64,000 nt of DNA from Pedobacter mendelii (GTDB lineage: Bacteria > Bacteroidota > Bacteroidia > Sphingobacteriales > Sphingobacteriaceae): the NCBI RefSeq assembly GCF_014635725.1, contig NZ_BMDJ01000003.1, positions 62,001 to 126,000 on the forward strand, given 5' to 3'. The notes beneath the pieces are model-generated. The model searched no databases and had not been told where the DNA came from. It worked only from the letters and a program-made list of their open reading frames with translations. Positions 1 through 64,000 of the stretch are shown here, piece by piece. The position numbers and the translations under genes were made by a program. The stretch's first letter is position 1. Each line of letters opens with the position of its first letter.

Positions 1-1109
1 TTCTCATTTAATTTAAAGGTTGAATTTAAACGGACAGAAAAACGTTCGTAGTTAGAATTTAGCAAAACACCATCCTGTTTTAAATAACCTGCAACAATAG
101 CACTGCTAAAATTTTCTTTATTGGTATTAATAGAAATGCTATAATTGGTTATAGGAGCTGAACGCAACATTGCATCGTACCAATCAACCCCTTCTCCGTA
201 TTGAGCCGGATTTTGTAATGGAACAGGTACGGGTTGACCCAAATCTTCGTAATATTCTTTTTTAAATTGCGCCCACTCTGTTCCATTCATCATATCAGGC
301 CTTCCTTTTTGAGGTACCTGTTGTGTACCTGTATATACACTTGCAGATATATTTGTTTGACCAGATTTTGCACTTTTAGTGGTTACAACGACAACCCCAA
401 AAGCGGCTCTTGAACCATATAAAGAGGTTGATGCAGCATCCTTTAAAACCGTTATGTTTTCAATTTCATCCGGATTGATATTGCTGATATCTCCTGCTAT
501 CGGGAAACCATCAACAACATATAATGGCGCGTTACCTGTGCTAATTGATGCGCTACCACGTATGCGCACTTGTAAACCTTGCCCTGGTTTCCCAGAAGCC
601 TGGTTAATTTGCACACCGGCAAGCTTGCCCTGAAGTTTTTGCGTAATCTGGGCGGCAGGTATGTCCTGAAGTTCTTTTGAATTAACCGTTTGCAGTGCCC
701 CTGTAGAACTTCTTTGCGTGGTTGTTCCATAGGCAACTACCACAACATCATCTAATGCCTGAGTTTGCTCGGTTAATTTAGCATTAACAATCGTTCTGTT
801 TCCGACCTGAATTTCGGCAGCTTTAAATCCAATAAATGAAAAAACAAGTATTGAGTTGTTGTTCGGAACGGTTATCTTATAATTTCCTTCTCCATCGGAA
901 CTTGATGTAATTTGACTACCCTTAACCATAATGCTTACTCCGGGTAATAGGTCGCCAGTGGAAGACGTGACCTTTCCGGTAACAGTTATCGATTGGGATT
1001 GGGCCATTAACGGCACTGAAATTAAAAAGAAACACGCGGTTGCGCAGATGCCAATTAAGTAATTGAGCATAACCTTCCTAAAAAGGTTTTGGGATGTAAA
1101 AATCTTCAT
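1..1109 (-). CDS. SusC/RagA-family TonB-dependent receptor, N-terminal part (runs off left edge)
   Basis: This is the first ~369 residues of an outer-membrane TonB-dependent glycan importer; the barrel lies outside the window. Translation from the ATG at 1109 begins MKIFTSQNLFRKVMLNYL and gives a signal peptide ending near VPLMAQS. A CarboxypepD_reg-like domain follows (VTGKVTSSTGDLLPGVSI), then the SusC plug with DDVVVVAYGTTTQRSSTGA and the conserved YVVDGFPI, ENITVLKDAASTSLYGSRA and GVVVVTTKS segments. Such receptors pair with a SusD lipoprotein, expected to the left. The gene is divergent from the AraC regulator at 1306, with about 200 bp between them, and so is probably not part of the large PUL to its right. 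The family call is firm; the substrate is unknown. Confidence 0.93.
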   Translation of the reverse strand, partial: MKIFTSQNLFRKVMLNYLIGICATACFFLISVPLMAQSQSITVTGKVTSSTGDLLPGVSIMVKGSQITSSSDGEGNYKITVPNNNSILVFSFIGFKAAEIQVGNRTIVNAKLTEQTQALDDVVVVAYGTTTQRSSTGALQTVNSKELQDIPAAQITQKLQGKLAGVQINQASGKPGQGLQVRIRGSASISTGNAPLYVVDGFPIAGDISNINPDEIENITVLKDAASTSLYGSRAAFGVVVVTTKSAKSGQTNISASVYTGTQQVPQKGRPDMMNGTEWAQFKKEYYEDLGQPVPVPLQNPAQYGEGVDWYDAMLRSAPITNYSISINTNKENFSSAIVAGYLKQDGVLLNSNYERFSVRLNSTFKLNE

Positions 1110-1305
1110 GAATTCTTTAGTATTTGGTTAGTAACTGTTTGATTTAGTTATTATGATAAAATTAGGCTTTGCATTAGCGATAGAAAATACACGATTTGAT
1201 TATTCGATTATAAATTTTGACTTTTACATGCCTTTTAAATATGAGTTCGCTATTTTGAAAAAATTATAACACTTATGATAAGTTCCACTAATTCAATTAA
1301 GGGAT

Positions 1306-2208
1306 ATGGTTAACTATTTCAAATATCTTCCTGTAAGCGAAGATGAAAAAATATGGGGCTTGTATGTGCTAAATGCCGGATGTACTCGTATTGAGCCCGA
1401 GCAGGCTTACCCTTACAAAAATCATCCTTCACACCATAACTTCACATGGGATAATGGCCGCGTATTGAATGAATTTCAACTAATATATATTACAAAGGGC
1501 AAAGGTTTCTTTGAATCAGAATCGGCAGGTAAACAAGAAATTGCTGCAGGTAACATAATACTTTTATTTCCTGGCGAAAGGCATCGTTATAAACCAAATA
1601 CAGATACAGGCTGGGATGAGTATTGGATTGGTTTTAAAGGCGGAATAATTGAAAATTTAATATCAAACAATTTTTTCAACAAAGAAATACCCATTACTGA
1701 TTTAGGTTTTAACGAACGTATATTAAATTCATTGCTCGAAATTATAGAAAGAACCAAAGAAGAAAAGTCTGGATATCAATCATTAATTTCTGGTGCTGTT
1801 CTTTATCTTTTAGGTCACATACACAGTAGCACCAAACAGGTAAGTTTTAATGGTAAAGAAGAACTGGTAAAAATGATAGATAATGCTAGGGTGATATTAA
1901 GGGCAAATGTTGATGAAAATATATCTCCTGAACAAGTTGCCTGCGAACTAAAAGTAAGCTATTCATATTTTCGAAAAATATTCAAAACCTATGTTGGGAT
2001 ATCTCCTGGGCAGTACTTAATACAATTAAAAATACAAAGAGCCAAAGAACATTTATTAAACCATGAGAAATCCATTAAGCAAATCGCTTACGATTTAAAC
2101 TTCGAATCTAATTTTTATTTTTCTAAAATTTTTAAAGATAAAACTGGCTTTACGCCTAATCAGTATCGTGATATGCAGAACGTAAAGATGAAATCAGCGA
2201 AGATTTAG
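1306..2208 (+). CDS. AraC-family transcriptional regulator
   Basis: A 300-aa protein with the classic two-part AraC layout. An N-terminal cupin-like sensor spans about residues 30-130 (LIYITKGKGFFESE, then IILLFPGERHRYKP and DEYWIGFKG). A C-terminal double helix-turn-helix spans about 195-290 (SYSYFRKIFKTYVGISPGQY, KIQRAKEHLL, KQIAYDLNFESNFYFSKIFK, GFTPNQYR). This type usually binds a sugar in the cupin and activates nearby catabolic genes. It is divergently placed to the SusC-type receptor at the left edge, so control of that PUL is the likeliest role. It could also act on the PUL to its right, which has its own HTCS regulator. The ligand cannot be inferred. Confidence 0.92.
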   Translation: MVNYFKYLPVSEDEKIWGLYVLNAGCTRIEPEQAYPYKNHPSHHNFTWDNGRVLNEFQLIYITKGKGFFESESAGKQEIAAGNIILLFPGERHRYKPNTDTGWDEYWIGFKGGIIENLISNNFFNKEIPITDLGFNERILNSLLEIIERTKEEKSGYQSLISGAVLYLLGHIHSSTKQVSFNGKEELVKMIDNARVILRANVDENISPEQVACELKVSYSYFRKIFKTYVGISPGQYLIQLKIQRAKEHLLNHEKSIKQIAYDLNFESNFYFSKIFKDKTGFTPNQYRDMQNVKMKSAKI

Positions 2209-2394
2209 ACTTGCACCTAATTAATGGGTCAACTTAAATTTAAAAGCTACCTTGGGTTTAAGGTTTATAGATAAAATCAAAGGAGGCTGACCGGAACTTT
2301 ATTCTTTCGCAAACTTAATATTATCGCCTGCAAAATAAAAATGAATAACTGCTCCGGTAATAAGTTACCTACTTCTTAAACAGAGTCATTAACT

Positions 2395-2457
2395 GAAAGT
2401 ATAGAACTGTTCAATGCAAGTTTAAAACTGTTTACTGCGATTTCAAAACTACTTACT
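2395..2457. repeat. Three tandem 21-bp units encoding a degenerate heptad on the minus strand
   Basis: Three consecutive 21-bp units (2395-2415, 2416-2436, 2437-2457) share the core AAAACTGTTTACT or a close variant. Read on the minus strand they are in frame and give a seven-residue periodicity (AVSSFEI, AVNSFKL, ALNSSIL), followed by SVNDSV and a stop. No ATG precedes the frame and a TGA lies a few codons upstream, so this is probably not an independent gene. Confidence 0.6.
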
Positions 2458-2511
2458 GCAACATATAAATCTAAATATCACCTTGTAAATGGTAAGTTTT
2501 ACCACCTAAGA

Positions 2512-2585
2512 GACCAAAGATACACCTTAGGCATATTAAGCTAAACTATTATTTTCTTAAATTAACTAAGGTGTCTTACTTGGTC
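2512..2585. repeat. Long inverted repeat downstream of the GH3 gene, possible operon-end structure
   Basis: The left arm at 2512-2530 (GACCAAAGATACACCTTAG) is nearly complementary to the right arm at 2566-2585 (CTAAGGTGTCTTACTTGGTC), with ~35 bases between them. It lies about 40 bp past the stop of the last PUL gene. It could act as a transcript-end or stabilising hairpin, but no U-tract follows on the minus strand, so a classical terminator is not shown. Confidence 0.45.
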
Positions 2586-2623
2586 AATATATTTAAAAAG
2601 CCTGAATTAAACAGTCTCAATCA

Positions 2624-4789
2624 TTAGAATACAACTTCTCCTGATGCCTGAATGTCTTTTGATGAATTGCCTACAGCAATCAGATATTGTCCCTTATCTG
2701 CAACCCATGCTTTTTTCTTTTCATCGTAATAAGAAAAAGCATCTTTATTCAGTATAAATTTTACGGTTTTGGTTTCGCCAGCTTTCAAAAATACCTTTTC
2801 AAAGGCTTTCAATTCTTTTCTAGGTCTTGATACTAAGGGATTAATCGGTTCTACATAGACCTGCACAACTTGCGCCCCATCTTTTTTACCTGTATTTTTA
2901 ATGTCAATTGAATAGCTAACCTGTTTATCTCCCGTTACTTTTTTTACGGCATTTTGGTAGGAGAAACTGGTATAAGATAAACCATGTCCGAATGGAAATT
3001 GTGGCTCAACATTATAGGTATCGAAATAACGGTAACCCACAAATATATCATCCTTATAATGTACAGTTCCATTTACGCCAGGAAATTCGCCAAGTTTATG
3101 CGCCGGCGAATCTTCCAGTTTTTTAGGAAAGGTCATCGGTAATTTACCTGATGGATTTACCTCACCGAAAATAATTTTAGCTAAAGCTGTTCCGCCTTCC
3201 ATGCCCGGGTACCAGCCTTCGATAATGGCTTTACTTTCGCCAACCCACTCGCGGACATCTATCGGGCCACCACCCATTAAAACGATAATGGTTTTAGGAT
3301 TGGCTTTTAAAACGGCTTTAATTAATTCGTTTTGCCCGAAAGGCATATTCATATCCGGTTTATCCACACCTTCTGCATCATAAGCATTATCATCCCATTT
3401 GCTATAGTCGTAACCGTGTGTCCATCCACAGAAAATTATAGCGGCATCTGTTTTACTGGCTATATTCACTGCTTCCTGAATTAATGTATCATCTGCCTGT
3501 TGATTTCGGGCAATTTTATATCCTTGTGCATATTGTACACTTATTCCACCGCCAACTAAATTCTTTATCCCTTGCAAAGGCGTAATTTCATATTTTGCTT
3601 TAACTTGAGAACTTCCACCGCCCATTGCATTTTCGCGATTTGCGTTCTGACCAATAATGGCTATACTTTTAATTTTACTTTTAGCCAATGGCAAAACATT
3701 ATCCTCATTTTTCAGCAATACAATTCCTTCTTCGGCAACCTTTAATGCAGTTTGTTGATGTGCTTTTGTATTATATGCACCAGGCGTTCTTTTTGCCGCA
3801 ATCATATTGGTTTTGAACATCACTCTTAAAATACGGCGAACTTTATCATCTACTAAAGCAACCGGAACTTTGCCGCTTTTAACTAAAGCAATTACGGTAT
3901 CGCCCATAAAAAACTGATCGTATTTTAACGGTGGTGTTCCAATGTCAGATCCCATTTCCAAATCGGTTCCATTTTCTAATGCTTCCATGGTGTTATGCAC
4001 CGCTCCCCAGTCGCTCATCACCAAGCCTTTAAAACCCCATTCTCCTTTTAATATATCGTTAATCAGATATTTGTTTTCCGTTGCATATTGCCCCCTGAAC
4101 TTATTATAAGCCCCCATTACCGTATTAACCTGCCCTATTTTAACGGCAGCCTCAAAGCCCGGTAAATAAATTTCGCGTAAGGCTCGTTCACTCATTTCCA
4201 CATTCACGGTTCCTCTATCTACTTCTTCATTATTGGCAGCGAAATGTTTTAAAGAAGCAGATACACCCTGAGCCTGAACACCTTTAATATAACCAACTGC
4301 CATTTGCGAAATTAGATAAGGGTCTTCACTCTGATATTCGAAATTACGACCGTTTAACGGCGAACGAATAATGTTAATACCTGGACCAAGGATTACATCT
4401 TTTCCTCTAAATTTAGCTTCGCTACCTAAAACCGCACCAAAATCGTATCCTAATTTTGGGTTCCATGTTGCAGCAAGTGCATTTCCTGTTGGAAGATACG
4501 TTCCGGCATCATTTACATTTTTTAAAGGTGTCCAACCTCTTCCATGTTCTATACGAACGCCATGAGGACCATCCGAAGTAACCATTTCAGGAATTCCTAA
4601 ACGTTTTACACCTCCTGAAGTAAAAGAAGAATTTGCATGCAACATGCCTACCTTTTCATCTAGCGTCATTTTTTTAATCAATGCAGTTATTTTTGCTTCA
4701 GTTGCAGGATTAAATAAACTTTGTGCATTAACGGTTAATACAGTTAGCATCAAAACACTTCCAACGAAGCCTGTTATTTTATTATTCAT
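2624..4789 (-). CDS. GH3 family glycoside hydrolase (beta-glucosidase type)
   Basis: A 721-aa periplasmic beta-glycosidase. It has a signal peptide (MNNKITGFVGSVLMLTVLTVNAQS), then the GH3 TIM barrel with DGPHGVR, the KHFAANNEE region and the nucleophile segment GLVMSDWGAVHN (Asp near residue 260). The (alpha/beta)6 sandwich follows (IAIIGQNA, VLMGGGPIDV, WYPGMEGG) and a C-terminal fibronectin-III-like domain (VGYRYFDT, FPFGHGLSYTSF). The length is normal for BglX-like enzymes. It is the last gene of the PUL operon, 18 nt after the GH2 gene. In a xyloglucan-like pathway it would remove backbone glucose from debranched oligosaccharides. A beta-xylosidase activity cannot be excluded from sequence alone. 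Confidence 0.93.
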   Translation of the reverse strand: MNNKITGFVGSVLMLTVLTVNAQSLFNPATEAKITALIKKMTLDEKVGMLHANSSFTSGGVKRLGIPEMVTSDGPHGVRIEHGRGWTPLKNVNDAGTYLPTGNALAATWNPKLGYDFGAVLGSEAKFRGKDVILGPGINIIRSPLNGRNFEYQSEDPYLISQMAVGYIKGVQAQGVSASLKHFAANNEEVDRGTVNVEMSERALREIYLPGFEAAVKIGQVNTVMGAYNKFRGQYATENKYLINDILKGEWGFKGLVMSDWGAVHNTMEALENGTDLEMGSDIGTPPLKYDQFFMGDTVIALVKSGKVPVALVDDKVRRILRVMFKTNMIAAKRTPGAYNTKAHQQTALKVAEEGIVLLKNEDNVLPLAKSKIKSIAIIGQNANRENAMGGGSSQVKAKYEITPLQGIKNLVGGGISVQYAQGYKIARNQQADDTLIQEAVNIASKTDAAIIFCGWTHGYDYSKWDDNAYDAEGVDKPDMNMPFGQNELIKAVLKANPKTIIVLMGGGPIDVREWVGESKAIIEGWYPGMEGGTALAKIIFGEVNPSGKLPMTFPKKLEDSPAHKLGEFPGVNGTVHYKDDIFVGYRYFDTYNVEPQFPFGHGLSYTSFSYQNAVKKVTGDKQVSYSIDIKNTGKKDGAQVVQVYVEPINPLVSRPRKELKAFEKVFLKAGETKTVKFILNKDAFSYYDEKKKAWVADKGQYLIAVGNSSKDIQASGEVVF

Positions 4790-4807
4790 GTATTTATTTT
4801 ATACTTT

Positions 4808-7555
4808 TTAGTTAAAATCGAACCAAAGGCTACCTTTATTCCAGGAATAATTTAGCTGCATATTTTTTTGGCTCTGCGGACCAAGTTTTTCAGCAGCTTG
4901 AAACTTAGTTCCTATTGCACTAATTCCATCTAAAAAACCTAAATCGCCATCAGGGAATGCAGGAGTGGTATTATTATTAGTCGCACCAGCTGCTTTTTGA
5001 GGTTTTAGCATTTGAAAAAATGTGCCCTTTTTTGAGGTGTAAATTGTAAATGGTGATTGTTTATTCTTTACCGTTACCCAATACACATTTGAATAATAGC
5101 CCTTAAACTCTGGGTATTTCCAACTTTCTCCGGTTATGGTGTTGTTAAAATCATTATTCCAAACGCCAAAAGTTGTGCCTTTCAATCTATTTTTCCAAAC
5201 GCGATAAGGACCATTTCCTTCCCATTTCATACCGGTGATGTTTTCTTCAGGATAGTTAAAAGTAATGCCCATAAAATCAACTTCGCCGCTTACGCTATAT
5301 TCATAATCGAGTTTAACAGTCTTTCCTGATGAGAAAATCCATTTCACTTTAAATTTCGCTTCGTTATTATAAATAGGCTCAATAATGTAATCATCGCCCG
5401 AGGCATAATGCTTAAACTCTTTAAGCTCACATTTAACACCCGCCAAAGCTGGTCCGCCAGAAATTGAAATTTCGGATTTCGCATTTTTAACATTCTGGAT
5501 GTAGCCTGTTTTTTTATCGAATTGATAAGAAATGCCATCAACAACAAGGGTTAAAGCCTTACCAGTTTCTGAAACATTTATTTTGGATTTTGAATTCGCA
5601 GTATTTGTTATTGGAGCAGCAGGCATTTTGATTGCCCAACTCCAGGTAAAAAGTTCTTGTTTAAAAGCATCAAAAGCTGTTAAATACAAAACATCGTTAC
5701 TTTTCCAGTTTGCAGGAAGTGGAATGCTTAAAAAACCCTTCTCGCCGGGAGATAAAGTAATGCCCTTAATTTTACCTGAGGCTACCAGACTTTGCTGATT
5801 ATTTGCTACTGGATTTGGCAGGTTTGATAACTTCCACTCGAAACTACATTGATTTAAGTTTGTGAAGCTATATTGATTTTCGACTAAAACCTTTCCATCA
5901 AAATTAGCAGGCAAATCTTTCATAGCAATTTGCACCGGCGACCAAATTTCTTTAATGGTATAAAAACTTCCTTCCTTTTCACGGTGTGGGCCTAAAATTC
6001 CATCTGGTGCGGCATTGCCTTGGATATCCATTTGGCCATTTCTGTCTAAACGAGTTACACCTTCATCAGCAAATGACCATAAAAATCCACCTGCTGCGTA
6101 AGGATGCTTCATCATCATAGACCAAAAATCATCCAAACCCGCACCATGCCCACCATCGTGCAAGCCATGCATAAACTCGGTCGGGAAAAACACGTCATTT
6201 CCGTATAAAGCTGTATTAACTACATAATTATAATCCGGGTAGTGTTTGGTATCGGTGCCATTGAAGCGCTCCCAAGGATGAATAACCAAACGTTTCTGGT
6301 TATCGTATTTTGCATACAGGTAATCTAAATCGTAATTGAAGCCACCTTCGTTTCCATTTGCCCACATTACAATTGATGGGTGGTTAACATCCCGAACAAC
6401 GAGTTCCTTTACGAGTTTTGTGCCAACTTCGGTATCGTATTTAGCCTGCCAGCCGGTTAATTCATTTATTACGAATAATCCTAATGAATCGCAGGCATCC
6501 AAGAAGCTCGGATCAGGCGGATAATGAGACATACGAACCGCATTCATATTCATCTCCTTAACCAGTTTTACATCTTCAATGTTAAGCACTTTGCTTAAAG
6601 TCCTTCCCGATTCAGGCCATTCGCTGTGCCTGTTAACACCTTTGAAAATCACTTTTTTATTGTTTACATAAAAGCCATCATGCGGGCGAAGTTCTGCTGT
6701 CCTGAAACCAAATTTTTGTTTCATCCGGTGGATTAGTCGGCCGTTGGCATCGCTTAAAGAAACAACAACCTGATAAAGATTTGGTGATTCCGGGTTCCAT
6801 AAGTTGATATCTTTAAACTGGCCTTTAAGTTTTGTAGCATTTTCAACAGATGTAATTTTAGAAGATATTTCTAATCCGACCTTTTCGCCGCTTATTTTTT
6901 GAACCTGAGCTTTTAAAACTGAACCTAATGGTGCATTTTCGGTGTAGGCATCGAGGTTAAATGAACCATTTGCTTTGGCATCGATAGCAATTCTGTCTAC
7001 ATGTGCTTTTGGCAAAATTTTTAAATACACCGGTCTGAAAAGGCCTCCAAAAAGCCAGAAATCTGCTTTCCTTTCTGCATTGTTTACCGATTTATCTGCA
7101 GACTGCTTACTTACTTTTACTTCCAGCAGGTTTTCACCATCAAAATTTAATAGGGGTGTAATGTTGTATTGAAAAGTATAAAACCCGCCCTGGTGTATCG
7201 CACCAGCTGACTTTCCGTTAATTTTTACTTCAGCCTCTGTCATTGCTGCCTCAAAAACGATGAAAATCTCTTTATCGTAATTGCTTTTAGCAACCTTAAA
7301 CTTGTATTTGTATTGCCCAGTTTCTTCAGGATTTTGGGTATCTTTATAATAGTTGTAAGTACCAAAACCTTGTTGTTCCCAATTTGATGGCACTTGTATT
7401 TTATCCCAAGTCCCACTTTTCATCCCGGTATTTACAAAGAAATCCCAAGTAACAGTATGGTCTTTATCTTTTCCGGATAAATATTGATATTGAGTTTCCT
7501 GAGCATTTAAATTTAGTGTAAGAAACACAGTTGCGCACATAAAAAATAGCTTCAT
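4808..7555 (-). CDS. GH2 family glycoside hydrolase (beta-galactosidase-like)
   Basis: A LacZ-type multidomain exo-beta-glycosidase. The frame opens at 7591, but the start at 7555 is preferred because it yields a clean signal peptide (MKLFFMCATVFLTLNLNAQ). The N-terminal sugar-binding jelly roll contains VPSNWEQQGFGTYNYYKD. An immunoglobulin-like domain follows, then the TIM barrel with FKGVNRHSEWPESGR, acid/base Glu in MWANGNEGG (near residue 400), and a probable nucleophile Glu in PTEFMHGLHDGG. A long C-terminal region resembles the LacZ small-chain domain (NGPYRVWKNRLKG). The likely role is removal of terminal beta-galactose or a related sugar in the periplasm. It lies 37 nt after the GH97 gene in the PUL operon. 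The specificity is an inference. Confidence 0.9.
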   Translation of the reverse strand: MKLFFMCATVFLTLNLNAQETQYQYLSGKDKDHTVTWDFFVNTGMKSGTWDKIQVPSNWEQQGFGTYNYYKDTQNPEETGQYKYKFKVAKSNYDKEIFIVFEAAMTEAEVKINGKSAGAIHQGGFYTFQYNITPLLNFDGENLLEVKVSKQSADKSVNNAERKADFWLFGGLFRPVYLKILPKAHVDRIAIDAKANGSFNLDAYTENAPLGSVLKAQVQKISGEKVGLEISSKITSVENATKLKGQFKDINLWNPESPNLYQVVVSLSDANGRLIHRMKQKFGFRTAELRPHDGFYVNNKKVIFKGVNRHSEWPESGRTLSKVLNIEDVKLVKEMNMNAVRMSHYPPDPSFLDACDSLGLFVINELTGWQAKYDTEVGTKLVKELVVRDVNHPSIVMWANGNEGGFNYDLDYLYAKYDNQKRLVIHPWERFNGTDTKHYPDYNYVVNTALYGNDVFFPTEFMHGLHDGGHGAGLDDFWSMMMKHPYAAGGFLWSFADEGVTRLDRNGQMDIQGNAAPDGILGPHREKEGSFYTIKEIWSPVQIAMKDLPANFDGKVLVENQYSFTNLNQCSFEWKLSNLPNPVANNQQSLVASGKIKGITLSPGEKGFLSIPLPANWKSNDVLYLTAFDAFKQELFTWSWAIKMPAAPITNTANSKSKINVSETGKALTLVVDGISYQFDKKTGYIQNVKNAKSEISISGGPALAGVKCELKEFKHYASGDDYIIEPIYNNEAKFKVKWIFSSGKTVKLDYEYSVSGEVDFMGITFNYPEENITGMKWEGNGPYRVWKNRLKGTTFGVWNNDFNNTITGESWKYPEFKGYYSNVYWVTVKNKQSPFTIYTSKKGTFFQMLKPQKAAGATNNNTTPAFPDGDLGFLDGISAIGTKFQAAEKLGPQSQKNMQLNYSWNKGSLWFDFN

Positions 7556-7592
7556 AATCATATTTGTATTTTTGACTGTAAACGTTAACAAT

Positions 7593-9584
7593 TTAATTTA
7601 TCGGATATACTTTTGCAGCCCAGCCACCACCACCAAACATATTTACTTTTAGTTTTGTATTCGAATTTACTTCAATAATTTCTCTTTTGTAGTCGGTTGC
7701 ATCTTTATCTGCATTTAAGCCATCCTTAAATACAATTGCCTGGAATTTCCCTTTCCCTAAAAAAGAAAAATCTATTGTTATTTCTCTTTGATTCCAATTA
7801 TTTAATGCGCCAATAAACCAATCGCTATTATGTTTTCGGGCAATAGCCGCATAAGCACCAACTTCAGCATTCAGCGCCACCGATTCGATAAAAACTGTAG
7901 GAATTGATGCAATAAAATCGGTACTTTCCTGCTCTTTCATATAAGCAGTTGGACTGTCGGCCATCATTTGCAACGGGGCTTCGAAAACAATAAATGTTGC
8001 CAATTGATGTGAACGTGTTCCTTGGCTCATTGGTTTTGAGTTACTAGGTTTAAATTCCGCTTTAGTGGCATTGCGCATTGCTCCTGGCGTGTAATCCATT
8101 GGGCCGGCAAGCATTCTGATAAATGGAATAGTTACATCATATTTGGGAACATCATCATTTGGTGTCCATTTTACATTTTCTAAGCCTTTAACGCCTTCAA
8201 AGTTTAAAACATTTGGATAAGTTCGCTGTAAGCCAGTTGGTTTATACATGCCATGAAAATCGATTAGAAGTTTATGAGCAGCAGCATTTTTTGCAATTTG
8301 ATAAACTGATGAAACCATTTTTTGATCATCACGGTCTAAAAAATCTATTTTAAAACCCTTCACACCCATTCTGGAATATTGTTCGAAGGCATTATCCATT
8401 ACTTTAGAAACTGCAAACCAACTTGCCCACAGAATTATTCCTACATTTTTTTGTTTTGCGTAAGTAATGATTTCAGGAAGGTTAATCTTGTCGGATACTT
8501 TAGTCATATCGGTTTCATCGCTCCACCCTTCATCTAAAATCACATATTCAACCTTATTTGCTGCTGCAAAATCTATGTAATACTTATAAGTTTGTGTATT
8601 TATTCCAGCTTTGAAATCCACACCACTAATGTTCCAGTCATTCCACCAATCCCAGGCTACCTTACCGGGTTTTATCCAATCCATATCAGCAATTCGCGAT
8701 GGTGAAGCCAACTTCTGCACCATATCGTTATCAAGCAGATCTTTATCGTTCTCACTTATTACAACAGCCCGCCATGGAAAGCTTCTTGTACCTTTAGTTT
8801 TCGCAATATAATCAGCCCTTTGGGTAACCATATAATTCATATTGTTAAAACCACCAGCCTTTTCTGCCAGCGGATATGGCGCAAACAAACCTTTTAACGA
8901 ATTACTGTTTTTTGGGTTTTTGCTGATAAACATACCCGGATAATCTTCCAAATCTGCTTCTAAAATAACCGCTTTCTTGGCAGAATTGATGTTGAACATT
9001 AAAGGTAAAAAAGCCAATGAATCATTAAACATTGCCGATACTCGGGTTTCAGTATATAACGATTCGAAAGAGGAAATAAATTGTTCCTCTCCCCTTAAGT
9101 CTCTAACATAAGGGATCAATGAAGTTTTATCTTCAGATAGATTAAAATTTGCCTCCTCGCTGTTTACCGTAATTTCGCCTTTTTTAGCCGTAGAAAACCG
9201 ATAAGCAACACCATCATTGTAAGCCCTGAAAGTAAGACTATAATCGCCTTTAAAATCAATAATTAATTGATTGTATTTATCCTGAACCGAACTTCTTTTA
9301 TAAATGGGTGTTACAAAACTGGTATTTATTGATGTTTTATTTGTTTTGATGATCTTCGGATTTTCACCTAAAACTTCTCCCGTTGCTAATGTTAAAGACA
9401 TATTCGATGGCGCTAAAACCACATCATTTTGATTTTTGACTGACCAGCTAATTTCAGACCCAATTTGAACCAAAATTTCATTGTTTCCGTTAGGTGATTT
9501 GAGTGTAAAGACTTTATCCTGCGCATAAACAAAAGCAGTTATGCAATTTAGCAAAATAAAAATCTGAGCTATTTTTATGCGCAT
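7593..9584 (-). CDS. GH97 family glycoside hydrolase (retaining, alpha-galactosidase-like)
   Basis: A 663-aa protein with the GH97 layout: signal peptide (to FVYAQD), N-terminal beta-supersandwich (about 25-290), TIM barrel (about 300-570) and C-terminal beta domain. Diagnostic stretches are RGEEQFISSFESLY, FPWRAVVISENDKDLL, KVAWDWWNDWN, EYVILDEGWSDETD and MAGPMDYTPGAMRN-like LAGPMDYTPGAM. The segment GVKGFKIDFLDRDDQ carries an Asp near residue 414, where retaining GH97 enzymes (alpha-galactosidases and beta-L-arabinopyranosidases) have their nucleophile, whereas SusB-like inverting enzymes do not. That points to removal of alpha-Gal or beta-L-Arap rather than starch attack. The gene starts 3 nt after the upstream GH2 gene. 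The catalytic assignment rests on family knowledge and needs an alignment. Confidence 0.9.
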   Translation of the reverse strand: MRIKIAQIFILLNCITAFVYAQDKVFTLKSPNGNNEILVQIGSEISWSVKNQNDVVLAPSNMSLTLATGEVLGENPKIIKTNKTSINTSFVTPIYKRSSVQDKYNQLIIDFKGDYSLTFRAYNDGVAYRFSTAKKGEITVNSEEANFNLSEDKTSLIPYVRDLRGEEQFISSFESLYTETRVSAMFNDSLAFLPLMFNINSAKKAVILEADLEDYPGMFISKNPKNSNSLKGLFAPYPLAEKAGGFNNMNYMVTQRADYIAKTKGTRSFPWRAVVISENDKDLLDNDMVQKLASPSRIADMDWIKPGKVAWDWWNDWNISGVDFKAGINTQTYKYYIDFAAANKVEYVILDEGWSDETDMTKVSDKINLPEIITYAKQKNVGIILWASWFAVSKVMDNAFEQYSRMGVKGFKIDFLDRDDQKMVSSVYQIAKNAAAHKLLIDFHGMYKPTGLQRTYPNVLNFEGVKGLENVKWTPNDDVPKYDVTIPFIRMLAGPMDYTPGAMRNATKAEFKPSNSKPMSQGTRSHQLATFIVFEAPLQMMADSPTAYMKEQESTDFIASIPTVFIESVALNAEVGAYAAIARKHNSDWFIGALNNWNQREITIDFSFLGKGKFQAIVFKDGLNADKDATDYKREIIEVNSNTKLKVNMFGGGGWAAKVYPIN

Positions 9585-9587
9585 AAC

Positions 9588-12437
9588 TTATAATTTTATT
9601 TTAATGATGGCCGGTTTTAAACCATTTGACGAGGCTTTTAAAGTAACTTCTCCTGCTTCGCCAGTAGATTGTACAATAACCTGTGCCAAGCCGCTAAATA
9701 ATTTTCTTTTCCAGTCGGCAGCAGGTTTTAACACCTGAAATAAACCAGGATCAGCATTAATATTATCCCAGCTTTGAACTTTCAAAATTGGTGTTGCCAA
9801 TATAGCGATGGTATTTTTGCCAACTTTTAGTACTGATTTATCAAGTGTAAAAGCATTTCCTTTTTTATTTTCTGTAAGCTTATCGGCTATTTTTTTCCCG
9901 TTGATGTAAATAGACTGTTGTTTGCCTATGCTTTTATAAAAGAAAGTGATTTTGGTTGCATCATTCCAATCTTCCAAATCAAAGTTTCCTCTATAAATTA
10001 ATGCCTTAACTTTTTTGCCAAATTCCTGTGTTCTTTCCTGTTTAAAAGCATAATCCCAATCAGTTAAATCTGTAGTAAGTTCGGTTATATCATCAATATT
10101 TGAAATAGGTTTTTCTTTAAAATCGTTAATTTGAATTACATCAATATGCTCAATAAATTGGTCGGGCTCTAACGAGGTTGGGTTTCCATTACCAACACCA
10201 ATAATTTTGGCCGGGCCACTGATTTGAAAATCAATCTCATTAACCGCTGTTGGAACAGCCTGATTAGAAGCATCTCTAACATCAACCTTTAAAATGGCTA
10301 AAGTAGATTTTTCTATAGGTATCGCTTCCTGTATTATGGAAACATGGGTTGGATTTGAGGTTGTTTTAACTTCATCCGTTAATATTTTTTTACCATTTTT
10401 AAATCCAACTGCTTCCAGTGTTCCAGGTGTATAATTTACGGTCCAGTTTAAATGTCCGTTGGGTTCCATCCGCTTTTTACCTAAACTTTTTTTATTCAGG
10501 AATAATTCTACTTCATCGCAGTTGCTGTAGGCTTTAACTTCAATTGGCTTTCCTTCGCTCCCTTTCCAGTTCCAATGTGGCAAGAGGTGTAAAGTAGGTT
10601 TATCTGTCCACCATGATTTTAAGTACCATGTATTATCTTTCGGGAAGCCACATAAATCAACCATACCGAAATAAGAAACTACCGATGGCCATCCGAAAGG
10701 TGTTGGTTCTCCACGGTAATCAAAACCGGTCCAGATAAACATTCCTGCTAAATAAGGACGGGCGGCATAATGTTTCCAACCATCTTCTAAACTCAGGAAA
10801 TTCTCATTTTGCCTGGTATCGTAAGCAGCGAGTTCATGCTTTTCCATATTATTGCTGTACAAACCTCTGCTTGCTACTGTTGATCCTTCTTCTGTTCCCC
10901 AACTAAACTGTGCAGGATATTTTTTATGTTGCTCATCAGTGTTTTTTGTTGCTACATAATTATAACCAAGTAAATCAATAGTTGTCGAAATTCCATTACC
11001 AATACCTCCGCTTATGGCTGCTGTTATCGCCCTTGTTGTATCGATGGTTTTAGCGAATGCCTGCATGGTTTTAGCAATTCTGGCACCTGTTATATTGCCT
11101 TCAATATTCCATTCCTCATTACCGATAGACCAACTGATGATACTTGGGTGATTGCGATCACGAATAATTAGCTTTTTAAGGTAATTTAAATTCTGTTCGG
11201 TAATGCCCATCAAACGGTTTTCATCAATTACCAGCATGCCCAACCTGTCGCATGCATCTAGTAATTCTGGTGTTGGTGGATTGTGCGAGCAACGATAAGC
11301 ATTGCTACCCATTTCTTTTAGCTTACTGATTCTAAAATATTGTACCTCATCTGGTAGTGCCACACCAACACCTGCATGATCCTGATGGTTATTTGTGCCT
11401 TTAACTTCAACTCGTTTACCATTTAAAAAGAAGCCTTTATCAGCATCAAATCTTATAGTTCTTATTCCGAAGTTTGTTTTATACTCATCAATTACTTCTT
11501 CGTTTTTTGTTATAGTCGTTAATAGCTGATACAGATATGGATTTTCCAAATCCCATAATTGTGGTTTAACTACCGGAATATCTATGGTAAATTCCTTTTC
11601 TGTTAATGCATTCAATTCAATATTTTGGAGCGAGCCAGATGCGACAACCTTGCCTTTTGCATCGACAATACTTTGTTTGATATTAAATTTATCATTTTCT
11701 AGTGCATCATTTTTTAAGGTTACGCTTGCTTTTACAAGTGCCTCATTATTATTTATCGTGCTACGTACAAAGGTTCCATTCGGTATTATATGTAAAGGAG
11801 CAGTTTTATTAAGCCAAACATGGCGATAAATACCGGCACCTTCGTAAAACCAACCTTCTTCTATAGTTACATCAACACGTACAGCAATTACATTTTCACC
11901 TCCATAATTTAAATAATCTGTAATATCATATTCGAAACCATGGTATCCGCTTGGTTCAATACCCAGGTAATGCCCATTAACCCAAACGATTGAATTTCTA
12001 AAAACGCCATCAAAAGCTATGCTAATTTTACGACCTAAATCTTTAGCTGGGATAGATATCGATTTACGATACCAGCCTACACTTGCATCTGGAAAATTAC
12101 GACCAATAGCTTTAAAACCGTGACTTAAGCTTGCATTTTTATCAAAGCCTTGTTCAACTGCCCAATCATGTGGCACATTTAACTTCCGCCAGGTTCTGTC
12201 GTCAAAACCTGGTGCTGCGGCTCCATCTCCATAACCAGTTTTAGCCAGATAAGAAAAATAACCTGTTCCATTGTAAAAATCTTTTTTAACATCGTAAGGA
12301 TGCCCTAAGGCAAAACGCCAACCAGTGTCTATCAATATATGTTCACGCTTTAACTCAATTTTATCCTGGGCAAATGATGCGGTTGCTTGGCTCAATTTAA
12401 TCAAAAGCAAAAAAGCCAATATTTTATATGATTTCAT
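9588..12437 (-). CDS. GH2 family glycoside hydrolase with DUF4982-type C-terminus (beta-galactosidase type)
   Basis: A 949-aa exo-beta-glycosidase with signal peptide (to ATASFAQD). The sugar-binding domain contains LNVPHDWAVEQGF and VGWYRKSISIP. A GH2 immunoglobulin domain follows, then the TIM barrel with VEVKGTNNHQDHAGVG, YRCSHNPPTPELLDACDRLG, acid/base Glu in SWSIGNEEWN (near 440) and a probable nucleophile Glu in SWGTEEGST (near 515). After FGMVDLCGFPKDNTWYLKSW comes a DUF4982-like domain (VKAYSNCDEVELFLNKKSLG) and a further beta domain. This architecture is common in Bacteroidota beta-galactosidases. It differs from the other GH2 of the operon, suggesting different linkages. It lies 14 nt after the second GH-A gene. 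Confidence 0.91.
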   Translation of the reverse strand: MKSYKILAFLLLIKLSQATASFAQDKIELKREHILIDTGWRFALGHPYDVKKDFYNGTGYFSYLAKTGYGDGAAAPGFDDRTWRKLNVPHDWAVEQGFDKNASLSHGFKAIGRNFPDASVGWYRKSISIPAKDLGRKISIAFDGVFRNSIVWVNGHYLGIEPSGYHGFEYDITDYLNYGGENVIAVRVDVTIEEGWFYEGAGIYRHVWLNKTAPLHIIPNGTFVRSTINNNEALVKASVTLKNDALENDKFNIKQSIVDAKGKVVASGSLQNIELNALTEKEFTIDIPVVKPQLWDLENPYLYQLLTTITKNEEVIDEYKTNFGIRTIRFDADKGFFLNGKRVEVKGTNNHQDHAGVGVALPDEVQYFRISKLKEMGSNAYRCSHNPPTPELLDACDRLGMLVIDENRLMGITEQNLNYLKKLIIRDRNHPSIISWSIGNEEWNIEGNITGARIAKTMQAFAKTIDTTRAITAAISGGIGNGISTTIDLLGYNYVATKNTDEQHKKYPAQFSWGTEEGSTVASRGLYSNNMEKHELAAYDTRQNENFLSLEDGWKHYAARPYLAGMFIWTGFDYRGEPTPFGWPSVVSYFGMVDLCGFPKDNTWYLKSWWTDKPTLHLLPHWNWKGSEGKPIEVKAYSNCDEVELFLNKKSLGKKRMEPNGHLNWTVNYTPGTLEAVGFKNGKKILTDEVKTTSNPTHVSIIQEAIPIEKSTLAILKVDVRDASNQAVPTAVNEIDFQISGPAKIIGVGNGNPTSLEPDQFIEHIDVIQINDFKEKPISNIDDITELTTDLTDWDYAFKQERTQEFGKKVKALIYRGNFDLEDWNDATKITFFYKSIGKQQSIYINGKKIADKLTENKKGNAFTLDKSVLKVGKNTIAILATPILKVQSWDNINADPGLFQVLKPAADWKRKLFSGLAQVIVQSTGEAGEVTLKASSNGLKPAIIKIKL

Positions 12438-12451
12438 TTATATGTTTATCC

Positions 12452-14116
12452 TTATTTAATTAATAGATATTGAACTGAAAAAGGAGCAGATTCAAATTTA
12501 ATATTACCTGTAACCGTAGCAGATAATGCTTTTATTGCTGATGGATTTTCTGGTCCGCCAGCTGTAAATTTTGTAGTTTCTCCGTTTACGAAGACTTTTT
12601 GAGAGAAAGAGCCATTATCATCTCCTCCGGTTAAAGTGTAGAGGTAATATTTTTTAGAAGACTTATATTCGGATAAGGAAAGCTCAACCACCTGCTTCGA
12701 ATTACCTTTATTAACAAGGACAACCCCTACTGCTCCATTATTAAATTTTGAAGCATAAGTTAATATATCAGGATTTGTTATTGTATTGGCTTTAAGCAAT
12801 TCATCGCCAAAAAAACGCTGAAAATAAAACATATAATAATAAACTGGTCTTGGGTTCCAAAGCGGAACACCCGGTTCATCGCCTTTATTAAACATACCAT
12901 GATCATTACCTTTTGAGTAACCATTTGCCAAATCCCAGCGGCTAGCCATACCAAATTTTAAATTGGCTAATTCTCCTAAAACAATTGCAGCATGCATTCC
13001 ATTAATAAAAGAACATGATTGTTTAGAGCCCGTTGCAAAAATATTCCATTCTGTAAGTGCCAAAGGTTTCTCCGGAAGGTTGTAAAGCTTAGCCAATTCT
13101 TTCATATAGCTGGCCATTTTGCTGGTTTCTGTTTTGGCTGTATTTAAAATTATTTCTGGCGATGAATTTTGCTCATAAGGCGTAAAGTAACTATGCAGAA
13201 CATAATAATCAATAAAAGAACCAGCAGATTTTAATAATCCATCATTCCAGTTTTTCGTAATTCCGCCTTCCCACGATTTTTCTTTGGCTGTTTCGATAAC
13301 GACTGCACCAATAAATATTTCGGAGTTGATTTCTTTTGCGGCAGCTCGCATTGAATCGGCAAAAACTTTTAAGTGTTCGCCATAAAGTTTACCGGATATC
13401 AGTTCGGGCTGATTATCCTTATTTTTTGAAGTATCAATTTTATAGCCTGCTTGCCAGGTACCATAATTTTCGTTACCTATTTCCCAAAATTTAGTTTTTC
13501 CTTTATCGAAACGAACCCAATCTGCTGCCAAATGAGCGGCTTTTTGAACAGGATTATCGCTGGTTCCATATCGGGCATAGCTATAATTTACACAAATGAT
13601 GCCTGTACTATTGGATTCCTTAAGTAATTTATAATAGTTTTGTAAGGAGAGTGAAGTTGGACTATCATTAATCCCATACCATAAACGCTCGGGTTTGGGT
13701 ACTCTTTTATCACCATATAAAATAATTTCAGGAACATCTACAGGGCGTTTATCCCTGGATGAATTCCAAAAATAAACATTACTCAAATTTCCACCAGGAA
13801 AACGGATGATATTTGGCGAAAGTGTTTTAATATGACTCATTAAGGCAGGTTGATCAACAATTTGGGTCATGTAAGGATTTGCATTATTTCCATACAAAAA
13901 TTTAGAAACCCTACCTAAAGTGTCTTTATAACTTATATTAACAAAAATCGATGATTTGTTTAACGGTATAGCATGTTTTTTAGAACCAGGTATATCTACA
14001 CCTTTTTGGTTAATACCCTTAACAAAAAAGCCTTGAGTATTTTGGCAAAACGAATTTTGATAAAAAATAACTGAGAATAAGAGAATAAAGATGTAAGGTG
14101 ATTTTTTGTATATCAT
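12452..14116 (-). CDS. Clan GH-A glycoside hydrolase, GH51-like (putative alpha-L-arabinofuranosidase), copy 2
   Basis: A 554-aa exported enzyme, tandem paralogue of the gene just upstream (6 nt gap). The signal peptide ends near QNSFCQN. The TIM barrel carries NIIRFPGGNLSNVYFWNSS, CVNYSYARYGTS, then acid/base Glu in FWEIGNENYGTW (near residue 214) and the second catalytic Glu in ALTEWNIFATGS (near 357). A C-terminal beta-sandwich follows (GAVGVVLVNKGNSKQ, YYLYTLTGGDDNGSFSQ). The RFPGGN, GNE and TEWN pattern resembles GH51 arabinofuranosidases, but the exact family is uncertain. This copy lacks a lipobox and should be periplasmic. An endo-acting role cannot be ruled out, because the PUL has no other obvious endo-enzyme. 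Confidence 0.78.
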   Translation of the reverse strand: MIYKKSPYIFILLFSVIFYQNSFCQNTQGFFVKGINQKGVDIPGSKKHAIPLNKSSIFVNISYKDTLGRVSKFLYGNNANPYMTQIVDQPALMSHIKTLSPNIIRFPGGNLSNVYFWNSSRDKRPVDVPEIILYGDKRVPKPERLWYGINDSPTSLSLQNYYKLLKESNSTGIICVNYSYARYGTSDNPVQKAAHLAADWVRFDKGKTKFWEIGNENYGTWQAGYKIDTSKNKDNQPELISGKLYGEHLKVFADSMRAAAKEINSEIFIGAVVIETAKEKSWEGGITKNWNDGLLKSAGSFIDYYVLHSYFTPYEQNSSPEIILNTAKTETSKMASYMKELAKLYNLPEKPLALTEWNIFATGSKQSCSFINGMHAAIVLGELANLKFGMASRWDLANGYSKGNDHGMFNKGDEPGVPLWNPRPVYYYMFYFQRFFGDELLKANTITNPDILTYASKFNNGAVGVVLVNKGNSKQVVELSLSEYKSSKKYYLYTLTGGDDNGSFSQKVFVNGETTKFTAGGPENPSAIKALSATVTGNIKFESAPFSVQYLLIK

Positions 14117-14122
14117 GTAATA

Positions 14123-15880
14123 TTATTTTTTATCAACTGCAACGAAAACAACTGAACGCGGTGGTAAGGCAATTTTTATTCCACCATCAACCGATGCAGA
14201 TTTTGCTGTTAGAGTTTGATAATTTGTTGGGCCTCCAGAAACTCCGGTTGGCCCATTGTCGTTAACAAATACCTTTGCCGAGAATTCTCCATTATCATCA
14301 CCACCGGTTAAAGTATAATAATAATATCGTGTACCTGCTGCAAAATTTGAAAGATTAATGTTCGCGGTTTGAGTGGATGTACCTTTATTTACGACAACAA
14401 TACCCGCAGCGCCTGATGCAAAACCTGAAGCATAACTCACAACATCTGTAGAGCCGGATACACTTGAAGAAATCATCCTATCGCCAAAAAATTTCTGAAA
14501 ATAATACATGTGGTAAAATGCTGGTCGGGGTGTCCACTTCGTGGTACCATTGCCTTCATCGCCCAAACTAAAAAGGCCATGGTCATTTCCATCAGCGTAA
14601 CCATTAGCTAAATCCCATCGGCTTGCCATGCCATAGTTGTTTTTTATTAATTCGCCCAAAACCATTGTAGCATGCATACCGGCGATGTGAGACACTTGCT
14701 GCTTTGATCCTTCGGCAAAAATGTTCCACTCTGTCATAGCGATTGGTTTTAAAGGTGCGCCATTTTCCTGCGTCGTCTTTTTCATAAAATCCATAATGCT
14801 TTTAGATTCTGTTGCGGCAGTATTTAGAATAACTGAAGCCGATGAATTCTGTGCATAAGGTGTGTAATAGGTATGAACAATATAAAAATCGGCAGTATTG
14901 CCCGAAGCAGATAAAAAACCAGAATTCCAGGCTTTATCTACGGCATTGCTATTTCCGATGGATGCATCGTACTGAATAAGTTGTCCACCAATTTTAATGG
15001 TTACACCTAATTCTGCCGCAGCCTTTCGCATTGAATCGGCAAAAACTTTAAAGTGTTTTCCGTATAAAGCGCCATTAATAATTTCAGGCTGACCATCTTT
15101 ATTGTTAGCTGTATTTATTTTGTAGCCCGCCTGCCATGGTCCGGCATCTTCATTACCTATTTCCCAGTATTTAGTTTTGCCTTTATCAAAACGAACCCAA
15201 TCTGCTGCTAAGTGTGCGGCTGCCTGATCGGGATGTGCGCTTGTACCGTAACGGGCATAACTATAATTTACAGATATAATCCCTGTACTGTTTGTTTGTT
15301 GCAAAAAGCTATAATAGTTATCAACAGAAAATGTCCAGCTTGCTGTATTTTTACCATACCAATAACCTGCATTTACGGGAGCGCCAGATTGGTTATAAAG
15401 CATATCAGGTGCATCTGAAGGTTTCTGTCCGGGGCTGCTATTAAAGAAAAAAACACTCGAAATATTCCCACCAGGAAAACGGATAATATTCGGATAAAGG
15501 TTTTTTACATGATTAATCAGTACTGATTCATTAGCTAACTGACCAATGTATGGGTTTGTATTGTTTCCGAAAAGATATTTAGAAACTTTACCTATCGTTT
15601 CACTATAATCAGCATTTATGGTTACACCAGCTGATGCTGTTGGTTTAGCTACATCAACAAAACCTGGAGCAGCAAAACTTTTACCTTCCCAATTATCCAA
15701 AAAAAAGCCTACAGTTGTTGCAGTGCTTACATCTTTAGGTGGAATAATGGTAACTGTACCTGGTGGATTTACCTGTGGTATTTCCGGAATTGGAGCTATA
15801 GGACTTTTTTTACAGGCTGTAAAAGCTAAACAAACCAAAAGCATCCATCTGCCTGTATTCTTATTGTTTACAATTTTCAT
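14123..15880 (-). CDS. Clan GH-A glycoside hydrolase lipoprotein, GH51-like, copy 1
   Basis: The frame opens at 15940, but the ATG at 15880 is preferred because it gives a lipoprotein signal (MLLVCLAFTACKKS, Cys lipidation site). A proline-rich spacer follows (about residues 27-55), then a catalytic domain closely similar to its tandem neighbour: IIRFPGGNISSVFFFNSS, SVNYSYARYGTS, acid/base Glu in YWEIGNEDAGPW, second Glu in AMTEWNIFAEGS, and the C-terminal beta-sandwich YYYYTLTGGDDNGEFSAK. The lipid anchor plus spacer is typical of PUL enzymes displayed at the outer-membrane surface, where the first cut of the polymer happens. It is the first hydrolase after the SusC/SusD/binding-protein genes. 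Arabinofuranosidase is the default call; an endo-glycanase is the alternative. Confidence 0.78.
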   Translation of the reverse strand: MKIVNNKNTGRWMLLVCLAFTACKKSPIAPIPEIPQVNPPGTVTIIPPKDVSTATTVGFFLDNWEGKSFAAPGFVDVAKPTASAGVTINADYSETIGKVSKYLFGNNTNPYIGQLANESVLINHVKNLYPNIIRFPGGNISSVFFFNSSPGQKPSDAPDMLYNQSGAPVNAGYWYGKNTASWTFSVDNYYSFLQQTNSTGIISVNYSYARYGTSAHPDQAAAHLAADWVRFDKGKTKYWEIGNEDAGPWQAGYKINTANNKDGQPEIINGALYGKHFKVFADSMRKAAAELGVTIKIGGQLIQYDASIGNSNAVDKAWNSGFLSASGNTADFYIVHTYYTPYAQNSSASVILNTAATESKSIMDFMKKTTQENGAPLKPIAMTEWNIFAEGSKQQVSHIAGMHATMVLGELIKNNYGMASRWDLANGYADGNDHGLFSLGDEGNGTTKWTPRPAFYHMYYFQKFFGDRMISSSVSGSTDVVSYASGFASGAAGIVVVNKGTSTQTANINLSNFAAGTRYYYYTLTGGDDNGEFSAKVFVNDNGPTGVSGGPTNYQTLTAKSASVDGGIKIALPPRSVVFVAVDKK

Positions 15881-15911
15881 TTTGCGGAATGATTGAATTT
15901 GATAAAATTGG

Positions 15912-15935
15912 AGCAGACGTATATAAACGTCTGCT
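15912..15935. promoter_or_regulatory. Intercistronic hairpin between binding-protein and hydrolase genes
   Basis: A perfect 9-bp stem (AGCAGACGT at 15912-15920 with ACGTCTGCT at 15927-15935) and 6-nt loop lies in the largest gap (68 nt) within the PUL from SusC onward. On the minus strand it is followed by a moderately U-rich stretch (CCAATTTTAT). It may attenuate or stabilise the transcript so that SusC/SusD/binding protein are made in excess of enzymes. The structure is seen; the function is inferred. Confidence 0.5.
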
Positions 15936-15948
15936 ACCAATAAGAATA

Positions 15949-17184
15949 CTATCTTCTAGCTCTAACAATTCTGATGTTATCAATCGCTACATCAAACTTC
16001 GTAGTTACTGGCGTGGCGGTATCGTTTATGTACATGAAAACAAGCGGGCCTTTACCTGTATTATTTACTGTAGTTGCAGTTTTAATCAAATCATTTAACG
16101 TTGGTGCTGATGTACCCGTTCCTTCACCATTACTGGTTTTGGTTTTGAATTGAGTTAATGGAATGGTAACGGTATACCAGGTATCAGATTTAAACGGAAC
16201 AGGTGCTATTGCTTTCCAAGGCTCATAGCGTGCCAAATAAAGCCATGATCCTTCGCTACGACGAATCATCAATCCACCACCACCCCAAGGTTCTTTAACC
16301 GAAATTTCGAATTTTAACACATAACTTGAAACCGGATCTGCAAGATTGGCCTGCGGCACCCATTGAACATCGTTTAAATTAATAGAACGGTTTGGATCAT
16401 ACCAAGCATAATTAAAAGCAGATATTGCGCCTGTAAACATTCTTGCATATTTACCTGTTGCACCCGGATATAAAGTTTGGTCACTTATAACACTTGCGCC
16501 GTAACTGTAACTGTTTATGTCGTCGAAATTGCACAACATGCCTGTAACCTTATCATTATAAGAACTATAGGCAGTAGAACCACCTTGTGTTTTAACAATA
16601 ATATCGCCCGAGGTTGCTGATGAAGGGACAGTTACGGTACAAGAAGTTCCATCGGATTTAGACACAATATTAGTTCCATCGGCACCGCCAGGAAAAGTTA
16701 TATTGGTAATTAAATATAAATATTGGCCATATAAAGTAATGGTTTGGCCTGGTAAAGTATATTCATTGCTAACTGAAGAAACCACAGGTGGTGGTGGAGA
16801 TATTGGAAAGGTAAAACTGGTTTCGCCAAATTTGGTTACCAACCTGATGGTGTTTTCCTGACCTTTTGGTATGCTTGAAAATAAAATTGAAGGCACGGTT
16901 ACTACAAAATTATCATCACCTACCAAAGCTGAATTAAATGTTGCTGGAAAACCACTAAAATAAACTGCCGAAACTGTTTTTAAATTGGATCCCTGAATAA
17001 CAACATTTTGCCCAGAACCTACTTTTGTTAATGTAGAGTCGTTGGGAGCCGGAGTGATTGCCCTTAGTTTTGTGATTACAGGAGGTTGCTCATTATTTGT
17101 TTTTTTGCAAGCAGTTTGCAAGGCTAAAACCACCATCAATAACAGAAGGGTTAAGCTAAATCTGCTTTTTATAAGCTTTTTCAT
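15949..17184 (-). CDS. IPT/TIG-domain surface glycan-binding lipoprotein
   Basis: A 411-aa outer-membrane lipoprotein (signal with lipobox LALQTACKK). Two IPT/TIG immunoglobulin-like repeats occupy about residues 35-210 (VVIQGSNLKTVSAVYFSG, LPGQTITLYGQYLYLITNITF). A C-terminal ligand-binding beta domain begins near CNFDDINSYSYGAS and is rich in aromatic residues (FNYAWYDPNRSI, GGGGLMIRRSEGSWLYLARYEPW). This matches the surface glycan-binding protein encoded directly after SusD in many PULs, including the xyloglucan locus of Bacteroides ovatus. It would hold polysaccharide at the cell surface next to the SusC/D pair. It starts 29 nt after the SusD gene. It is non-enzymatic as far as the sequence shows. 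Confidence 0.85.
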   Translation of the reverse strand: MKKLIKSRFSLTLLLLMVVLALQTACKKTNNEQPPVITKLRAITPAPNDSTLTKVGSGQNVVIQGSNLKTVSAVYFSGFPATFNSALVGDDNFVVTVPSILFSSIPKGQENTIRLVTKFGETSFTFPISPPPPVVSSVSNEYTLPGQTITLYGQYLYLITNITFPGGADGTNIVSKSDGTSCTVTVPSSATSGDIIVKTQGGSTAYSSYNDKVTGMLCNFDDINSYSYGASVISDQTLYPGATGKYARMFTGAISAFNYAWYDPNRSINLNDVQWVPQANLADPVSSYVLKFEISVKEPWGGGGLMIRRSEGSWLYLARYEPWKAIAPVPFKSDTWYTVTIPLTQFKTKTSNGEGTGTSAPTLNDLIKTATTVNNTGKGPLVFMYINDTATPVTTKFDVAIDNIRIVRARR

Positions 17185-17213
17185 TATGATTTAATTTAAA
17201 ATTAAATTAACGG

Positions 17214-18797
17214 TTATTTATAATATGGTACAGCTGGCTGACTTAACAAAGGATTTGTTGAAACATCGGCCAAAGGGTATGGAAGTTTAAAGGAAGCATC
17301 AGTCGGAGTAGAAAACTGGTCTTCATTAACCCGTACGTTTGTTGCCGAGTTAAATGTTAACCTACCTCGATTCTGAGCCGCAATTTTGGCTATTGTTTGC
17401 GATGGATTGATATCGTGTTCTCTTAACAAATCGAACCAATATTGTCCTTCAATAGCTAGCTCCAACTGCCTGTCTACCAAAACATTTGCTTTCGAAATTG
17501 GAGCAACTCTGGCATCTACCCCAGCTCTGGCACGAACCAAATTGTAATATTTAACGGCCTCAGGATCGGATGTTGTCGCTGAATTACCTAATATTGCCTC
17601 TACATAAATTAGGTAAACATCCGCAAGTCTGAGCATGTAGGCTGCAGAACTTGTTGAAAGAGAATAAACCTGACCTGGATTATCATCATTGGTACCTACT
17701 ACATATTTTTTTACATGAGGTCTTTCATCAGTAACTCTATAGCCTCCATCTTTTTTTAACAACTCCGGATAAAAATCGCCGTTTTGCATAAAAGTCGCTT
17801 TGCGTCGTAAGTCCTTTACATCATATTTGTTATAAATATCTATACTTGGCGTATTCGCAGCTCCATAACCATCGCCAGCATTGGTTAACTTACCTTCTGC
17901 TGCATAATAACCCTGAGTACTATTACCAAGACCGTAGGAATTTGGACTTGCAATGAATTGCAAAGCAAATAAAGATTCCTCATTATTATTATTTTCTATT
18001 TTAAACAAATCGGCATAATTTGTTAATAATTTTAACCCACTGTTATTGCATACATCGCCAGCATATTTCTTTGCACTGTCTAATAACGCAACATCGCGTT
18101 GTCCATTACCTGTTCCAGTTCCATCATCTTTCAAACCAGAACGAGTTAAGTAGATTTTGGCAAGCATACCCTCTGCCGACCATTTATTTACTCTTCCCTT
18201 ATCTGGAACAGAGCGAAGATTCTGCGCTGCAAATTTCATATCCTCAATAATGAAACGATATACATCTTTAATAATATGTTTGTTAACCTGAGGTTGTTCT
18301 GCCAATGTACGGTTATCGGTAATAATGGGTATTTCACCAAAATATTGCACCAGATAAAAATAGGCTGTTCCTCTTAAAAACCGAAGTTCGCCAATGGCAT
18401 TATTTTTGGCTACCGAACTTACTGAAGCATCTGTATTTTGATTGATGTAGATAATATTCAAATTGCAATAGGCAATAATTTTGTAAAGTGAGCGCCAGGC
18501 TTCGTTTATTCTGGCATCAGAATTATTAACTGCAAAAGTAGAATACGCTACAAAGTTTGTTCTGGATAAGTTACCTGACATGGCATCGCCTAAAACTAAA
18601 ACAGACTTATCGTTAAAATCGAACCATGGAGTTCCGTAAAGTGCACCTGTAGCAAGACGCAAATCGCCTTCCGATTTAAAAAAACTTTCCAGCGTAACTT
18701 TATCCTGTGGTGTTCTATCCAGAAAATCTTTTTTACACCCGAAAAATGAGCTTATGCCAATCATCAGGGCTATTGTGAAATATATTTTATTTTTCAT
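17214..18797 (-). CDS. SusD/RagB-family nutrient-binding outer-membrane lipoprotein
   Basis: A 527-aa lipoprotein (signal MKNKIYFTIALMIGISSFFGCKK, lipobox Cys near residue 21), with the typical N-terminus DFLDRTPQDKVTLESFFKSE. It has the SusD TPR-like helices (ELRFLRGTAYFYLVQYFGEIPII, WSAEGMLAKIYLTR) and the C-terminal RagB/SusD signature (YMLRLADVYLIYVEAI, YNLVRARAG, RQLELAIEGQYWFDLLRE). It forms the lid over the SusC barrel and binds the incoming oligosaccharide. It starts 17 nt after SusC. The family is certain; the ligand is inferred from the neighbouring enzymes. Confidence 0.95.
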   Translation of the reverse strand: MKNKIYFTIALMIGISSFFGCKKDFLDRTPQDKVTLESFFKSEGDLRLATGALYGTPWFDFNDKSVLVLGDAMSGNLSRTNFVAYSTFAVNNSDARINEAWRSLYKIIAYCNLNIIYINQNTDASVSSVAKNNAIGELRFLRGTAYFYLVQYFGEIPIITDNRTLAEQPQVNKHIIKDVYRFIIEDMKFAAQNLRSVPDKGRVNKWSAEGMLAKIYLTRSGLKDDGTGTGNGQRDVALLDSAKKYAGDVCNNSGLKLLTNYADLFKIENNNNEESLFALQFIASPNSYGLGNSTQGYYAAEGKLTNAGDGYGAANTPSIDIYNKYDVKDLRRKATFMQNGDFYPELLKKDGGYRVTDERPHVKKYVVGTNDDNPGQVYSLSTSSAAYMLRLADVYLIYVEAILGNSATTSDPEAVKYYNLVRARAGVDARVAPISKANVLVDRQLELAIEGQYWFDLLREHDINPSQTIAKIAAQNRGRLTFNSATNVRVNEDQFSTPTDASFKLPYPLADVSTNPLLSQPAVPYYK

Positions 18798-18814
18798 CTC
18801 TATAAGTATTAATG

Positions 18815-21800
18815 TTAAAAACCGGCATAAATACCAAATGTGTATGTTCTTGAAGAAGGGTATCTTCCGTTATCAACGCCTGCCGATTGTGCATTTTGGA
18901 AACGTGAACCAACTTCAGGATCGTAGCCTGTATAGTCAGTAATGGTAAACAAGTTGGTTACATTACCATAAACCCTAAAGTAACTCAGCTTTATTTTTTG
19001 AACTAATTTAGATGGGAAACTATAGCCCACAACCAGGTTTTTTAACCGGAGGTATGAACCATCTTCTATATACCTGGTAGAAACCCTGTTGTTGTTATTT
19101 AAAGTTGATGTAGAAATTCTTGGTACAGTTGTATTAGGATTAGTAATGTAAACATTATTGATGTCTGCCGCACTTCCATTCGGATCTTTTAAACCGATAC
19201 GTGCATAATCATTAACAGATTGCAATAAACCAAAACCACTTTGCAAATCTTCGTTTGTTCTTTTTAATTGATTGAAGATTTTATTGCCGTAATTTCCGTT
19301 GAAAAATACGGTCAGGTCAAATGCTTTGTACTTAAATGTATTGCTAAATCCATACTGGAATTTTGGTAATGGAGAACCCAGATAAGTTAAATCTTTATTA
19401 TCTATGATTTTATCACCATTTAAATCTCTAAACTTAATATCACCTACCCAAATGCCATTTACACCTATAGTTCCTTGACTTGCACTATTTGTTAAATCTG
19501 CACCATCTTTAAAAACGCCATCTGCAATGAAGCCGTAAAATTCGCCGATTGATCTGCCTACAGTAACCTGCTGAACAATATCAGTTCCTAAATACTGAGG
19601 TAAATTTGTGTTTTCTGTAATTAGACTGGTAACCTTGTTTAAGTTTCGGGATAAAGTAACATTGGTTGTCCAGGTAAAATCTTTGCCCTTAATGTTTACC
19701 GAATTTAAGCTGAACTCAATCCCTTTGTTAACAATAGAGCCAATATTTTTGGTTGGTGCATTTAATTTTGCTACAGTAAACTGATCTTGTGGTGTTGTAC
19801 CTGAATAAAGAGGTAACGATAAACTGTTTAATAAGTTATTGGTATTTTTATAATATGCATCTACAGTAAATTGTAATCTATCTTTAAAGAAACTGGCATC
19901 AATACCTACGTTAGACGATTTTGTAGTTTCCCATTTTGCATCGGGATTAGGAACGTTATCCAATAAAACACCAAGACCCAATGCTGTTTGTGTTGTTCTG
20001 TAAGAAGTTCCATAAACGTAATCAGAAATGTTTTGATTGTTTACCAATCCATAACCTAAACGAAGTTTAAGATCACTTATGAAATCAACAGATTTCATAA
20101 AGCTTTCTTGTTTCAAACGATAAGCTAAAGCAAATGCATAAGTAAAGTTCCATCTATTATCAGGTGAAAATTTAGATGAACCATCATATCTAACGGTTGA
20201 TGTTAAGGTATATTTATCGTTGTAAGTAAAATTAAACCTGCCATAATAAGAATCTATAGCTTGTTGGCTTTTACCACTTGTTGAGGTAGCTTTAGTAGGA
20301 TCGCCTAAGTTAAGTTCAGAGTTTGTGGTTTGAAAATAACCCGTAGCAGTTGCATCAACAAAGCTGCTGGTATTTAATCTGGATTCATGACCAAGCGTAC
20401 CATTTAATTTATATTTAGAAGCAAAAGTATGATTGTAAGATAAATACGTACGAAATGTATTGTTGTTGTAAGCGGTAGTGCCTCTTCTGCCAAAACTGTT
20501 TGTTTTAGGAAACTGTCCAAACTGGTAAGCTGGTTCAAATTGTTCTATCTGACCAAAATTATAGTTTACCGCAATTTCATTTCTTAAAACAAAATCTTTT
20601 AAGAAGGTAATATCAGCATAAGCACTACCATAAACCTCACTTCTGGTTCTGGTATTGGTATTAATTTCAGTAAGTGCAAATGGATTTGTTAAAGTAAATA
20701 AAGAACTGGATGGGCCTCCATAAGAACCATCAGGATTTACCACTGCAATATCGGGCGATTGCCTGATGGCTAATTGTATCAAATTACCATCCTGATTATT
20801 TATATTTTCATTGATGCGATTTCCAGATATGTTTGTAGCCAACTTTAACCAGCTTGTGGCTTTGGTTTCTACATTTAATCTAACATTGTATCTTTTAAAA
20901 TCTGATTTAACTGCAATACCATCCTGAGAAAGGTATCCGGCATTCAAAATGTAATTAGTTCTTGAATCACCTCCATTTACGGATAGATTGTAATTTTGAA
21001 CAGGAGCCGTTCCAAATATGGCTTTCTGCCAGTTTGTTCCCTGCCCCAAAATAGAAGGATCTGCAAACAGCGGATTAGGTACTGCACCGTTAAGTACATC
21101 TCTAACATTTCTGAATGCGGCATATTCCGGCAATTCCATTACAGGTAAATATTTAGGTAATTCCTGAATACCATAAGAAGCGTCGATACTTACTTTTGGT
21201 GGTCCTGATTTTCCTTTTTTAGTGGTTACAATAACAACTCCATTACTAGCCTGGCTTCCGTAAATTGCAGTTGCAGATGCATCTTTCAAAATATCAATGC
21301 TTTCAATATCTGAAGGTGAAATGGTTGCCAGCGGATTTGTTCCGGGACTACCACCAGTATAAATTGCACCATTTACATCTCCGCCATAAAACACCCCATC
21401 AACTACGTACAGCGGCTCCTGATTACCACCTAAAGTTGATACCCCTCTGATTTGAACAGAAATACCACCGCCAGGCTGACCAGAATTGGTGTTAATAACA
21501 ACTCCTGCAACACGACCTTGTAGCGCCTGGTCGAAAGTAGTTGCTGCTGATTTAGCAATATCGTCGGCCTTTATTGATGATACAGAACCTGTTAAATCTT
21601 TACGCAAGGCTGTACCATATCCAACTACAACAACATCATTAAGGTTATTAACCGACATGGATAAACTGATATTAATTACATCCTGATTACCAATAGTAAC
21701 TTCCTTTGCTTGAGTACCAACGTAGCTAAATATCAATACATCGCCAACTGAAGCCTTAACAGAATAATTCCCAGCCGCATCTGTAACGGCTAACTGTGTT

Positions 21801-21979
21801 TTCTTTGATTTTAGTGAAATGCTTACCCCTGGGATAGCATCTTTTGAATTGTCATCACTTATAACTTTTCCGCGAATAGTTTTTTGAACAACCTGGCTAT
21901 AAGCCTCGGAGCTAATTTGCGTTAGAATGAAAATTAGAAACAGGTAAACAATACAAGTTTTGTTTATTAGGCTCTTCAT
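18815..21979 (-). CDS. SusC/RagA-family TonB-dependent receptor
   Basis: A 1054-aa outer-membrane importer. Signal peptide to SSEAYSQV, CarboxypepD_reg domain (IRGKVISDDNSKDAIPGVS, about 35-110), plug (DVVVVGYGTALRKDLTGSVS, GVVINTNSGQPGGGISVQIR, YVVDGVFYGG, SIDILKDASATAIYGSQAS) and a 22-strand-type beta barrel ending YPSSRTYTFGIYAGF with the usual C-terminal aromatic. It takes up oligosaccharides produced at the surface, powered by TonB. It lies 36 nt downstream of GH31 and 17 nt upstream of SusD, so it is co-transcribed with both. It is distinct from the partial SusC at the left edge. Confidence 0.96.
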   Translation of the reverse strand: MKSLINKTCIVYLFLIFILTQISSEAYSQVVQKTIRGKVISDDNSKDAIPGVSISLKSKKTQLAVTDAAGNYSVKASVGDVLIFSYVGTQAKEVTIGNQDVINISLSMSVNNLNDVVVVGYGTALRKDLTGSVSSIKADDIAKSAATTFDQALQGRVAGVVINTNSGQPGGGISVQIRGVSTLGGNQEPLYVVDGVFYGGDVNGAIYTGGSPGTNPLATISPSDIESIDILKDASATAIYGSQASNGVVIVTTKKGKSGPPKVSIDASYGIQELPKYLPVMELPEYAAFRNVRDVLNGAVPNPLFADPSILGQGTNWQKAIFGTAPVQNYNLSVNGGDSRTNYILNAGYLSQDGIAVKSDFKRYNVRLNVETKATSWLKLATNISGNRINENINNQDGNLIQLAIRQSPDIAVVNPDGSYGGPSSSLFTLTNPFALTEINTNTRTRSEVYGSAYADITFLKDFVLRNEIAVNYNFGQIEQFEPAYQFGQFPKTNSFGRRGTTAYNNNTFRTYLSYNHTFASKYKLNGTLGHESRLNTSSFVDATATGYFQTTNSELNLGDPTKATSTSGKSQQAIDSYYGRFNFTYNDKYTLTSTVRYDGSSKFSPDNRWNFTYAFALAYRLKQESFMKSVDFISDLKLRLGYGLVNNQNISDYVYGTSYRTTQTALGLGVLLDNVPNPDAKWETTKSSNVGIDASFFKDRLQFTVDAYYKNTNNLLNSLSLPLYSGTTPQDQFTVAKLNAPTKNIGSIVNKGIEFSLNSVNIKGKDFTWTTNVTLSRNLNKVTSLITENTNLPQYLGTDIVQQVTVGRSIGEFYGFIADGVFKDGADLTNSASQGTIGVNGIWVGDIKFRDLNGDKIIDNKDLTYLGSPLPKFQYGFSNTFKYKAFDLTVFFNGNYGNKIFNQLKRTNEDLQSGFGLLQSVNDYARIGLKDPNGSAADINNVYITNPNTTVPRISTSTLNNNNRVSTRYIEDGSYLRLKNLVVGYSFPSKLVQKIKLSYFRVYGNVTNLFTITDYTGYDPEVGSRFQNAQSAGVDNGRYPSSRTYTFGIYAGF

Positions 21980-22015
21980 CTTTTTAGTTTTGTAAATAAT
22001 TGTCTCATAAATTGT

Positions 22016-24862
22016 TTATTTAAATTTGGTTATTGTTTGTTCACCATTATACTGAATGGTTTTATCGGGCTTTTGGTTAAAATTTAAAGGCTTTGGTTTT
22101 TTAGGGTTTATGAAAACGATGTTAAACGTTCTATCCTTTACCATTCCCTTGTAAGCTCCTTTACGTTCTGAAATGGTTAAAGATTTTGAAACTTCATTAT
22201 AACTGAACTGAATAGTAGCAAAAGCACCTTTTTCATAATTATAGTTTAGTCCCTCATCCTCATAAAGCGTAAACGTTCCATCTTTTCCTCCATAAACATA
22301 TAAAGTGATTGGGTCGGCAGGTTTCTCATCGGTATATTGTATTTCTGGTCCATAAGGAATAATAGAACCATCCTTAACATAAATTGGCATTTGATTGTAT
22401 GGTGCATTTGCAGTTATCATTTGACCACCTTTAGTATATTTTCCGGTATATAAATCGTACCATCCATTACCTTCCGGCAGATAAACTTTTCTTGTTGTTA
22501 CGCCATATTTGTAAACCGGATTGATAAGCAATGATGGCCCGAACATGTATTCATCAGCAATATTATTAACTTTTGGGTCTGCTGCATAATCCATAACCAA
22601 ACCACGCATAATGGTATAATCTTTTTGGTAACTCGCTCCAGCAAGCGAATAGATATAAGGCATTAAACGGTAGCGTAATTTGTTATAGTAAAGAATACTT
22701 TTATAAGCAGGATGATTTTCTGGGGCAATATTATAAATTTCGCGATAAGGAAATTGACCATGTCCTCTAAATAAAGGAACAAAAGCACCAAATTGATACC
22801 ATCTGGTATTTAGTTCTCTCCACTCCGCCAAATCTTTTTCATTGGGTTTTTCATACCTGCGCTCTACAGAAAAACCACCAATATCCATGGTCCAGTAAGG
22901 TAAGCCTGATAAGGAAAAATTAATGCCAGCAGAAATCTGCGATTTCATGTCTTCCCATCTTGATGCAATATCACCACTCCAGGTTGCTGCTGCATAACGC
23001 TGCAAACCACCATAAGCAGAACGGGTTAAGATAAATACGCGATCGTTAGGGTTTTCTTTACGCTGCCCTTCATAAACACCTTTTGAATTTTGCAATGGAA
23101 AAGCATTAAAATACTTAGTTCCCGAACCTAAATAAGTTGGAGTCATATTTTGTTTTCTTTCCCAGATAGGCAAATTTGAGTGGATATCGGGTTCAGTAGC
23201 ATCCATCCACCAGGCATCGATACCTTTTTTGTATAACGTTTTGTTCATTAAATTCCAGAACATGGTACGGGCTTCAGGATTAAAAGCATCGTAAAAAGTA
23301 GATTGGTAGCCCAGCCAGTCTTTTCTTCCATCGGCAATATTTCGTTTATACAAAAAGCCATTTTTGTTCATCAGCTCGTAATTGGAATTGCCTGTGTAAA
23401 ATTTCGGCCAAACCGAAATCATTAAACGCGTATGGTAAGTATCGTGCAAGGTTTTAATCATACCATCTGCATCAGGGAAACGACTTTTATCAAATTCATG
23501 TGTACCCCAGCTATCCGGTTTCCAGTATTGCCAATCAAGAACAATATTATCTAATGGGATTTTACGATCCCTGAATTCTTTAACCACGCCCAAAAGTTCT
23601 TCCTGAGTTTTGTACCTTTCTCTGCTTTGCCAAAAACCCATTGCCCATTTCGGCATTAAAACGGCTTTACCGGTAAGCGTTCTGTAACCGCTGATTACCT
23701 CGTCAGCATTTGCGCCTGATACAAAATAATAGTTAATTTCATTGCCCGATTCGGATGAAAAAGCGTACTGATTCTTGTCCGCCTGAGGTATTGGCGTTAA
23801 ACACTTGATGGATAGGTAGGATTCATTACCATCAGGAATCCATTCTATTTTTAAGTCGTATTTTTTATCTTTCAACATTTCCGTTTCCACAACTGCCGAA
23901 CCAGGATTCCAGGCTTGTCTCCATTTATCGACAAGCATTTCGCCATTAATCCAAATTTTTATGTAGCCGGCATATTTAACATTGAAATGTTGAAGACCAG
24001 AATATCCGGAAGAAATTTTACCTTCCCATTTTACAATTCCATCCGCCATTTTAAAACTGTCGGGGAATTTTTTCATATCGCTTAAAAAAGAATAGTCAAT
24101 ATCCGATTCTGCTCTCTTAACAACTATCTCGCCTGTTTTCTTATTCGAATAACTAGCTGTTAACCAACCCCTTTCTCCTTCTTTAGAAAATAAACCCAAA
24201 CTTGAAAGTGGCTGATAATCTCTGATATCGCCAACTTTGGTAATCGAATAATTATCCCAAAGAATACCATAATTTTTATTGCTTAATAAGAATGGAATTG
24301 CAACATCAGTATTGTTTTGAAGTAATAAGACCTGTTTACCTTTATAGTTCATCATATCATCTTGATGTTGGCCCAAACCATAAATTGCTTCCTCTTCTGG
24401 AGAATTAAAAATCTGTTCAATCTGATAGCTTGCTTCACCATCATTAGATACAGCTTTAAATAATCTTGATGCATTCTGCTTCTCTTCAAGAATATTTTTT
24501 CCGTTAATATCCTGATATTGAATTTGGCCAGTTGTTATATTAACCTTTGCAATAAGTGCATGAGTTTTGAGCTGTATATAATCGCCAGCTTCTGAAACGG
24601 TATATTCGGGCTTAGATTTAACAGGTATAACCATTAAACTTGGTTCAAGCGAAAAATCATCGGCTGATGTAATTACGGCATGGATTATTTTATCAGATAT
24701 TACATTTAGCTTAATTTGTTTTCCAATACTCGAATTATTGTTAATTGGGTATACAATTATTCCATTATCTATTTTTTTGTAATGGATATTTTGTGCAGAG
24801 CAAAAAACAGGGATAGCAAATAAAAATACTGTTGTACTTAAAATGGTAGAAATTGTTCTCAT
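22016..24862 (-). CDS. GH31 family alpha-glycosidase with PA14-type insertion (alpha-xylosidase type)
   Basis: The frame extends to a GTG at 24883, but the ATG at 24862 gives the cleaner signal peptide (MRTISTILSTTVFLFAIPVF). After the N-terminal beta-sandwich (about 30-230) there is a PA14-like insert (about 230-360: VKWEGKISSGYSGLQHF, GYIKIWINGEMLVDKWRQAW). The GH31 barrel carries PKWAMGFWQSRERYK, NIVLDWQYWKPDSWG, nucleophile Asp in WWMDATEPD (near 554) and acid/base Asp in ATWSGDIASRW. PA14 inserts and the DWQYW/HEFD pattern are characteristic of xyloglucan-active alpha-xylosidases such as BoGH31A and CjXyl31A. The likely job is removal of non-reducing-end alpha-1,6-xylose from xyloglucan oligosaccharides. 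It is the first gene of the operon. Substrate specificity is inference from architecture. Confidence 0.9.
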   Translation of the reverse strand: MRTISTILSTTVFLFAIPVFCSAQNIHYKKIDNGIIVYPINNNSSIGKQIKLNVISDKIIHAVITSADDFSLEPSLMVIPVKSKPEYTVSEAGDYIQLKTHALIAKVNITTGQIQYQDINGKNILEEKQNASRLFKAVSNDGEASYQIEQIFNSPEEEAIYGLGQHQDDMMNYKGKQVLLLQNNTDVAIPFLLSNKNYGILWDNYSITKVGDIRDYQPLSSLGLFSKEGERGWLTASYSNKKTGEIVVKRAESDIDYSFLSDMKKFPDSFKMADGIVKWEGKISSGYSGLQHFNVKYAGYIKIWINGEMLVDKWRQAWNPGSAVVETEMLKDKKYDLKIEWIPDGNESYLSIKCLTPIPQADKNQYAFSSESGNEINYYFVSGANADEVISGYRTLTGKAVLMPKWAMGFWQSRERYKTQEELLGVVKEFRDRKIPLDNIVLDWQYWKPDSWGTHEFDKSRFPDADGMIKTLHDTYHTRLMISVWPKFYTGNSNYELMNKNGFLYKRNIADGRKDWLGYQSTFYDAFNPEARTMFWNLMNKTLYKKGIDAWWMDATEPDIHSNLPIWERKQNMTPTYLGSGTKYFNAFPLQNSKGVYEGQRKENPNDRVFILTRSAYGGLQRYAAATWSGDIASRWEDMKSQISAGINFSLSGLPYWTMDIGGFSVERRYEKPNEKDLAEWRELNTRWYQFGAFVPLFRGHGQFPYREIYNIAPENHPAYKSILYYNKLRYRLMPYIYSLAGASYQKDYTIMRGLVMDYAADPKVNNIADEYMFGPSLLINPVYKYGVTTRKVYLPEGNGWYDLYTGKYTKGGQMITANAPYNQMPIYVKDGSIIPYGPEIQYTDEKPADPITLYVYGGKDGTFTLYEDEGLNYNYEKGAFATIQFSYNEVSKSLTISERKGAYKGMVKDRTFNIVFINPKKPKPLNFNQKPDKTIQYNGEQTITKFK

Positions 24863-24947
24863 AAAGCTTATTGTAAATCGCACTTCGCGTTTACCTAAAT
24901 ATTTGGTTATTGATAAGCTAAAGGTAAGTGACTATTAAAATTTGGCA

Positions 24948-24985
24948 GGTATGCAAATGTTTAAGAATAGGTGCTCAAATGTTAA
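24948..24985. promoter_or_regulatory. Direct repeat upstream of GH31, candidate HTCS operator
   Basis: The motif GGT-NNN-CAAATGTT occurs twice with a 22-bp period (CAAATGTT at 24954-24961 and 24976-24983). This puts both copies on the same helix face, as expected for the AraC-type output domain of the HTCS. It sits in the 169-bp gap between the regulator and the first PUL gene. Two copies only; function is inferred. Confidence 0.45.
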
Positions 24986-25031
24986 CTTGCATAAAAAAAT
25001 GCCTTTATAACTATTTAAACACATTTAAGTA

Positions 25032-28000
25032 TTATTTTTTGTTGGATTTTTGTGTAATATATGCTGAAGGAAGCATGTTAAATTCTTGTTTAAAATATTT
25101 TGTAAAATATTTTGGGTTGTTGAATCCAACCTCATAGGCAATTTCTGAGATAGTTAATTGCGATTTTTCTAAAAGCTGCGTTGATTTTTTAAGGCGATAA
25201 TAGCGGATATATTCTACCGGTGATTTACCTGTAAGTAGTAATACTTTTTTATACAAACTTACCCTGCTCATGTTCATCTCACCACTTAGCTGATCTACAG
25301 AATATTCGGAATTAGAAACATTATTTTCGATAAGTAAAGTAAGTTGACGCATAAATTTTTCATCAACGGATTCTATTTCATCAGTCTTCGGGCTAATATT
25401 TACTTGTTTTTTAAATTTTATTTCTGACGATTTAAGTTGGGTGAGTTGATTCTTAATTTTAAAAAGTAAAATTTCGAAATTAAAAGGCTTCATTAAATAA
25501 TCGTTTGCGCCAGTTTCCAAGCCTGAAATTTGCATTTCTTCACCTGTAAGCGCAGTTAACAATATCACCGGTGTATTGGCAGTACGTTGATCGCCTTTAA
25601 TTTTCCTGCATAAATCAATGCCATTCATTTCAGGCATACTCACATCACTTACAACCAAATCGGGATGAACCGATAACACCTTTTGCCAACCTTCTTTTCC
25701 ATTTGAAGCTTCAAAAATCTGATAATATTCATTTAGGTTATCTTTTAGATAAAAACGAAAATCATCATTATCCTCAACCAGTAATAATATGGGCTTCTTA
25801 TTATATTCGGAAAAATTGGGTTGATTTTTTTCTTCTGCTACTATCCTTAAAGGTGATTTAACTGTAAAACTGAGTTTACTGTTTTCTACAATAGTTACAT
25901 CGGCTTCATTAAAAGGAATTTTAACAGTAAACTTAGAACCAACACCAACTTCGCTTTCGGCCCAAACTTTGCCACCATGCATGCGTACAAACTCTTTTGT
26001 TATCGATAAACCTATTCCACTACCCTGATTAACAAAAGAACCTGGAATATCACTTTGAAAAAAGCGGTCGAATATTCTATTTAATTTATCTTCATCAATC
26101 CCAATACCATTATCGGTTATATTAATTAAAAGTATGGTTTTATTACTTTCGCTTTGCATTGAGCTTAGCTTAACCGCAACTTCGCCACTTTCAGGTGTGA
26201 ATTTAAAGGCGTTAGAAAGAAGATTAAATAAAATTCTTTCGATTTTATCGTAATCGAACTCGGTAATAAGACTCGTTAAATCTGATTCAAAATGAAATTT
26301 TATATTCTTTTTATCTGCAATATCTGTAAATGAATAGGTTAACTCCTTGATAAAATCAACAATATCACCAAGTTTATAATCGAGTTTCAACTGCTGAACC
26401 TCCATTCTTCTAAAATCCAGCAACTGGTTAACCATGTTAAGCAATCGCCTTCCATTTCTATGGATCATTTGCATTTGTTGCTTTTTCCCAATTTCTTCAG
26501 TCTGTTTAATCAGCTTTTCCATTGGTGTAATGATAAGGGATAAAGGTGTTCTAAACTCATGACTTATATTAGTGAAGAATTTAATCTTCATTAAGTCTAA
26601 TTCATGCATTCTTTTTGCCTCAAGTCGCTCCTGTTCAATTGCAAATTCTGTTTTTAATTTCCTTATTCCTCTCTGTCTAACCAGAAAAAGTACACCGCCG
26701 ATGAAAGATAAATACAGAAGGTAAGCCAAAGGTGTTTTCCAGAAGGGTGGTAATATCTTTATCGAAATTCTTTTCTCGTTTGCAACCCAATCTCCAGCAG
26801 AGTTGGTAGAAGCTACTTTAAAAATATATGATCCTGGATCTAAATTGGTATATGTTGCTCTTCTTAAATTACCTGAAGGTTCTTGCCATGTTTTATCAAA
26901 ACCCTCCAGCATGTACCTGTATTTTATTTTATCAGGATTAAAATAGTTTAATGCAGTAAACTCTACTGATATAACATTGTTCCTGTGATTTAAAGATAGC
27001 TTAGAGGTACTATTCAGAATTTTATTTAAAATTATTTCTCCATCAAATTCTTCATCCACACCAACGGCTTTATTAGCAATTTGTAATTCTGAAAGAGCAA
27101 TTTCGGGTTTGCTATGATCGGTTTTAATATCTTCTGGTTTAAACATATTAAAGCCATTCGCTCCTCCAAATATGAGTTCTCCTTTTTTTGTAACATAAGC
27201 AGAATTAACATTAAATTCTTTCCCCTGCAAACCATCTTGCTGATCATAATTCCTAAAAGAATAAGCAAAACCATTAACATTTTTTTTTACTTTAATAAAT
27301 GTTAAACCTTTTGTAGTACTTAACCAAAGGTTTTTGTTTTTATCTTCTACAATATTAAGGGTTGTATTATCTGGCAAACCATTTTCCATCCTATATACTT
27401 CGAAATGGGCTTTTCTTGGGTCATACCGATTTAGTCCATCTCTGGTTGTTATCCAGATAAAACCATAGCTATCTTCTAAAATGTCATAAACATTTCCATT
27501 ACTTAATGAATTTTTAAGGTGAGGGTCTGCATTAAAATGCGTGAATTTATTTGTCTTTTTTTCCCAGAAATCCAATCCTGATGATGTACCGATATATGCA
27601 TTGCCATTCTTATCCTTTAACAACGCTGTTATAAAATTAGAAGCAACGCTATTTTTTGATGAATATGCCTTATAATGAGTAAAGATTCCATTTGACCTAT
27701 CGAGTACATCAATTCCGGCACCTAAAGTTCCAATCCAAAGTTTTTTATCATCACCTTCAATAATATCCCAAATCCGGTCATCACCTAAACTATTTATATT
27801 TTTAGTTTCGTGCCGATAATGTTTAAAATTGTTTCCATCAAAGCAATCTAAACCACCGAAATATGTACCAATCCAAAGTTTTTTTTCATCATCTATAAAT
27901 AAGCTGACAACGATATCATTACTTATGCTATTTTGATTACTTGGATTATGCTTGTATTTCAGGTAGCTCTGTGTTTTTCTGTCGTAATATATTAAGCCTT

Positions 28001-29159
28001 GTCCATTGGTACCAATCCATAAGTTACCTTTATCATCTTCTACAAATCTATTAACGTCATCGTAAGGCAAACTGTTTGCATTAGAAGCTAAATGTTTAAA
28101 TAAAGGGAATTTAATAATATTTTGATGGTAGTAGCTTATACCTTTTTTAAAAGTACCTACCCAAATGATGCCAGAATCGTCTTTATAAAGACTTACAACG
28201 CTGTTTTGGCTAAGCGTTTTTGGGTCATCTTCCCTACTTTCAACATAACTTATTTCAAAAGTTTTTTTATCTAAAACATTAATTCCACCATGGTCAGTTC
28301 CAATCCAAATTTGGCCGTTGTCATCTTGAATAATTCCTGTTATAAGATTATTATTTAAGCCACCTTGCTTTTTGTTGAAATATTTTACCTGATTTATTTT
28401 AGGGTCATAGTAAGTTAAGCCATCTTGATCATTAAAACTCCAGATAAAGAACGCTCCGCTATTATCAATAAAAAACCGTAGAGGCTTGAACTCTGTTTGC
28501 TCTTTAGTTTTTAAAAGGGTAAAACGCTTTTTTATTTTTAGAGAACCTATTTCTATCAATTCGAAGGTTTTATCAGTATGAAGAACATAGAAATTACCTT
28601 TATCATCGTTTTGGATGTGGGCAACTGGTGCTATGCCAAGTGCTCCCAAATTTTTATCAGCACATTTTAATTGAATGGTTTGTTTTTTATTCGGTTGATA
28701 AATAAAAACACCATCACCACCTGCATTAAACCAAAAGTTGCCCAGCTTATCTTTTTTAACCCCTATTATTTTTGTGGTAAATATGCCTAGTTTTTTAAAA
28801 TATGGGGCAACATCCTGTATAAAACTTTGTTTTTCAAGATCAAAAATATTTAAACCCGCACGTGTATCAATTAATAATTTAGCATCAGGAAGTTCACTTA
28901 TGGTGTTTATAAAATCATCACTTAAAGTTTTAGAATCTCTTGAATTGTGTTTAAAAACTTTAAATTGGTAACCATCATAACGATTTAGGCCTGCCATGGT
29001 ACCAAACCACATATATCCCTGAATATCTTTATAAATAGCGGTTACCTGATTATTTGAAAGACCATTAGATAAATCGAGTCTTGAAAACTGCAATTGACTT
29101 TTTTGAGCCGAAGCGAATCCACAAGTAATCAGTAAAATAGAGATAATTTTGAGACGCAT
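25032..29159 (-). CDS. Hybrid two-component system regulator (HTCS) of the PUL
   Basis: A 1375-aa one-protein sensor and regulator. Signal peptide (to GFASAQ), periplasmic double beta-propeller built from Reg_prop repeats (WFGTMAGLNRYDG, WIGTDHGGINVLD, WIGTYFGGLDCFDG and others, about 25-690), a Y_Y_Y domain (about 735-810), one TM segment (LAYLLYLSFIGGVLFLV), histidine kinase with phospho-acceptor His in NISHEFRTPL (near 865) and ATPase motifs (DNGIGID, GSGIGLSITKEF). A receiver domain follows with Asp in VVSDVSMPEMNGIDLC (near 1170), then an AraC-type HTH (MSRVSLYKKVLLLTGKSPVEY, ISEIAYEVGFNNPKYFTKYF). It is expected to bind an oligosaccharide in the periplasm and switch on the operon beginning at GH31. 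It has all kinase and receiver residues. Confidence 0.95.
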   Translation of the reverse strand: MRLKIISILLITCGFASAQKSQLQFSRLDLSNGLSNNQVTAIYKDIQGYMWFGTMAGLNRYDGYQFKVFKHNSRDSKTLSDDFINTISELPDAKLLIDTRAGLNIFDLEKQSFIQDVAPYFKKLGIFTTKIIGVKKDKLGNFWFNAGGDGVFIYQPNKKQTIQLKCADKNLGALGIAPVAHIQNDDKGNFYVLHTDKTFELIEIGSLKIKKRFTLLKTKEQTEFKPLRFFIDNSGAFFIWSFNDQDGLTYYDPKINQVKYFNKKQGGLNNNLITGIIQDDNGQIWIGTDHGGINVLDKKTFEISYVESREDDPKTLSQNSVVSLYKDDSGIIWVGTFKKGISYYHQNIIKFPLFKHLASNANSLPYDDVNRFVEDDKGNLWIGTNGQGLIYYDRKTQSYLKYKHNPSNQNSISNDIVVSLFIDDEKKLWIGTYFGGLDCFDGNNFKHYRHETKNINSLGDDRIWDIIEGDDKKLWIGTLGAGIDVLDRSNGIFTHYKAYSSKNSVASNFITALLKDKNGNAYIGTSSGLDFWEKKTNKFTHFNADPHLKNSLSNGNVYDILEDSYGFIWITTRDGLNRYDPRKAHFEVYRMENGLPDNTTLNIVEDKNKNLWLSTTKGLTFIKVKKNVNGFAYSFRNYDQQDGLQGKEFNVNSAYVTKKGELIFGGANGFNMFKPEDIKTDHSKPEIALSELQIANKAVGVDEEFDGEIILNKILNSTSKLSLNHRNNVISVEFTALNYFNPDKIKYRYMLEGFDKTWQEPSGNLRRATYTNLDPGSYIFKVASTNSAGDWVANEKRISIKILPPFWKTPLAYLLYLSFIGGVLFLVRQRGIRKLKTEFAIEQERLEAKRMHELDLMKIKFFTNISHEFRTPLSLIITPMEKLIKQTEEIGKKQQMQMIHRNGRRLLNMVNQLLDFRRMEVQQLKLDYKLGDIVDFIKELTYSFTDIADKKNIKFHFESDLTSLITEFDYDKIERILFNLLSNAFKFTPESGEVAVKLSSMQSESNKTILLINITDNGIGIDEDKLNRIFDRFFQSDIPGSFVNQGSGIGLSITKEFVRMHGGKVWAESEVGVGSKFTVKIPFNEADVTIVENSKLSFTVKSPLRIVAEEKNQPNFSEYNKKPILLLVEDNDDFRFYLKDNLNEYYQIFEASNGKEGWQKVLSVHPDLVVSDVSMPEMNGIDLCRKIKGDQRTANTPVILLTALTGEEMQISGLETGANDYLMKPFNFEILLFKIKNQLTQLKSSEIKFKKQVNISPKTDEIESVDEKFMRQLTLLIENNVSNSEYSVDQLSGEMNMSRVSLYKKVLLLTGKSPVEYIRYYRLKKSTQLLEKSQLTISEIAYEVGFNNPKYFTKYFKQEFNMLPSAYITQKSNKK

Positions 29160-29410
29160 TTTAAATTAAAATAAATATTTGGCTCAGTAATGAAGTACAA
29201 TGTAAGAATAAAAAGCAAGATACAAAGCTTTAGAAGCGATAAAATTAAGCAGATAATGTGTTTAAAAAAAGGATTTAAACAAAGATATGTTTCAAACGAT
29301 TATGAAGCTAAAAACGTTGTAGATTTTTAAATGACCATAATGAACAGAATGACAAGGTCGAATTTTTAAAATCATCAGAAAAGATGATTACTTTAGATGA
29401 GAGAATTTGT

Positions 29411-29611
29411 TTACTTAGATACAGATTTTTCTTTTAAAATAAATACAATACCTTTCCCATCAAACAATTGAAAATAATATTCGGTTGCTTGGGGAGTTTT
29501 AAGAATATTAATTTGCTCAATTACACCTTTGGATCCGCTTTTATTCTCAATAAAATCACCTACTTGAAGTGAGTCCAATTTAATAGTTGTCTCATCATTA
29601 TTAATTAACAT
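29411..29611 (-). CDS. Small hypothetical protein (66 aa)
   Basis: A 66-residue soluble protein, MLINNDETTIKL..., with predicted beta-rich character: LQVGDFIENKSGSKGVIEQI followed by a second strand pair (YYFQLFDGKGIVFILKE). The VGD...G.I motif resembles small SH3-like or KOW-like barrels, but no family is recognised. It stands alone between the HTCS gene and a lone receiver gene read on the other strand. Codon use looks like its neighbours. It is probably a real gene; the function is unknown. Confidence 0.55.
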   Translation of the reverse strand: MLINNDETTIKLDSLQVGDFIENKSGSKGVIEQINILKTPQATEYYFQLFDGKGIVFILKEKSVSK

Positions 29612-29748
29612 AACACTAAAGCTAAAGTCATTAAAAAATATCTATCTAAAACAGTTGTATATACGGATATTTTTTAACGCCGGATTTTTAAATAAAATTA
29701 TTTAAAAAGTATTAACCAACAATTTAATATTTTAATTGTTAAAGCATC

Positions 29749-30111
29749 ATGAAAAATAAAATACTGGTTATAGACGATGATCATCTTACCCTAGAAATTT
29801 TGGAAATAATTCTAAATGATGAAGGTTATGATGTTAAAAGCGTTGATTTAACCGAAATGATTTTTCCATCTATCGAAATTTTTAAGCCTGACTTGATAAT
29901 TATGGATATAAAACTTGATAAAGCAGATGGAAGAATATTGTGTGATGAGATTAAAAGATCTAATGAAACACAACATATTCCAATAATATTATTGACTGCA
30001 CTCGAATATTCTATTATTGGTGAAATTGCCTGCGACGCAGAAGCGATAATGGGTAAACCTTATGATTCTAAAAATATGCTTTTAACAATCAAAAACCTTT
30101 TAGATTCCTAA
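29749..30111 (+). CDS. Stand-alone response-regulator receiver domain
   Basis: A 120-aa CheY-like protein without an output domain. The acidic pocket is IDDDH, the phospho-acceptor Asp is in LIIMDIKLDKADGR (near residue 55), the conserved Thr is in ILLTALEY and the Lys in MGKPYD. It begins with a plain ATG (MKNKILVIDDDHL). No histidine kinase gene lies beside it; the closest one is the HTCS gene on the other strand. It would relay phosphate or bind a partner protein, and such orphan receivers are common in Bacteroidota. All key residues are intact. Confidence 0.88.
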   Translation: MKNKILVIDDDHLTLEILEIILNDEGYDVKSVDLTEMIFPSIEIFKPDLIIMDIKLDKADGRILCDEIKRSNETQHIPIILLTALEYSIIGEIACDAEAIMGKPYDSKNMLLTIKNLLDS

Positions 30112-30164
30112 TTATATTATTTAAGTTTAATTGCTAATTAGCAAAGTAACCAACAAAGAAAATA

Positions 30165-31037
30165 TTACTTGTTTTCCGTATAAACTTCGCGGATTTGACC
30201 CGAAAGGTATTTGAAAGCGTTTGGAATTTCAACATTGGCATCTACTATATTGCCTTCTATGAAAATAAAACCGTTATACTTTATTTTTTTTAAGGCTCGA
30301 AGATAAGGCTTAAAATCATCGCCCATAACTCCAGGCAGCGACCTTTTTTCCTTTTCTGCCAACTCGCAAAATGCAACTAATTTACCTGCTGCAATTATTT
30401 CTGATGGTAACTCTCCCTCCCGCATCATGTGGAATACATCTGCATTGAGCCTGAAATTAGCATCATTTACCCTTCTCACAATACTTGCTGCAGATTTTAA
30501 AGAAGTTATAAAATTAGTTTCCGTCTTTTCAAGATTTTCAAACACAATTGTAACATTATGTTTTCTGGCAAGTGAACCAAGTCTTTTACCTAAGCTTATA
30601 AAATCAGATTCTGCTTTACTTAGATCATAACCAGCAGGAATATTTCTTGAACCTCCGCTGCCTAAAACAATAAACTTTACACCAGCCTGCCCCGCCCTAT
30701 AGAGAACTGAATCAGAATATGCTAAAACTTTCTCTTCATTTACATCAGGACCTGCTATTTTAAGCGTACCGGGATAAAAAAGATTACACATTATTACTTT
30801 ACATTTTGCTGTTTTAATTTGCTTTACATTTTCATTAAAAACTTTATCTGTTAATGTAGGTGAAAGCATTTTTCTAACCGATTCACCAAGCATTCTAAAG
30901 CCCGAAGAATAAACAATACTATCTCGATCCAAGCTAGTTGCAATACCCAAAAGCGGTGCTGATTGTGTAATAGGTTTAAAGCTGTAAAAAGTTAAAATTA
31001 CAAGGAAAGCAAAAAAATATAAATCTTTAAATCTCAT
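30165..31037 (-). CDS. Exported sugar phosphate isomerase/epimerase-like TIM barrel protein
   Basis: A 290-aa protein of the xylose-isomerase-like TIM barrel superfamily (AP_endonuc_2 fold). It has an N-terminal hydrophobic segment (LYFFAFLVILTFYSF) suggesting export or membrane anchoring. Barrel motifs include KFIVLGSGGSRNIPAGYD, VTIVFENLEKTETNF, FRLNADVFHMMREGE and a terminal Glu in FIFIEGNIVD. Glu (FEN), Asp (NADVFH), His and Glu (IEG) are placed as in metal-dependent members. Substrate unknown; such proteins are frequent in Bacteroidota carbohydrate regions. Monocistronic as far as seen. Confidence 0.78.
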   Translation of the reverse strand: MRFKDLYFFAFLVILTFYSFKPITQSAPLLGIATSLDRDSIVYSSGFRMLGESVRKMLSPTLTDKVFNENVKQIKTAKCKVIMCNLFYPGTLKIAGPDVNEEKVLAYSDSVLYRAGQAGVKFIVLGSGGSRNIPAGYDLSKAESDFISLGKRLGSLARKHNVTIVFENLEKTETNFITSLKSAASIVRRVNDANFRLNADVFHMMREGELPSEIIAAGKLVAFCELAEKEKRSLPGVMGDDFKPYLRALKKIKYNGFIFIEGNIVDANVEIPNAFKYLSGQIREVYTENK

Positions 31038-31165
31038 AATTATTCGGGATAAATAATTTCAGTAATATCCAATCAACAATTTTATAAGTTGAATATAGGT
31101 AATTGATTTACATGTGGGATGTAAAAAAATTAAATTTAAATTTTAAAAAAATCAATTCTAATTTA

Positions 31166-32029
31166 TTATTTAAATAATGATATGATTTTTTTAATGCATT
31201 CAACAATGGCAACTGCAATTAATCCGGCAAGTATTCCAATTGCAAATTCTTTAATTATTGATGCTAAATTTGGATACAAATCATGAATGTATGGTACATT
31301 ATGTACGAAAATTCCGCCCGCAACTAGTATTAAAGCTATCGTACCTCCTATACTTAAGATTCTGATTATCACTGGTAAAGATTTTACCAATAAATTTCCA
31401 AGACGACCAAAAAAACCTTTATCGCCCGAACGCTTTATCAGGTTTTGTCCGGCATCATCCATTCTAACAATAAGTGCAACAATGCCATAAACACCAATGG
31501 TTGCCAATAATGCAACAACCGAAACGGTTAAAATTTGTAAGGTTAAACTTTTATCTAGAACGGTTCCTAAAGCAATAATTACAATCTCTACAGATAAAAT
31601 AAAATCTGTTGTTACAGCAGATTTTATTTTAGCCCTTTCGTTTTCAGCATCATTTTCTACAATAACTTTCTCGGCTGTTTTAGGAACTGCAGAACGATGA
31701 AAGAAGTATTCTATAATTTTTTCTACACCTTCGAAAGCCAAATAAAATCCACCCAAAATTAAAATATAGGTAATGGCAACAGGAAAAAAAGAATTTAAAA
31801 GTAATGCAACTGGAACAATAATCAATTTGTTTAAAAATGAACCTTTTGTGATAGCCCACAAAACAGGTAACTCCCTTGATGATAGAAAACCTGTAGCTTT
31901 TTCGGCATTTACGGCTAAATCATCGCCTAAAATACCAGCGGTTTTTCGTGTAGCAATTTTGGCTGTTACAGCCACATCATCCATTAAAGCTGCGATATCA
32001 TCTAAAATTGCAAAAAAACCTGACGCCAT
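31166..32029 (-). CDS. DUF808 (YedI-like) membrane protein
   Basis: A 287-aa inner-membrane protein with the DUF808 start MASGFFAILDDIAALMDDVAVTA, followed by ATRKTAGILGDDLAVNAEKATGF and several hydrophobic segments (IIVPVALLLNSFFPVAITYILIL, FILSVEIVIIALGTVL, ILTVSVVALLATIGVYGIVALIV, GTIALILVAGGIFVHNV, FAIGILAGLIAVAIV). The family is widespread and of unknown function; it is related to the E. coli YedI protein. The ATG at 32029 fits the conserved N-terminus exactly. The gene stands alone, followed by a low-complexity AT-rich gap. Confidence 0.9.
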   Translation of the reverse strand: MASGFFAILDDIAALMDDVAVTAKIATRKTAGILGDDLAVNAEKATGFLSSRELPVLWAITKGSFLNKLIIVPVALLLNSFFPVAITYILILGGFYLAFEGVEKIIEYFFHRSAVPKTAEKVIVENDAENERAKIKSAVTTDFILSVEIVIIALGTVLDKSLTLQILTVSVVALLATIGVYGIVALIVRMDDAGQNLIKRSGDKGFFGRLGNLLVKSLPVIIRILSIGGTIALILVAGGIFVHNVPYIHDLYPNLASIIKEFAIGILAGLIAVAIVECIKKIISLFK

Positions 32030-32636
32030 GTTTATTATTTATATTGTAAAATAGATTTCAAATTTAAAACGAAATATTTAAATCAGTTCAAATCTCATCA
32101 AAAAACCAGCATTACACAAAATAGTTTTAAATCGTATAAATAAGTGTAGAGTTTTATGCAAACCTATTGGTGTTAAACTTGCTTAAGATTTCCACAGAAT
32201 TCATGGAATATGGCGTTTGTACTGCAGCTTTACGATTCCCCATAATTTGGGGAATGACGAAAAGTATAAAAAGGTGGTACAGAATAATGCCAAAAGCAGC
32301 TTACTTTTGTTAGATAAACCTGATTAAAGTGAAAAGCCCGCAATCCCGATTTTTCATCGGAAGCGGAATTGAAACGAAAAGCAGGACTGAAAACTGCCAT
32401 AATTTACTGTCATTTAATTTCCTAAAAATCGTTGTTGCAATAGTGCAAATTGCCTAAAGCGCAATTTACTGAAGTGGCAGTCATTTTCAGCAAAATACAG
32501 AGACTGATATCTAATGACAAAAATTTCTCGGCTACACTCGAAAGGACGGACCGAAACGATTAGATTAATTCATTTTAAACAAAAAAAAGGCAGGAGCTCT
32601 CAATCTCCTACCTAAACTAAACCAATATAATAAACG
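32030..32636. other. Structured intergenic region with several hairpins
   Basis: 607 bp without a gene. It contains a palindrome at 32231-32251 (ATTCCCC...GGGGAAT, followed by GACG) related to motifs near 57575-57780. A nested hairpin lies at 32338-32366 (CCGC, CCGAT, loop, ATCGG, GCGG). A long imperfect inverted repeat follows (GACTGAAAACTGCCA at 32385-32399 against TGGCAGTCATTTTCAG at 32475-32490) enclosing a small stem (AAATTGC/GCAATTT, 32447-32467). The intrinsic terminator of the OmpA-like gene lies at the right end. It may hold a degenerate repeat or an unannotated RNA. Confidence 0.5.
32581..32613 (-). terminator. Intrinsic terminator of the T9SS adhesin operon
   Basis: On the minus strand, just after the OmpA-like gene, AGGTAGGAG pairs with CTCCTGCCT (one mismatch, 8-nt loop) and runs directly into eight T residues. 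This is a textbook Rho-independent terminator and closes the three-gene operon. Confidence 0.8.
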
Positions 32637-34628
32637 CTATTTCTTAGTTACTTTAAATTCTGTTCTTCTATTTTTTGCTCTGCCTTCGGGATTATCTTTA
32701 CCCTTTTTTAATTTATTCGGTGCTATCGGCATGCTTTCGCCATAACCTTTAGATGCCAATCGGCTTTGCGAAATATTCTTTGTTGCTAAATAATCAACGC
32801 AAGATTTTGCTCTTCTTTCTGATAATTCCTGATTGTAAACGTCGGTTCCAACATCATCTGTATGGGCTCCCAGTTCTATTTCCATTTCAGGGTTATCATC
32901 TAAAATAAGAGCCAAAGCATCAAGTACTTTTTTAGACGATTCTGTTAATTCGGCACTATTAAATTCGTAATAAATATTATCCAGTACGATTGGTACATTT
33001 ATTTTAAAGGCATTAATACAATAATCGGCATACATCAAAGTATCGGCTTTAGCAATTTCTTCATATGCATAATTTTTATTCAAGGCGAAATAATTATCCT
33101 TTGTCATATTTAATTTTACCGGCCTTTTGCTATCCATTTTAAAATTATATTTTCCCGTATTATCTGTAGTAAAGCTATAATCATTTTCCTGGTCGTTCAT
33201 TTTTACCAAAACACCATCCAATGGCTTTTTGGTTTTACAATCGGTTATGATGCCTGATACAGAAATATATTCTCGTTTCACTTCAAAAATTTCCAGGCAA
33301 CAAGCAGATTCTCTATCGGAACTGATGTAGCCTTTGCTGGCATCAGCATTTATTGGGGTAAAATACACATCATCTTTTGATGAATTAAAAGGATAACCCA
33401 TGTTTTTGGGCTTTGTCCAGTTAATTAAATCGCCCTCCGATTCGAAAAAGTCCATTCCACCAAAACCAATTCTACCATCAGTGCTGAATATTAATTTTTT
33501 AGTAATCGTGTTATAGTAAGGCGCCTTTTCATCGGCTTCGCTATTAATTTCAGGTCCCAAGTTTACCGCCTGACCAATTGAACCATCACTTCTTATCGCA
33601 GCATACCACAAATCGTATTTTCCATAACCGCCCATTCTATCTGATGAGAATATCAAAAATTTACCATCGCTGGTTACAAAAGGTTGTGCAGAATTAAAAT
33701 CCTTACTATTAACCTGCAAACCTACAGATTGCGGAATCGACCATTTATCTTCTGTTTTAGTAGCGGAATAAACAGAATATTTTTCTTGCCCTTTCCAGGC
33801 CGTAAAATACGCAACATTACCTTCAGGATTAAAACTTACCGCAGCAAATTCCATATCATTTGGCAAATTGAAATCGATTTTCTTAACATTAACTTTATCA
33901 TCTTGAAAATTTGAGCTCGAACTATAAAGTTTGTTCATAAATGGATTTGCCTTAGTAGAAATTGGCGATTCGCCTTTTACCACCTTAACCACATCGGGCT
34001 TACCTGAAACGGCAACCGGCCTTGAAGAAGTAAAATAAAATGAACTGCCTTGTTTAATCGGAGCATAATTAGAACCTAATCCATTAATTTCTGAAGGCAC
34101 TTTTTTAATTTGAACCAGCCTTGGGAAACGCATTTCTTTCATGGCGAATTTGCATGACAGCACTTCTAAATTTGCTGTTTTTACCAATCCATCAGTTTTG
34201 TTATTGGCAATAAATTTTTCAAAAGCAGCTATTGCCTGTGGAAATTTTTTATTTGCCCTTAAACTTTCGGCATAATAAAACAATGATTTGTAGTATTTAG
34301 GATTGCTAAAAGTGCTGGCTAACTCGTAATATTTCTCAGCTTCTGTATAATCGCGGTACATCCGACTTGCTTCAGCCAAGTTATAAAGTGAGCCTTCATA
34401 ATCTTCAATTACCTTTTCTTCACTGCCCAATTTTTTATCCTTACCATAAGGCAAAACAACCTGACTACTATCTGCTGTAATTTTTAAAGCCTTTTTATAA
34501 AATGTAGATGCAGCGTAGTAATCTCTACTTTGAAAATAAGCATCAGCTACTTTTTTATAATTAACTACATATTGTGCTTTAACACTCGTTAAAGAAGCAA
34601 CAATTAAAAAGAGGATTAATTTTTTCAT
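32637..34628 (-). CDS. PorE/OmpA-family protein of the type IX secretion accessory module
   Basis: A 663-aa envelope protein. Signal peptide (to TSVKAQ), N-terminal TPR region (YFQSRDYYAASTFYKKALKI, YYELASTFSNPKYYKSLFYY; about 25-160), a WD40-like PD40 propeller (SSDRMGGYGKYDLWYA, STDGRIGFGGMDFFES; about 185-440), a carboxypeptidase-regulatory-like domain (VSGIITDCKTKKPLDGVLV) and a C-terminal OmpA peptidoglycan-binding domain (YYEFNSAELTESS, ELGAHTDDVGTD, LSERRAKSCVDYL, RAKNRRTEF). This layout matches PorE-like components that tie T9SS-linked PorP proteins to peptidoglycan. It is the last gene of the operon, 9 nt after the PorP/SprF gene and followed by a strong terminator. Confidence 0.9.
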   Translation of the reverse strand: MKKLILFLIVASLTSVKAQYVVNYKKVADAYFQSRDYYAASTFYKKALKITADSSQVVLPYGKDKKLGSEEKVIEDYEGSLYNLAEASRMYRDYTEAEKYYELASTFSNPKYYKSLFYYAESLRANKKFPQAIAAFEKFIANNKTDGLVKTANLEVLSCKFAMKEMRFPRLVQIKKVPSEINGLGSNYAPIKQGSSFYFTSSRPVAVSGKPDVVKVVKGESPISTKANPFMNKLYSSSSNFQDDKVNVKKIDFNLPNDMEFAAVSFNPEGNVAYFTAWKGQEKYSVYSATKTEDKWSIPQSVGLQVNSKDFNSAQPFVTSDGKFLIFSSDRMGGYGKYDLWYAAIRSDGSIGQAVNLGPEINSEADEKAPYYNTITKKLIFSTDGRIGFGGMDFFESEGDLINWTKPKNMGYPFNSSKDDVYFTPINADASKGYISSDRESACCLEIFEVKREYISVSGIITDCKTKKPLDGVLVKMNDQENDYSFTTDNTGKYNFKMDSKRPVKLNMTKDNYFALNKNYAYEEIAKADTLMYADYCINAFKINVPIVLDNIYYEFNSAELTESSKKVLDALALILDDNPEMEIELGAHTDDVGTDVYNQELSERRAKSCVDYLATKNISQSRLASKGYGESMPIAPNKLKKGKDNPEGRAKNRRTEFKVTKK

Positions 34629-34637
34629 AACAAATAA

Positions 34638-35639
34638 TTATAAACGAGGACAGAAAAAGTTTGGACCAATAATACCGTTACGACCGATAAGCGAGATAGA
34701 TAATTCTAAACCTCCATTGCTGTTTGATGCCCTTTGCAATGTTGATGTATTTACGTCATAACTTAAACCGAAAACCATATTTTTAAACTGTAGCCCAACA
34801 AAAGCAATTGCAGCATCTTTAACGCGATAATTACCACCAAATAAAATATTCGATTGATTATTAACCATTAATTGTGCGTATGCACCAACAGAGATTTCAT
34901 TTGTATTTCCCTGATACATAACCAAAGCGTTTGGAACTATATCTAACATTTCTGAAGCCCTTATCCTGGCTCCACCGTGCCCGGTAAAACGAATTGGAGT
35001 ACGCGTACTATTATCAGAAAAGCGTTCTATTGGTCTGTTTAAATGGGCGGCACTTGCACCAAAAAATACGTTAACATTTTGATTTGGATTACCATCGAAA
35101 TACATAATACCAGCATTTATATCTGGTACAAATGATGATGTTGACGAAAAACTTTCGCCACTAAATGTGCCTCCATCATAACCAGTAATAGGATTAAATT
35201 GATTTCCAAATCTACCTTGAGATAAATTGAAACTTCTGTTTACGAAACCAGCCTGCAAGCCGAAGCTTATCATTTGTAACCCTTCTAAACCAAACCTTAA
35301 TCGGTATGAGCCAGAGACTAAAGCCGTTAAATAATTAAAATCGAGTTCGCCAGCCCTTTGATTTAAAATGGTAGCACCGAAAGCAAAATTCTTTGTCGGT
35401 GCGACATCAAAAGATGCTCCTCCTGTTAAAAAAGAATTTGAAATTGCGCTCCATTGTTGCTTAAAATTAACCGATGCCCGATAATCGCCATCTATAACTC
35501 CAGTAAGCGCAGGATTTAACCACAATGGATAAGCATAATACTGAGAAAAATGAGGGTCTGTTTGTGCTTTTACGCTTAATGATGCAATACACAATAAAAG
35601 CATTGAAACAGATATTTTAAGAGATGATAGTAATTTCAT
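34638..35639 (-). CDS. PorP/SprF-family type IX secretion system membrane protein
   Basis: A 333-aa outer-membrane beta-barrel protein. Signal peptide to LSVKAQ, then the family hallmark TDPHFSQYYAYPLWLNPALTG and VNFKQQWSAI, with alternating barrel strands such as FAFGATILNQRAGELDF and a final strand region (MVFGLSYDVNTSTL, GGLELSISLIGR). PorP/SprF proteins act as anchors or attachment platforms for T9SS substrates carrying type B sorting domains, and each is usually encoded beside its own large substrate. Here the substrate gene lies 36 nt upstream. This pairing makes the function call strong. Confidence 0.92.
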   Translation of the reverse strand: MKLLSSLKISVSMLLLCIASLSVKAQTDPHFSQYYAYPLWLNPALTGVIDGDYRASVNFKQQWSAISNSFLTGGASFDVAPTKNFAFGATILNQRAGELDFNYLTALVSGSYRLRFGLEGLQMISFGLQAGFVNRSFNLSQGRFGNQFNPITGYDGGTFSGESFSSTSSFVPDINAGIMYFDGNPNQNVNVFFGASAAHLNRPIERFSDNSTRTPIRFTGHGGARIRASEMLDIVPNALVMYQGNTNEISVGAYAQLMVNNQSNILFGGNYRVKDAAIAFVGLQFKNMVFGLSYDVNTSTLQRASNSNGGLELSISLIGRNGIIGPNFFCPRL

Positions 35640-35675
35640 AAGATGTAGTTTAAAGCGGTAAATGTTATCTATTAA

Positions 35676-38600
35676 TTATCTGATTATAGTTACGGTTCCT
35701 TTTTTCATAACCTTGGTGCCATCCGTTGATTCTACCTCAATCATATAAACATATACACCATTTGGTTGAGCAATACCTTTATAGGTTCCATCCCAACCAT
35801 TAGTTGTAGAATTAACCTGGTAAATTAATTGTCCCCATTGGGTATAAATATTCATTTTAACCGACGCGATTGTTGTTCCATAAACCAGAAATATATCATT
35901 CTTGCCATCATTATTAGGCGTAAATACATTTGGAATATAAATTTCATTTCCTATCGGATTAGCAGCTTTCCCAGTTACCGGAGTAGAATTAGCGCTGGTT
36001 TGACAACCAATTTGTCCCAAAGCACGAACGATTAGGGTAACGGCCTGGTCTGGTTTTAAGCCAATAATTAAATGACTGGTTGCGTTCGCCCCGTTGGAAG
36101 GTGCTTGCCATGTTGCGCCATTATTAAGCGAAACTTCATAGCCAGTTGCACCAGAAATAGCATTCCAACTAAATGTTACACTTGCAGGTGTTGTAGTTTC
36201 TACCCGAACAACTGGTATCGATAAAACTGGTAAAACGGTAACGGTGATTGGAGTTCTAACTGCACTTGTGCAACCTGCCGCACTAAAGCTTTCTACATAA
36301 AATGTTGTGTTAGCACTTAGCGACGGTGTTGTAAACGTAGTTCCTTGTCCTAACACAGTTCCGCCGGTACTTGCTGCATACCACCTGTAAGTTAAACCGG
36401 GTTCTGGCGTGTTCACGTTTAGTACGGTTGTAGTTCCAGAACAGATTGTACCATTTGTAGCACTAACCAAAAGTGGTGCTACAGGAAATGGTAAAACCGT
36501 AATATTAACCGCAGTTCGGTTGCTTGAGATACAGGTACCAGCCACACCCTCAACATAATATGTTACATTATTGGTTAATGATGGCGTTGTAAAGGTACTT
36601 CCTGAACCAGCAATAGTACCTCCGGTTGAGCTGGTGTACCAATTGTAAGTTACCCCAGTTTGAGCATTTGTTACCGATAGGTTTGCTGCACTTCCAAAAC
36701 ATACGTTTTGTGTAGCACTCGCAACTATTGGAACAAATGGTTGTTGATTAACGGTTACAGTAATCAAGGTTCTGCCTGCGCCATTAACACAACCTCCTGC
36801 ACCTATCGCCTGGATGTAATAGTTTACGGTATTGGTTAGTACAGGAGTTGTATATGAAGTTCCGGTTGTTAAAAGATTACCGCCAGTTACCGCATTATAC
36901 CATTCGTACGTTACACCAGCCTCTGGACTTTGAATGTTTAATGTAGTGGCATTGCCCGAGCAAATGTTGGTACCAACTGATGAAACTACAGGATTAGAGG
37001 GTGCCGCACTAACAGTTACTGTTACCAACGTTCTTCCGCCTGTATTCACACATCCTCCGTTTCCTACCGCTTGTAAATAATAATTAACATTAGCTGTTAA
37101 AACAGTTGTGGTAAATGTACTTCCAGTGGTTAAAAGATTACCTCCTGTTGCAGCATCATACCACTCGTAGGTTACACCAGTTTGAGGATTTTGTATGGTA
37201 AGAGTGGTTGAATTTCCAGCACAAATTGCAGTACCAGTTGTAGCAACAACCGGGTTATTTGGTGTAGCATTAACTACGATGGTAACCAGTGTTCTTCCCG
37301 CAGCATTTAAACAACCACCCGCTCCAATTGCCTGGATATAGTAATTCGTGTTTGAGGTTAGAACTGGTGTAGTAAATGTTGCACCTGTTGATATAAGGTT
37401 ACCTCCAGTTGCTGCATTATAAAATTCGTAGCTTACGCCATTTTGCGGATTTTGAATATTAATTGTAGTTGTATTACCAGAACAAATTGTTGTACCAGCT
37501 GATGAAACAACAGGATTTGCAGGAGCAGGATTTACAGTTATTACAACCACTCTTGCAGTTGATGGTGCGTTTTCACATTTATTATCGCCTTTAACAGTTA
37601 CATAATAAGTTGTGTTAGCATTTAAAACCGGTGTAGTATAACTTGCACCCACAAAAGATATGTTCGTAAGTGATGCATCGCTATACCAGGTAAAAACGGG
37701 GTTAGTTACCGTGGTTGAGCTTGCAGTGAGAATAGCTGAAGAACCAGCACACGCTGCCGTATTTCCAGCAACAATAATATCGGTTGATGTAGCCAGCGGA
37801 TTTACATTGATGGTAACCACTTTTGCATCTGCGGCAGCATTTTCGCATTTATTTGTTCCTTTAACCGTTACATAAAATGTAGTTGTAACAGAAACGGCAA
37901 CATTGTAAGTTGGTCCGGTAAAAACAGGAACCGTTAATGATGCATCGCTGTACCAGGTAAATACAGGTTGTGTTACCGTTAAACTCGATGCCAGCAAAGT
38001 TGCAGTACTACCTGAACAAATATTTGCATTATTAACCGAAATATCTGCTGCGGTGGCATAATCCTTTACCGTTACGGTAATGACCTTGGCATTTGCTGCA
38101 GCGTTTGCGCAATTGTTATCACCGCTAACCGTAACATAATAGGTTGTTGTAGCAGTTAAAGCTGGTGTTGTAAACGATGCCCCAACAAATGCAACACTGG
38201 TTAATGCCGCATCGTTATACCAGGTAAATACCGGGTTGGTTACCGTAACTGATGATGCGGATAATGATGCAGTAGCATTACTACAAATGATGTTTAAGCC
38301 TGTGATATTGATATCTGCTGCGGTTGACAGCGGATTAACATCTATTAAAACAGCTTTTGCAGTTGCGGGCGTATTTTCGCATCTATTGCTACCTTTTACG
38401 GTTACATAATAAGTTGTTGCTGTTGATAATGCAGGTGTTGTAAATGATGGTGTTGTAGATACAACTGTGGTTAAAGCAGCATCGCTATACCAGGTAAATA
38501 TTGGATTTAGTATAGTTGAAGTTGCTGTTAATGTTGTTGTTGAGCCAGCACACAGGCTACTTGCACCAGTAACATTTATGTCTGACGCTAAAGCTACAGG

Positions 38601-41600
38601 GTTTATGGTAATGGATACGCTGGCCGCATTACCTACAGGGTTTGGACAACGATTTGAACCGCTTACCGTAACATAATAAGTTACGTTCGCATTTATTTGT
38701 GGAGTGGTAAATGCTGCACCAACAAAAACCGAAGTGCTTAGTGATGCATCGCTATACCAGGTAAATAACGGATTTGTAACTGTTGTGCTGCTTGCGGTTA
38801 GGGTTGTTGTACCCGCATTACATAATGCTGTGTTACCAGAAATTACTATATCTGCAGCAATTGCATTTTGGTTAACCTCAATCGTTACCGGTGTGCGTAT
38901 AGCATTTGTACAACCTCCGCTTGATGCAGCTTCTACATAATAGGTATAAATGCCTGGCGACAGATTTGCAGAAGTTACAAAACTATTGCTATTGCTCACC
39001 AATAAATTACCTGAAGTTGCTGCATCATACCAATTGTAAACCACACCCGTAACTGATTGAACAGCTAAGGTAACCGGAGTATTGATACAGGTTGATACCG
39101 GATTTGTTGTAGCAGGTACAGGTGGTGTTGGTGGCGAAGTTATGGTTACCGTTATTTTAACTTTCGGACTTTCGCAGCCATTCAAGTCTGTAGCGGTTAC
39201 AAAGAAATCATAAGTGCCAGCAGTTAGGTTCGCATCTGTTAAGAAAGTAACACCATCTTTTCCATTTTGATAAGCCAAACCTTGATACCATTTATAAATA
39301 ATATTTGGTTTAGGATTACTTACGCTTAATGTAGCAGAAGAGCCGAAGCAGGCCGATACTGCAGTAGAACTGATTTCTGGTTTGGTTAGGATTCGTCTGG
39401 CATAATTAAAATCTACAGATGTTAAAACACCAATTAAACCCGAACTTAATCTTAATTCTACACCATCAAATTGAGCAGTTGGAATGAATGATAAAGTAGC
39501 TTCACTTCCATCGGTGGCTAAATTAAGTTGTATGGATTGACTGTTAAGTGTAACATCATCATTATTGCTTGCCGAACCATTGTAGGTGGTTAATGTTAGA
39601 TTTGGTAAAACTGCGGCTGATAATAATTTTCCTGGAGAGGAGATTTTAATACGCAACGTATCACCGATGTTTGATAATCCACCCGAAAATCCTAAACGAT
39701 GAAAAACAGATGTTCCTAAAACCCCTGCCGGAATAAATAAGGTAGAACCCGTATTTACATCTGTATCAACAGCAGAAGCTTCATTTATAACACCCGCTCC
39801 TACATTTACACCATTAACTCCAGTTAAAGCACTTATTGTTGCAATACCGCAATCAACTGTTCCTGGGGTTTGAGGTATTACGGTTACCAATACAGATACA
39901 GTTGGACTATTACCACAGCCTGGAACTGTTGCATTTACATAATAAGTTGTATTTGCATTTAATATTGGTGTTGTAAAAGACGTGTTTGGACCACTGTACT
40001 CAAGGGTAGTTAATAATACATCGCTATACCAATTAAAAGTAGCACCAGCAACTGATGATGTTGCATTTAACACCGCCCTAGTACCCGATACAATTGTGGC
40101 CGATGCAGGCGTAATAACCGGAGCTTGTGGGTTTGCACCAATAGTTACCGTGGCAGTTGCTCTTGCTGATGCCGTTCCGCAACTATTTACAGCTTCTAAT
40201 GTGTAAGTTGTATTTGCTGTTGGTGTAACGGTTAAAGTTGTGCCATCAGGTCCAGCACTTATTCCGTTCGAATCATACCATTTATAGGTAACGCCAACAA
40301 CCGGATTTTTAACCTGTAAAACTATTGCTGTACCTGCACATGCGCTAACGGTAGGCGATAATAATTCTGGCGTTGCAGGTGCTGGCTGAACTACAACATT
40401 CACTTCTGTTTTTGCACTCAAGCATCCCGAAGCCGAAACGATTGCAACATAATATTTTGTATCGGCTGTTAATGCCGCTGTTGTGTACGTTGGTCCATCG
40501 GTTAAAGCATTTTGTGCAGCATCAAACCAACGATAAGTTACGCCAGTTATTGGATTTAAAACTGATAACGTACTTGTTAAACCTGCGCAACCAGCAACAT
40601 TTGCAGATGTAACTTGTGGTGCCAGTAATGAACGCTGCATGTAGTTTAGGTTAACCGATGTTAACGCACCCAATACACCTGAATTTAAACTTAACCTTGC
40701 TCCATCAAATGCAGCACCGGGAATTAATGTAATTAAAGCCTGAGTGTTCCCGTTTAATAACCTGATGTTTAATAATCCATTGTTTAAAAGAGTAGCATCA
40801 TTATTGGAATTCGCACCATTATACGTTGTTATCGAAACATTATTTAAAACGCCAAGGGAAGCTAAGCTTTGAGGGAATGAAACCAAAACTCGTAAAGTAT
40901 CGCCCACATTGGATAAACTTCCAAAATATAAAGTTTGATAAACGCTGGCACCTAAAGCGCCCACCGGCATAACCAATGATGATGCAGTTTGTGCATCGTT
41001 ATCTATTGCCAAGCCTGCATTAAAAACTCCCGCTAGTAAAGCAACTCCTGTTACACCATTTACCTGAGTTGATGCAACCTCACAAGGAATTGTTATTGGT
41101 GTACCTGTTCCATTTACATTGATTGTTACCTGAACTCGAGTGGATGATGCACAACCTGAAGCAGAAACCGTTTCTACGTAATAGCTTGTTGTTGAAGTTA
41201 AAGGCGGTGTTACGAAGGTCGAACCAGTAAAAACCGGAGTTGTAGATGCCTGAGCATCATACCAATTAAAAGTAACGCCTGTTTCTGACGAAGTTGCGGC
41301 TAATATTGCTGTCTGACCAGAATTTACGGTTGTAGCTGATGCTGTAACCGTAGGTATTAGCGGACGTGGATTTACGGTAATCGCTGCTGCAACTCTACTC
41401 GCACTCAAACAATTTCCGTTTGCAGCTTCTAAGTAATAAGTTGTATTGGCGTTTAATGCCGGGGTTACAAAAGTGCTTCCAGTAAATATGGCTGGACCAC
41501 CAGTTGCTGCAGCGTACCAATTGTATGTTAGGGCAGCATCAGGATTACTAACCGTTAATGTTGCAGATGAACCTGAACACACATTAGCAAGAGGTGCCAG

Positions 41601-44600
41601 AACAGGTTGCGCAACTGCAGGTGTTACCGTTACAACAACAGGAACTCTGGTTGTATTTGCACAAGTTCCATTTGCTACTTCTATATAGTATGTTGTAGTT
41701 GCAGTTAATGCAGGTGTTGTAAATGAAGCTCCACTGCTCAATAAATTGCCACCAGTTGGCGCATCAAACCATTTTAGGTTGGTTCCGCCATTTGCAGTGG
41801 CAGAAAGTGTTGCTGTATTTCCGGCGCAAATGGTTTGCGAACCACTTGTAATCGTTGGATTTGGATAAATTACGGTAGCACCATAAATATCTAAACTGCT
41901 AATTGCAGCTACTAATCCACCAAATCGTAGCTCTACCCTATCATAAACTCCTGCCGAAGGTAATGTTGCGGTAAACCTGGTACCACCAAGTAACCTAAGA
42001 TTTAAAACAGATGAATTGAGTGGATAGCTGGAAACAATTGATGCACCATTAAATACATTTACAGTAATGTTATTTAGTACCGATAGATCCAATAAGCCAG
42101 TTGGCAAACCTAAATCTAAACGAATACTATCGGTTGCAGCTCCAAGAGCTGGAAATATTAATTGTTGGAAGCCTGTAGAAGTAACGCCAACGGCAAGCGA
42201 TATTCTGGTAAAATTATTTGGATTTGAATCGGTTGAGTTACCAGCTCCTGATATGTTACACAATAAGCATATTCCTGTTATTCCGGAATTTTGACTGTTT
42301 GATGCGTTACAAGCTGTAGCACCACCACCTGAAATAACAGTAACCGTTACCGGAACTCTACCAGCGCTAACGCAACCATTAGCGTTAGTGGTTTCTACAT
42401 AATAGGTTGTGGTAGTTGTAAGTGCCGGAGTTGTAAAATTAGAACCTGTTGCAAGCTCGGTACCTCCTGTAGCAGCTGCATACCATTTAATGGTATTTCC
42501 TGAATCAGCAGTAGCAATTAATGTAGTGCTTTGTCCAGCATTAACCACCTGATTGTTTGTTGTAATTACTGCCGGATTAGCTGCTGGATTTACAGTTACA
42601 TTAACTGCTGTTCTGGCGCTTACGGCTGTTCCTGAAACAGCTTCTGCATAATATGTAATCGGGGCATTTACAATTGGTGTTACAAAAACTCCGTTATTAT
42701 TTGTTACTAGAGCCGTGCTCCCGGTAGAACCATACCAATTGTACGTTACGCCAGATTGCAAATTACTTACCGTTAGTGTAGCAGTACTTCCAGCACAAAC
42801 CGCAGCATTTGCTATAACCGGTTGGTTTACATTTACAACAATCGTATAGTCAGAATTAACAGTATTGTTATTGGCATCAGTTCCTGTAACCGAAACTACA
42901 AATGTTCCACCTAAAGTTGGCGTACCTGAAATTTCTCTAGTTGCGGTATTAAAACTTAATCCCGGAGGTAAATTACTAGCAATGTAATTGTAAGGTGGCG
43001 TTCCACCTGCAACAGCAGGTAGCGTTTGTGTTGGGTAAACACTACCTACAACACCACTTGGCAAACTTGCAGTTGGTAAAGAAAGTACACCAGTTACGCT
43101 TAACGGGTAGGCATTTCCAGCAGTTCTACCCTGACTATCAGTAACAGTAACCGAAATGGTATAGTTACCAGCCTGAGTTGGCGTTCCGGTAATTGCTCTG
43201 GTTGTAGCATCGTATGCTAATCCCGGCGGTAAACCAGTTGCCACATAAGTATAAGGACCAACACCACCTGTAGCCGCTGGCAATATTTGTGTGGTGTAAA
43301 CTGTACCAGCAACACCACCTGCCAATGTAGCCGGAGGTAGTAATAGCGGGTCGGTTACCGAAATGGTATAATTTGTACTGGCAGTTTTTCCATCAGCATT
43401 TGTTACCGTAACAGGAAACGTAAACGTACCTGAGCTAGAAGGCGTACCTGTAATTTCTTTTGTTGTCGGATTAAAAGACAATCCAGGAGGCAAATTAGTT
43501 GCTGCATAAATATATGGACCAGTACCACCTGTTGCAGATGGAATTGTTTGTGGAGTATAAACCTGCCCGGTAACACCACTTGCTAGAGTTGCAGCAGGCA
43601 AAACCAATGGATCAGTTATTTTAATGGTATAAATAGCGGTTACACTATTTCCTGTGGCATCAGTTACCGTAACCGGGATGCTATAGTTTCCTGCTTGTGT
43701 TGGAGTTCCGGTAAATTCTCTTGTTGTAGCATTAAATGCCAATCCCGGAGGTAAATTTATGGCACTGTAAACATACGGTCCAGTACCTCCAGTTGCAGCA
43801 GGAATAACCTGAGCGGGATATTGTGTTCCTGTTACGCCATTTGGCAAAACGCCGGGCGCAAAAGTAAGTGCTGCAGTAACGCTTAGGGTATAACTTGCAG
43901 TCGCTGTACAACCTTTGGTATCAGTTGCAACTATAGAAAATGTTGCATCCACTGTGGCTGTTGGTGTTCCTGATATTAATCCTGTTGATGATAAACCTAA
44001 CCCCGCAGGTAAAGAACTTCCGCTAGCTAAAGTATAAGTAAATCCGGGTGTTCCGCCTGTAGCCGCATCAATTTGCTTTGCATAAACAAATCCGTTTGAT
44101 GCATTAACCAGTGTTGTTGTATTAAAAATAATCGCCGGATTTACGGTCACCGTAATTGGTACCCGAACAGATTCATCAGTGCAACCTAATTTTCTAGCTG
44201 CTACATAATACACTTTATTGGCAGTAAGTGCAGGCGTTTGAAATGTGCCATTATAAGCGGTTGTTGCCAATGCCGTTCCACCTTCTATTACATCGTACCA
44301 CCTTAAATCGTTAGTACTAGCCGTGTTTGCAGTTAAAGCTGCAGTAGTATTGTAACAAGCTGCAACGCTATTGGTTGCTGGCAAAGTAAAAGTTGGTCGC
44401 CCTGCAGATTTTGTTAACCCATAAATAAATATGGTTTGTGTTAAATTAGCATTTAATAATGACGAAAGTGTAACCTGAACCCTATCAAAAGCAAAACCTG
44501 GCGAAAATGGTACTGTAACTGGCTGACCTGAATTTAGCAATGCCAACAAATCTAAATTTAACAAATTTGAAGCAGAGGCAGAATACACCTGGCTATTGCC

Positions 44601-45536
44601 ATTAAATGCAGTAACATTTAAATTGTTAAGCACACCTGCTGTTAACAATGCCGATGATACCCTAAACCTTAAATTGAAATCATCTCCTGCACTTGCTGCA
44701 GTATTAAAATAGAAATTCTGACTAATAGAGCCAGCAACACCAAGTGCGCCTAAACTTAATTCAGAGTAATTGGTTGTACTGGCATCAATCGCAAATTGGG
44801 CATTGGTTACGCCTGCTTTGCCTAATCCTAAGGCATCTACGGTTAAACCACTACCTTCAAAACTGGTAGCAAATGCTTGTGCGCATGGGTCAATACCACT
44901 GGTGTAAAATGCATTGTAAACTTTTGTGTTATTTGATGTACCCAATAATAAAGCATTGGTTACATCCCTAACATATACCCTATCATAATTTTGCGTTGGC
45001 CGTAAAGCAAAATAAAAAAAGCCGTCGGCATCTTTCACTAAGCGTAAATTCTGGCTTGTAAATGCACCCGTACTCGAACCGCTTAATACAGTTGTACCTG
45101 CCGCATTTCGAGCACCTACTTCTATAGAGTGATCTCCTAAAACAACTCCGCCTACAACTCCTGCAAGTAAACCGCCTAAATTGCCACCAAGTAATTGATT
45201 TAGCAAAGTTGCATCAGCATCTATTCTGATATAAGATGTTGTTCCGGCTGCAATTGTACTTGGAAACTTCAGTTCCAATTCTCCCGAAAATGCTCCTAAA
45301 CCTAAAGCTAATCCGCCAAATGATTTAACGGTAGCAAAATCAGTTTGGACTGGTGTTATTGCATTTGCAGGATTATCTACCGAAGAATTTCCGGTAGCAG
45401 GACTAACCGTGTTGGCATAAATTTTGGTTTGACTATACGATTTCTGATTTAGAATCGTTAATAGAGATAGTATTGCAAATAGTTTAAGCATGCAACGTTT
45501 TCCCGATTGGGAATTGAGAGTAAAGATTTTCATCAT
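35676..45536 (-). CDS. Giant multidomain T9SS type B-sorted surface adhesin (3286 aa)
   Basis: A 3286-residue secreted protein made of beta-sandwich repeats. Signal peptide at about 1-36 (ATG at 45536 or 45533). Two related ~160-aa domains at about 37-375 recur as three more copies near 1070-1220, 1475-1635 and 1890-2050 (signature SNxGDTLR...YNG). Five He_PIG-type repeats (PPGLxFNxTTxExTGTP) occupy about 480-900. Some 21 Ig-like units of the Ig_7 type (WY...TP.L...TTYYV....C) fill the rest, including near-identical tandem blocks at about 2210-2930. A fibronectin-like domain follows (about 3105-3190), then the CHU_C gliding-motility/T9SS type B sorting domain (IYIPNVFTPNNDGKNDIF ... VYVYMIEV) at the extreme C-terminus. 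It is probably an adhesin or gliding-related surface filament. First gene of the operon with PorP/SprF and the PorE-like gene. Confidence 0.93.
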   Translation of the reverse strand: MMKIFTLNSQSGKRCMLKLFAILSLLTILNQKSYSQTKIYANTVSPATGNSSVDNPANAITPVQTDFATVKSFGGLALGLGAFSGELELKFPSTIAAGTTSYIRIDADATLLNQLLGGNLGGLLAGVVGGVVLGDHSIEVGARNAAGTTVLSGSSTGAFTSQNLRLVKDADGFFYFALRPTQNYDRVYVRDVTNALLLGTSNNTKVYNAFYTSGIDPCAQAFATSFEGSGLTVDALGLGKAGVTNAQFAIDASTTNYSELSLGALGVAGSISQNFYFNTAASAGDDFNLRFRVSSALLTAGVLNNLNVTAFNGNSQVYSASASNLLNLDLLALLNSGQPVTVPFSPGFAFDRVQVTLSSLLNANLTQTIFIYGLTKSAGRPTFTLPATNSVAACYNTTAALTANTASTNDLRWYDVIEGGTALATTAYNGTFQTPALTANKVYYVAARKLGCTDESVRVPITVTVNPAIIFNTTTLVNASNGFVYAKQIDAATGGTPGFTYTLASGSSLPAGLGLSSTGLISGTPTATVDATFSIVATDTKGCTATASYTLSVTAALTFAPGVLPNGVTGTQYPAQVIPAATGGTGPYVYSAINLPPGLAFNATTREFTGTPTQAGNYSIPVTVTDATGNSVTAIYTIKITDPLVLPAATLASGVTGQVYTPQTIPSATGGTGPYIYAATNLPPGLSFNPTTKEITGTPSSSGTFTFPVTVTNADGKTASTNYTISVTDPLLLPPATLAGGVAGTVYTTQILPAATGGVGPYTYVATGLPPGLAYDATTRAITGTPTQAGNYTISVTVTDSQGRTAGNAYPLSVTGVLSLPTASLPSGVVGSVYPTQTLPAVAGGTPPYNYIASNLPPGLSFNTATREISGTPTLGGTFVVSVTGTDANNNTVNSDYTIVVNVNQPVIANAAVCAGSTATLTVSNLQSGVTYNWYGSTGSTALVTNNNGVFVTPIVNAPITYYAEAVSGTAVSARTAVNVTVNPAANPAVITTNNQVVNAGQSTTLIATADSGNTIKWYAAATGGTELATGSNFTTPALTTTTTYYVETTNANGCVSAGRVPVTVTVISGGGATACNASNSQNSGITGICLLCNISGAGNSTDSNPNNFTRISLAVGVTSTGFQQLIFPALGAATDSIRLDLGLPTGLLDLSVLNNITVNVFNGASIVSSYPLNSSVLNLRLLGGTRFTATLPSAGVYDRVELRFGGLVAAISSLDIYGATVIYPNPTITSGSQTICAGNTATLSATANGGTNLKWFDAPTGGNLLSSGASFTTPALTATTTYYIEVANGTCANTTRVPVVVTVTPAVAQPVLAPLANVCSGSSATLTVSNPDAALTYNWYAAATGGPAIFTGSTFVTPALNANTTYYLEAANGNCLSASRVAAAITVNPRPLIPTVTASATTVNSGQTAILAATSSETGVTFNWYDAQASTTPVFTGSTFVTPPLTSTTSYYVETVSASGCASSTRVQVTINVNGTGTPITIPCEVASTQVNGVTGVALLAGVFNAGLAIDNDAQTASSLVMPVGALGASVYQTLYFGSLSNVGDTLRVLVSFPQSLASLGVLNNVSITTYNGANSNNDATLLNNGLLNIRLLNGNTQALITLIPGAAFDGARLSLNSGVLGALTSVNLNYMQRSLLAPQVTSANVAGCAGLTSTLSVLNPITGVTYRWFDAAQNALTDGPTYTTAALTADTKYYVAIVSASGCLSAKTEVNVVVQPAPATPELLSPTVSACAGTAIVLQVKNPVVGVTYKWYDSNGISAGPDGTTLTVTPTANTTYTLEAVNSCGTASARATATVTIGANPQAPVITPASATIVSGTRAVLNATSSVAGATFNWYSDVLLTTLEYSGPNTSFTTPILNANTTYYVNATVPGCGNSPTVSVLVTVIPQTPGTVDCGIATISALTGVNGVNVGAGVINEASAVDTDVNTGSTLFIPAGVLGTSVFHRLGFSGGLSNIGDTLRIKISSPGKLLSAAVLPNLTLTTYNGSASNNDDVTLNSQSIQLNLATDGSEATLSFIPTAQFDGVELRLSSGLIGVLTSVDFNYARRILTKPEISSTAVSACFGSSATLSVSNPKPNIIYKWYQGLAYQNGKDGVTFLTDANLTAGTYDFFVTATDLNGCESPKVKITVTITSPPTPPVPATTNPVSTCINTPVTLAVQSVTGVVYNWYDAATSGNLLVSNSNSFVTSANLSPGIYTYYVEAASSGGCTNAIRTPVTIEVNQNAIAADIVISGNTALCNAGTTTLTASSTTVTNPLFTWYSDASLSTSVFVGAAFTTPQINANVTYYVTVSGSNRCPNPVGNAASVSITINPVALASDINVTGASSLCAGSTTTLTATSTILNPIFTWYSDAALTTVVSTTPSFTTPALSTATTYYVTVKGSNRCENTPATAKAVLIDVNPLSTAADINITGLNIICSNATASLSASSVTVTNPVFTWYNDAALTSVAFVGASFTTPALTATTTYYVTVSGDNNCANAAANAKVITVTVKDYATAADISVNNANICSGSTATLLASSLTVTQPVFTWYSDASLTVPVFTGPTYNVAVSVTTTFYVTVKGTNKCENAAADAKVVTINVNPLATSTDIIVAGNTAACAGSSAILTASSTTVTNPVFTWYSDASLTNISFVGASYTTPVLNANTTYYVTVKGDNKCENAPSTARVVVITVNPAPANPVVSSAGTTICSGNTTTINIQNPQNGVSYEFYNAATGGNLISTGATFTTPVLTSNTNYYIQAIGAGGCLNAAGRTLVTIVVNATPNNPVVATTGTAICAGNSTTLTIQNPQTGVTYEWYDAATGGNLLTTGSTFTTTVLTANVNYYLQAVGNGGCVNTGGRTLVTVTVSAAPSNPVVSSVGTNICSGNATTLNIQSPEAGVTYEWYNAVTGGNLLTTGTSYTTPVLTNTVNYYIQAIGAGGCVNGAGRTLITVTVNQQPFVPIVASATQNVCFGSAANLSVTNAQTGVTYNWYTSSTGGTIAGSGSTFTTPSLTNNVTYYVEGVAGTCISSNRTAVNITVLPFPVAPLLVSATNGTICSGTTTVLNVNTPEPGLTYRWYAASTGGTVLGQGTTFTTPSLSANTTFYVESFSAAGCTSAVRTPITVTVLPVLSIPVVRVETTTPASVTFSWNAISGATGYEVSLNNGATWQAPSNGANATSHLIIGLKPDQAVTLIVRALGQIGCQTSANSTPVTGKAANPIGNEIYIPNVFTPNNDGKNDIFLVYGTTIASVKMNIYTQWGQLIYQVNSTTNGWDGTYKGIAQPNGVYVYMIEVESTDGTKVMKKGTVTIIR
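36740..38900 (-). repeat. Tandem block of Ig_7 repeats inside the adhesin gene
   Basis: Eight consecutive Ig-like units, about 80-85 codons each. Five carry FTWYSDAxLT-type motifs with TTYYVTVKGxNxC (about 37540-38900), and three carry YEWYDAATGGNLLTTG-type motifs with NYYIQAIGAGGC (about 36740-37500). DNA identity between neighbours is visibly high, so recombination could change copy number. Confidence 0.75.
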
Positions 45537-45751
45537 GTCAGGCGCTAGTAGGTTTGATTTTTAAATCACTTCAAATAGTTAAAAAGGAGTGATCAGTTTT
45601 TAAATCTACACAGCATTAGCGAAGCGCATTTATCCATTCTTGTTCATTATTCGTTTGTCGAATTCATTCATTTTGTTCATCAGATTATTCTTACCCAAAT
45701 GATTTCTGCTATTGCAGAATTTTGATGACATTAGCATTATTATCCTCTACT

Positions 45752-48061
45752 ATGAATACAAATGAATTAATCTCTCAGCTCAGGAAATTCGTTCTTATAA
45801 AATCGGGACTAAGAAATATCGATCCTGCTCATTGTAAGACTATTTCTGAGTATATATTTAAGGAAACTAAAAATTATATTAGCGAAACAACGGTCAAACG
45901 ATTCTTTGGTTTCGCCCAGGTAACTCATAAGTTTTCATTATTTACATTAAATAGTCTTTCTCAATATGTTGGTTATATAGATTGGGAATCTTTTTGTAAA
46001 GGCAAAAAAGTTCAAACCCAAGATGAAGATGATGTTTGGTCAGACCTTCGAATTAGATGTAGAGCGATTACAGAGGCATCTTTAGTTGAGAAAAAGAACA
46101 GCTCAGGAATACCCTTTGATTCAACTGCAAACCGAAGTTTTCTATACGCTGATTTCGATTATTTTTTAAAAAACAACTATCAGTTTACGGCAATAAGTGC
46201 ACAACCCGGACAAGGAAAATCAATACTTCTTGCGCATCTGATAGAACATTTTTTTTTTAGCGATAATGCACTTCATCCAAAAGATATTGTTCTGCTTATT
46301 AATTCAGATACAATCATTGAAATTATACAAAATGATTTATCACTAAAAGATTGGTTTAATAAAGAATTTAAATTTGGTGGCGTAAGTGAGCTTATTTCTT
46401 ATTTCAGAAAAAACCATACAGAGCGTAAAGGCCGTTTTATACTTGTAGTTGATGGAGTTGACCAATTCTTATCGAATGATACATATTTTAAAATTTTAAC
46501 AGACTTTTTATTAGGTGTTGAAGAAAGCAATTTTGTTAAAATTGTATTGGGACTGAGGGTTAATAATTGGGTAAATATGCAACCAACGATTTCAGGTTCT
46601 GCATTTTTAACTAACGCCTGGTACAAAGGATTATTTTTTGATAATGATAACGGAACAAATGTACCTCTGCTAAATAAAGAAGAAATTCTTTTCTCGCTCT
46701 CTCACATTGAGAAAAGAGCCATTAAAGAAGAAGATCTTCACCATGGCTTAATTAATCAGTTTAGAACACCGTTCTGGCTACAGGTTTATTACAAGCTTAA
46801 AAAAGAAAATAATACTATAAGGCTAGATAATTACCTGATATGCTTTGAATTAATTAATTATTTTTTGGAGAATAAAATTTTTCTATCAAAAGATAGCACA
46901 GAAAAAATTATCATTCTAAAAGAGGTTAGTAGTTCTATTTCTAAAGGACATGTTCGCCACAGAGTTGCCAAAGAAAAAATTCTAAGTACCATTACCCTTT
47001 ATCCTACCGCCTATCAAGAACTTATATATGGAGGGATTCTTATAGAAGAAAAGCGATTAACAACGTCAATTCCAACTGAAGTTATCCGTTTTTTAAACGA
47101 TGACATTTACACTTATTTTCTATTTCTACAGCTAAAAGAGAAATTTAAATTTAAACCAGATGAAAATTTCTTCAAGGAAATTTTAACAATTTACTCAGAC
47201 CAAATTGATCTTTTGAGTTTAATGCTTAATTGGAGCATTCGTTTCTGTATAAACCGAAACGAAATACAGGCTTTGAAACAAATTTTCAAATTGCCATTTT
47301 CTAATAAAGAAAAGAATAAAGCATTTGATTTTATATGTGATGTAGCTGTATTTGAGCTTGAAAAGACAGGTTCTAATTTTAATTCTCAAACAATTGATAT
47401 GCATTTTATAGATATCATGGTGATGGGAAAGATTTTAAGCCAAAACTACAAAGAAGCAATTAAGAAAATCTCTTCAAAGGTAGTAAATGATGATGTTCAG
47501 ATTATGCTTAATGTTATAGAAGCTAGTAACTGCATAATTGACATGGACGAAAAGGGTTTAGCCGAGAGCATGCATCTTTTAAAAAGGCATTTAAAAATAC
47601 TACACGATTTATTTCCGATAAACCCAAATGATTTAATTTTATATTTTTATAACATTCTTGCAAACAAGCCCAATAATGGCAAAACACTAGCAGATAAAAT
47701 TATTAGCCTGCGCCAGCAAATTGAATTAAGCAACCCACATAAAAATGAGGAACTTACAAGCATTGAAATGATCTCTTACAGATTAGTTCTTATTGTTTTG
47801 TTTACAAATAAAAATTATGAGGAATGCAGAAATTTTTTAGAAGCCATTTTAAAGAAATTTCCAAATATATTTTACTTAAGGTCTTCTGTTTTTTCATCTT
47901 TCTTATTAATAATGATTACCCAAACTTACATAAAACTTAACTTGAATAAACAAGCAAAAAGAATCATTCAATTGTTAGATAAAGTAATCGATGAGAATAA
48001 AACTTATTTCACACCACACACCAAATCAGCATATATTTTTAGCGAAAGCAAATTTTCTTAA
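45752..48061 (+). CDS. P-loop NTPase (STAND/NACHT-like) with N-terminal helical domain and TPR-like C-terminus; C-terminal frame disrupted
   Basis: The frame opens at a TTG at 45722, but the ATG at 45752 (MNTNELISQLRKF) is preferred. An N-terminal helical domain (about 1-85: YISETTVKRFFGFAQVTHKF, LSQYVGYIDWESFC) resembles small DNA-binding-like domains found on Bacteroidota STAND proteins. The NTPase core has Walker A AQPGQGKS (near 150) and Walker B RFILVVDGVDQFL (near 230). A long helical, TPR-like region follows to the stop. The frame ends abruptly at SESKFS, while the +1 frame continues the helical repeat to 48335, so the true protein was probably ~100 residues longer. Divergent from the T9SS adhesin operon. 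Role unknown: regulator or defence-type sensor are both possible. Confidence 0.75.
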   Translation: MNTNELISQLRKFVLIKSGLRNIDPAHCKTISEYIFKETKNYISETTVKRFFGFAQVTHKFSLFTLNSLSQYVGYIDWESFCKGKKVQTQDEDDVWSDLRIRCRAITEASLVEKKNSSGIPFDSTANRSFLYADFDYFLKNNYQFTAISAQPGQGKSILLAHLIEHFFFSDNALHPKDIVLLINSDTIIEIIQNDLSLKDWFNKEFKFGGVSELISYFRKNHTERKGRFILVVDGVDQFLSNDTYFKILTDFLLGVEESNFVKIVLGLRVNNWVNMQPTISGSAFLTNAWYKGLFFDNDNGTNVPLLNKEEILFSLSHIEKRAIKEEDLHHGLINQFRTPFWLQVYYKLKKENNTIRLDNYLICFELINYFLENKIFLSKDSTEKIIILKEVSSSISKGHVRHRVAKEKILSTITLYPTAYQELIYGGILIEEKRLTTSIPTEVIRFLNDDIYTYFLFLQLKEKFKFKPDENFFKEILTIYSDQIDLLSLMLNWSIRFCINRNEIQALKQIFKLPFSNKEKNKAFDFICDVAVFELEKTGSNFNSQTIDMHFIDIMVMGKILSQNYKEAIKKISSKVVNDDVQIMLNVIEASNCIIDMDEKGLAESMHLLKRHLKILHDLFPINPNDLILYFYNILANKPNNGKTLADKIISLRQQIELSNPHKNEELTSIEMISYRLVLIVLFTNKNYEECRNFLEAILKKFPNIFYLRSSVFSSFLLIMITQTYIKLNLNKQAKRIIQLLDKVIDENKTYFTPHTKSAYIFSESKFS

Positions 48062-48335
48062 TCATACAAAAAATTATACTAATTCTCTTAATGAAATAGA
48101 GCGAGGAATCGAATCATTAAAAAACAATCAATTCAAGGCAATGGAAATATCTTTCAGATTATTGAAAATTGATGTGTTGAAACGCTCTAACGATAATGAA
48201 GGTGTTAACCAAGCTATTCGCGACTTATTAAATTACATCTCTTTAAAGAATTTGAGCATACCAGATTTCGTAAATATCAATAATAGTGATTTTGATCATA
48301 TGTTTAAAATTCTTAAATCTTATAAGCACAGCTAG
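48030..48335 (+). pseudogene. Out-of-frame C-terminal continuation of the P-loop NTPase
   Basis: About 100 codons in the next frame continue the TPR-like pattern (FLAKANFLNHTKNYTNSLNE, IERGIESLKNNQFKAM, SFRLLKIDVLKRS) and end at 48335. Joining frames near 48030-48040 needs one extra base removed (or two added), close to a TATATATTTTT run. Whether this is a real mutation, a slippage site or a sequence error is not decided here. Confidence 0.65.
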
Positions 48336-48341
48336 AGGAAA

Positions 48342-48542
48342 TTATAGGCTATCACTCATCAATTGAACACCTACAGCTACCAAACCTTTGTTTCCTAAAT
48401 CAATTCGAAAGCTAACTGTTGCACCTGTAAAATCTTTTAGAAAATCTTTCTCAAATTTAAAGGGAATTTCTTGATCATTTTCATCGGTTATTATCCCGGA
48501 ACCATCCTCTTTTATTAATGTAACAATACCTTTTCTAAGCAT
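48342..48542 (-). CDS. Small cold-shock-like OB-fold protein (66 aa)
   Basis: A 66-residue protein with the pattern of a divergent cold-shock domain: RKGIVTLIKEDGSGIITDEN (strand, turn, strand), then QEIPFKFEKDF and a last strand VSFRIDLGNKGLVAVGVQL. The usual RNP aromatic residues are largely absent, so nucleic-acid binding is uncertain. It is convergent with the disrupted NTPase gene, 6 nt from its end. The start at 48542 is a plain ATG with an AT-rich upstream region. A small regulatory RNA-binding protein is the best guess. Confidence 0.62.
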   Translation of the reverse strand: MLRKGIVTLIKEDGSGIITDENDQEIPFKFEKDFLKDFTGATVSFRIDLGNKGLVAVGVQLMSDSL

Positions 48543-48933
48543 AATAACAAAGCATATAGCAAAATATAATATTGCACAATTATATGAATTTTTGTAATAT
48601 TAATAAGTATAATATATATTACATATAAAAACTTTTTTGTAAAAAATAAATTTTTAAACATCTATACTTTATTCATTTACAGTTAATTGCTAAGTAAAAA
48701 ATATTTAACTAGTTATCAAAGACTTAAATATAAAATATAGATAGCCGAACGTTTTATTAAACACACTAATCTTGTTATTTAATAGAGTTTAATGAAAAGA
48801 AATTCATTGTTAAGGGTTTGACAAAATTTCTTTTAAAAAGATATTCAATACAAAACCATATTTAACGACCATTATTATAGCGGTGTATTATTTGCAACTG
48901 CGATTGTTATCTTAGCAATTAATTTTTATTATT
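48543..48933. other. AT-rich intergenic region between divergent genes
   Basis: 391 bp of very AT-rich sequence separating the small cold-shock-like gene (minus) from the beta-lactamase gene (plus). It presumably contains promoters for both. The nearest match to a Bacteroidota -7 box is TATTATTTG near 48886, which has one extra spacer base. No gene or strong repeat seen. Confidence 0.6.
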
Positions 48934-49812
48934 ATGTCTAAATTCAAATCGCAATTATTGTTGCTCTTCTGTTTTTTACATTCATATATTTCTGCTTCTT
49001 CACAAATCGTTAAAGAGCCTTCAGGAACGCCAAAAGAATGGTCTGCATCATATACCCCATTTAGAATTGTAGGTAATTTGTATTATGTTGGTACTTATGA
49101 TCTTGCTTGTTATTTAATAACTACCAATAAAGGAAATATATTAATAAATACTGGACTTGCATCGTCAACTAGTCTAATTAAAAATAATATTGAAAAACTT
49201 GGTTTCAAATTTAATGACATTAAGATCCTGCTAACTACTCAAGCCCATTACGACCACATGGGCGCAATGGCAGAAATAAAGAAAATTACCGGTGCAAAAT
49301 TTATGGTTGATGAAAAAGATGTCGACGTATTAGTTGATGGAGGAAAATCTGACTATGCATTAGGTGGAAAAGAAAGTAGTTATGCTCCTATAATACCTGA
49401 TAAATTATTGAGAAATAACGAAGTAGTTACTTTAGGAAATTTTAGTCTCAATATGCTTCATCATCCTGGCCATACAAAAGGTTCTTGCAGTTTTATTTTC
49501 TCTACAGCAGATAAAAATCGGAGTTATAAGGTTTTAATTGCAAATATGCCATCAATAGTAACAGAGAAGAATTTTAAAGGTGTAAAAAAGTATCCTGAAA
49601 TTGCTGAAGATTACGCTTATACTTTCAAATCGATGAAAACTTTAACTTTCGATATTTGGTTGGCTTCTCATGCAAGTCAGTTCAATCTACACAAAAAACA
49701 CAAACCAACTGATGGTTATCATCCTGAGGTTTTTATGGATAAAAATGGCTACATACAATCATTAAAAGAATTGGAAAAAGCTTACACAGAAAAAATAAAG
49801 AATAATAAATAG
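48934..49812 (+). CDS. Subclass B3 metallo-beta-lactamase, GOB-like
   Basis: A 292-aa periplasmic zinc hydrolase. Signal peptide about 1-24 (LLLLFCFLHSYISASSQ). The active-site motif is LTTQAHYDHMGAMAEI (near 100-113): the first zinc ligand is Gln instead of His, the hallmark of GOB enzymes within subclass B3, followed by His, Asp and His. The other ligands are present in MLHHPGHTKGS (near 175) and SHASQFNLHKKH (near 245). Additional stretches ALGGKES, VLIANMPSIV and DYAYTFKSMK also match what is known of GOB proteins. It is predicted to hydrolyse beta-lactams, carbapenems included, as an intrinsic chromosomal enzyme; activity is not proven. Probably co-transcribed with the oxidoreductase gene that starts 3 nt after its stop. 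Confidence 0.9.
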   Translation: MSKFKSQLLLLFCFLHSYISASSQIVKEPSGTPKEWSASYTPFRIVGNLYYVGTYDLACYLITTNKGNILINTGLASSTSLIKNNIEKLGFKFNDIKILLTTQAHYDHMGAMAEIKKITGAKFMVDEKDVDVLVDGGKSDYALGGKESSYAPIIPDKLLRNNEVVTLGNFSLNMLHHPGHTKGSCSFIFSTADKNRSYKVLIANMPSIVTEKNFKGVKKYPEIAEDYAYTFKSMKTLTFDIWLASHASQFNLHKKHKPTDGYHPEVFMDKNGYIQSLKELEKAYTEKIKNNK

Positions 49813-49815
49813 CAC

Positions 49816-50793
49816 ATGGAACAAATTAATTGGGGAATAATTGGTTGCGGTGATGTTACCGAAGTAAAGAGTGGTCCGGCGTTTAAAAAAGTGCCCAACT
49901 CTCGGTTGGTTGCAGTTATGCGAAGAGACGCACAAAAAGTGGAAGATTATGCTTTACGACATGGTGTTCCAAAATGGTATACCGACGCTGATAAATTGAT
50001 TAACGACGCCGATGTAAATGCGATATACATTGCTACACCTCCATTGCAACATGAAATGTACTGCCTTGCTGCATTAGAAGCTGGCAAAGCTGTATATGTT
50101 GAAAAACCCATGACTATGGATGCAAATTCTGCTCAGCGAATGATAGATGCAGCAGAAAAGAATGATGTGAAGCTATCTGTAGCACATTACCGAAGACTAC
50201 AGCCCATGTTTTTAAAAGTCAAATCGCTATTGGATGATAAAATCATTGGAGACATTCGCTTTGTAAATCTAAAAATGCTTCAGCCACCAAATCCTGATTT
50301 GATAGCTAAAAGTGATGAAAACTGGCGGACCAACCCGGCAATTTCTGGCGGTGGCTTATTTCATGATTTAGCGCCTCACCAAATCGATTTAATGACTTAC
50401 TATTTTGGTAGCGTAAAAAAAGCCCAGGGCATGGCAATTAAACAGCAACACAATACAACAGCCGATGATTTAGTTGCAGGAAATATTCTATTTGATAGCG
50501 GAGTTGTATTTAATGGTTTGTGGTGCTTTTCTGTTTCGAAAGCAGAGCAAGCTGATGTTTGCGAAATATATGGCGAAAAAGGAAAAATAAGTTTCCCGAT
50601 GTTTGGTCGTAAAATTTCTGTAACTATAGATGGCATTTTAAAAGAATATGAATTTGAGCCTTTAGAACACGTCCAGCAACCGATGATTGAGCAAGTTGTG
50701 AATTATTTTTTAGGGAAAGGTACGAATCCGTGCAGTGGTGAAGATGCATTAATCACAATGAAAATAATGGACACTTTTACTATTAATAAATAA
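49816..50793 (+). CDS. Gfo/Idh/MocA-family NAD(P)-dependent oxidoreductase
   Basis: A 325-aa dehydrogenase. N-terminal Rossmann fold with WGIIGCGDVTEVKSGPAF (residues ~5-22), the cofactor/active-site motif YVEKPMTMD (near 95) and the substrate-domain motif GGGLFHDLAPHQIDLMTYYFG (near 178). Family members oxidise or epimerise sugars, inositols or related polyols. It starts 3 nt after the beta-lactamase stop, so the two share a transcript, though no shared function is obvious. Its stop lies 1 nt from that of the convergent ChaA-like gene. Cytoplasmic; substrate unknown. Confidence 0.9.
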   Translation: MEQINWGIIGCGDVTEVKSGPAFKKVPNSRLVAVMRRDAQKVEDYALRHGVPKWYTDADKLINDADVNAIYIATPPLQHEMYCLAALEAGKAVYVEKPMTMDANSAQRMIDAAEKNDVKLSVAHYRRLQPMFLKVKSLLDDKIIGDIRFVNLKMLQPPNPDLIAKSDENWRTNPAISGGGLFHDLAPHQIDLMTYYFGSVKKAQGMAIKQQHNTTADDLVAGNILFDSGVVFNGLWCFSVSKAEQADVCEIYGEKGKISFPMFGRKISVTIDGILKEYEFEPLEHVQQPMIEQVVNYFLGKGTNPCSGEDALITMKIMDTFTINK

Positions 50794-50794
50794 C

Positions 50795-51868
50795 TTAAGG
50801 CACTACCGTGTAAAACAGATAGGAAAAGAATATTACCAATAATACAATACCCTGTTGAATATTAGTTTTCCCGGTAGCTAAAGAAAACATTATAGTTAAC
50901 ATCGAGAGTAATAATAGCACCGTAGAAGTGTTATTTATGCCCAATACAATAGGCATTTCTGTTAAAATTGACACCATTGCTACAGCTGGTATAGTTAAGC
51001 CGATACTTGCTAGTGCCGAACCCAGCGCTAAGTTTAAACTGGTTTGTAAACGATTAGATTTTACTGCGCTATAAGCTGCTAATCCTTCTGGAAGTAGTAC
51101 AATTGCAGCTATGATAACACCAACAACAGATTTTGGTGCTCCCATTTCAACAACAATGGTTTCAATATCTTTTGATAAATATTTGGCCAATAGAACTACG
51201 ATTATCAAACTTAAAATTAAAAAAGCTAAGCTGGATAGTGCTGTAATATTATTTGGAGCTTCTGCATGATCATCTTCAGATTGTGATTCTTTTGGAAGAA
51301 AATAATCTCGATGCCTAACGGTTTGCATAAAAATAAATCCGCCATATAAAACGAGGGAAACAACAGAAACAAATATCAATTGACTTACGCTATATTCACC
51401 TTTAGCTCCACTGGTGTAGTTTGGCAAAATAAGAGTAAGTACGATTATCGATAATAAAGTTATTAAAGCTGCATTTACACCTTGAAGTTTATACAATTGC
51501 TCTTTAAATTTTAAACCACCTTTTAGCAAACAAATTCCAACAATTGCAGTTAAAATTATCATTACCGCAGCAAAAACGGTATCTCTGGCTAATTCCTTAA
51601 CGCCATCGCCACCGGCGAGCATTAACGATACAATTAAACCAACTTCAATTGTAGTGATTGCAATAGCAAGTATAATTGTACCAAAAGGCTCTCCTACCCT
51701 GTGCGCAATAACTTCGGCGTGATGCACCGATGCAATTACAGAACCGATAAGCAATACGGCCAAAAGTAGTTTTAAAAAAAGTCCTGCATCATAACCTGCC
51801 ACAAAATATAAAATTATAGCAGCAACAGGCACAAGCATTGTCCATTTTGGTAAATGTATTTCTTTCAT
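50795..51868 (-). CDS. chaA: ChaA-like Ca2+(Na+,K+)/H+ antiporter of the CaCA superfamily
   Basis: A 357-aa inner-membrane transporter with about ten to eleven hydrophobic segments. The two CaCA alpha-repeats are visible: GEPFGTIILAIAITTIEVG (near 57-75) and LPEGLAAYSAVKSNR followed by NLALGSALASIGLTIP (near 258-290), each with a conserved Glu in the transport path. An acidic loop (EDDHAEA) lies in the middle. It would export calcium or monovalent cations in exchange for protons. Convergent with the oxidoreductase gene. The start at 51868 gives a short cytoplasmic N-terminus before the first membrane segment. Confidence 0.88.
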   Translation of the reverse strand: MKEIHLPKWTMLVPVAAIILYFVAGYDAGLFLKLLLAVLLIGSVIASVHHAEVIAHRVGEPFGTIILAIAITTIEVGLIVSLMLAGGDGVKELARDTVFAAVMIILTAIVGICLLKGGLKFKEQLYKLQGVNAALITLLSIIVLTLILPNYTSGAKGEYSVSQLIFVSVVSLVLYGGFIFMQTVRHRDYFLPKESQSEDDHAEAPNNITALSSLAFLILSLIIVVLLAKYLSKDIETIVVEMGAPKSVVGVIIAAIVLLPEGLAAYSAVKSNRLQTSLNLALGSALASIGLTIPAVAMVSILTEMPIVLGINNTSTVLLLLSMLTIMFSLATGKTNIQQGIVLLVIFFSYLFYTVVP

Positions 51869-52041
51869 GTTTTAGGAGTATTTTCAACAAATTAACATAA
51901 AAGTTCTGCATTATGTTATCATCACTATTAATCGAGTTAGTTTATTTTAACTATAATGGTTTTAAGTGAGCGAAAATTTATATTTCAAACAAACCGTACC
52001 GAACTATGTTTCGTACCTATATTAGCAGCAACAAAAACTGC

Positions 52042-52055
52042 CGGGAATTTTCCCG
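52042..52055. repeat. Perfect palindrome upstream of the desaturase gene
   Basis: CGGGAATTTTCCCG reads as CGGGAA-TT-TTCCCG and lies about 80 bp before the desaturase start, in the divergent promoter region. It could be a regulator site or a leader hairpin; its role is not known. Confidence 0.4.
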
Positions 52056-52132
52056 CAATACCTGATGAGTGATGAGTTATATAGCTGCTTTAAACGAAAT
52101 AGTGGTGAAACAATTTGTTTAACCCAATTTCA

Positions 52133-53209
52133 ATGAAGTTAAAAGCTAAATTCCCGTCCGCGGCATCTGGTCCGTTTTATTCCGTATTGCGCTCTAGGGT
52201 AAATAATCATTTTAAAGAAAATCAAATCTCTCCAAATGCCAACGCTGGTATGTGGATAAAAACAATTATTTTCCTCGCTAGCTATGTTTTACTTTATTTG
52301 GGTATTTTATTGCTTCCAATAAATTTATTTGCTTTAGCAGTTTTAACTGTATTGCTTGGAATGACGGCTGCTTTTGTTGGTTTCAATATTTGCCATGATG
52401 CTATACATGGTTCATTTTCAAAATCAAAGAAAGTAAATCATTTGCTTAGTTTTCTATTCAATTTATTGGGTGCAAGCCCGTATGTTTGGAACATAACACA
52501 TAATGTTGTTCATCATACTTACACAAATATTGCTGGTCATGATGAAGATATTGAAGTTGCACCAGGTTTGATTAGGATATCAGATACTGATGAATTAAAA
52601 AGTTTCCATAAATATCAACAGTGGTATGCCTTTCCTCTTTATGGGCTTGCATCGCTATCATGGGTTTTAAGAAAAGACTATAAAAAGTTTTTTCAGGCAT
52701 CAGTTGGCGCACATACAAACAAGCATCCTAAAATAGAATATTTTAACCTTTTCTTTTTTAAAGCAATCTACTATTTTCTATTCTTAGCATTACCAATTAT
52801 GCTAATGGATATTGCATGGTACAACATAATTGCTGGCTTCGTGATACTACATTTATCGCAAGGTTTTACCATGGGCTTGGTTTTCCAATTAGCGCATGTT
52901 GTTGAAGGAACTGAATTTCCAATACCCGATTTGGCTGGTAATATGCAAGAATCATGGGCAGAGCATCAAATGGCAACAACAGCAAATTTTGCAACCGATT
53001 CTAAGTTTGCTGCATTTTTCCTTGGCGGATTAAACCGACAAATTGAACATCATTTGTTCCCTAAAATCTGTCACATTCACTATGGCAGTATCTCCAAAAT
53101 TGTTAAATCAACAGCTTTAGAATATGGAATTGTTTACCACGAAAACAAAACATTTCCATTGGCTTTGCAATCACATTTTAATATGCTAAAAAAAATGGGA
53201 AGTAAATAA
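52133..53209 (+). CDS. Front-end-type fatty acid desaturase
   Basis: A 358-aa integral-membrane di-iron desaturase. An in-frame TTG lies at 52115, but the ATG at 52133 (MKLKAKFPSAA) is preferred. The three histidine boxes are HDAIH (near 88), HNVVHH (near 122) and QIEHH (near 302). Gln in the third box is typical of front-end (delta-5/delta-6) acyl desaturases. Four membrane segments are visible (IIFLASYVLLYLGILLL, LAVLTVLLGMTAAFVGF, AIYYFLFLALPIMLM, IIAGFVILHLSQGF). There is no cytochrome b5 domain, so electrons must come from a separate carrier. Likely role: unsaturation of membrane lipids, for example at low temperature. Substrate position is inference. Confidence 0.88.
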   Translation: MKLKAKFPSAASGPFYSVLRSRVNNHFKENQISPNANAGMWIKTIIFLASYVLLYLGILLLPINLFALAVLTVLLGMTAAFVGFNICHDAIHGSFSKSKKVNHLLSFLFNLLGASPYVWNITHNVVHHTYTNIAGHDEDIEVAPGLIRISDTDELKSFHKYQQWYAFPLYGLASLSWVLRKDYKKFFQASVGAHTNKHPKIEYFNLFFFKAIYYFLFLALPIMLMDIAWYNIIAGFVILHLSQGFTMGLVFQLAHVVEGTEFPIPDLAGNMQESWAEHQMATTANFATDSKFAAFFLGGLNRQIEHHLFPKICHIHYGSISKIVKSTALEYGIVYHENKTFPLALQSHFNMLKKMGSK

Positions 53210-53464
53210 ACGTAAATTTCGATTTTATTTTCTAAAGGGTGATGAATTGATGAGGAATTTGCTGCGCCACCATCAATTAAATCACTTAAAATGTCCAATA
53301 CCTAAATGTTCTAGAAAATACTTGGCTTAAACAGCATTTTAATTCAAAATTTCGGCAAACTCAATCTAACAAGCTTATTTTTTATTTAAAAGTCAATTAA
53401 GTTTTGATTTTAAACATTTTTGAAGTATATTCACACCATTCAACGAACATTAAATCAAGAAGTT

Positions 53465-53632
53465 ATGAAAAATTTTTTCTATTTCTTCCTGACCGTTTTA
53501 ATTTCCACAGTTATATTACTTATTGGTTATGATTATTATGAACCTGAATTAATTTTCAGCACGATTACCATGGTGTGGATACTTTATTTGTGGCAAATTT
53601 CATACGCGAACAAGAGAAATTATAGCGAATAG
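53465..53632 (+). CDS. Small two-segment membrane protein (55 aa)
   Basis: The frame opens at a TTG at 53420, but ATG 53465 gives MKNFFYFFLTVLISTVILLIGY, a first membrane segment, then a polar link (DYYEPE) and a second hydrophobic segment (LIFSTITMVWILYLWQISY) with a basic end. No family recognised. Lies alone between the desaturase and phosphatase genes on the same strand. Small proteins of this kind are often real but the support is limited to its composition. Confidence 0.45.
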   Translation: MKNFFYFFLTVLISTVILLIGYDYYEPELIFSTITMVWILYLWQISYANKRNYSE

Positions 53633-53836
53633 CTAATTCAAGAATCTTTTCACCATAATTTCCTTATCACAAGGAATAAATACTCTGTGTTTAAAATTTA
53701 AAATGGTTAGACTGCTCATACTAATCTTTCTCTTTAAAAAAACCACACTACAGCAGGCAAAAAAAACATACTCACCTATTAATATTAAGCTAATGTTAAA
53801 CAGTTTTTATTGTTTAACTAACAGTTATTTTAAGCC

Positions 53837-53844
53837 TATATTTG
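53837..53844 (+). promoter_or_regulatory. Candidate Bacteroidota -7 box for the HAD phosphatase gene
   Basis: TATATTTG fits the TAnnTTTG consensus, with a TTG at 53810-53812 as possible -33 element (spacing somewhat long at 24 nt). It would start transcription near 53850, upstream of the ATG at 53877, and supports that start over any further upstream. Confidence 0.4.
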
Positions 53845-53876
53845 TGCCTAATGTTAAAGCAAGCTACATTTTTAAT

Positions 53877-54650
53877 ATGAAACAAGGACTTTTAATTGAT
53901 ATGGACGGCGTTATTTATAGCGGTGAGGAACTTATTTTTGGGGCTGATAGATTTATCAATAACCTAATAAAACAAGATATTCCATTTGCTTTTATGACAA
54001 ATAACAGCCAAAGAACAAGTTTAGAAGTTCGTAGAAAGTTAAAAAGCTTAGGCATTAAGGTTGAAGACAGACATGTTTACACAAGCGCTATGGCTACAGG
54101 AAAATTTCTTGCAGACCAAAGTCCTGCCAGTACAGCTTATGTTTTAGGTGAAGGTGGATTGCTAAGTAGTTTGCACGAAAATGGAATTACACTTGTTAAT
54201 ACCGACCCCGAATTTGTGGTGCTTGGAGAAGGAAGAAATTTTACGCTTGAAATGGTTCAAAGAGCTGTTGATATGATTTTAGCAGGTGCAAAATTTATAA
54301 CAACTAATCGCGATCCATCACCTAAAAAACCAGGTTGGAACAATTTAGGCATTGCAGCAACAACTGCTATGATTGAGGAAGCAACCGGAAGAAAAGCATT
54401 TGTTACCGGGAAGCCAAGTCCGGTTATGATGCGCTCAGCACGTAAATTTTTAGGCCTTGAAACCTCAGAAACTACCGTAATAGGCGATACGATGGAAACC
54501 GATATTCAGGGTGGTGTACAAATGGGTTACAAAACCATTTTAGTACTCTCTGGCATATCAACCAAAGATCGCCTAAGTCATTATGCTTTTAAGCCCGATT
54601 TAATTGCAAGTTCGGTTGATGAAATTAAATTTCCATTAACATGGTGGTAA
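53877..54650 (+). CDS. HAD-superfamily subclass IIA phosphatase (NagD-like)
   Basis: An open frame extends back to 53703, but homology-type motifs begin only at the ATG at 53877 (MKQGLLIDMDGVIYSG), giving 257 aa, the normal family length. Motif I is DMDGVIY (nucleophile and acid/base Asp), motif II is FMTNNSQRT, then a lysine in TGKPSPVM and motif IV GDTMETDIQGG. These cytosolic Mg-dependent enzymes dephosphorylate small molecules such as nucleotides or sugar phosphates; the substrate cannot be read from sequence. A promoter match lies 33 nt upstream of this start. Confidence 0.88.
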   Translation: MKQGLLIDMDGVIYSGEELIFGADRFINNLIKQDIPFAFMTNNSQRTSLEVRRKLKSLGIKVEDRHVYTSAMATGKFLADQSPASTAYVLGEGGLLSSLHENGITLVNTDPEFVVLGEGRNFTLEMVQRAVDMILAGAKFITTNRDPSPKKPGWNNLGIAATTAMIEEATGRKAFVTGKPSPVMMRSARKFLGLETSETTVIGDTMETDIQGGVQMGYKTILVLSGISTKDRLSHYAFKPDLIASSVDEIKFPLTWW

Positions 54651-54748
54651 TAGTTAAAATTTTTCTCCATTAATTTACGCTGAATGCTTCTATTTAATTT
54701 ATAAATAAATAGATACTAACATTTTTAGTAGCATTTAAAAAATCGTTG

Positions 54749-54756
54749 TATTTTTG
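54749..54756 (+). promoter_or_regulatory. Candidate -7 box for the PIF1-like helicase gene
   Basis: TATTTTTG matches TAnnTTTG and lies 49 bases before the TTG start at 54805. No good -33 element is visible. Short match, so weak evidence. Confidence 0.35.
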
Positions 54757-54804
54757 AGGTGGAATCGCCCATAGGGTGCTCTTCAAATCCTTAAAAAATA
54801 TACA

Positions 54805-56889
54805 TTGGCTCACGAACATCAGCTTATACTCGATTTCCTTAAATCAACAAATCAATCTATTTTTCTAACCGGAAAAGCTGGAACGGGTAAAACAACTTTA
54901 CTCCGACATATAAGGGAAACCACTGAAAAAAATTACGCCGTAGTTGCGCCAACTGCTGTAGCAGCGATTAATGCAGGTGGCGTTACGCTTCACTCCTTTT
55001 TTCAAATTCCTTTTGGTCCGATCATTCCAAACCATCTGGGTGAACCAATAAAATATTCATCTGAAAAAATTAAGCTTTTAAAGTGCCTTGAATTATTAAT
55101 TATCGATGAAATCAGTATGGTTCGGGCAGATATTGTGGATTTTATTGATGCTGCCCTAAAAGGGGTAAAATCATCACAATTACCTTTTGGTGGTGTTCAG
55201 GTTTTAATGATTGGCGATTTATTTCAGCTTTCTCCTATTGCACATGATGCCTGGCATATTTTAAAAGCTTACTACAATAGCCCTTATTTTTTTGACAGCC
55301 TTGCTATTAGTTCTAATCCACTCACAACTTTCCAGCTCGATAAAGTTTACAGGCAGTCGGACCCAAAATTCCTTGATATTTTAAATGGCATAAGAGAAAA
55401 CAATCTCTCTGATGATTTATTGCTTGAATTGAATAAGCGAAACGAAGTTAACCTGGCTGAAATTAAAAAAGATGAATATATTACATTAACTACCCACAAC
55501 AATCTGGTAACACAAATAAACCAGGAATATTTACAGAAACTGGAAGGTGAGCTTCATCAATTTGGCGCCAAAATTACGGGTGATTTCCCAAAAGACGCTT
55601 ACCCGGTTGATAACATTTTGGAATTAAAAGTTGGTGCAAGAGTTATGTTTCTTAAAAATGATTCTTCGGGCAAAAAGCTTTACTACAATGGCAAAGCAGC
55701 AGTAATTACCGAAATAAAAAGCGATGGTATAAAAGTGAAATTTAACGATGAACATACAGGGTTAGCGGTTGAACGGGAAGAATGGCAAAACATTAAATAC
55801 AATTTAAACCCTTCTGATAACAAAATTACGGAAGTAAATACGGGTTCATTTTCTCAATATCCTTTTAAACTGGCTTGGGCAATAACCGTTCACAAAAGCC
55901 AGGGTTTAACATTTGATAAGGCTATCGTAGATGTTAGTTCATCATTTACCCACGGACAAGCATATGTTGCCTTAAGCCGTTGTAGAAGTTTGGAAGGTTT
56001 AATTTTGAAATCACCCATCACAGCAGATAATGTAATTACGGATCAACGGGTGATTCGGTTTACAAATGATGCCGTTGTTTCTAAACCGGATGCAGCAGCT
56101 TTAGCAAACGCATCAAGAAATTACGAATGGACACTTATTCTTGACTTGCTTGATTTTACTACTATTCATAAAAACTGGCTGACACTTAAGAAATCGAGTT
56201 TTGGAAATAATCCCGGAAATACAGCTTTCCAAGAAATCGTACATAAAATTACTAAGGTTTTGGAAGAGGAAATTATTGGTGTTGCGGGTAAATTTGTAAA
56301 AAAAGAATTTAATGGCTTATCGAAAAATAAATCCGTTAAGGATGAGGTTGAATTTATTGATCGACTAAGGAAGGCTTCAAAATACTTCATTCCAAAAGTG
56401 GAAACGGTTTTAAACGAGGCGGATAAATTCAATGAGCTGAATATTTACATTGATGAAAAATCAGAAAAAATATTGAACAGAATAAGTGATTTAATAAATG
56501 ATTTAAGTTTAAAATTATCCTTACTCAAATTATCCTGGGAGAAATTTAACATCAACGAATACATAAAAGCTTATCATAAAGCAGGCAGTAAATACGAGCC
56601 TGTACAAACCGGCAGAAAGCCGAAGGTTGTTATCGAACCAAAAGAAATATCCAACATACAATTGTTCAATGAACTTTTAAGAATAAGAAAAATCATTAGT
56701 GAGAAAAGAAATGTTCCGGAGCATAATGTGCTTTCTGAACAAGCAATACTTTTAATAGCAACCAAGTTACCAAAAACAACTGATCAGCTTGCCGCGATAA
56801 AAGGTGTTGGGATTGGAAATGCTGTAGAAATAGGTAGTGAGATTTTAAAATCGGTTAATGGCTATTTGGGAACAAGTGAACTTTTTTAA
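54805..56889 (+). CDS. PIF1-like/AAA helicase with C-terminal HRDC-type domain, TTG start
   Basis: A 694-aa superfamily 1 DNA helicase. Walker A is FLTGKAGTGKTTLL (near 20-32), Walker B is LLIIDEISMVRADI (near 97), GGVQVLMIGDLFQLSP is motif III, and the late helicase motif is WAITVHKSQGLTFDKAIVD followed by YVALSRCRS. The C-terminal ~90 residues (LFNELLRIRKIISEKRNVPE, LPKTTDQLAAIKGVGIGNA) resemble an HRDC nucleic-acid-binding domain. No ATG exists between the upstream stop at 54772 and the Walker A; TTG at 54805 is the only standard alternative start. Likely role: processing of stalled forks or G-rich structures. Followed by a decayed region. Confidence 0.9.
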   Translation: MAHEHQLILDFLKSTNQSIFLTGKAGTGKTTLLRHIRETTEKNYAVVAPTAVAAINAGGVTLHSFFQIPFGPIIPNHLGEPIKYSSEKIKLLKCLELLIIDEISMVRADIVDFIDAALKGVKSSQLPFGGVQVLMIGDLFQLSPIAHDAWHILKAYYNSPYFFDSLAISSNPLTTFQLDKVYRQSDPKFLDILNGIRENNLSDDLLLELNKRNEVNLAEIKKDEYITLTTHNNLVTQINQEYLQKLEGELHQFGAKITGDFPKDAYPVDNILELKVGARVMFLKNDSSGKKLYYNGKAAVITEIKSDGIKVKFNDEHTGLAVEREEWQNIKYNLNPSDNKITEVNTGSFSQYPFKLAWAITVHKSQGLTFDKAIVDVSSSFTHGQAYVALSRCRSLEGLILKSPITADNVITDQRVIRFTNDAVVSKPDAAALANASRNYEWTLILDLLDFTTIHKNWLTLKKSSFGNNPGNTAFQEIVHKITKVLEEEIIGVAGKFVKKEFNGLSKNKSVKDEVEFIDRLRKASKYFIPKVETVLNEADKFNELNIYIDEKSEKILNRISDLINDLSLKLSLLKLSWEKFNINEYIKAYHKAGSKYEPVQTGRKPKVVIEPKEISNIQLFNELLRIRKIISEKRNVPEHNVLSEQAILLIATKLPKTTDQLAAIKGVGIGNAVEIGSEILKSVNGYLGTSELF

Positions 56890-56966
56890 AAGGATTTTGC
56901 GCCCTGTCTTGCTCTCAACCCGTCTTTCCCTCGCAGGCGTGAATCCTAATGCATAATAAAACCAAC

Positions 56967-57005
56967 CGTTTTAATATTCCCTGTCAAGCAGCGAATATTA
57001 AAACG
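56967..57005. repeat. Perfect 13-bp inverted repeat (hairpin)
   Basis: CGTTTTAATATTC (56967-56979) and GAATATTAAAACG (56993-57005) are exact complements with a 13-nt loop. It sits directly past the stop of the SusD remnant and probably was its terminator or a 3'-end hairpin; it could now end the helicase transcript. Confidence 0.6.
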
Positions 57006-57007
57006 CA

Positions 57008-57410
57008 TTAAAAAGCATCGAACCATAGTTTGGTCGTTAATAAATCTACTCCTTGACTAGCGACTGTATTTTTATATCTTGTACCATTTAATGATTGTTC
57101 TGTACCCGGATAAATAAACCGAACAGGAATCTTCCTGGTTAAAACGGTATTTACCCATGTGCTTGTTATCTGTATCGTCGCTGATAAATAAATTGCCATC
57201 TGCTTTAATTTCATCTAAAACGGATTTTGATTTTGCCGCATCTTTATCAGCAATTCGCAATGCGATACGAAGCCTTAAAGAATTAGCTAATTTTTTCCAT
57301 CTGGCAATATTCCTACTATAAATCACGTCACCTCCAATTGCTTTCCCAGCAGTATCTAAATTATTTTTCGCAGTTTTTAAATCCTCAAAGAAGCCAAAAT
57401 AAACATCCTT
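57008..57410 (-). pseudogene. SusD/RagB-like lipoprotein gene fragment (frameshifted)
   Basis: Only the C-terminal ~130 codons survive, in two frames. The first part reads FGFFEDLKTAKNNLDTAGKA, GDVIYSRNIARWKKLANSLR and LRIALRIADKDAAKSKSVL, the hallmark middle-to-C-terminal stretch of SusD-like proteins. After a frame change near 57120-57150 the second part reads RFIYPGTEQSLNGTRYKNTV, QGVDLLTTKLWFDAF, stop. The upstream side ends at an in-frame stop at 57411-57413. It is not similar enough to the intact SusD at 17214 to be a recent copy of it. It marks a former PUL lost at this site. Confidence 0.82.
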
Positions 57411-57559
57411 TTACTGGCTATATCGGTCCGGCTCAACAGGTAAATACTAAGATAATTTTGTGAAGGAATTTAATACTGAAATTAATAGTCTACTTACAAA
57501 ATAGTAAAAATTATTCTACTCCATCTAATTCCTATGCAAGCGAAAATCTTAATACTTCT

Positions 57560-57785
57560 GATTATTTTGCATTAAGATTCCCAATTAAATTTGGAATGAC
57601 GACTTTCTGAATAAGCTTGCGCTAGTTTTTAACGAATTCAGAACAGCATTAGATTATTTCGCATTAAGATTTCCAATTAAATTGGGAATGACGACTTTCT
57701 GAATAAGCTTGCGCTAGTTTTTAACGAATGCAGAACAGCATTAGATTATTTTGCGTTAAGATTACCAATTTAATTGGGAATGATT
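57560..57785. repeat. 92-bp tandem repeat, about 2.4 copies
   Basis: Units start at 57560, 57652 and 57744 (the last truncated). Each begins GATTATTTTGCATTAAGATT or close, then a partial palindrome around CCAATTAAATT, then GGAATGACGACTTTCTGAAT and a segment with AAGCTTGCGCTAG. Units 1 and 2 differ at only a few bases. The palindrome resembles the one at 32231-32251. No coding potential seen. Confidence 0.8.
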
Positions 57786-57923
57786 ACATGATGAGAAATG
57801 TGCCCAATACCACTAAAACACCTTTCCCCTCAAGCCGTATTTTCCGCGAAGGCAAATCTTAAAAGAACCTAATATGAATGAATCTATCGAATTAAAATTC
57901 CCAGTTAAATTGGATATAGCGGA

Positions 57924-59072
57924 TTACAAAGACAAATGTTTATGTAAATCCTCTACCCTTTCACAACCAAGCTGATCCATAACTTGTTTCAATTGAGTTT
58001 TAAGCATACCGATTGTATGATTGCCTCCTTCATTTCCTAAAGCACCTACGCCATACATAAAAGTTCTGCCTAAAAATGTAAAATCGGCACCTGCTGCAAT
58101 CGTTCTTGCTACATCAGGACCAGAACGAATTCCGCTGTCCATCATTACCGTAATTTTATCTTTATATTTTTCAGCAATTGGAACTAAGGGTTTAATGGAA
58201 GATTGGCCAGCATCAAGTTGTCTGCCACCATGATTCGAAACAATAACACCATCCAAACCAAGGCTTATCGCCATTTGAGCATCTTCTTCTGTTGCAACGC
58301 CTTTTAAAACCAGTTTACCTTTCCACTTATCGCGAATTGAAGAAATTCTTTCTGCATTTAATCTACCCGAAAAAGTTTTATTCATGTACAATCCGAGCTG
58401 TTTCATATTTAAACCTTTTGGCATGTAAGGTTTCATGGTTTCAAAAGCGGGCTGACCGTGGAACAATGTTCTCAATGCCCATTCTGGTCGACCTACAATT
58501 TGAAGCATATTTCTTATTGACATTTTTGGTGGCATAGCCAAACCGTTACGAATATCTCTAGGACGAAATCCAAAGCTCGGAACATCGCAAAGAATAACCA
58601 AAACCTTACATCCAGAAGCTTCAGCACGATTTATAATGTCGTCAGTAATATGACTTTCTGCAGGATGATATAATTGATACCAGGCGTTTCCTTCCGTTAT
58701 TTTCATTATGCTTTCTATTGACGATGTACTTACAGTACTCAGTACAAACGGAACATTATGCTCAAAAGCTGCCTTTGCTAAAATTTCTGGTGCGTTTGGC
58801 CAAATCAATCCTTGTAAACCAACTGGGGCAATTCCAAACGGAGCATCGTAAGTATGCCCAAAAAGTGTTGTTTTAAGCGAAACTTCTTTAAAATCTTTGA
58901 GATAATATGGTAATAATTCCAAATCTCTGATGTCTGATGTATTACGAAAAAGATTAACATCTTCATTACATCCTCCATCCAAATATTCGAATGCAAATCT
59001 TGGCATTTTTGATTTTGCCTTGTTTCGTAAATCATCTACCGAAGGATAATCAGTATTGTATTTCCAGCTCAT
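57924..59072 (-). CDS. lldD: FMN-dependent L-lactate dehydrogenase / alpha-hydroxy-acid oxidase
   Basis: A 382-aa flavoprotein of the FMN-dependent alpha-hydroxy-acid dehydrogenase family. Seen motifs: FAFEYLDGGCNEDVNLFRNT, APFGIAPVGLQGLIWP, the active-site SNHGGRQLDAGQ (catalytic His near 281) and the FMN-phosphate site MDSGIRSGPDVARTIAAGAD ... LGRTFMYG. It oxidises L-lactate to pyruvate and passes electrons to the respiratory chain. As last gene of the rhamnose operon (12 nt after the kinase) it would consume the L-lactate formed from lactaldehyde. Other 2-hydroxy acids are possible substrates, but the context favours L-lactate. Confidence 0.9.
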   Translation of the reverse strand: MSWKYNTDYPSVDDLRNKAKSKMPRFAFEYLDGGCNEDVNLFRNTSDIRDLELLPYYLKDFKEVSLKTTLFGHTYDAPFGIAPVGLQGLIWPNAPEILAKAAFEHNVPFVLSTVSTSSIESIMKITEGNAWYQLYHPAESHITDDIINRAEASGCKVLVILCDVPSFGFRPRDIRNGLAMPPKMSIRNMLQIVGRPEWALRTLFHGQPAFETMKPYMPKGLNMKQLGLYMNKTFSGRLNAERISSIRDKWKGKLVLKGVATEEDAQMAISLGLDGVIVSNHGGRQLDAGQSSIKPLVPIAEKYKDKITVMMDSGIRSGPDVARTIAAGADFTFLGRTFMYGVGALGNEGGNHTIGMLKTQLKQVMDQLGCERVEDLHKHLSL

Positions 59073-59084
59073 TTTTGTTTAAAT

Positions 59085-60470
59085 TTATAGTTGTGTGCTA
59101 CGTTGAATAGCAGAATAATACTTTAATTGAATGATATCAGTTGGTGCAGGGCTTTCATTCCACGCATCATTAATTGCGAGAGCAGTTCCTATTGCTGTAG
59201 CCTGAGATACTGATGAAGCATAAACTTCAATATCAGGAATTGCAGTAGCAAGCAGATGCATATAAATTGCATTTTTACCAAAACCTCCATCGACAAAAAT
59301 TCTTTTTACTCCTTCATTTAAAATTAGTTTAAGCGAATAAACCTGTTGTTTAACCAAATCGAAAATTAACTGATGATAAGCTTCTTCGGCCGTTTTGAAA
59401 AGATTTAAATCCCTATCCGGAAAGCCAGAATTTATTGAAAAATCAGTTTGAAGTAAAGCATTTTCAGTAATTTTATTAGCAAGGTTTAAAACCATTCCCG
59501 GGTTAAATTTCAGGTGTTTAAAAATGTAAGCTGCCCTATCAAAATGGTCTGCAATTCTTTTTAGCTGAATTTCGTGTTCATTACCTGCAAAAATCCGTGA
59601 TGCTTTTACCGCTTTTCCTTTATAATGCATGTAGCAAAGACAATCTTGTTTAAGCTCTGTTTCTGTTAGCTTTTCCTGGTTAAAAGGATTTAAACTAATG
59701 CACCAGGTTCCGGTTGAAAGTAATATAAATGGTGTTGAAAAATTCGCAAGATAAGGAATTAATGCTGCTGAACTATCATGCAAGCCAACACCAACCTTTA
59801 TATTATGTCCTTGAAAATTTGTTCCTAAACTTGAATCTGCAGGTGTAAATTTACCAAATTTCTTATCAAATTCTTCAATTGAGACCCAACTATGGTATTC
59901 ATTTTTTTCGAAATCCCATAGTTGTGTATGGCAGCCAATGCTTGTAATATCTGCAACGGCCTTACCAGTAATCAGGTAACTTAAATATTGTGGTAAATGC
60001 AAGGCATACTTAACTCTTGCAAAAATTTCGGGTTTCTCTTTTTTCAACCGATAAAATTGCATACCAGAATTAAGGCTCCCTAAAATTGGCGAAGCTGTTT
60101 CTAATGAAATCTTTTCTTCGCCACCATAAGTTGAATAAAACTCTTTTTTTAAATCTTCGGGATATTCTTTCAGGTAATTATAAAGTGGTGTTAGCGGCTC
60201 GCCTTTTTCATCAAGATAGACGAAACTTGCCCCATAAGTTGAAAAGTTGATGGCTTTAATATCGTACTCTTTCAGCTGAAATACCTGATTTAAGGAATCG
60301 TATACCGAAGAGCGCAAACTTTCAAGGTTTTCGCAAGGGTCACCATCTTCATCTTTTGTTTCTACAAAACGAGCAGAACGTTCGTAAACGATGTTGTAAT
60401 TTTCATCAATCAGAAACAATTTTTTATTCGTTTTCCCAACATCAAATATCGCTGCAACGGTTTTTGGCAT
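59085..60470 (-). CDS. rhaB: FGGY-family carbohydrate kinase, probable L-rhamnulokinase
   Basis: A 461-aa sugar kinase of the ASKHA fold. The phosphate-1 loop is AAIFDVGKTNKKLFL (residues 5-19), with the FGGY N-terminal features INFSTYGASFVYLDE and SIGCHTQLWDF, the catalytic-Asp segment VGVGLHDSSAALIPYL, and the C-terminal adenosine motif FVDGGFGKNAIYMHLLA. It phosphorylates a ketose; between rhamnose isomerase and lactate dehydrogenase the substrate is most likely L-rhamnulose (product L-rhamnulose-1-phosphate). It starts 18 nt after rhaA. L-fuculose is the alternative substrate but no fucose genes are present. Confidence 0.87.
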   Translation of the reverse strand: MPKTVAAIFDVGKTNKKLFLIDENYNIVYERSARFVETKDEDGDPCENLESLRSSVYDSLNQVFQLKEYDIKAINFSTYGASFVYLDEKGEPLTPLYNYLKEYPEDLKKEFYSTYGGEEKISLETASPILGSLNSGMQFYRLKKEKPEIFARVKYALHLPQYLSYLITGKAVADITSIGCHTQLWDFEKNEYHSWVSIEEFDKKFGKFTPADSSLGTNFQGHNIKVGVGLHDSSAALIPYLANFSTPFILLSTGTWCISLNPFNQEKLTETELKQDCLCYMHYKGKAVKASRIFAGNEHEIQLKRIADHFDRAAYIFKHLKFNPGMVLNLANKITENALLQTDFSINSGFPDRDLNLFKTAEEAYHQLIFDLVKQQVYSLKLILNEGVKRIFVDGGFGKNAIYMHLLATAIPDIEVYASSVSQATAIGTALAINDAWNESPAPTDIIQLKYYSAIQRSTQL

Positions 60471-60488
60471 TTTTTTCCCCTGTTTAAA

Positions 60489-61772
60489 TTATAAGCCCGT
60501 AGCAACGGTTCCTAAGCCTCTGTCTTTTACTAAATTCTGGCGAACGCTAAGTTCACGATATAAACCAATTGGCGATAAAGCTGCATTTGTTCTTAATCTC
60601 GCCTCCGCAATCAAAGCCCTTAAATCACTACGGAAGGTATTTTGCAAAATTTCCTGTGCTTTGGCCACATCATTATTATCTTGAGCAGTATTTAAGGCTT
60701 TCCTATCAACCAATAAAGCTTGTGCGTATGCAATCATAATGGCTTCAACAGATTGCAATAAATCTTCTAAAGGATCTTTCACGTTGTGAGAAGCATCAAT
60801 CATCCAGCCTAAATCTTTTGCATGATTCATTCCTTTTGCATCCATACCTTCAACTAATTCGTTAAAAATTAAAAAAAGTTGATAAGGCTTAATGCTACCG
60901 GCAGTTAAATCGTCGTCTCCATATTTAGAGTCATTGAAGTGAAAACCACCCAATTTGCCTTCCATTAAAAGTAGAGAAACAATCTGTTCAATATTCGCAT
61001 TTGGCAAATGGTGACCTAAATCTACTAATGTATATGCTTTTTTACCAAGTTTAGAAGCGTAAAGAAGCGATTGTCCCCAATCGCCAACCGTAGTTGAATA
61101 GAAATTCGGTTCGAAGGCTTTGTACTCAACAAACATTTTCCAGTTATCGGGCAAAGCAGAATAAACTTCCTGTAAACTCTCTAAAGTATTTTCGAATGCT
61201 TTACGAAAATTCAACTGACCAGGAAAACAAGAACCATCTGCAAGCCAAACCGTTAGCGCATCAGACCCTAAAGCAATTCCATGTTTTATTACTTCGACGT
61301 TATGTTCAATCGCTTGCTTGCGAATGGCTGCATTTACATTTTGCAAAGAACCAAATTTATAACTGTATGCACTACCAGCCTGATCTTGAAATGTATTTGA
61401 GTTCATGGCATCGAACTTCAAGCCATAACCTGAAGCAAGCTTTTTTAAAGCTTCTGCGTTTTGAGGAATATCCCATGGAATGTGTAAAGAGATTGCGCCA
61501 CTTGCGCCGTTTAAAGCATGAAGCAAACCAACGTCTTCAATTTTTTCTTCAATTGTCCGGGGTTCGCCACCTGTAATGGCAAATCTTCCAAAACGTGTTC
61601 CACCGGTGCCTAATGCCCAACTTGGTATTGCGATTTGAAAATCAACAAGTTTTTGAATGACACTTTCTAAATCAATGTGCGACCATTCTTCCTTTAAAAA
61701 GTTAAGCTTGCGCTGATGGGAGGTTAAAAGGGAATCGTTATGTTGTTCTATTTGGTTACGCTCGATATTCAT
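60489..61772 (-). CDS. rhaA: L-rhamnose isomerase (RhaI type)
   Basis: A 427-aa metal-dependent TIM barrel isomerase converting L-rhamnose to L-rhamnulose in the cytoplasm. It resembles the Pseudomonas stutzeri/RhaI class rather than E. coli RhaA. Recognisable stretches are ELGT-like WALGTGGTRFGRF, SLHIPWDI, the metal ligands Glu in MFVEYKAFEPNFY, Asp in TLVDLGHHLP, His and Asp in GFHFNDSKYGDDDL, and Asp in GWMIDASHNVKDP. The length is normal for the class. It is separated from the upstream aldolase/dehydrogenase gene by 106 nt that includes a strong hairpin, and from the kinase by 18 nt. Confidence 0.9.
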   Translation of the reverse strand: MNIERNQIEQHNDSLLTSHQRKLNFLKEEWSHIDLESVIQKLVDFQIAIPSWALGTGGTRFGRFAITGGEPRTIEEKIEDVGLLHALNGASGAISLHIPWDIPQNAEALKKLASGYGLKFDAMNSNTFQDQAGSAYSYKFGSLQNVNAAIRKQAIEHNVEVIKHGIALGSDALTVWLADGSCFPGQLNFRKAFENTLESLQEVYSALPDNWKMFVEYKAFEPNFYSTTVGDWGQSLLYASKLGKKAYTLVDLGHHLPNANIEQIVSLLLMEGKLGGFHFNDSKYGDDDLTAGSIKPYQLFLIFNELVEGMDAKGMNHAKDLGWMIDASHNVKDPLEDLLQSVEAIMIAYAQALLVDRKALNTAQDNNDVAKAQEILQNTFRSDLRALIAEARLRTNAALSPIGLYRELSVRQNLVKDRGLGTVATGL

Positions 61773-61838
61773 TGGTCTATTTGATTAAAACAGCTTGCAA
61801 AAAACAAACTGAGGTTAGGTAATATTTAATTCTTTGTT

Positions 61839-61862
61839 TCGGTCTGTGCGGACACAGACCGA
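61839..61862. promoter_or_regulatory. Strong intercistronic hairpin in the rhamnose operon
   Basis: TCGGTCTGTG (61839-61848) pairs perfectly with CACAGACCGA (61853-61862) around a 4-nt loop. It lies between the aldolase/dehydrogenase stop and rhaA. No T-run follows on the minus strand, so an mRNA processing or stabilising element is likelier than a terminator. Confidence 0.5.
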
Positions 61863-61878
61863 GGAGAAGAATATGTCC

Positions 61879-63999
61879 TTATCTTACAAATGCCATGGCA
61901 ACACCACCATCAACATTTAAAACATTTCCTGTCGATTTTTGTAATAAGCCGCCAACGAAGGCAAAACAAGCATTTGCAATATCTTCAGGCAAAATAATTT
62001 GATTTAATAAAGTACGTTTAGCATAATAAGCAGGCAATTCTGCAACAGTAATGCCATATGCTTTAGCTCTGCCTTCTGCCCAGCCACCTGCCCAGATATT
62101 ACTGTCGCTGATTACCGCATCAGGGTTTACAACGTTAACACGAATATTATCTGCACCCAATTCAGCTGCATTTAATCTGCTTAAATGTAGTTGCGCTGCT
62201 TTTGCACTACCATAACCTGCATTATTTGGTCCGCTTACCAATGCATTCTTACTTACAATATTAATGATATCGCCGCCAATACCTTGCTTTTGCATCGTAT
62301 TTGTTGCAGCCTGAGTAATAAAAAACTGACCTTTAACTAAAACATCGTACAATAAATCCCAATCTTTTTCGGTGTGGTCGCCAATTGTTTTCGAAATGGA
62401 TAAACCTGCATTATTTATAACGATATCAATACCGCCGAAAGCCAGTGCTGCTGAATCAAAAGCAGCATTAATATCTGCCTGGCTGGTTACATTTAAAATA
62501 GCAGTTGCGTAAGAATCTTTTCCAAACTGAGTTTCAAATTCTTCACCGGCAGCTTCTAACCGTTCGGCGTTCATGTCATTTAAAATCACCACACCACCTT
62601 CAGCAACAAATTTCTTTGCAATTGCCTTTCCAATTCCACCGGCACTACCTGTAATTAAGGCAATTTTTCCGGTTAGCGGTTTTGGTTTCGGCATACGTTG
62701 TAATTTTGCTTCCTCTAATAACCAGTATTCGATATTAAAAGCTTCCTGATGGGGCAATGAAGTATATTCTGAAATGGCTTCAGCACCTTTCATCACATTG
62801 ATGGCGTTGGTATAGAATTCTGCTGCTACTCTCGCGGTTTGTTTATCTTTAGAAAAAGTAAACATTCCGATTCCGGGATATAAAATTACAACCGGATTGG
62901 TGTCGCGTATCGCCGGACTATTCGGATGTTTGCAAGTTTCATAATAATCCGTGTACATTGCCCTGTAAGCCTCGAAAGCGGGTTCTAAAGTTTCCTTTAA
63001 AGATTTTGTATCTGATAAATCAGCATCTGCTGTTAGCGTTAAAACCAGCGGACTGATTTTAGTTCTTAAAAAATGATCAGGGCAACTGGTACCCATAGGT
63101 GCTAAACGGCTTAAATCATTTGAGTTAATGAATTCCAAAACACGGGCATCATCCGTAAAATGACCAATCATGTGTTGTTTTGAAGAACATAATCCACGTA
63201 AAACGGGTGCTAATGTTGCAGCTTGTTTTTTGCGCTTATCAGCCTCTGCACTTTCTATTTTTTGTCCACCAAAAACCGGAGCTTTTTTACCATAATTCTG
63301 AGCTAAATAGTCTGAACAGATTTCGATAACATCTAAAGTATTTACATAGCTTTCGTAAGCTGTATCGCCCCAGGTAAATAAACCATGAGAACCTAGCATA
63401 ATTCCACGAATTCCAGGATTTTCATCAAGGCATTTTTTCAAAGTTAAGCCCAATTCAAAACCAGGTTTTTTCCATTCTACCCAACCGATTGTACCACCAA
63501 ATAATTCTTCAGTAATTTTTTTCCCATCTTTTGCTGCTGCAATGGCGATAGCGGCATCAGGATGCAAATGGTCGATATGCGCAAAAGGTAAAAATCCGTG
63601 TAATGGTGTGTCAATTGATGGTGCTTTTGAGCTTAAATCGAAAATACAATGGTTAAACAATTCAACCATTTCATCTTCATGTTCTACACCGCGATAAATA
63701 TTTTTCAAACTCCTTAATCTATCGACGTAAAGCGCAGCAAGACCACTTTTTTTCAATGTACCTAAATCGCCACCCGAACCTTTAACCCACATTACTTCAG
63801 TTTCTGAACCTGTTAGCGGGTCTTTTTCTAATAATTTACACGATGTATTGCCTCCGCCATAATTTGTTAAACGTAAATCGGCACCTAATAAATTAGAGCG
63901 ATAGATTAACAGTGCAACTTCATCTCCGGCTAATTTTGCAGCCTCTTCTTCATCCCATAAGTAGCTTACGTACTTATAATTTGTTTCTTTAACAGACAT
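61879..63999 (-). CDS. Bifunctional rhamnulose-1-phosphate aldolase / lactaldehyde dehydrogenase
   Basis: A 706-aa fusion. The N-terminal ~400 residues form a class II aldolase domain (NYGGGNTSCKL, FLPFAHIDHLHPDAAIAIA, MLGSHGLFTWG with zinc-binding His residues), splitting L-rhamnulose-1-phosphate into DHAP and L-lactaldehyde. The C-terminal ~260 residues form a short-chain dehydrogenase (cofactor loop ITGSAGGIGKAIAKKF near 450, NDMNAERLE, catalytic IVSKNALVSG ... YGSAKAA near 598), oxidising lactaldehyde to L-lactate. This type is often called RhaE-RhaW or RhaEW. The ATG at 63999 yields a complete N-terminus at the very edge of the window. It is the first visible gene of the rhamnose operon; the promoter lies outside. 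Confidence 0.92.
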   Translation of the reverse strand: MSVKETNYKYVSYLWDEEEAAKLAGDEVALLIYRSNLLGADLRLTNYGGGNTSCKLLEKDPLTGSETEVMWVKGSGGDLGTLKKSGLAALYVDRLRSLKNIYRGVEHEDEMVELFNHCIFDLSSKAPSIDTPLHGFLPFAHIDHLHPDAAIAIAAAKDGKKITEELFGGTIGWVEWKKPGFELGLTLKKCLDENPGIRGIMLGSHGLFTWGDTAYESYVNTLDVIEICSDYLAQNYGKKAPVFGGQKIESAEADKRKKQAATLAPVLRGLCSSKQHMIGHFTDDARVLEFINSNDLSRLAPMGTSCPDHFLRTKISPLVLTLTADADLSDTKSLKETLEPAFEAYRAMYTDYYETCKHPNSPAIRDTNPVVILYPGIGMFTFSKDKQTARVAAEFYTNAINVMKGAEAISEYTSLPHQEAFNIEYWLLEEAKLQRMPKPKPLTGKIALITGSAGGIGKAIAKKFVAEGGVVILNDMNAERLEAAGEEFETQFGKDSYATAILNVTSQADINAAFDSAALAFGGIDIVINNAGLSISKTIGDHTEKDWDLLYDVLVKGQFFITQAATNTMQKQGIGGDIINIVSKNALVSGPNNAGYGSAKAAQLHLSRLNAAELGADNIRVNVVNPDAVISDSNIWAGGWAEGRAKAYGITVAELPAYYAKRTLLNQIILPEDIANACFAFVGGLLQKSTGNVLNVDGGVAMAFVR

Positions 64000-64000
64000 C

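Follow-up and report, generated by a model that had tools for sequence, protein, structure and literature searches.

A candidate replacement for the endo-xyloglucanase in a xyloglucan-type locus of Pedobacter mendelii

Xyloglucan is a common sugar chain of plant cell walls. In the stretch of DNA analysed here, from the soil bacterium Pedobacter mendelii (64,000 nucleotides; hereafter the window), an operon resembling known xyloglucan loci carries none of the classical endo-enzymes, which raises the question of what would make the first cut in the polymer. We argue below that the vanguard endo-xyloglucanase of this locus has probably been replaced by a member of a protein family termed GHA, a reading drawn from sequence, modelled structure and gene neighbourhood.

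The operon and its likely substrate

The original prediction described ten co-directional genes together with a hybrid two-component sensor (HTCS), and this layout was confirmed, with the ten minus-strand genes spanning 2624-24883 and the minus-strand HTCS lying at 25032-29159. Measured on the longest open frames, neighbouring genes of the ten lie 1 to 36 nt apart; the upper figure of 68 nt given earlier is reproduced between the SGBP and GHA1 genes if GHA1 starts at an ATG 20 codons further in. The features are as follows.

25032..29159, minus: HTCS hybrid two-component sensor, putative regulator (Pfam Reg_prop, Y_Y_Y, HisKA, HATPase_c, Response_reg, HTH_18)
22016..24883, minus: GH31 alpha-xylosidase with PA14 insert (Pfam GH31 and PA14; best PDB match BoGH31A, 1073 bits)
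18815..21979, minus: SusC-type TonB-dependent transporter (NCBIfam TIGR04056 above cut-off)
17214..18797, minus: SusD-type protein, SGBP-A-like (best PDB match BACOVA_02651, 5e75, 309 bits)
15949..17184, minus: IPT/TIG surface glycan-binding protein, SGBP-B-like (Pfam SGBP_B_XBD 98.6 bits, cut-off 26.4)
14123..15940, minus: GHA1, predicted lipoprotein and proposed surface endo-beta-1,4-glucanase (xyloglucanase), from fold, Glu pair, slot, context and a lipobox-like Cys; ATG start likely 20 codons in
12452..14116, minus: GHA2, paralogue of GHA1 at about 50% identity, probably located in the periplasm and perhaps a second endo-enzyme
9588..12437, minus: GH2 beta-galactosidase, GalA-like (NCBIfam NF041462 1112 bits, cut-off 900)
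7593..9584, minus: GH97 retaining alpha-galactosidase (NCBIfam NF053844 935 bits, cut-off 800; PDB 3a24 681 bits)
4808..7591, minus: GH2, nearest model exo-beta-1,4-galactosidase BT4156, below cut-off (NCBIfam NF049891 1011 bits, cut-off 1700)
2624..4789, minus: GH3 exo-glycosidase (Pfam GH3; best PDB match 8va7, 605 bits; all NCBIfam specificity models below cut-off)

Pfam was run on eight of the ten operon proteins and on the HTCS, and returned GH3, GH2, GH97, GH2, SGBP_B_XBD, GH31 with PA14 and the HTCS domains; GHA1 and GHA2 had no match at E <= 1. The eight operon proteins likewise gave no match to GH5, GH9, GH12, GH16, GH44 or a GH74-type propeller, bearing out the earlier view of an operon without GH5_4, GH9 or GH74. 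An HTCS end is likewise found beside the operon of L035-L038 and L082, all of them Pedobacter relatives.

Several components indicate that this is very probably a xyloglucan utilization locus, as first proposed. Grouping of the GH31 with alpha-glucosidases would have spoken against that assignment, and the opposite was found: its three best PDB matches are alpha-xylosidases (1073, 1000 and 868 bits), followed by MeXyl31, also named an alpha-xylosidase (310 bits), and, lower still, by entries with other names. Moreover, all eight BoGH31 active-site and PA14 residues taken from PMC4967831 (D441, W316, W513, D553, R613, D630, D659 and H709) are identical in the operon GH31, as counted by hand in an alignment with a one-residue numbering offset. 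In the PDB search the SusD protein scores 309 bits against BACOVA_02651 and 92 against the next other protein, and matches the NCBIfam SusD model weakly (52 bits, cut-off 725); it is this protein that marks the SusCD pair as xyloglucan-type, SusC being assigned at the level of the SusC family. The xyloglucan-binding SGBP-B expected downstream of SusD is present, its PDB matches being led by 3orj (90 bits) with BACOVA_02650 second (74 bits), as is a beta-galactosidase of the kind found in xyloglucan loci. The GH3, candidate for the beta-glucosidase of such loci, reaches the cut-off of no specificity model. The operon therefore has in common with the Bacteroides ovatus locus (SGBP-A BACOVA_02651, SGBP-B 02650, GH5 02653) a PA14-type GH31 alpha-xylosidase, SGBP-A, SGBP-B, GH2 and GH3, but it lacks a GH43 and has a GH97 in addition. 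The endo-enzymes of B. ovatus, drawn at the cell surface in a figure of PMC4967831, are GH5 and GH9, whereas the Pedobacter operon has GHA1 and GHA2.

The GH97 had been taken as a sign of a variant substrate, an argument that we rejected: in the three nearest relatives (L035, L036 and L037) no GH97 is present between the two GH2 genes, and the gene therefore does not define the substrate. Nothing specific was found to favour the arabino-galacto-xyloglucan once suggested. Two near GH97 homologues do sit in xyloglucan-type loci (L250, L252), and the gene is therefore not mere noise.

A discrete family with a GH51-like fold

GHA1 and GHA2 belong to one discrete family without Pfam or NCBIfam assignment. 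Its 99 members score 654-949 bits against a GHA profile, itself built from 55 sequences that are the same as, or like, those among the members scored; the same profile matched 3 of 16 GH51 proteins, at no more than 18.6 bits, and none of eight GH44 proteins. Conversely, a GH51 profile matches 64 of the 99 GHA proteins at 12-34 bits, as compared to 567 or more within GH51. The exo-acting GH51 arabinofuranosidases are nonetheless the nearest named sequence family, with weak PDB matches and an NCBIfam ArfA match of 25-26 bits for GHA1 and GHA2 (cut-off 625) that recurs weakly in 34 of 55 members. Pfam GH51 is absent from GHA1 and GHA2 at E <= 1, and PF06964 is matched by a single one of the 55 members, at 0.015. 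Among the 14 Pfam families matched by these 55 at E <= 0.1, PF12891 (GH44) does not appear; Pfam Cellulase is matched neither by GHA1 and GHA2 nor by the 55, and BLAST of a GH5 set against GHA gave no E below 1 among the ten matches listed. GH44 had initially appeared to be the nearest family by hhalign (E 1.6e-16, against 1.3e-13 for GH51), a result inflated by T9SS tails in both alignments and dropped once these were trimmed (GH44 4.3e-7, GH51 7.8e-13).

The AF2 model of GHA1 (mean pLDDT 92.4) has a fold near GH79, GH51 and GH44 in the upper part of the fold-search list, with Z up to 30 against GH51. GHA and the GH51 alpha-L-arabinofuranosidases share this fold, an RFPGG-like motif and a catalytic Glu pair in similar places, present in both GHA1 and GHA2; among 55 GHA sequences E263 is invariant and E403 is kept at 90% or more. 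The fold also resembles GH44, a family of endoglucanases with xyloglucanase entries such as 2yih of Paenibacillus polymyxa, which is 12% identical to GHA1. As for export, GHA1 carries a lipobox-like Cys, and a lipobox-like motif occurs in 70 of 96 members under a permissive rule and in 55 of 99 under a stricter one; T9SS-like tails are seen in 6 of 96 and Por_Secre_tail in 7 of 55. A search for annotated GHA homologues in a plasmid collection gave no match, and no described family corresponding to GHA was recognised in the open-access literature searched.

The kinship with GH51 in sequence and structure gives some weight to a different explanation, in which the GHA proteins are exo-acting alpha-L-arabinofuranosidases that trim side chains and the strain scavenges the oligosaccharides of others with a locus that has no endo-enzyme. 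There is an apparent precedent in Flavobacterium sp. F52, which reportedly lacks the GH5_4 gene and grows on oligosaccharides but not on xyloglucan (PMC11892949). We consider this explanation rather unlikely: GHA proteins are predicted lipoproteins or T9SS exports, and their genomic settings, described below, differ from those of GH51.

Genomic company of GHA

Among 395 sampled Bacteroidota genomes GHA was found in 15, one of these holding only a fragment. It occurs together with a xyloglucan-type GH31 (E <= 1e-200) in seven genomes, alone in eight, and GH31 alone in 12, which gives a Fisher p of 9e-7, or 9e-6 with the P. mendelii genome excluded, in counts that ignore relatedness. In six of the seven genomes the two genes lie in one stretch (L022 is a mixed mannan locus, and L032 is without SusCD). 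We also asked which gene follows the SGBP, as GHA1 does in the window, in loci with related SusD proteins (16 relatives of at least 350 bits in the 395 genomes, P. mendelii excluded). The position is taken by GHA in four and a GHA fragment in one; by BACON-GH5 in four (L177 assigned through 96% identity to L176, and L184 with a BACON match below cut-off); by GH10 in one and by unscanned genes of similar length and place in three; by GH39, with GH5_4 two genes further, in one; by GH2 in one; and by the contig end in one. The GH5 of L176 is closest to CjGH5D, with BoGH5A ranking fourth. Outside this count, nine SusD relatives of 262-327 bits (L186-L194) have FG-GAP, GH27, unknown or GH10 genes behind the binding protein. 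That endo-enzymes often occupy this slot in other loci argues against arabinofuranosidases, as does a GH43, its specificity putative, beside GHA in L041 and L042.

The classical enzymes show a mixed association with GHA. GH5_4 is present in just one of 94 loci from the GHA searches (a number that includes three duplicates and one fragment locus), and that locus, L046, has GHA1 too. Of 12 distinct GHA loci of xyloglucan type found beyond the window, seven have a GH9 as well, one of these with an additional GH74-like gene, and GHA therefore need not be the starter there. In six Pedobacter loci, which form only two groups, no GH9 is seen in the stretches of the four loci that carry GHA2, and both loci lacking GHA2 (L038, L082) have one, located between the two GH2 genes and thus in the place of GH97 rather than of GHA2.

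GHA is also found in mannan loci and mixed loci, commonly with GH130, GH26 and an epimerase. Arabinofuranose is not expected in such loci, a further point against the scavenging explanation. This distribution would also fit GHA as an endo-enzyme mainly for glucomannan, especially the xyloglucan-resembling beta-galactoglucomannan of eudicot primary walls, with the operon serving both polymers and GH97 taking off alpha-galactose. Indeed, the GH97 alpha-galactosidase and the two GH2 enzymes match the beta-Gal-alpha-Gal side chain of this polymer (PMC9614514), and the GH97 homologues in L250 and L252 fit as well. We nevertheless hold it to be improbable, since the GHA tree places the GHA1 of the window within a starred group whose six rows are all of xyloglucan type, the three nearest relatives have no GH97 in this operon, and a mannan-type locus (GH26, GH5, GH27, SSF, GH130) located separately in the genome contains no GHA. 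Elsewhere in the tree, three xyloglucan-type rows (L024, L029 and L093) fall into a mannan-rich part together with all seven mixed rows, and 58 of the 99 rows fall under neither locus rule.

It is very improbable that a classical endo-enzyme from another part of the genome starts degradation, as the scattered endoxyloglucanases of Cellvibrio japonicus (PMC11892949) might suggest: GH9, GH5 and GH16 genes (two of the last) do exist, but the one GH9 forms a fusion with a polysaccharide deacetylase, the six PF00150 (GH5) matches comprise three at 20-23 bits and three above 30 bits that lie in the mannan-type locus and a GH30-bearing locus and on examination are not GH5_4, GH44 is absent from the genome, and one GH74-type query protein, run without a positive control, found no match.

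Proposed role and significance

We therefore return to GHA as the probable opening enzyme. The suggestion that a new enzyme starts degradation is supported by context, with GHA1 and GHA2 as the candidates; the original prediction had listed both as GH-A enzymes without drawing that conclusion. From context and homology, GHA1 is most likely the missing surface endo-beta-1,4-glucanase, and GHA2 may be a second endo-enzyme. GHA1 would sit as a lipoprotein on the outer membrane next to SGBP-B, SusD and SusC and would cleave the beta-1,4-glucan backbone of xyloglucan by a retaining mechanism, with E263 as acid/base and E403 as nucleophile. Oligosaccharides would then be imported by SusCD, and GHA2, probably periplasmic, may further shorten the longer pieces; alpha-xylose would be removed by GH31, beta-galactose by the GH2 enzymes and backbone glucose by GH3, with a fragment sensed by the HTCS to bring about the induction that we infer.

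Flavobacterium johnsoniae, also an environmental member of the Bacteroidota with a SusCD-based xyloglucan locus, uses a GH5_4 and no longer grows on xyloglucan when this gene is deleted (PMC11892949). Its locus has in addition GH39 and CE20 (PMC11892949), neither of which is among the Pedobacter proteins scanned by Pfam. For one enzyme acting on both glucomannan and xyloglucan there is a precedent in the GH26|GH5_4 protein of Segatella copri PUL 7 (PMC12704710), although its catalytic families are other than GHA. With slightly better than even confidence, we propose that the GHA proteins make up an undescribed family of glycoside hydrolases in Bacteroidota, namely surface endo-beta-1,4-glucanases that attack branched hemicelluloses and fall into xyloglucan and (beta-galacto)glucomannan lineages. 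These lineages would be told apart by a handful of residues close to the active site (N159, S162, Q270 and Q320 in GHA1), and in xyloglucan loci the family could occupy the operon slot of GH5_4.

If so, bacteria would have another route for starting xyloglucan breakdown, and GHA would allow xyloglucan and glucomannan specificity to be compared within one fold. Surveys across genera have taken GH5_4 as a marker for soil and plant Bacteroidota that use xyloglucan (PMC11892949), and such surveys would miss part of the xyloglucan users if GHA is another opening enzyme.

Substrate and layout of the operon

The original prediction of a co-directional ten-gene operon with a hybrid two-component sensor (HTCS) was borne out, as the ten genes run in one direction on the minus strand of this 4.5-Mb genome, separated by 1-36 nt when the longest open frames are used, and the HTCS gene lies 148 nt upstream.

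24883-2624, minus strand: operon, in the order GH31, SusC, SusD, SGBP (IPT/TIG surface glycan-binding protein), GHA1, GHA2 (the two GH-A genes), GH2, GH97, GH2, GH3

Three of its parts, GH31, SusD and SGBP, point to xyloglucan, and the operon is therefore very likely a xyloglucan locus. The top PDB match of the GH31 is BoGH31A (1073 bits), followed by two more alpha-xylosidases (1000 and 868 bits) and then by a drop to 310 bits. The eight ligand-surrounding BoGH31 residues named by Hemsworth et al. (PMC4967831), including Trp316 of PA14 and Trp513, are all identical in our alignment. SusD is closest in the PDB to BACOVA_02651, the SGBP-A of the Bacteroides ovatus locus (309 bits; next other protein, 92). 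The SGBP matches the Pfam domain whose name refers to xyloglucan binding by SGBP-B; its PDB matches are led by 3orj, a different sugar-binding protein (90 bits), followed by BACOVA_02650 (74 bits). The GH3 is less clear as to substrate, all named NCBIfam models scoring under their cut-offs.

Left of the operon, beyond a plus-strand AraC gene, SusCD genes accompany a GH106 and a GH78-type rhamnosidase in a locus of their own; the fetched stretch left of the window (L115, genome C3:42001-62000), which neighbours the operon, contains these two enzymes together with two SusCD sets and a small GH31. The window also carries a T9SS adhesin-type cluster on the minus strand (35676-45536, 34638-35639 and 32637-34628), headed by a protein of 3286 aa that contains 21 Ig_7 stretches and a type IX secretion domain (CHU_C), with PorP/SprF and an OmpA-family protein next.

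As had also been predicted, the usual endo-enzyme is missing: Pfam searches of eight operon proteins gave no match to GH5, GH9, GH12, GH16, GH44 or a GH74-type propeller. Elsewhere in the genome there are six GH5 matches, three of 20-23 bits and three above 30 bits, the latter split between a mannan-type locus (L173) and one that bears a GH30 (L174), both without a GH5_4 match at E <= 1e-3. The former (genome C4:116001-135000) comprises SusCD, GH26, GH5, GH27, SSF and GH130, without a member of GHA, the family of GHA1 and GHA2. The single GH9 catalytic domain of the genome (L172:8076-10610) is part of a fusion protein with a polysaccharide deacetylase domain, two GH16 genes are present, GH44 was not found, and a GH74-type query, run with no positive control, had no match.

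The GHA family

GHA1 shares about 50% identity with GHA2, and no further GHA member was found in the genome at E <= 0.01; the best named match of GHA1 among the matches listed is a Pedobacter jejuensis protein (94% identity). The family occurs in 15 of 395 evenly drawn Bacteroidota genomes, one of the 15 carrying only a fragment, and a genome-contig scan gave at least 476 relatives among at least 597 pattern matches, the best 80 of which were fetched. In an alignment of 55 diverse members N262-E263 is invariant and E403 is at least 90% conserved, both Glu residues being invariant in a 32-member subset.

An AF2 model of GHA1 (mean pLDDT 92.4) matched GH79 and GH51 proteins (Z 25-31, 14-22% identity); the Foldseek list also holds GH44, including xyloglucanase 2yih, at 11-13% identity. 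Profile comparison places GH51 closer than GH44 once T9SS tails are trimmed. The GH51 profile hits 64 of 99 members at 12-34 bits, and the GH44 profile hits nine of 99 at up to 57 bits, falling to seven at up to 28 bits after trimming. Conversely, the GHA profile scores at least 654 bits within the family and at most 18.6 bits outside it, in three of 16 GH51 proteins and none of eight GH44 proteins. Pfam gave no assignment for GHA, and NCBIfam arabinosylfuranosidase ArfA matched 34 of 55 members weakly, far under cut-off.

GHA1 has a lipobox-like Cys and a Pro-rich linker. Across the family, 55 of 99 members are lipoprotein-like by a stricter rule; a relaxed rule gives 70 of 96, with six bearing a T9SS-like tail and 20 neither, although by eye about 12 of these 20 have Cys-Lys, Cys-Ser or a like motif. 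Pfam detects a T9SS sorting domain in 7/55. GHA2, which passes the relaxed rule, is probably periplasmic, because its orthologues in L036 and L037 carry a plain signal peptide.

Genomic settings of GHA

We annotated 94 loci around GHA matches by similarity to window genes and Pfam-checked representatives. Two settings recur, and some loci are mixed: a xyloglucan type, with GH31 alpha-xylosidase, SusC, SusD, SGBP and GHA followed by GH2, GH9, GH3 or GH74, and a mannan type, with SusCD, SSF transporter, GH130, epimerase and GHA plus GH26 or GH27. With three duplicates and one fragment locus excluded, 90 loci remain; in these the gene directly upstream of GHA was SGBP-like in 34, a mannan-type binding protein in five, an epimerase in 14 and unassigned in 13. 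Some SusCD-SGBP-GHA loci, from one GHA subgroup, have a large FG-GAP/UnbV_ASPIC-type protein close downstream (L030 (= L097), L083, L085, L087, L103, L104, L109).

Locus labels clustered on a 99-member tree (18 changes for four labels by a quick method; shuffled mean 37.8, as low in 0/200). GHA1 belongs to a starred group of six rows, all from Pedobacter and all of xyloglucan type, nested in an unstarred group of 15, eight of which are unassigned; GHA2 falls in a separate deep group. The mannan-rich part holds three xyloglucan-type rows (L024, L029, L093) and all seven mixed rows. For 58 of the 99 rows, the stretch fetched fitted neither locus rule.

A comparison of 17 xyloglucan-group with 23 mannan-group members, hand-picked from the tree, gave seven columns that separate them at a level of at least 80% in each group, including (xyloglucan/mannan) N159/S and S162/D after an RFPGG motif, Q270/E after the acid/base, and Q320/V. 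Because the two groups are also clades, these differences may reflect descent, not function.

Xyloglucan-type GH31 (E <= 1e-200) is found in 19 of the 395 genomes, GHA in 15 and both in seven (Fisher p 9e-7, or 9e-6 with the own genome removed, by a test that ignores relatedness). The two share a fetched stretch in six of the seven, including the mixed mannan locus L022 and L032, where no SusCD is seen; in G039 they lie on different contigs.

GH9 is also present in seven of 12 distinct xyloglucan-type GHA loci outside the window, one of these seven adding a GH74-like gene; GHA is therefore not necessarily the starter there. Three Pedobacter loci (L035, L036, L037) have the order GHA1, GHA2, GH2, GH2 without GH97, and two (L038, L082) lack GHA2 and carry GH9 between the two GH2 genes, in the place of GH97. 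Within the fetched stretches GHA2 and GH9 are mutually exclusive in six Pedobacter loci, window included, which counts as one difference, not six, as the loci form two groups of close relatives.

The GH97 falls among retaining alpha-galactosidases. Its survey covered the loci of eight of the nine homologues closest to it among 121 drawn genomes of the family. In L252 the order is GH2-GH97-GH9-GH2, preceded by an HTCS and an alpha-xylosidase-type GH31 (both in L260); in L250, of the same genus, SusC-SusD-SGBP (SusC and SusD lie in L262) is followed by BACON-GH5, GH39, SASA esterase, GH2 and GH97; and L251 has GH97-GH2-GH3 behind SusCD genes unlike the xyloglucan pair. The other five showed no such setting, although L256 adjoins a SusCD set of opposite strand. 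One report describes beta-GGM as a xyloglucan-like glucomannan of eudicots whose side chain is beta-Gal-alpha-Gal (PMC9614514), for which an alpha-galactosidase would be needed, and another gives a precedent in Segatella copri for one enzyme active on both polymers (PMC12704710). We infer that GH97-type loci may serve both xyloglucan and beta-GGM.

The gene place behind SGBP

Loci found via SusD alone (16 matches of at least 350 bits outside the own genome) were compared for the gene directly behind SGBP. This place held GHA in four (L021, L024, L026, L028) and BACON-GH5 in four (L175, L176 and L184 by Pfam, the BACON match of L184 being just under cut-off, and L177 by 96% identity to L176); the L176 GH5 is nearest to CjGH5D, with BoGH5A fourth. 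It held GH10 in one (L180), with unscanned genes of 732-735 aa at the same place in L181, L182 and L185; GH39 in one (L178), with GH5_4 two genes on; GH2 in one (L183); and a contig end in one (L179). The last, L034, held a GHA fragment: a match of only about 109 aa (G227:C1:1159519-1159845) that may be a decaying copy, within a SusCD locus of otherwise similar make-up. Nine lower-scoring SusD loci outside the 16 (L186-L194, 262-327 bits) had FG-GAP, GH27, unknown or GH10 genes behind the binding protein. From these contents, the place behind SGBP is often occupied by a predicted polysaccharide-cutting enzyme, with GHA where GH5_4 stands elsewhere.

GH5_4 was found in seven of 37 other fetched stretches and in one of the 94 GHA-search loci (L046), between SGBP and GHA1; the presence of both disfavours strict replacement. 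According to one study, Flavobacterium johnsoniae depends on the GH5_4 of its locus to grow on xyloglucan, and a strain naturally without this gene does not grow on the polymer (PMC11892949).

The operon is very likely a xyloglucan locus of known type, here with different content. Judged against Pfam and NCBIfam, GHA may be a new enzyme family, and on balance we favour GHA1 as a predicted new type of opening endo-glucanase.
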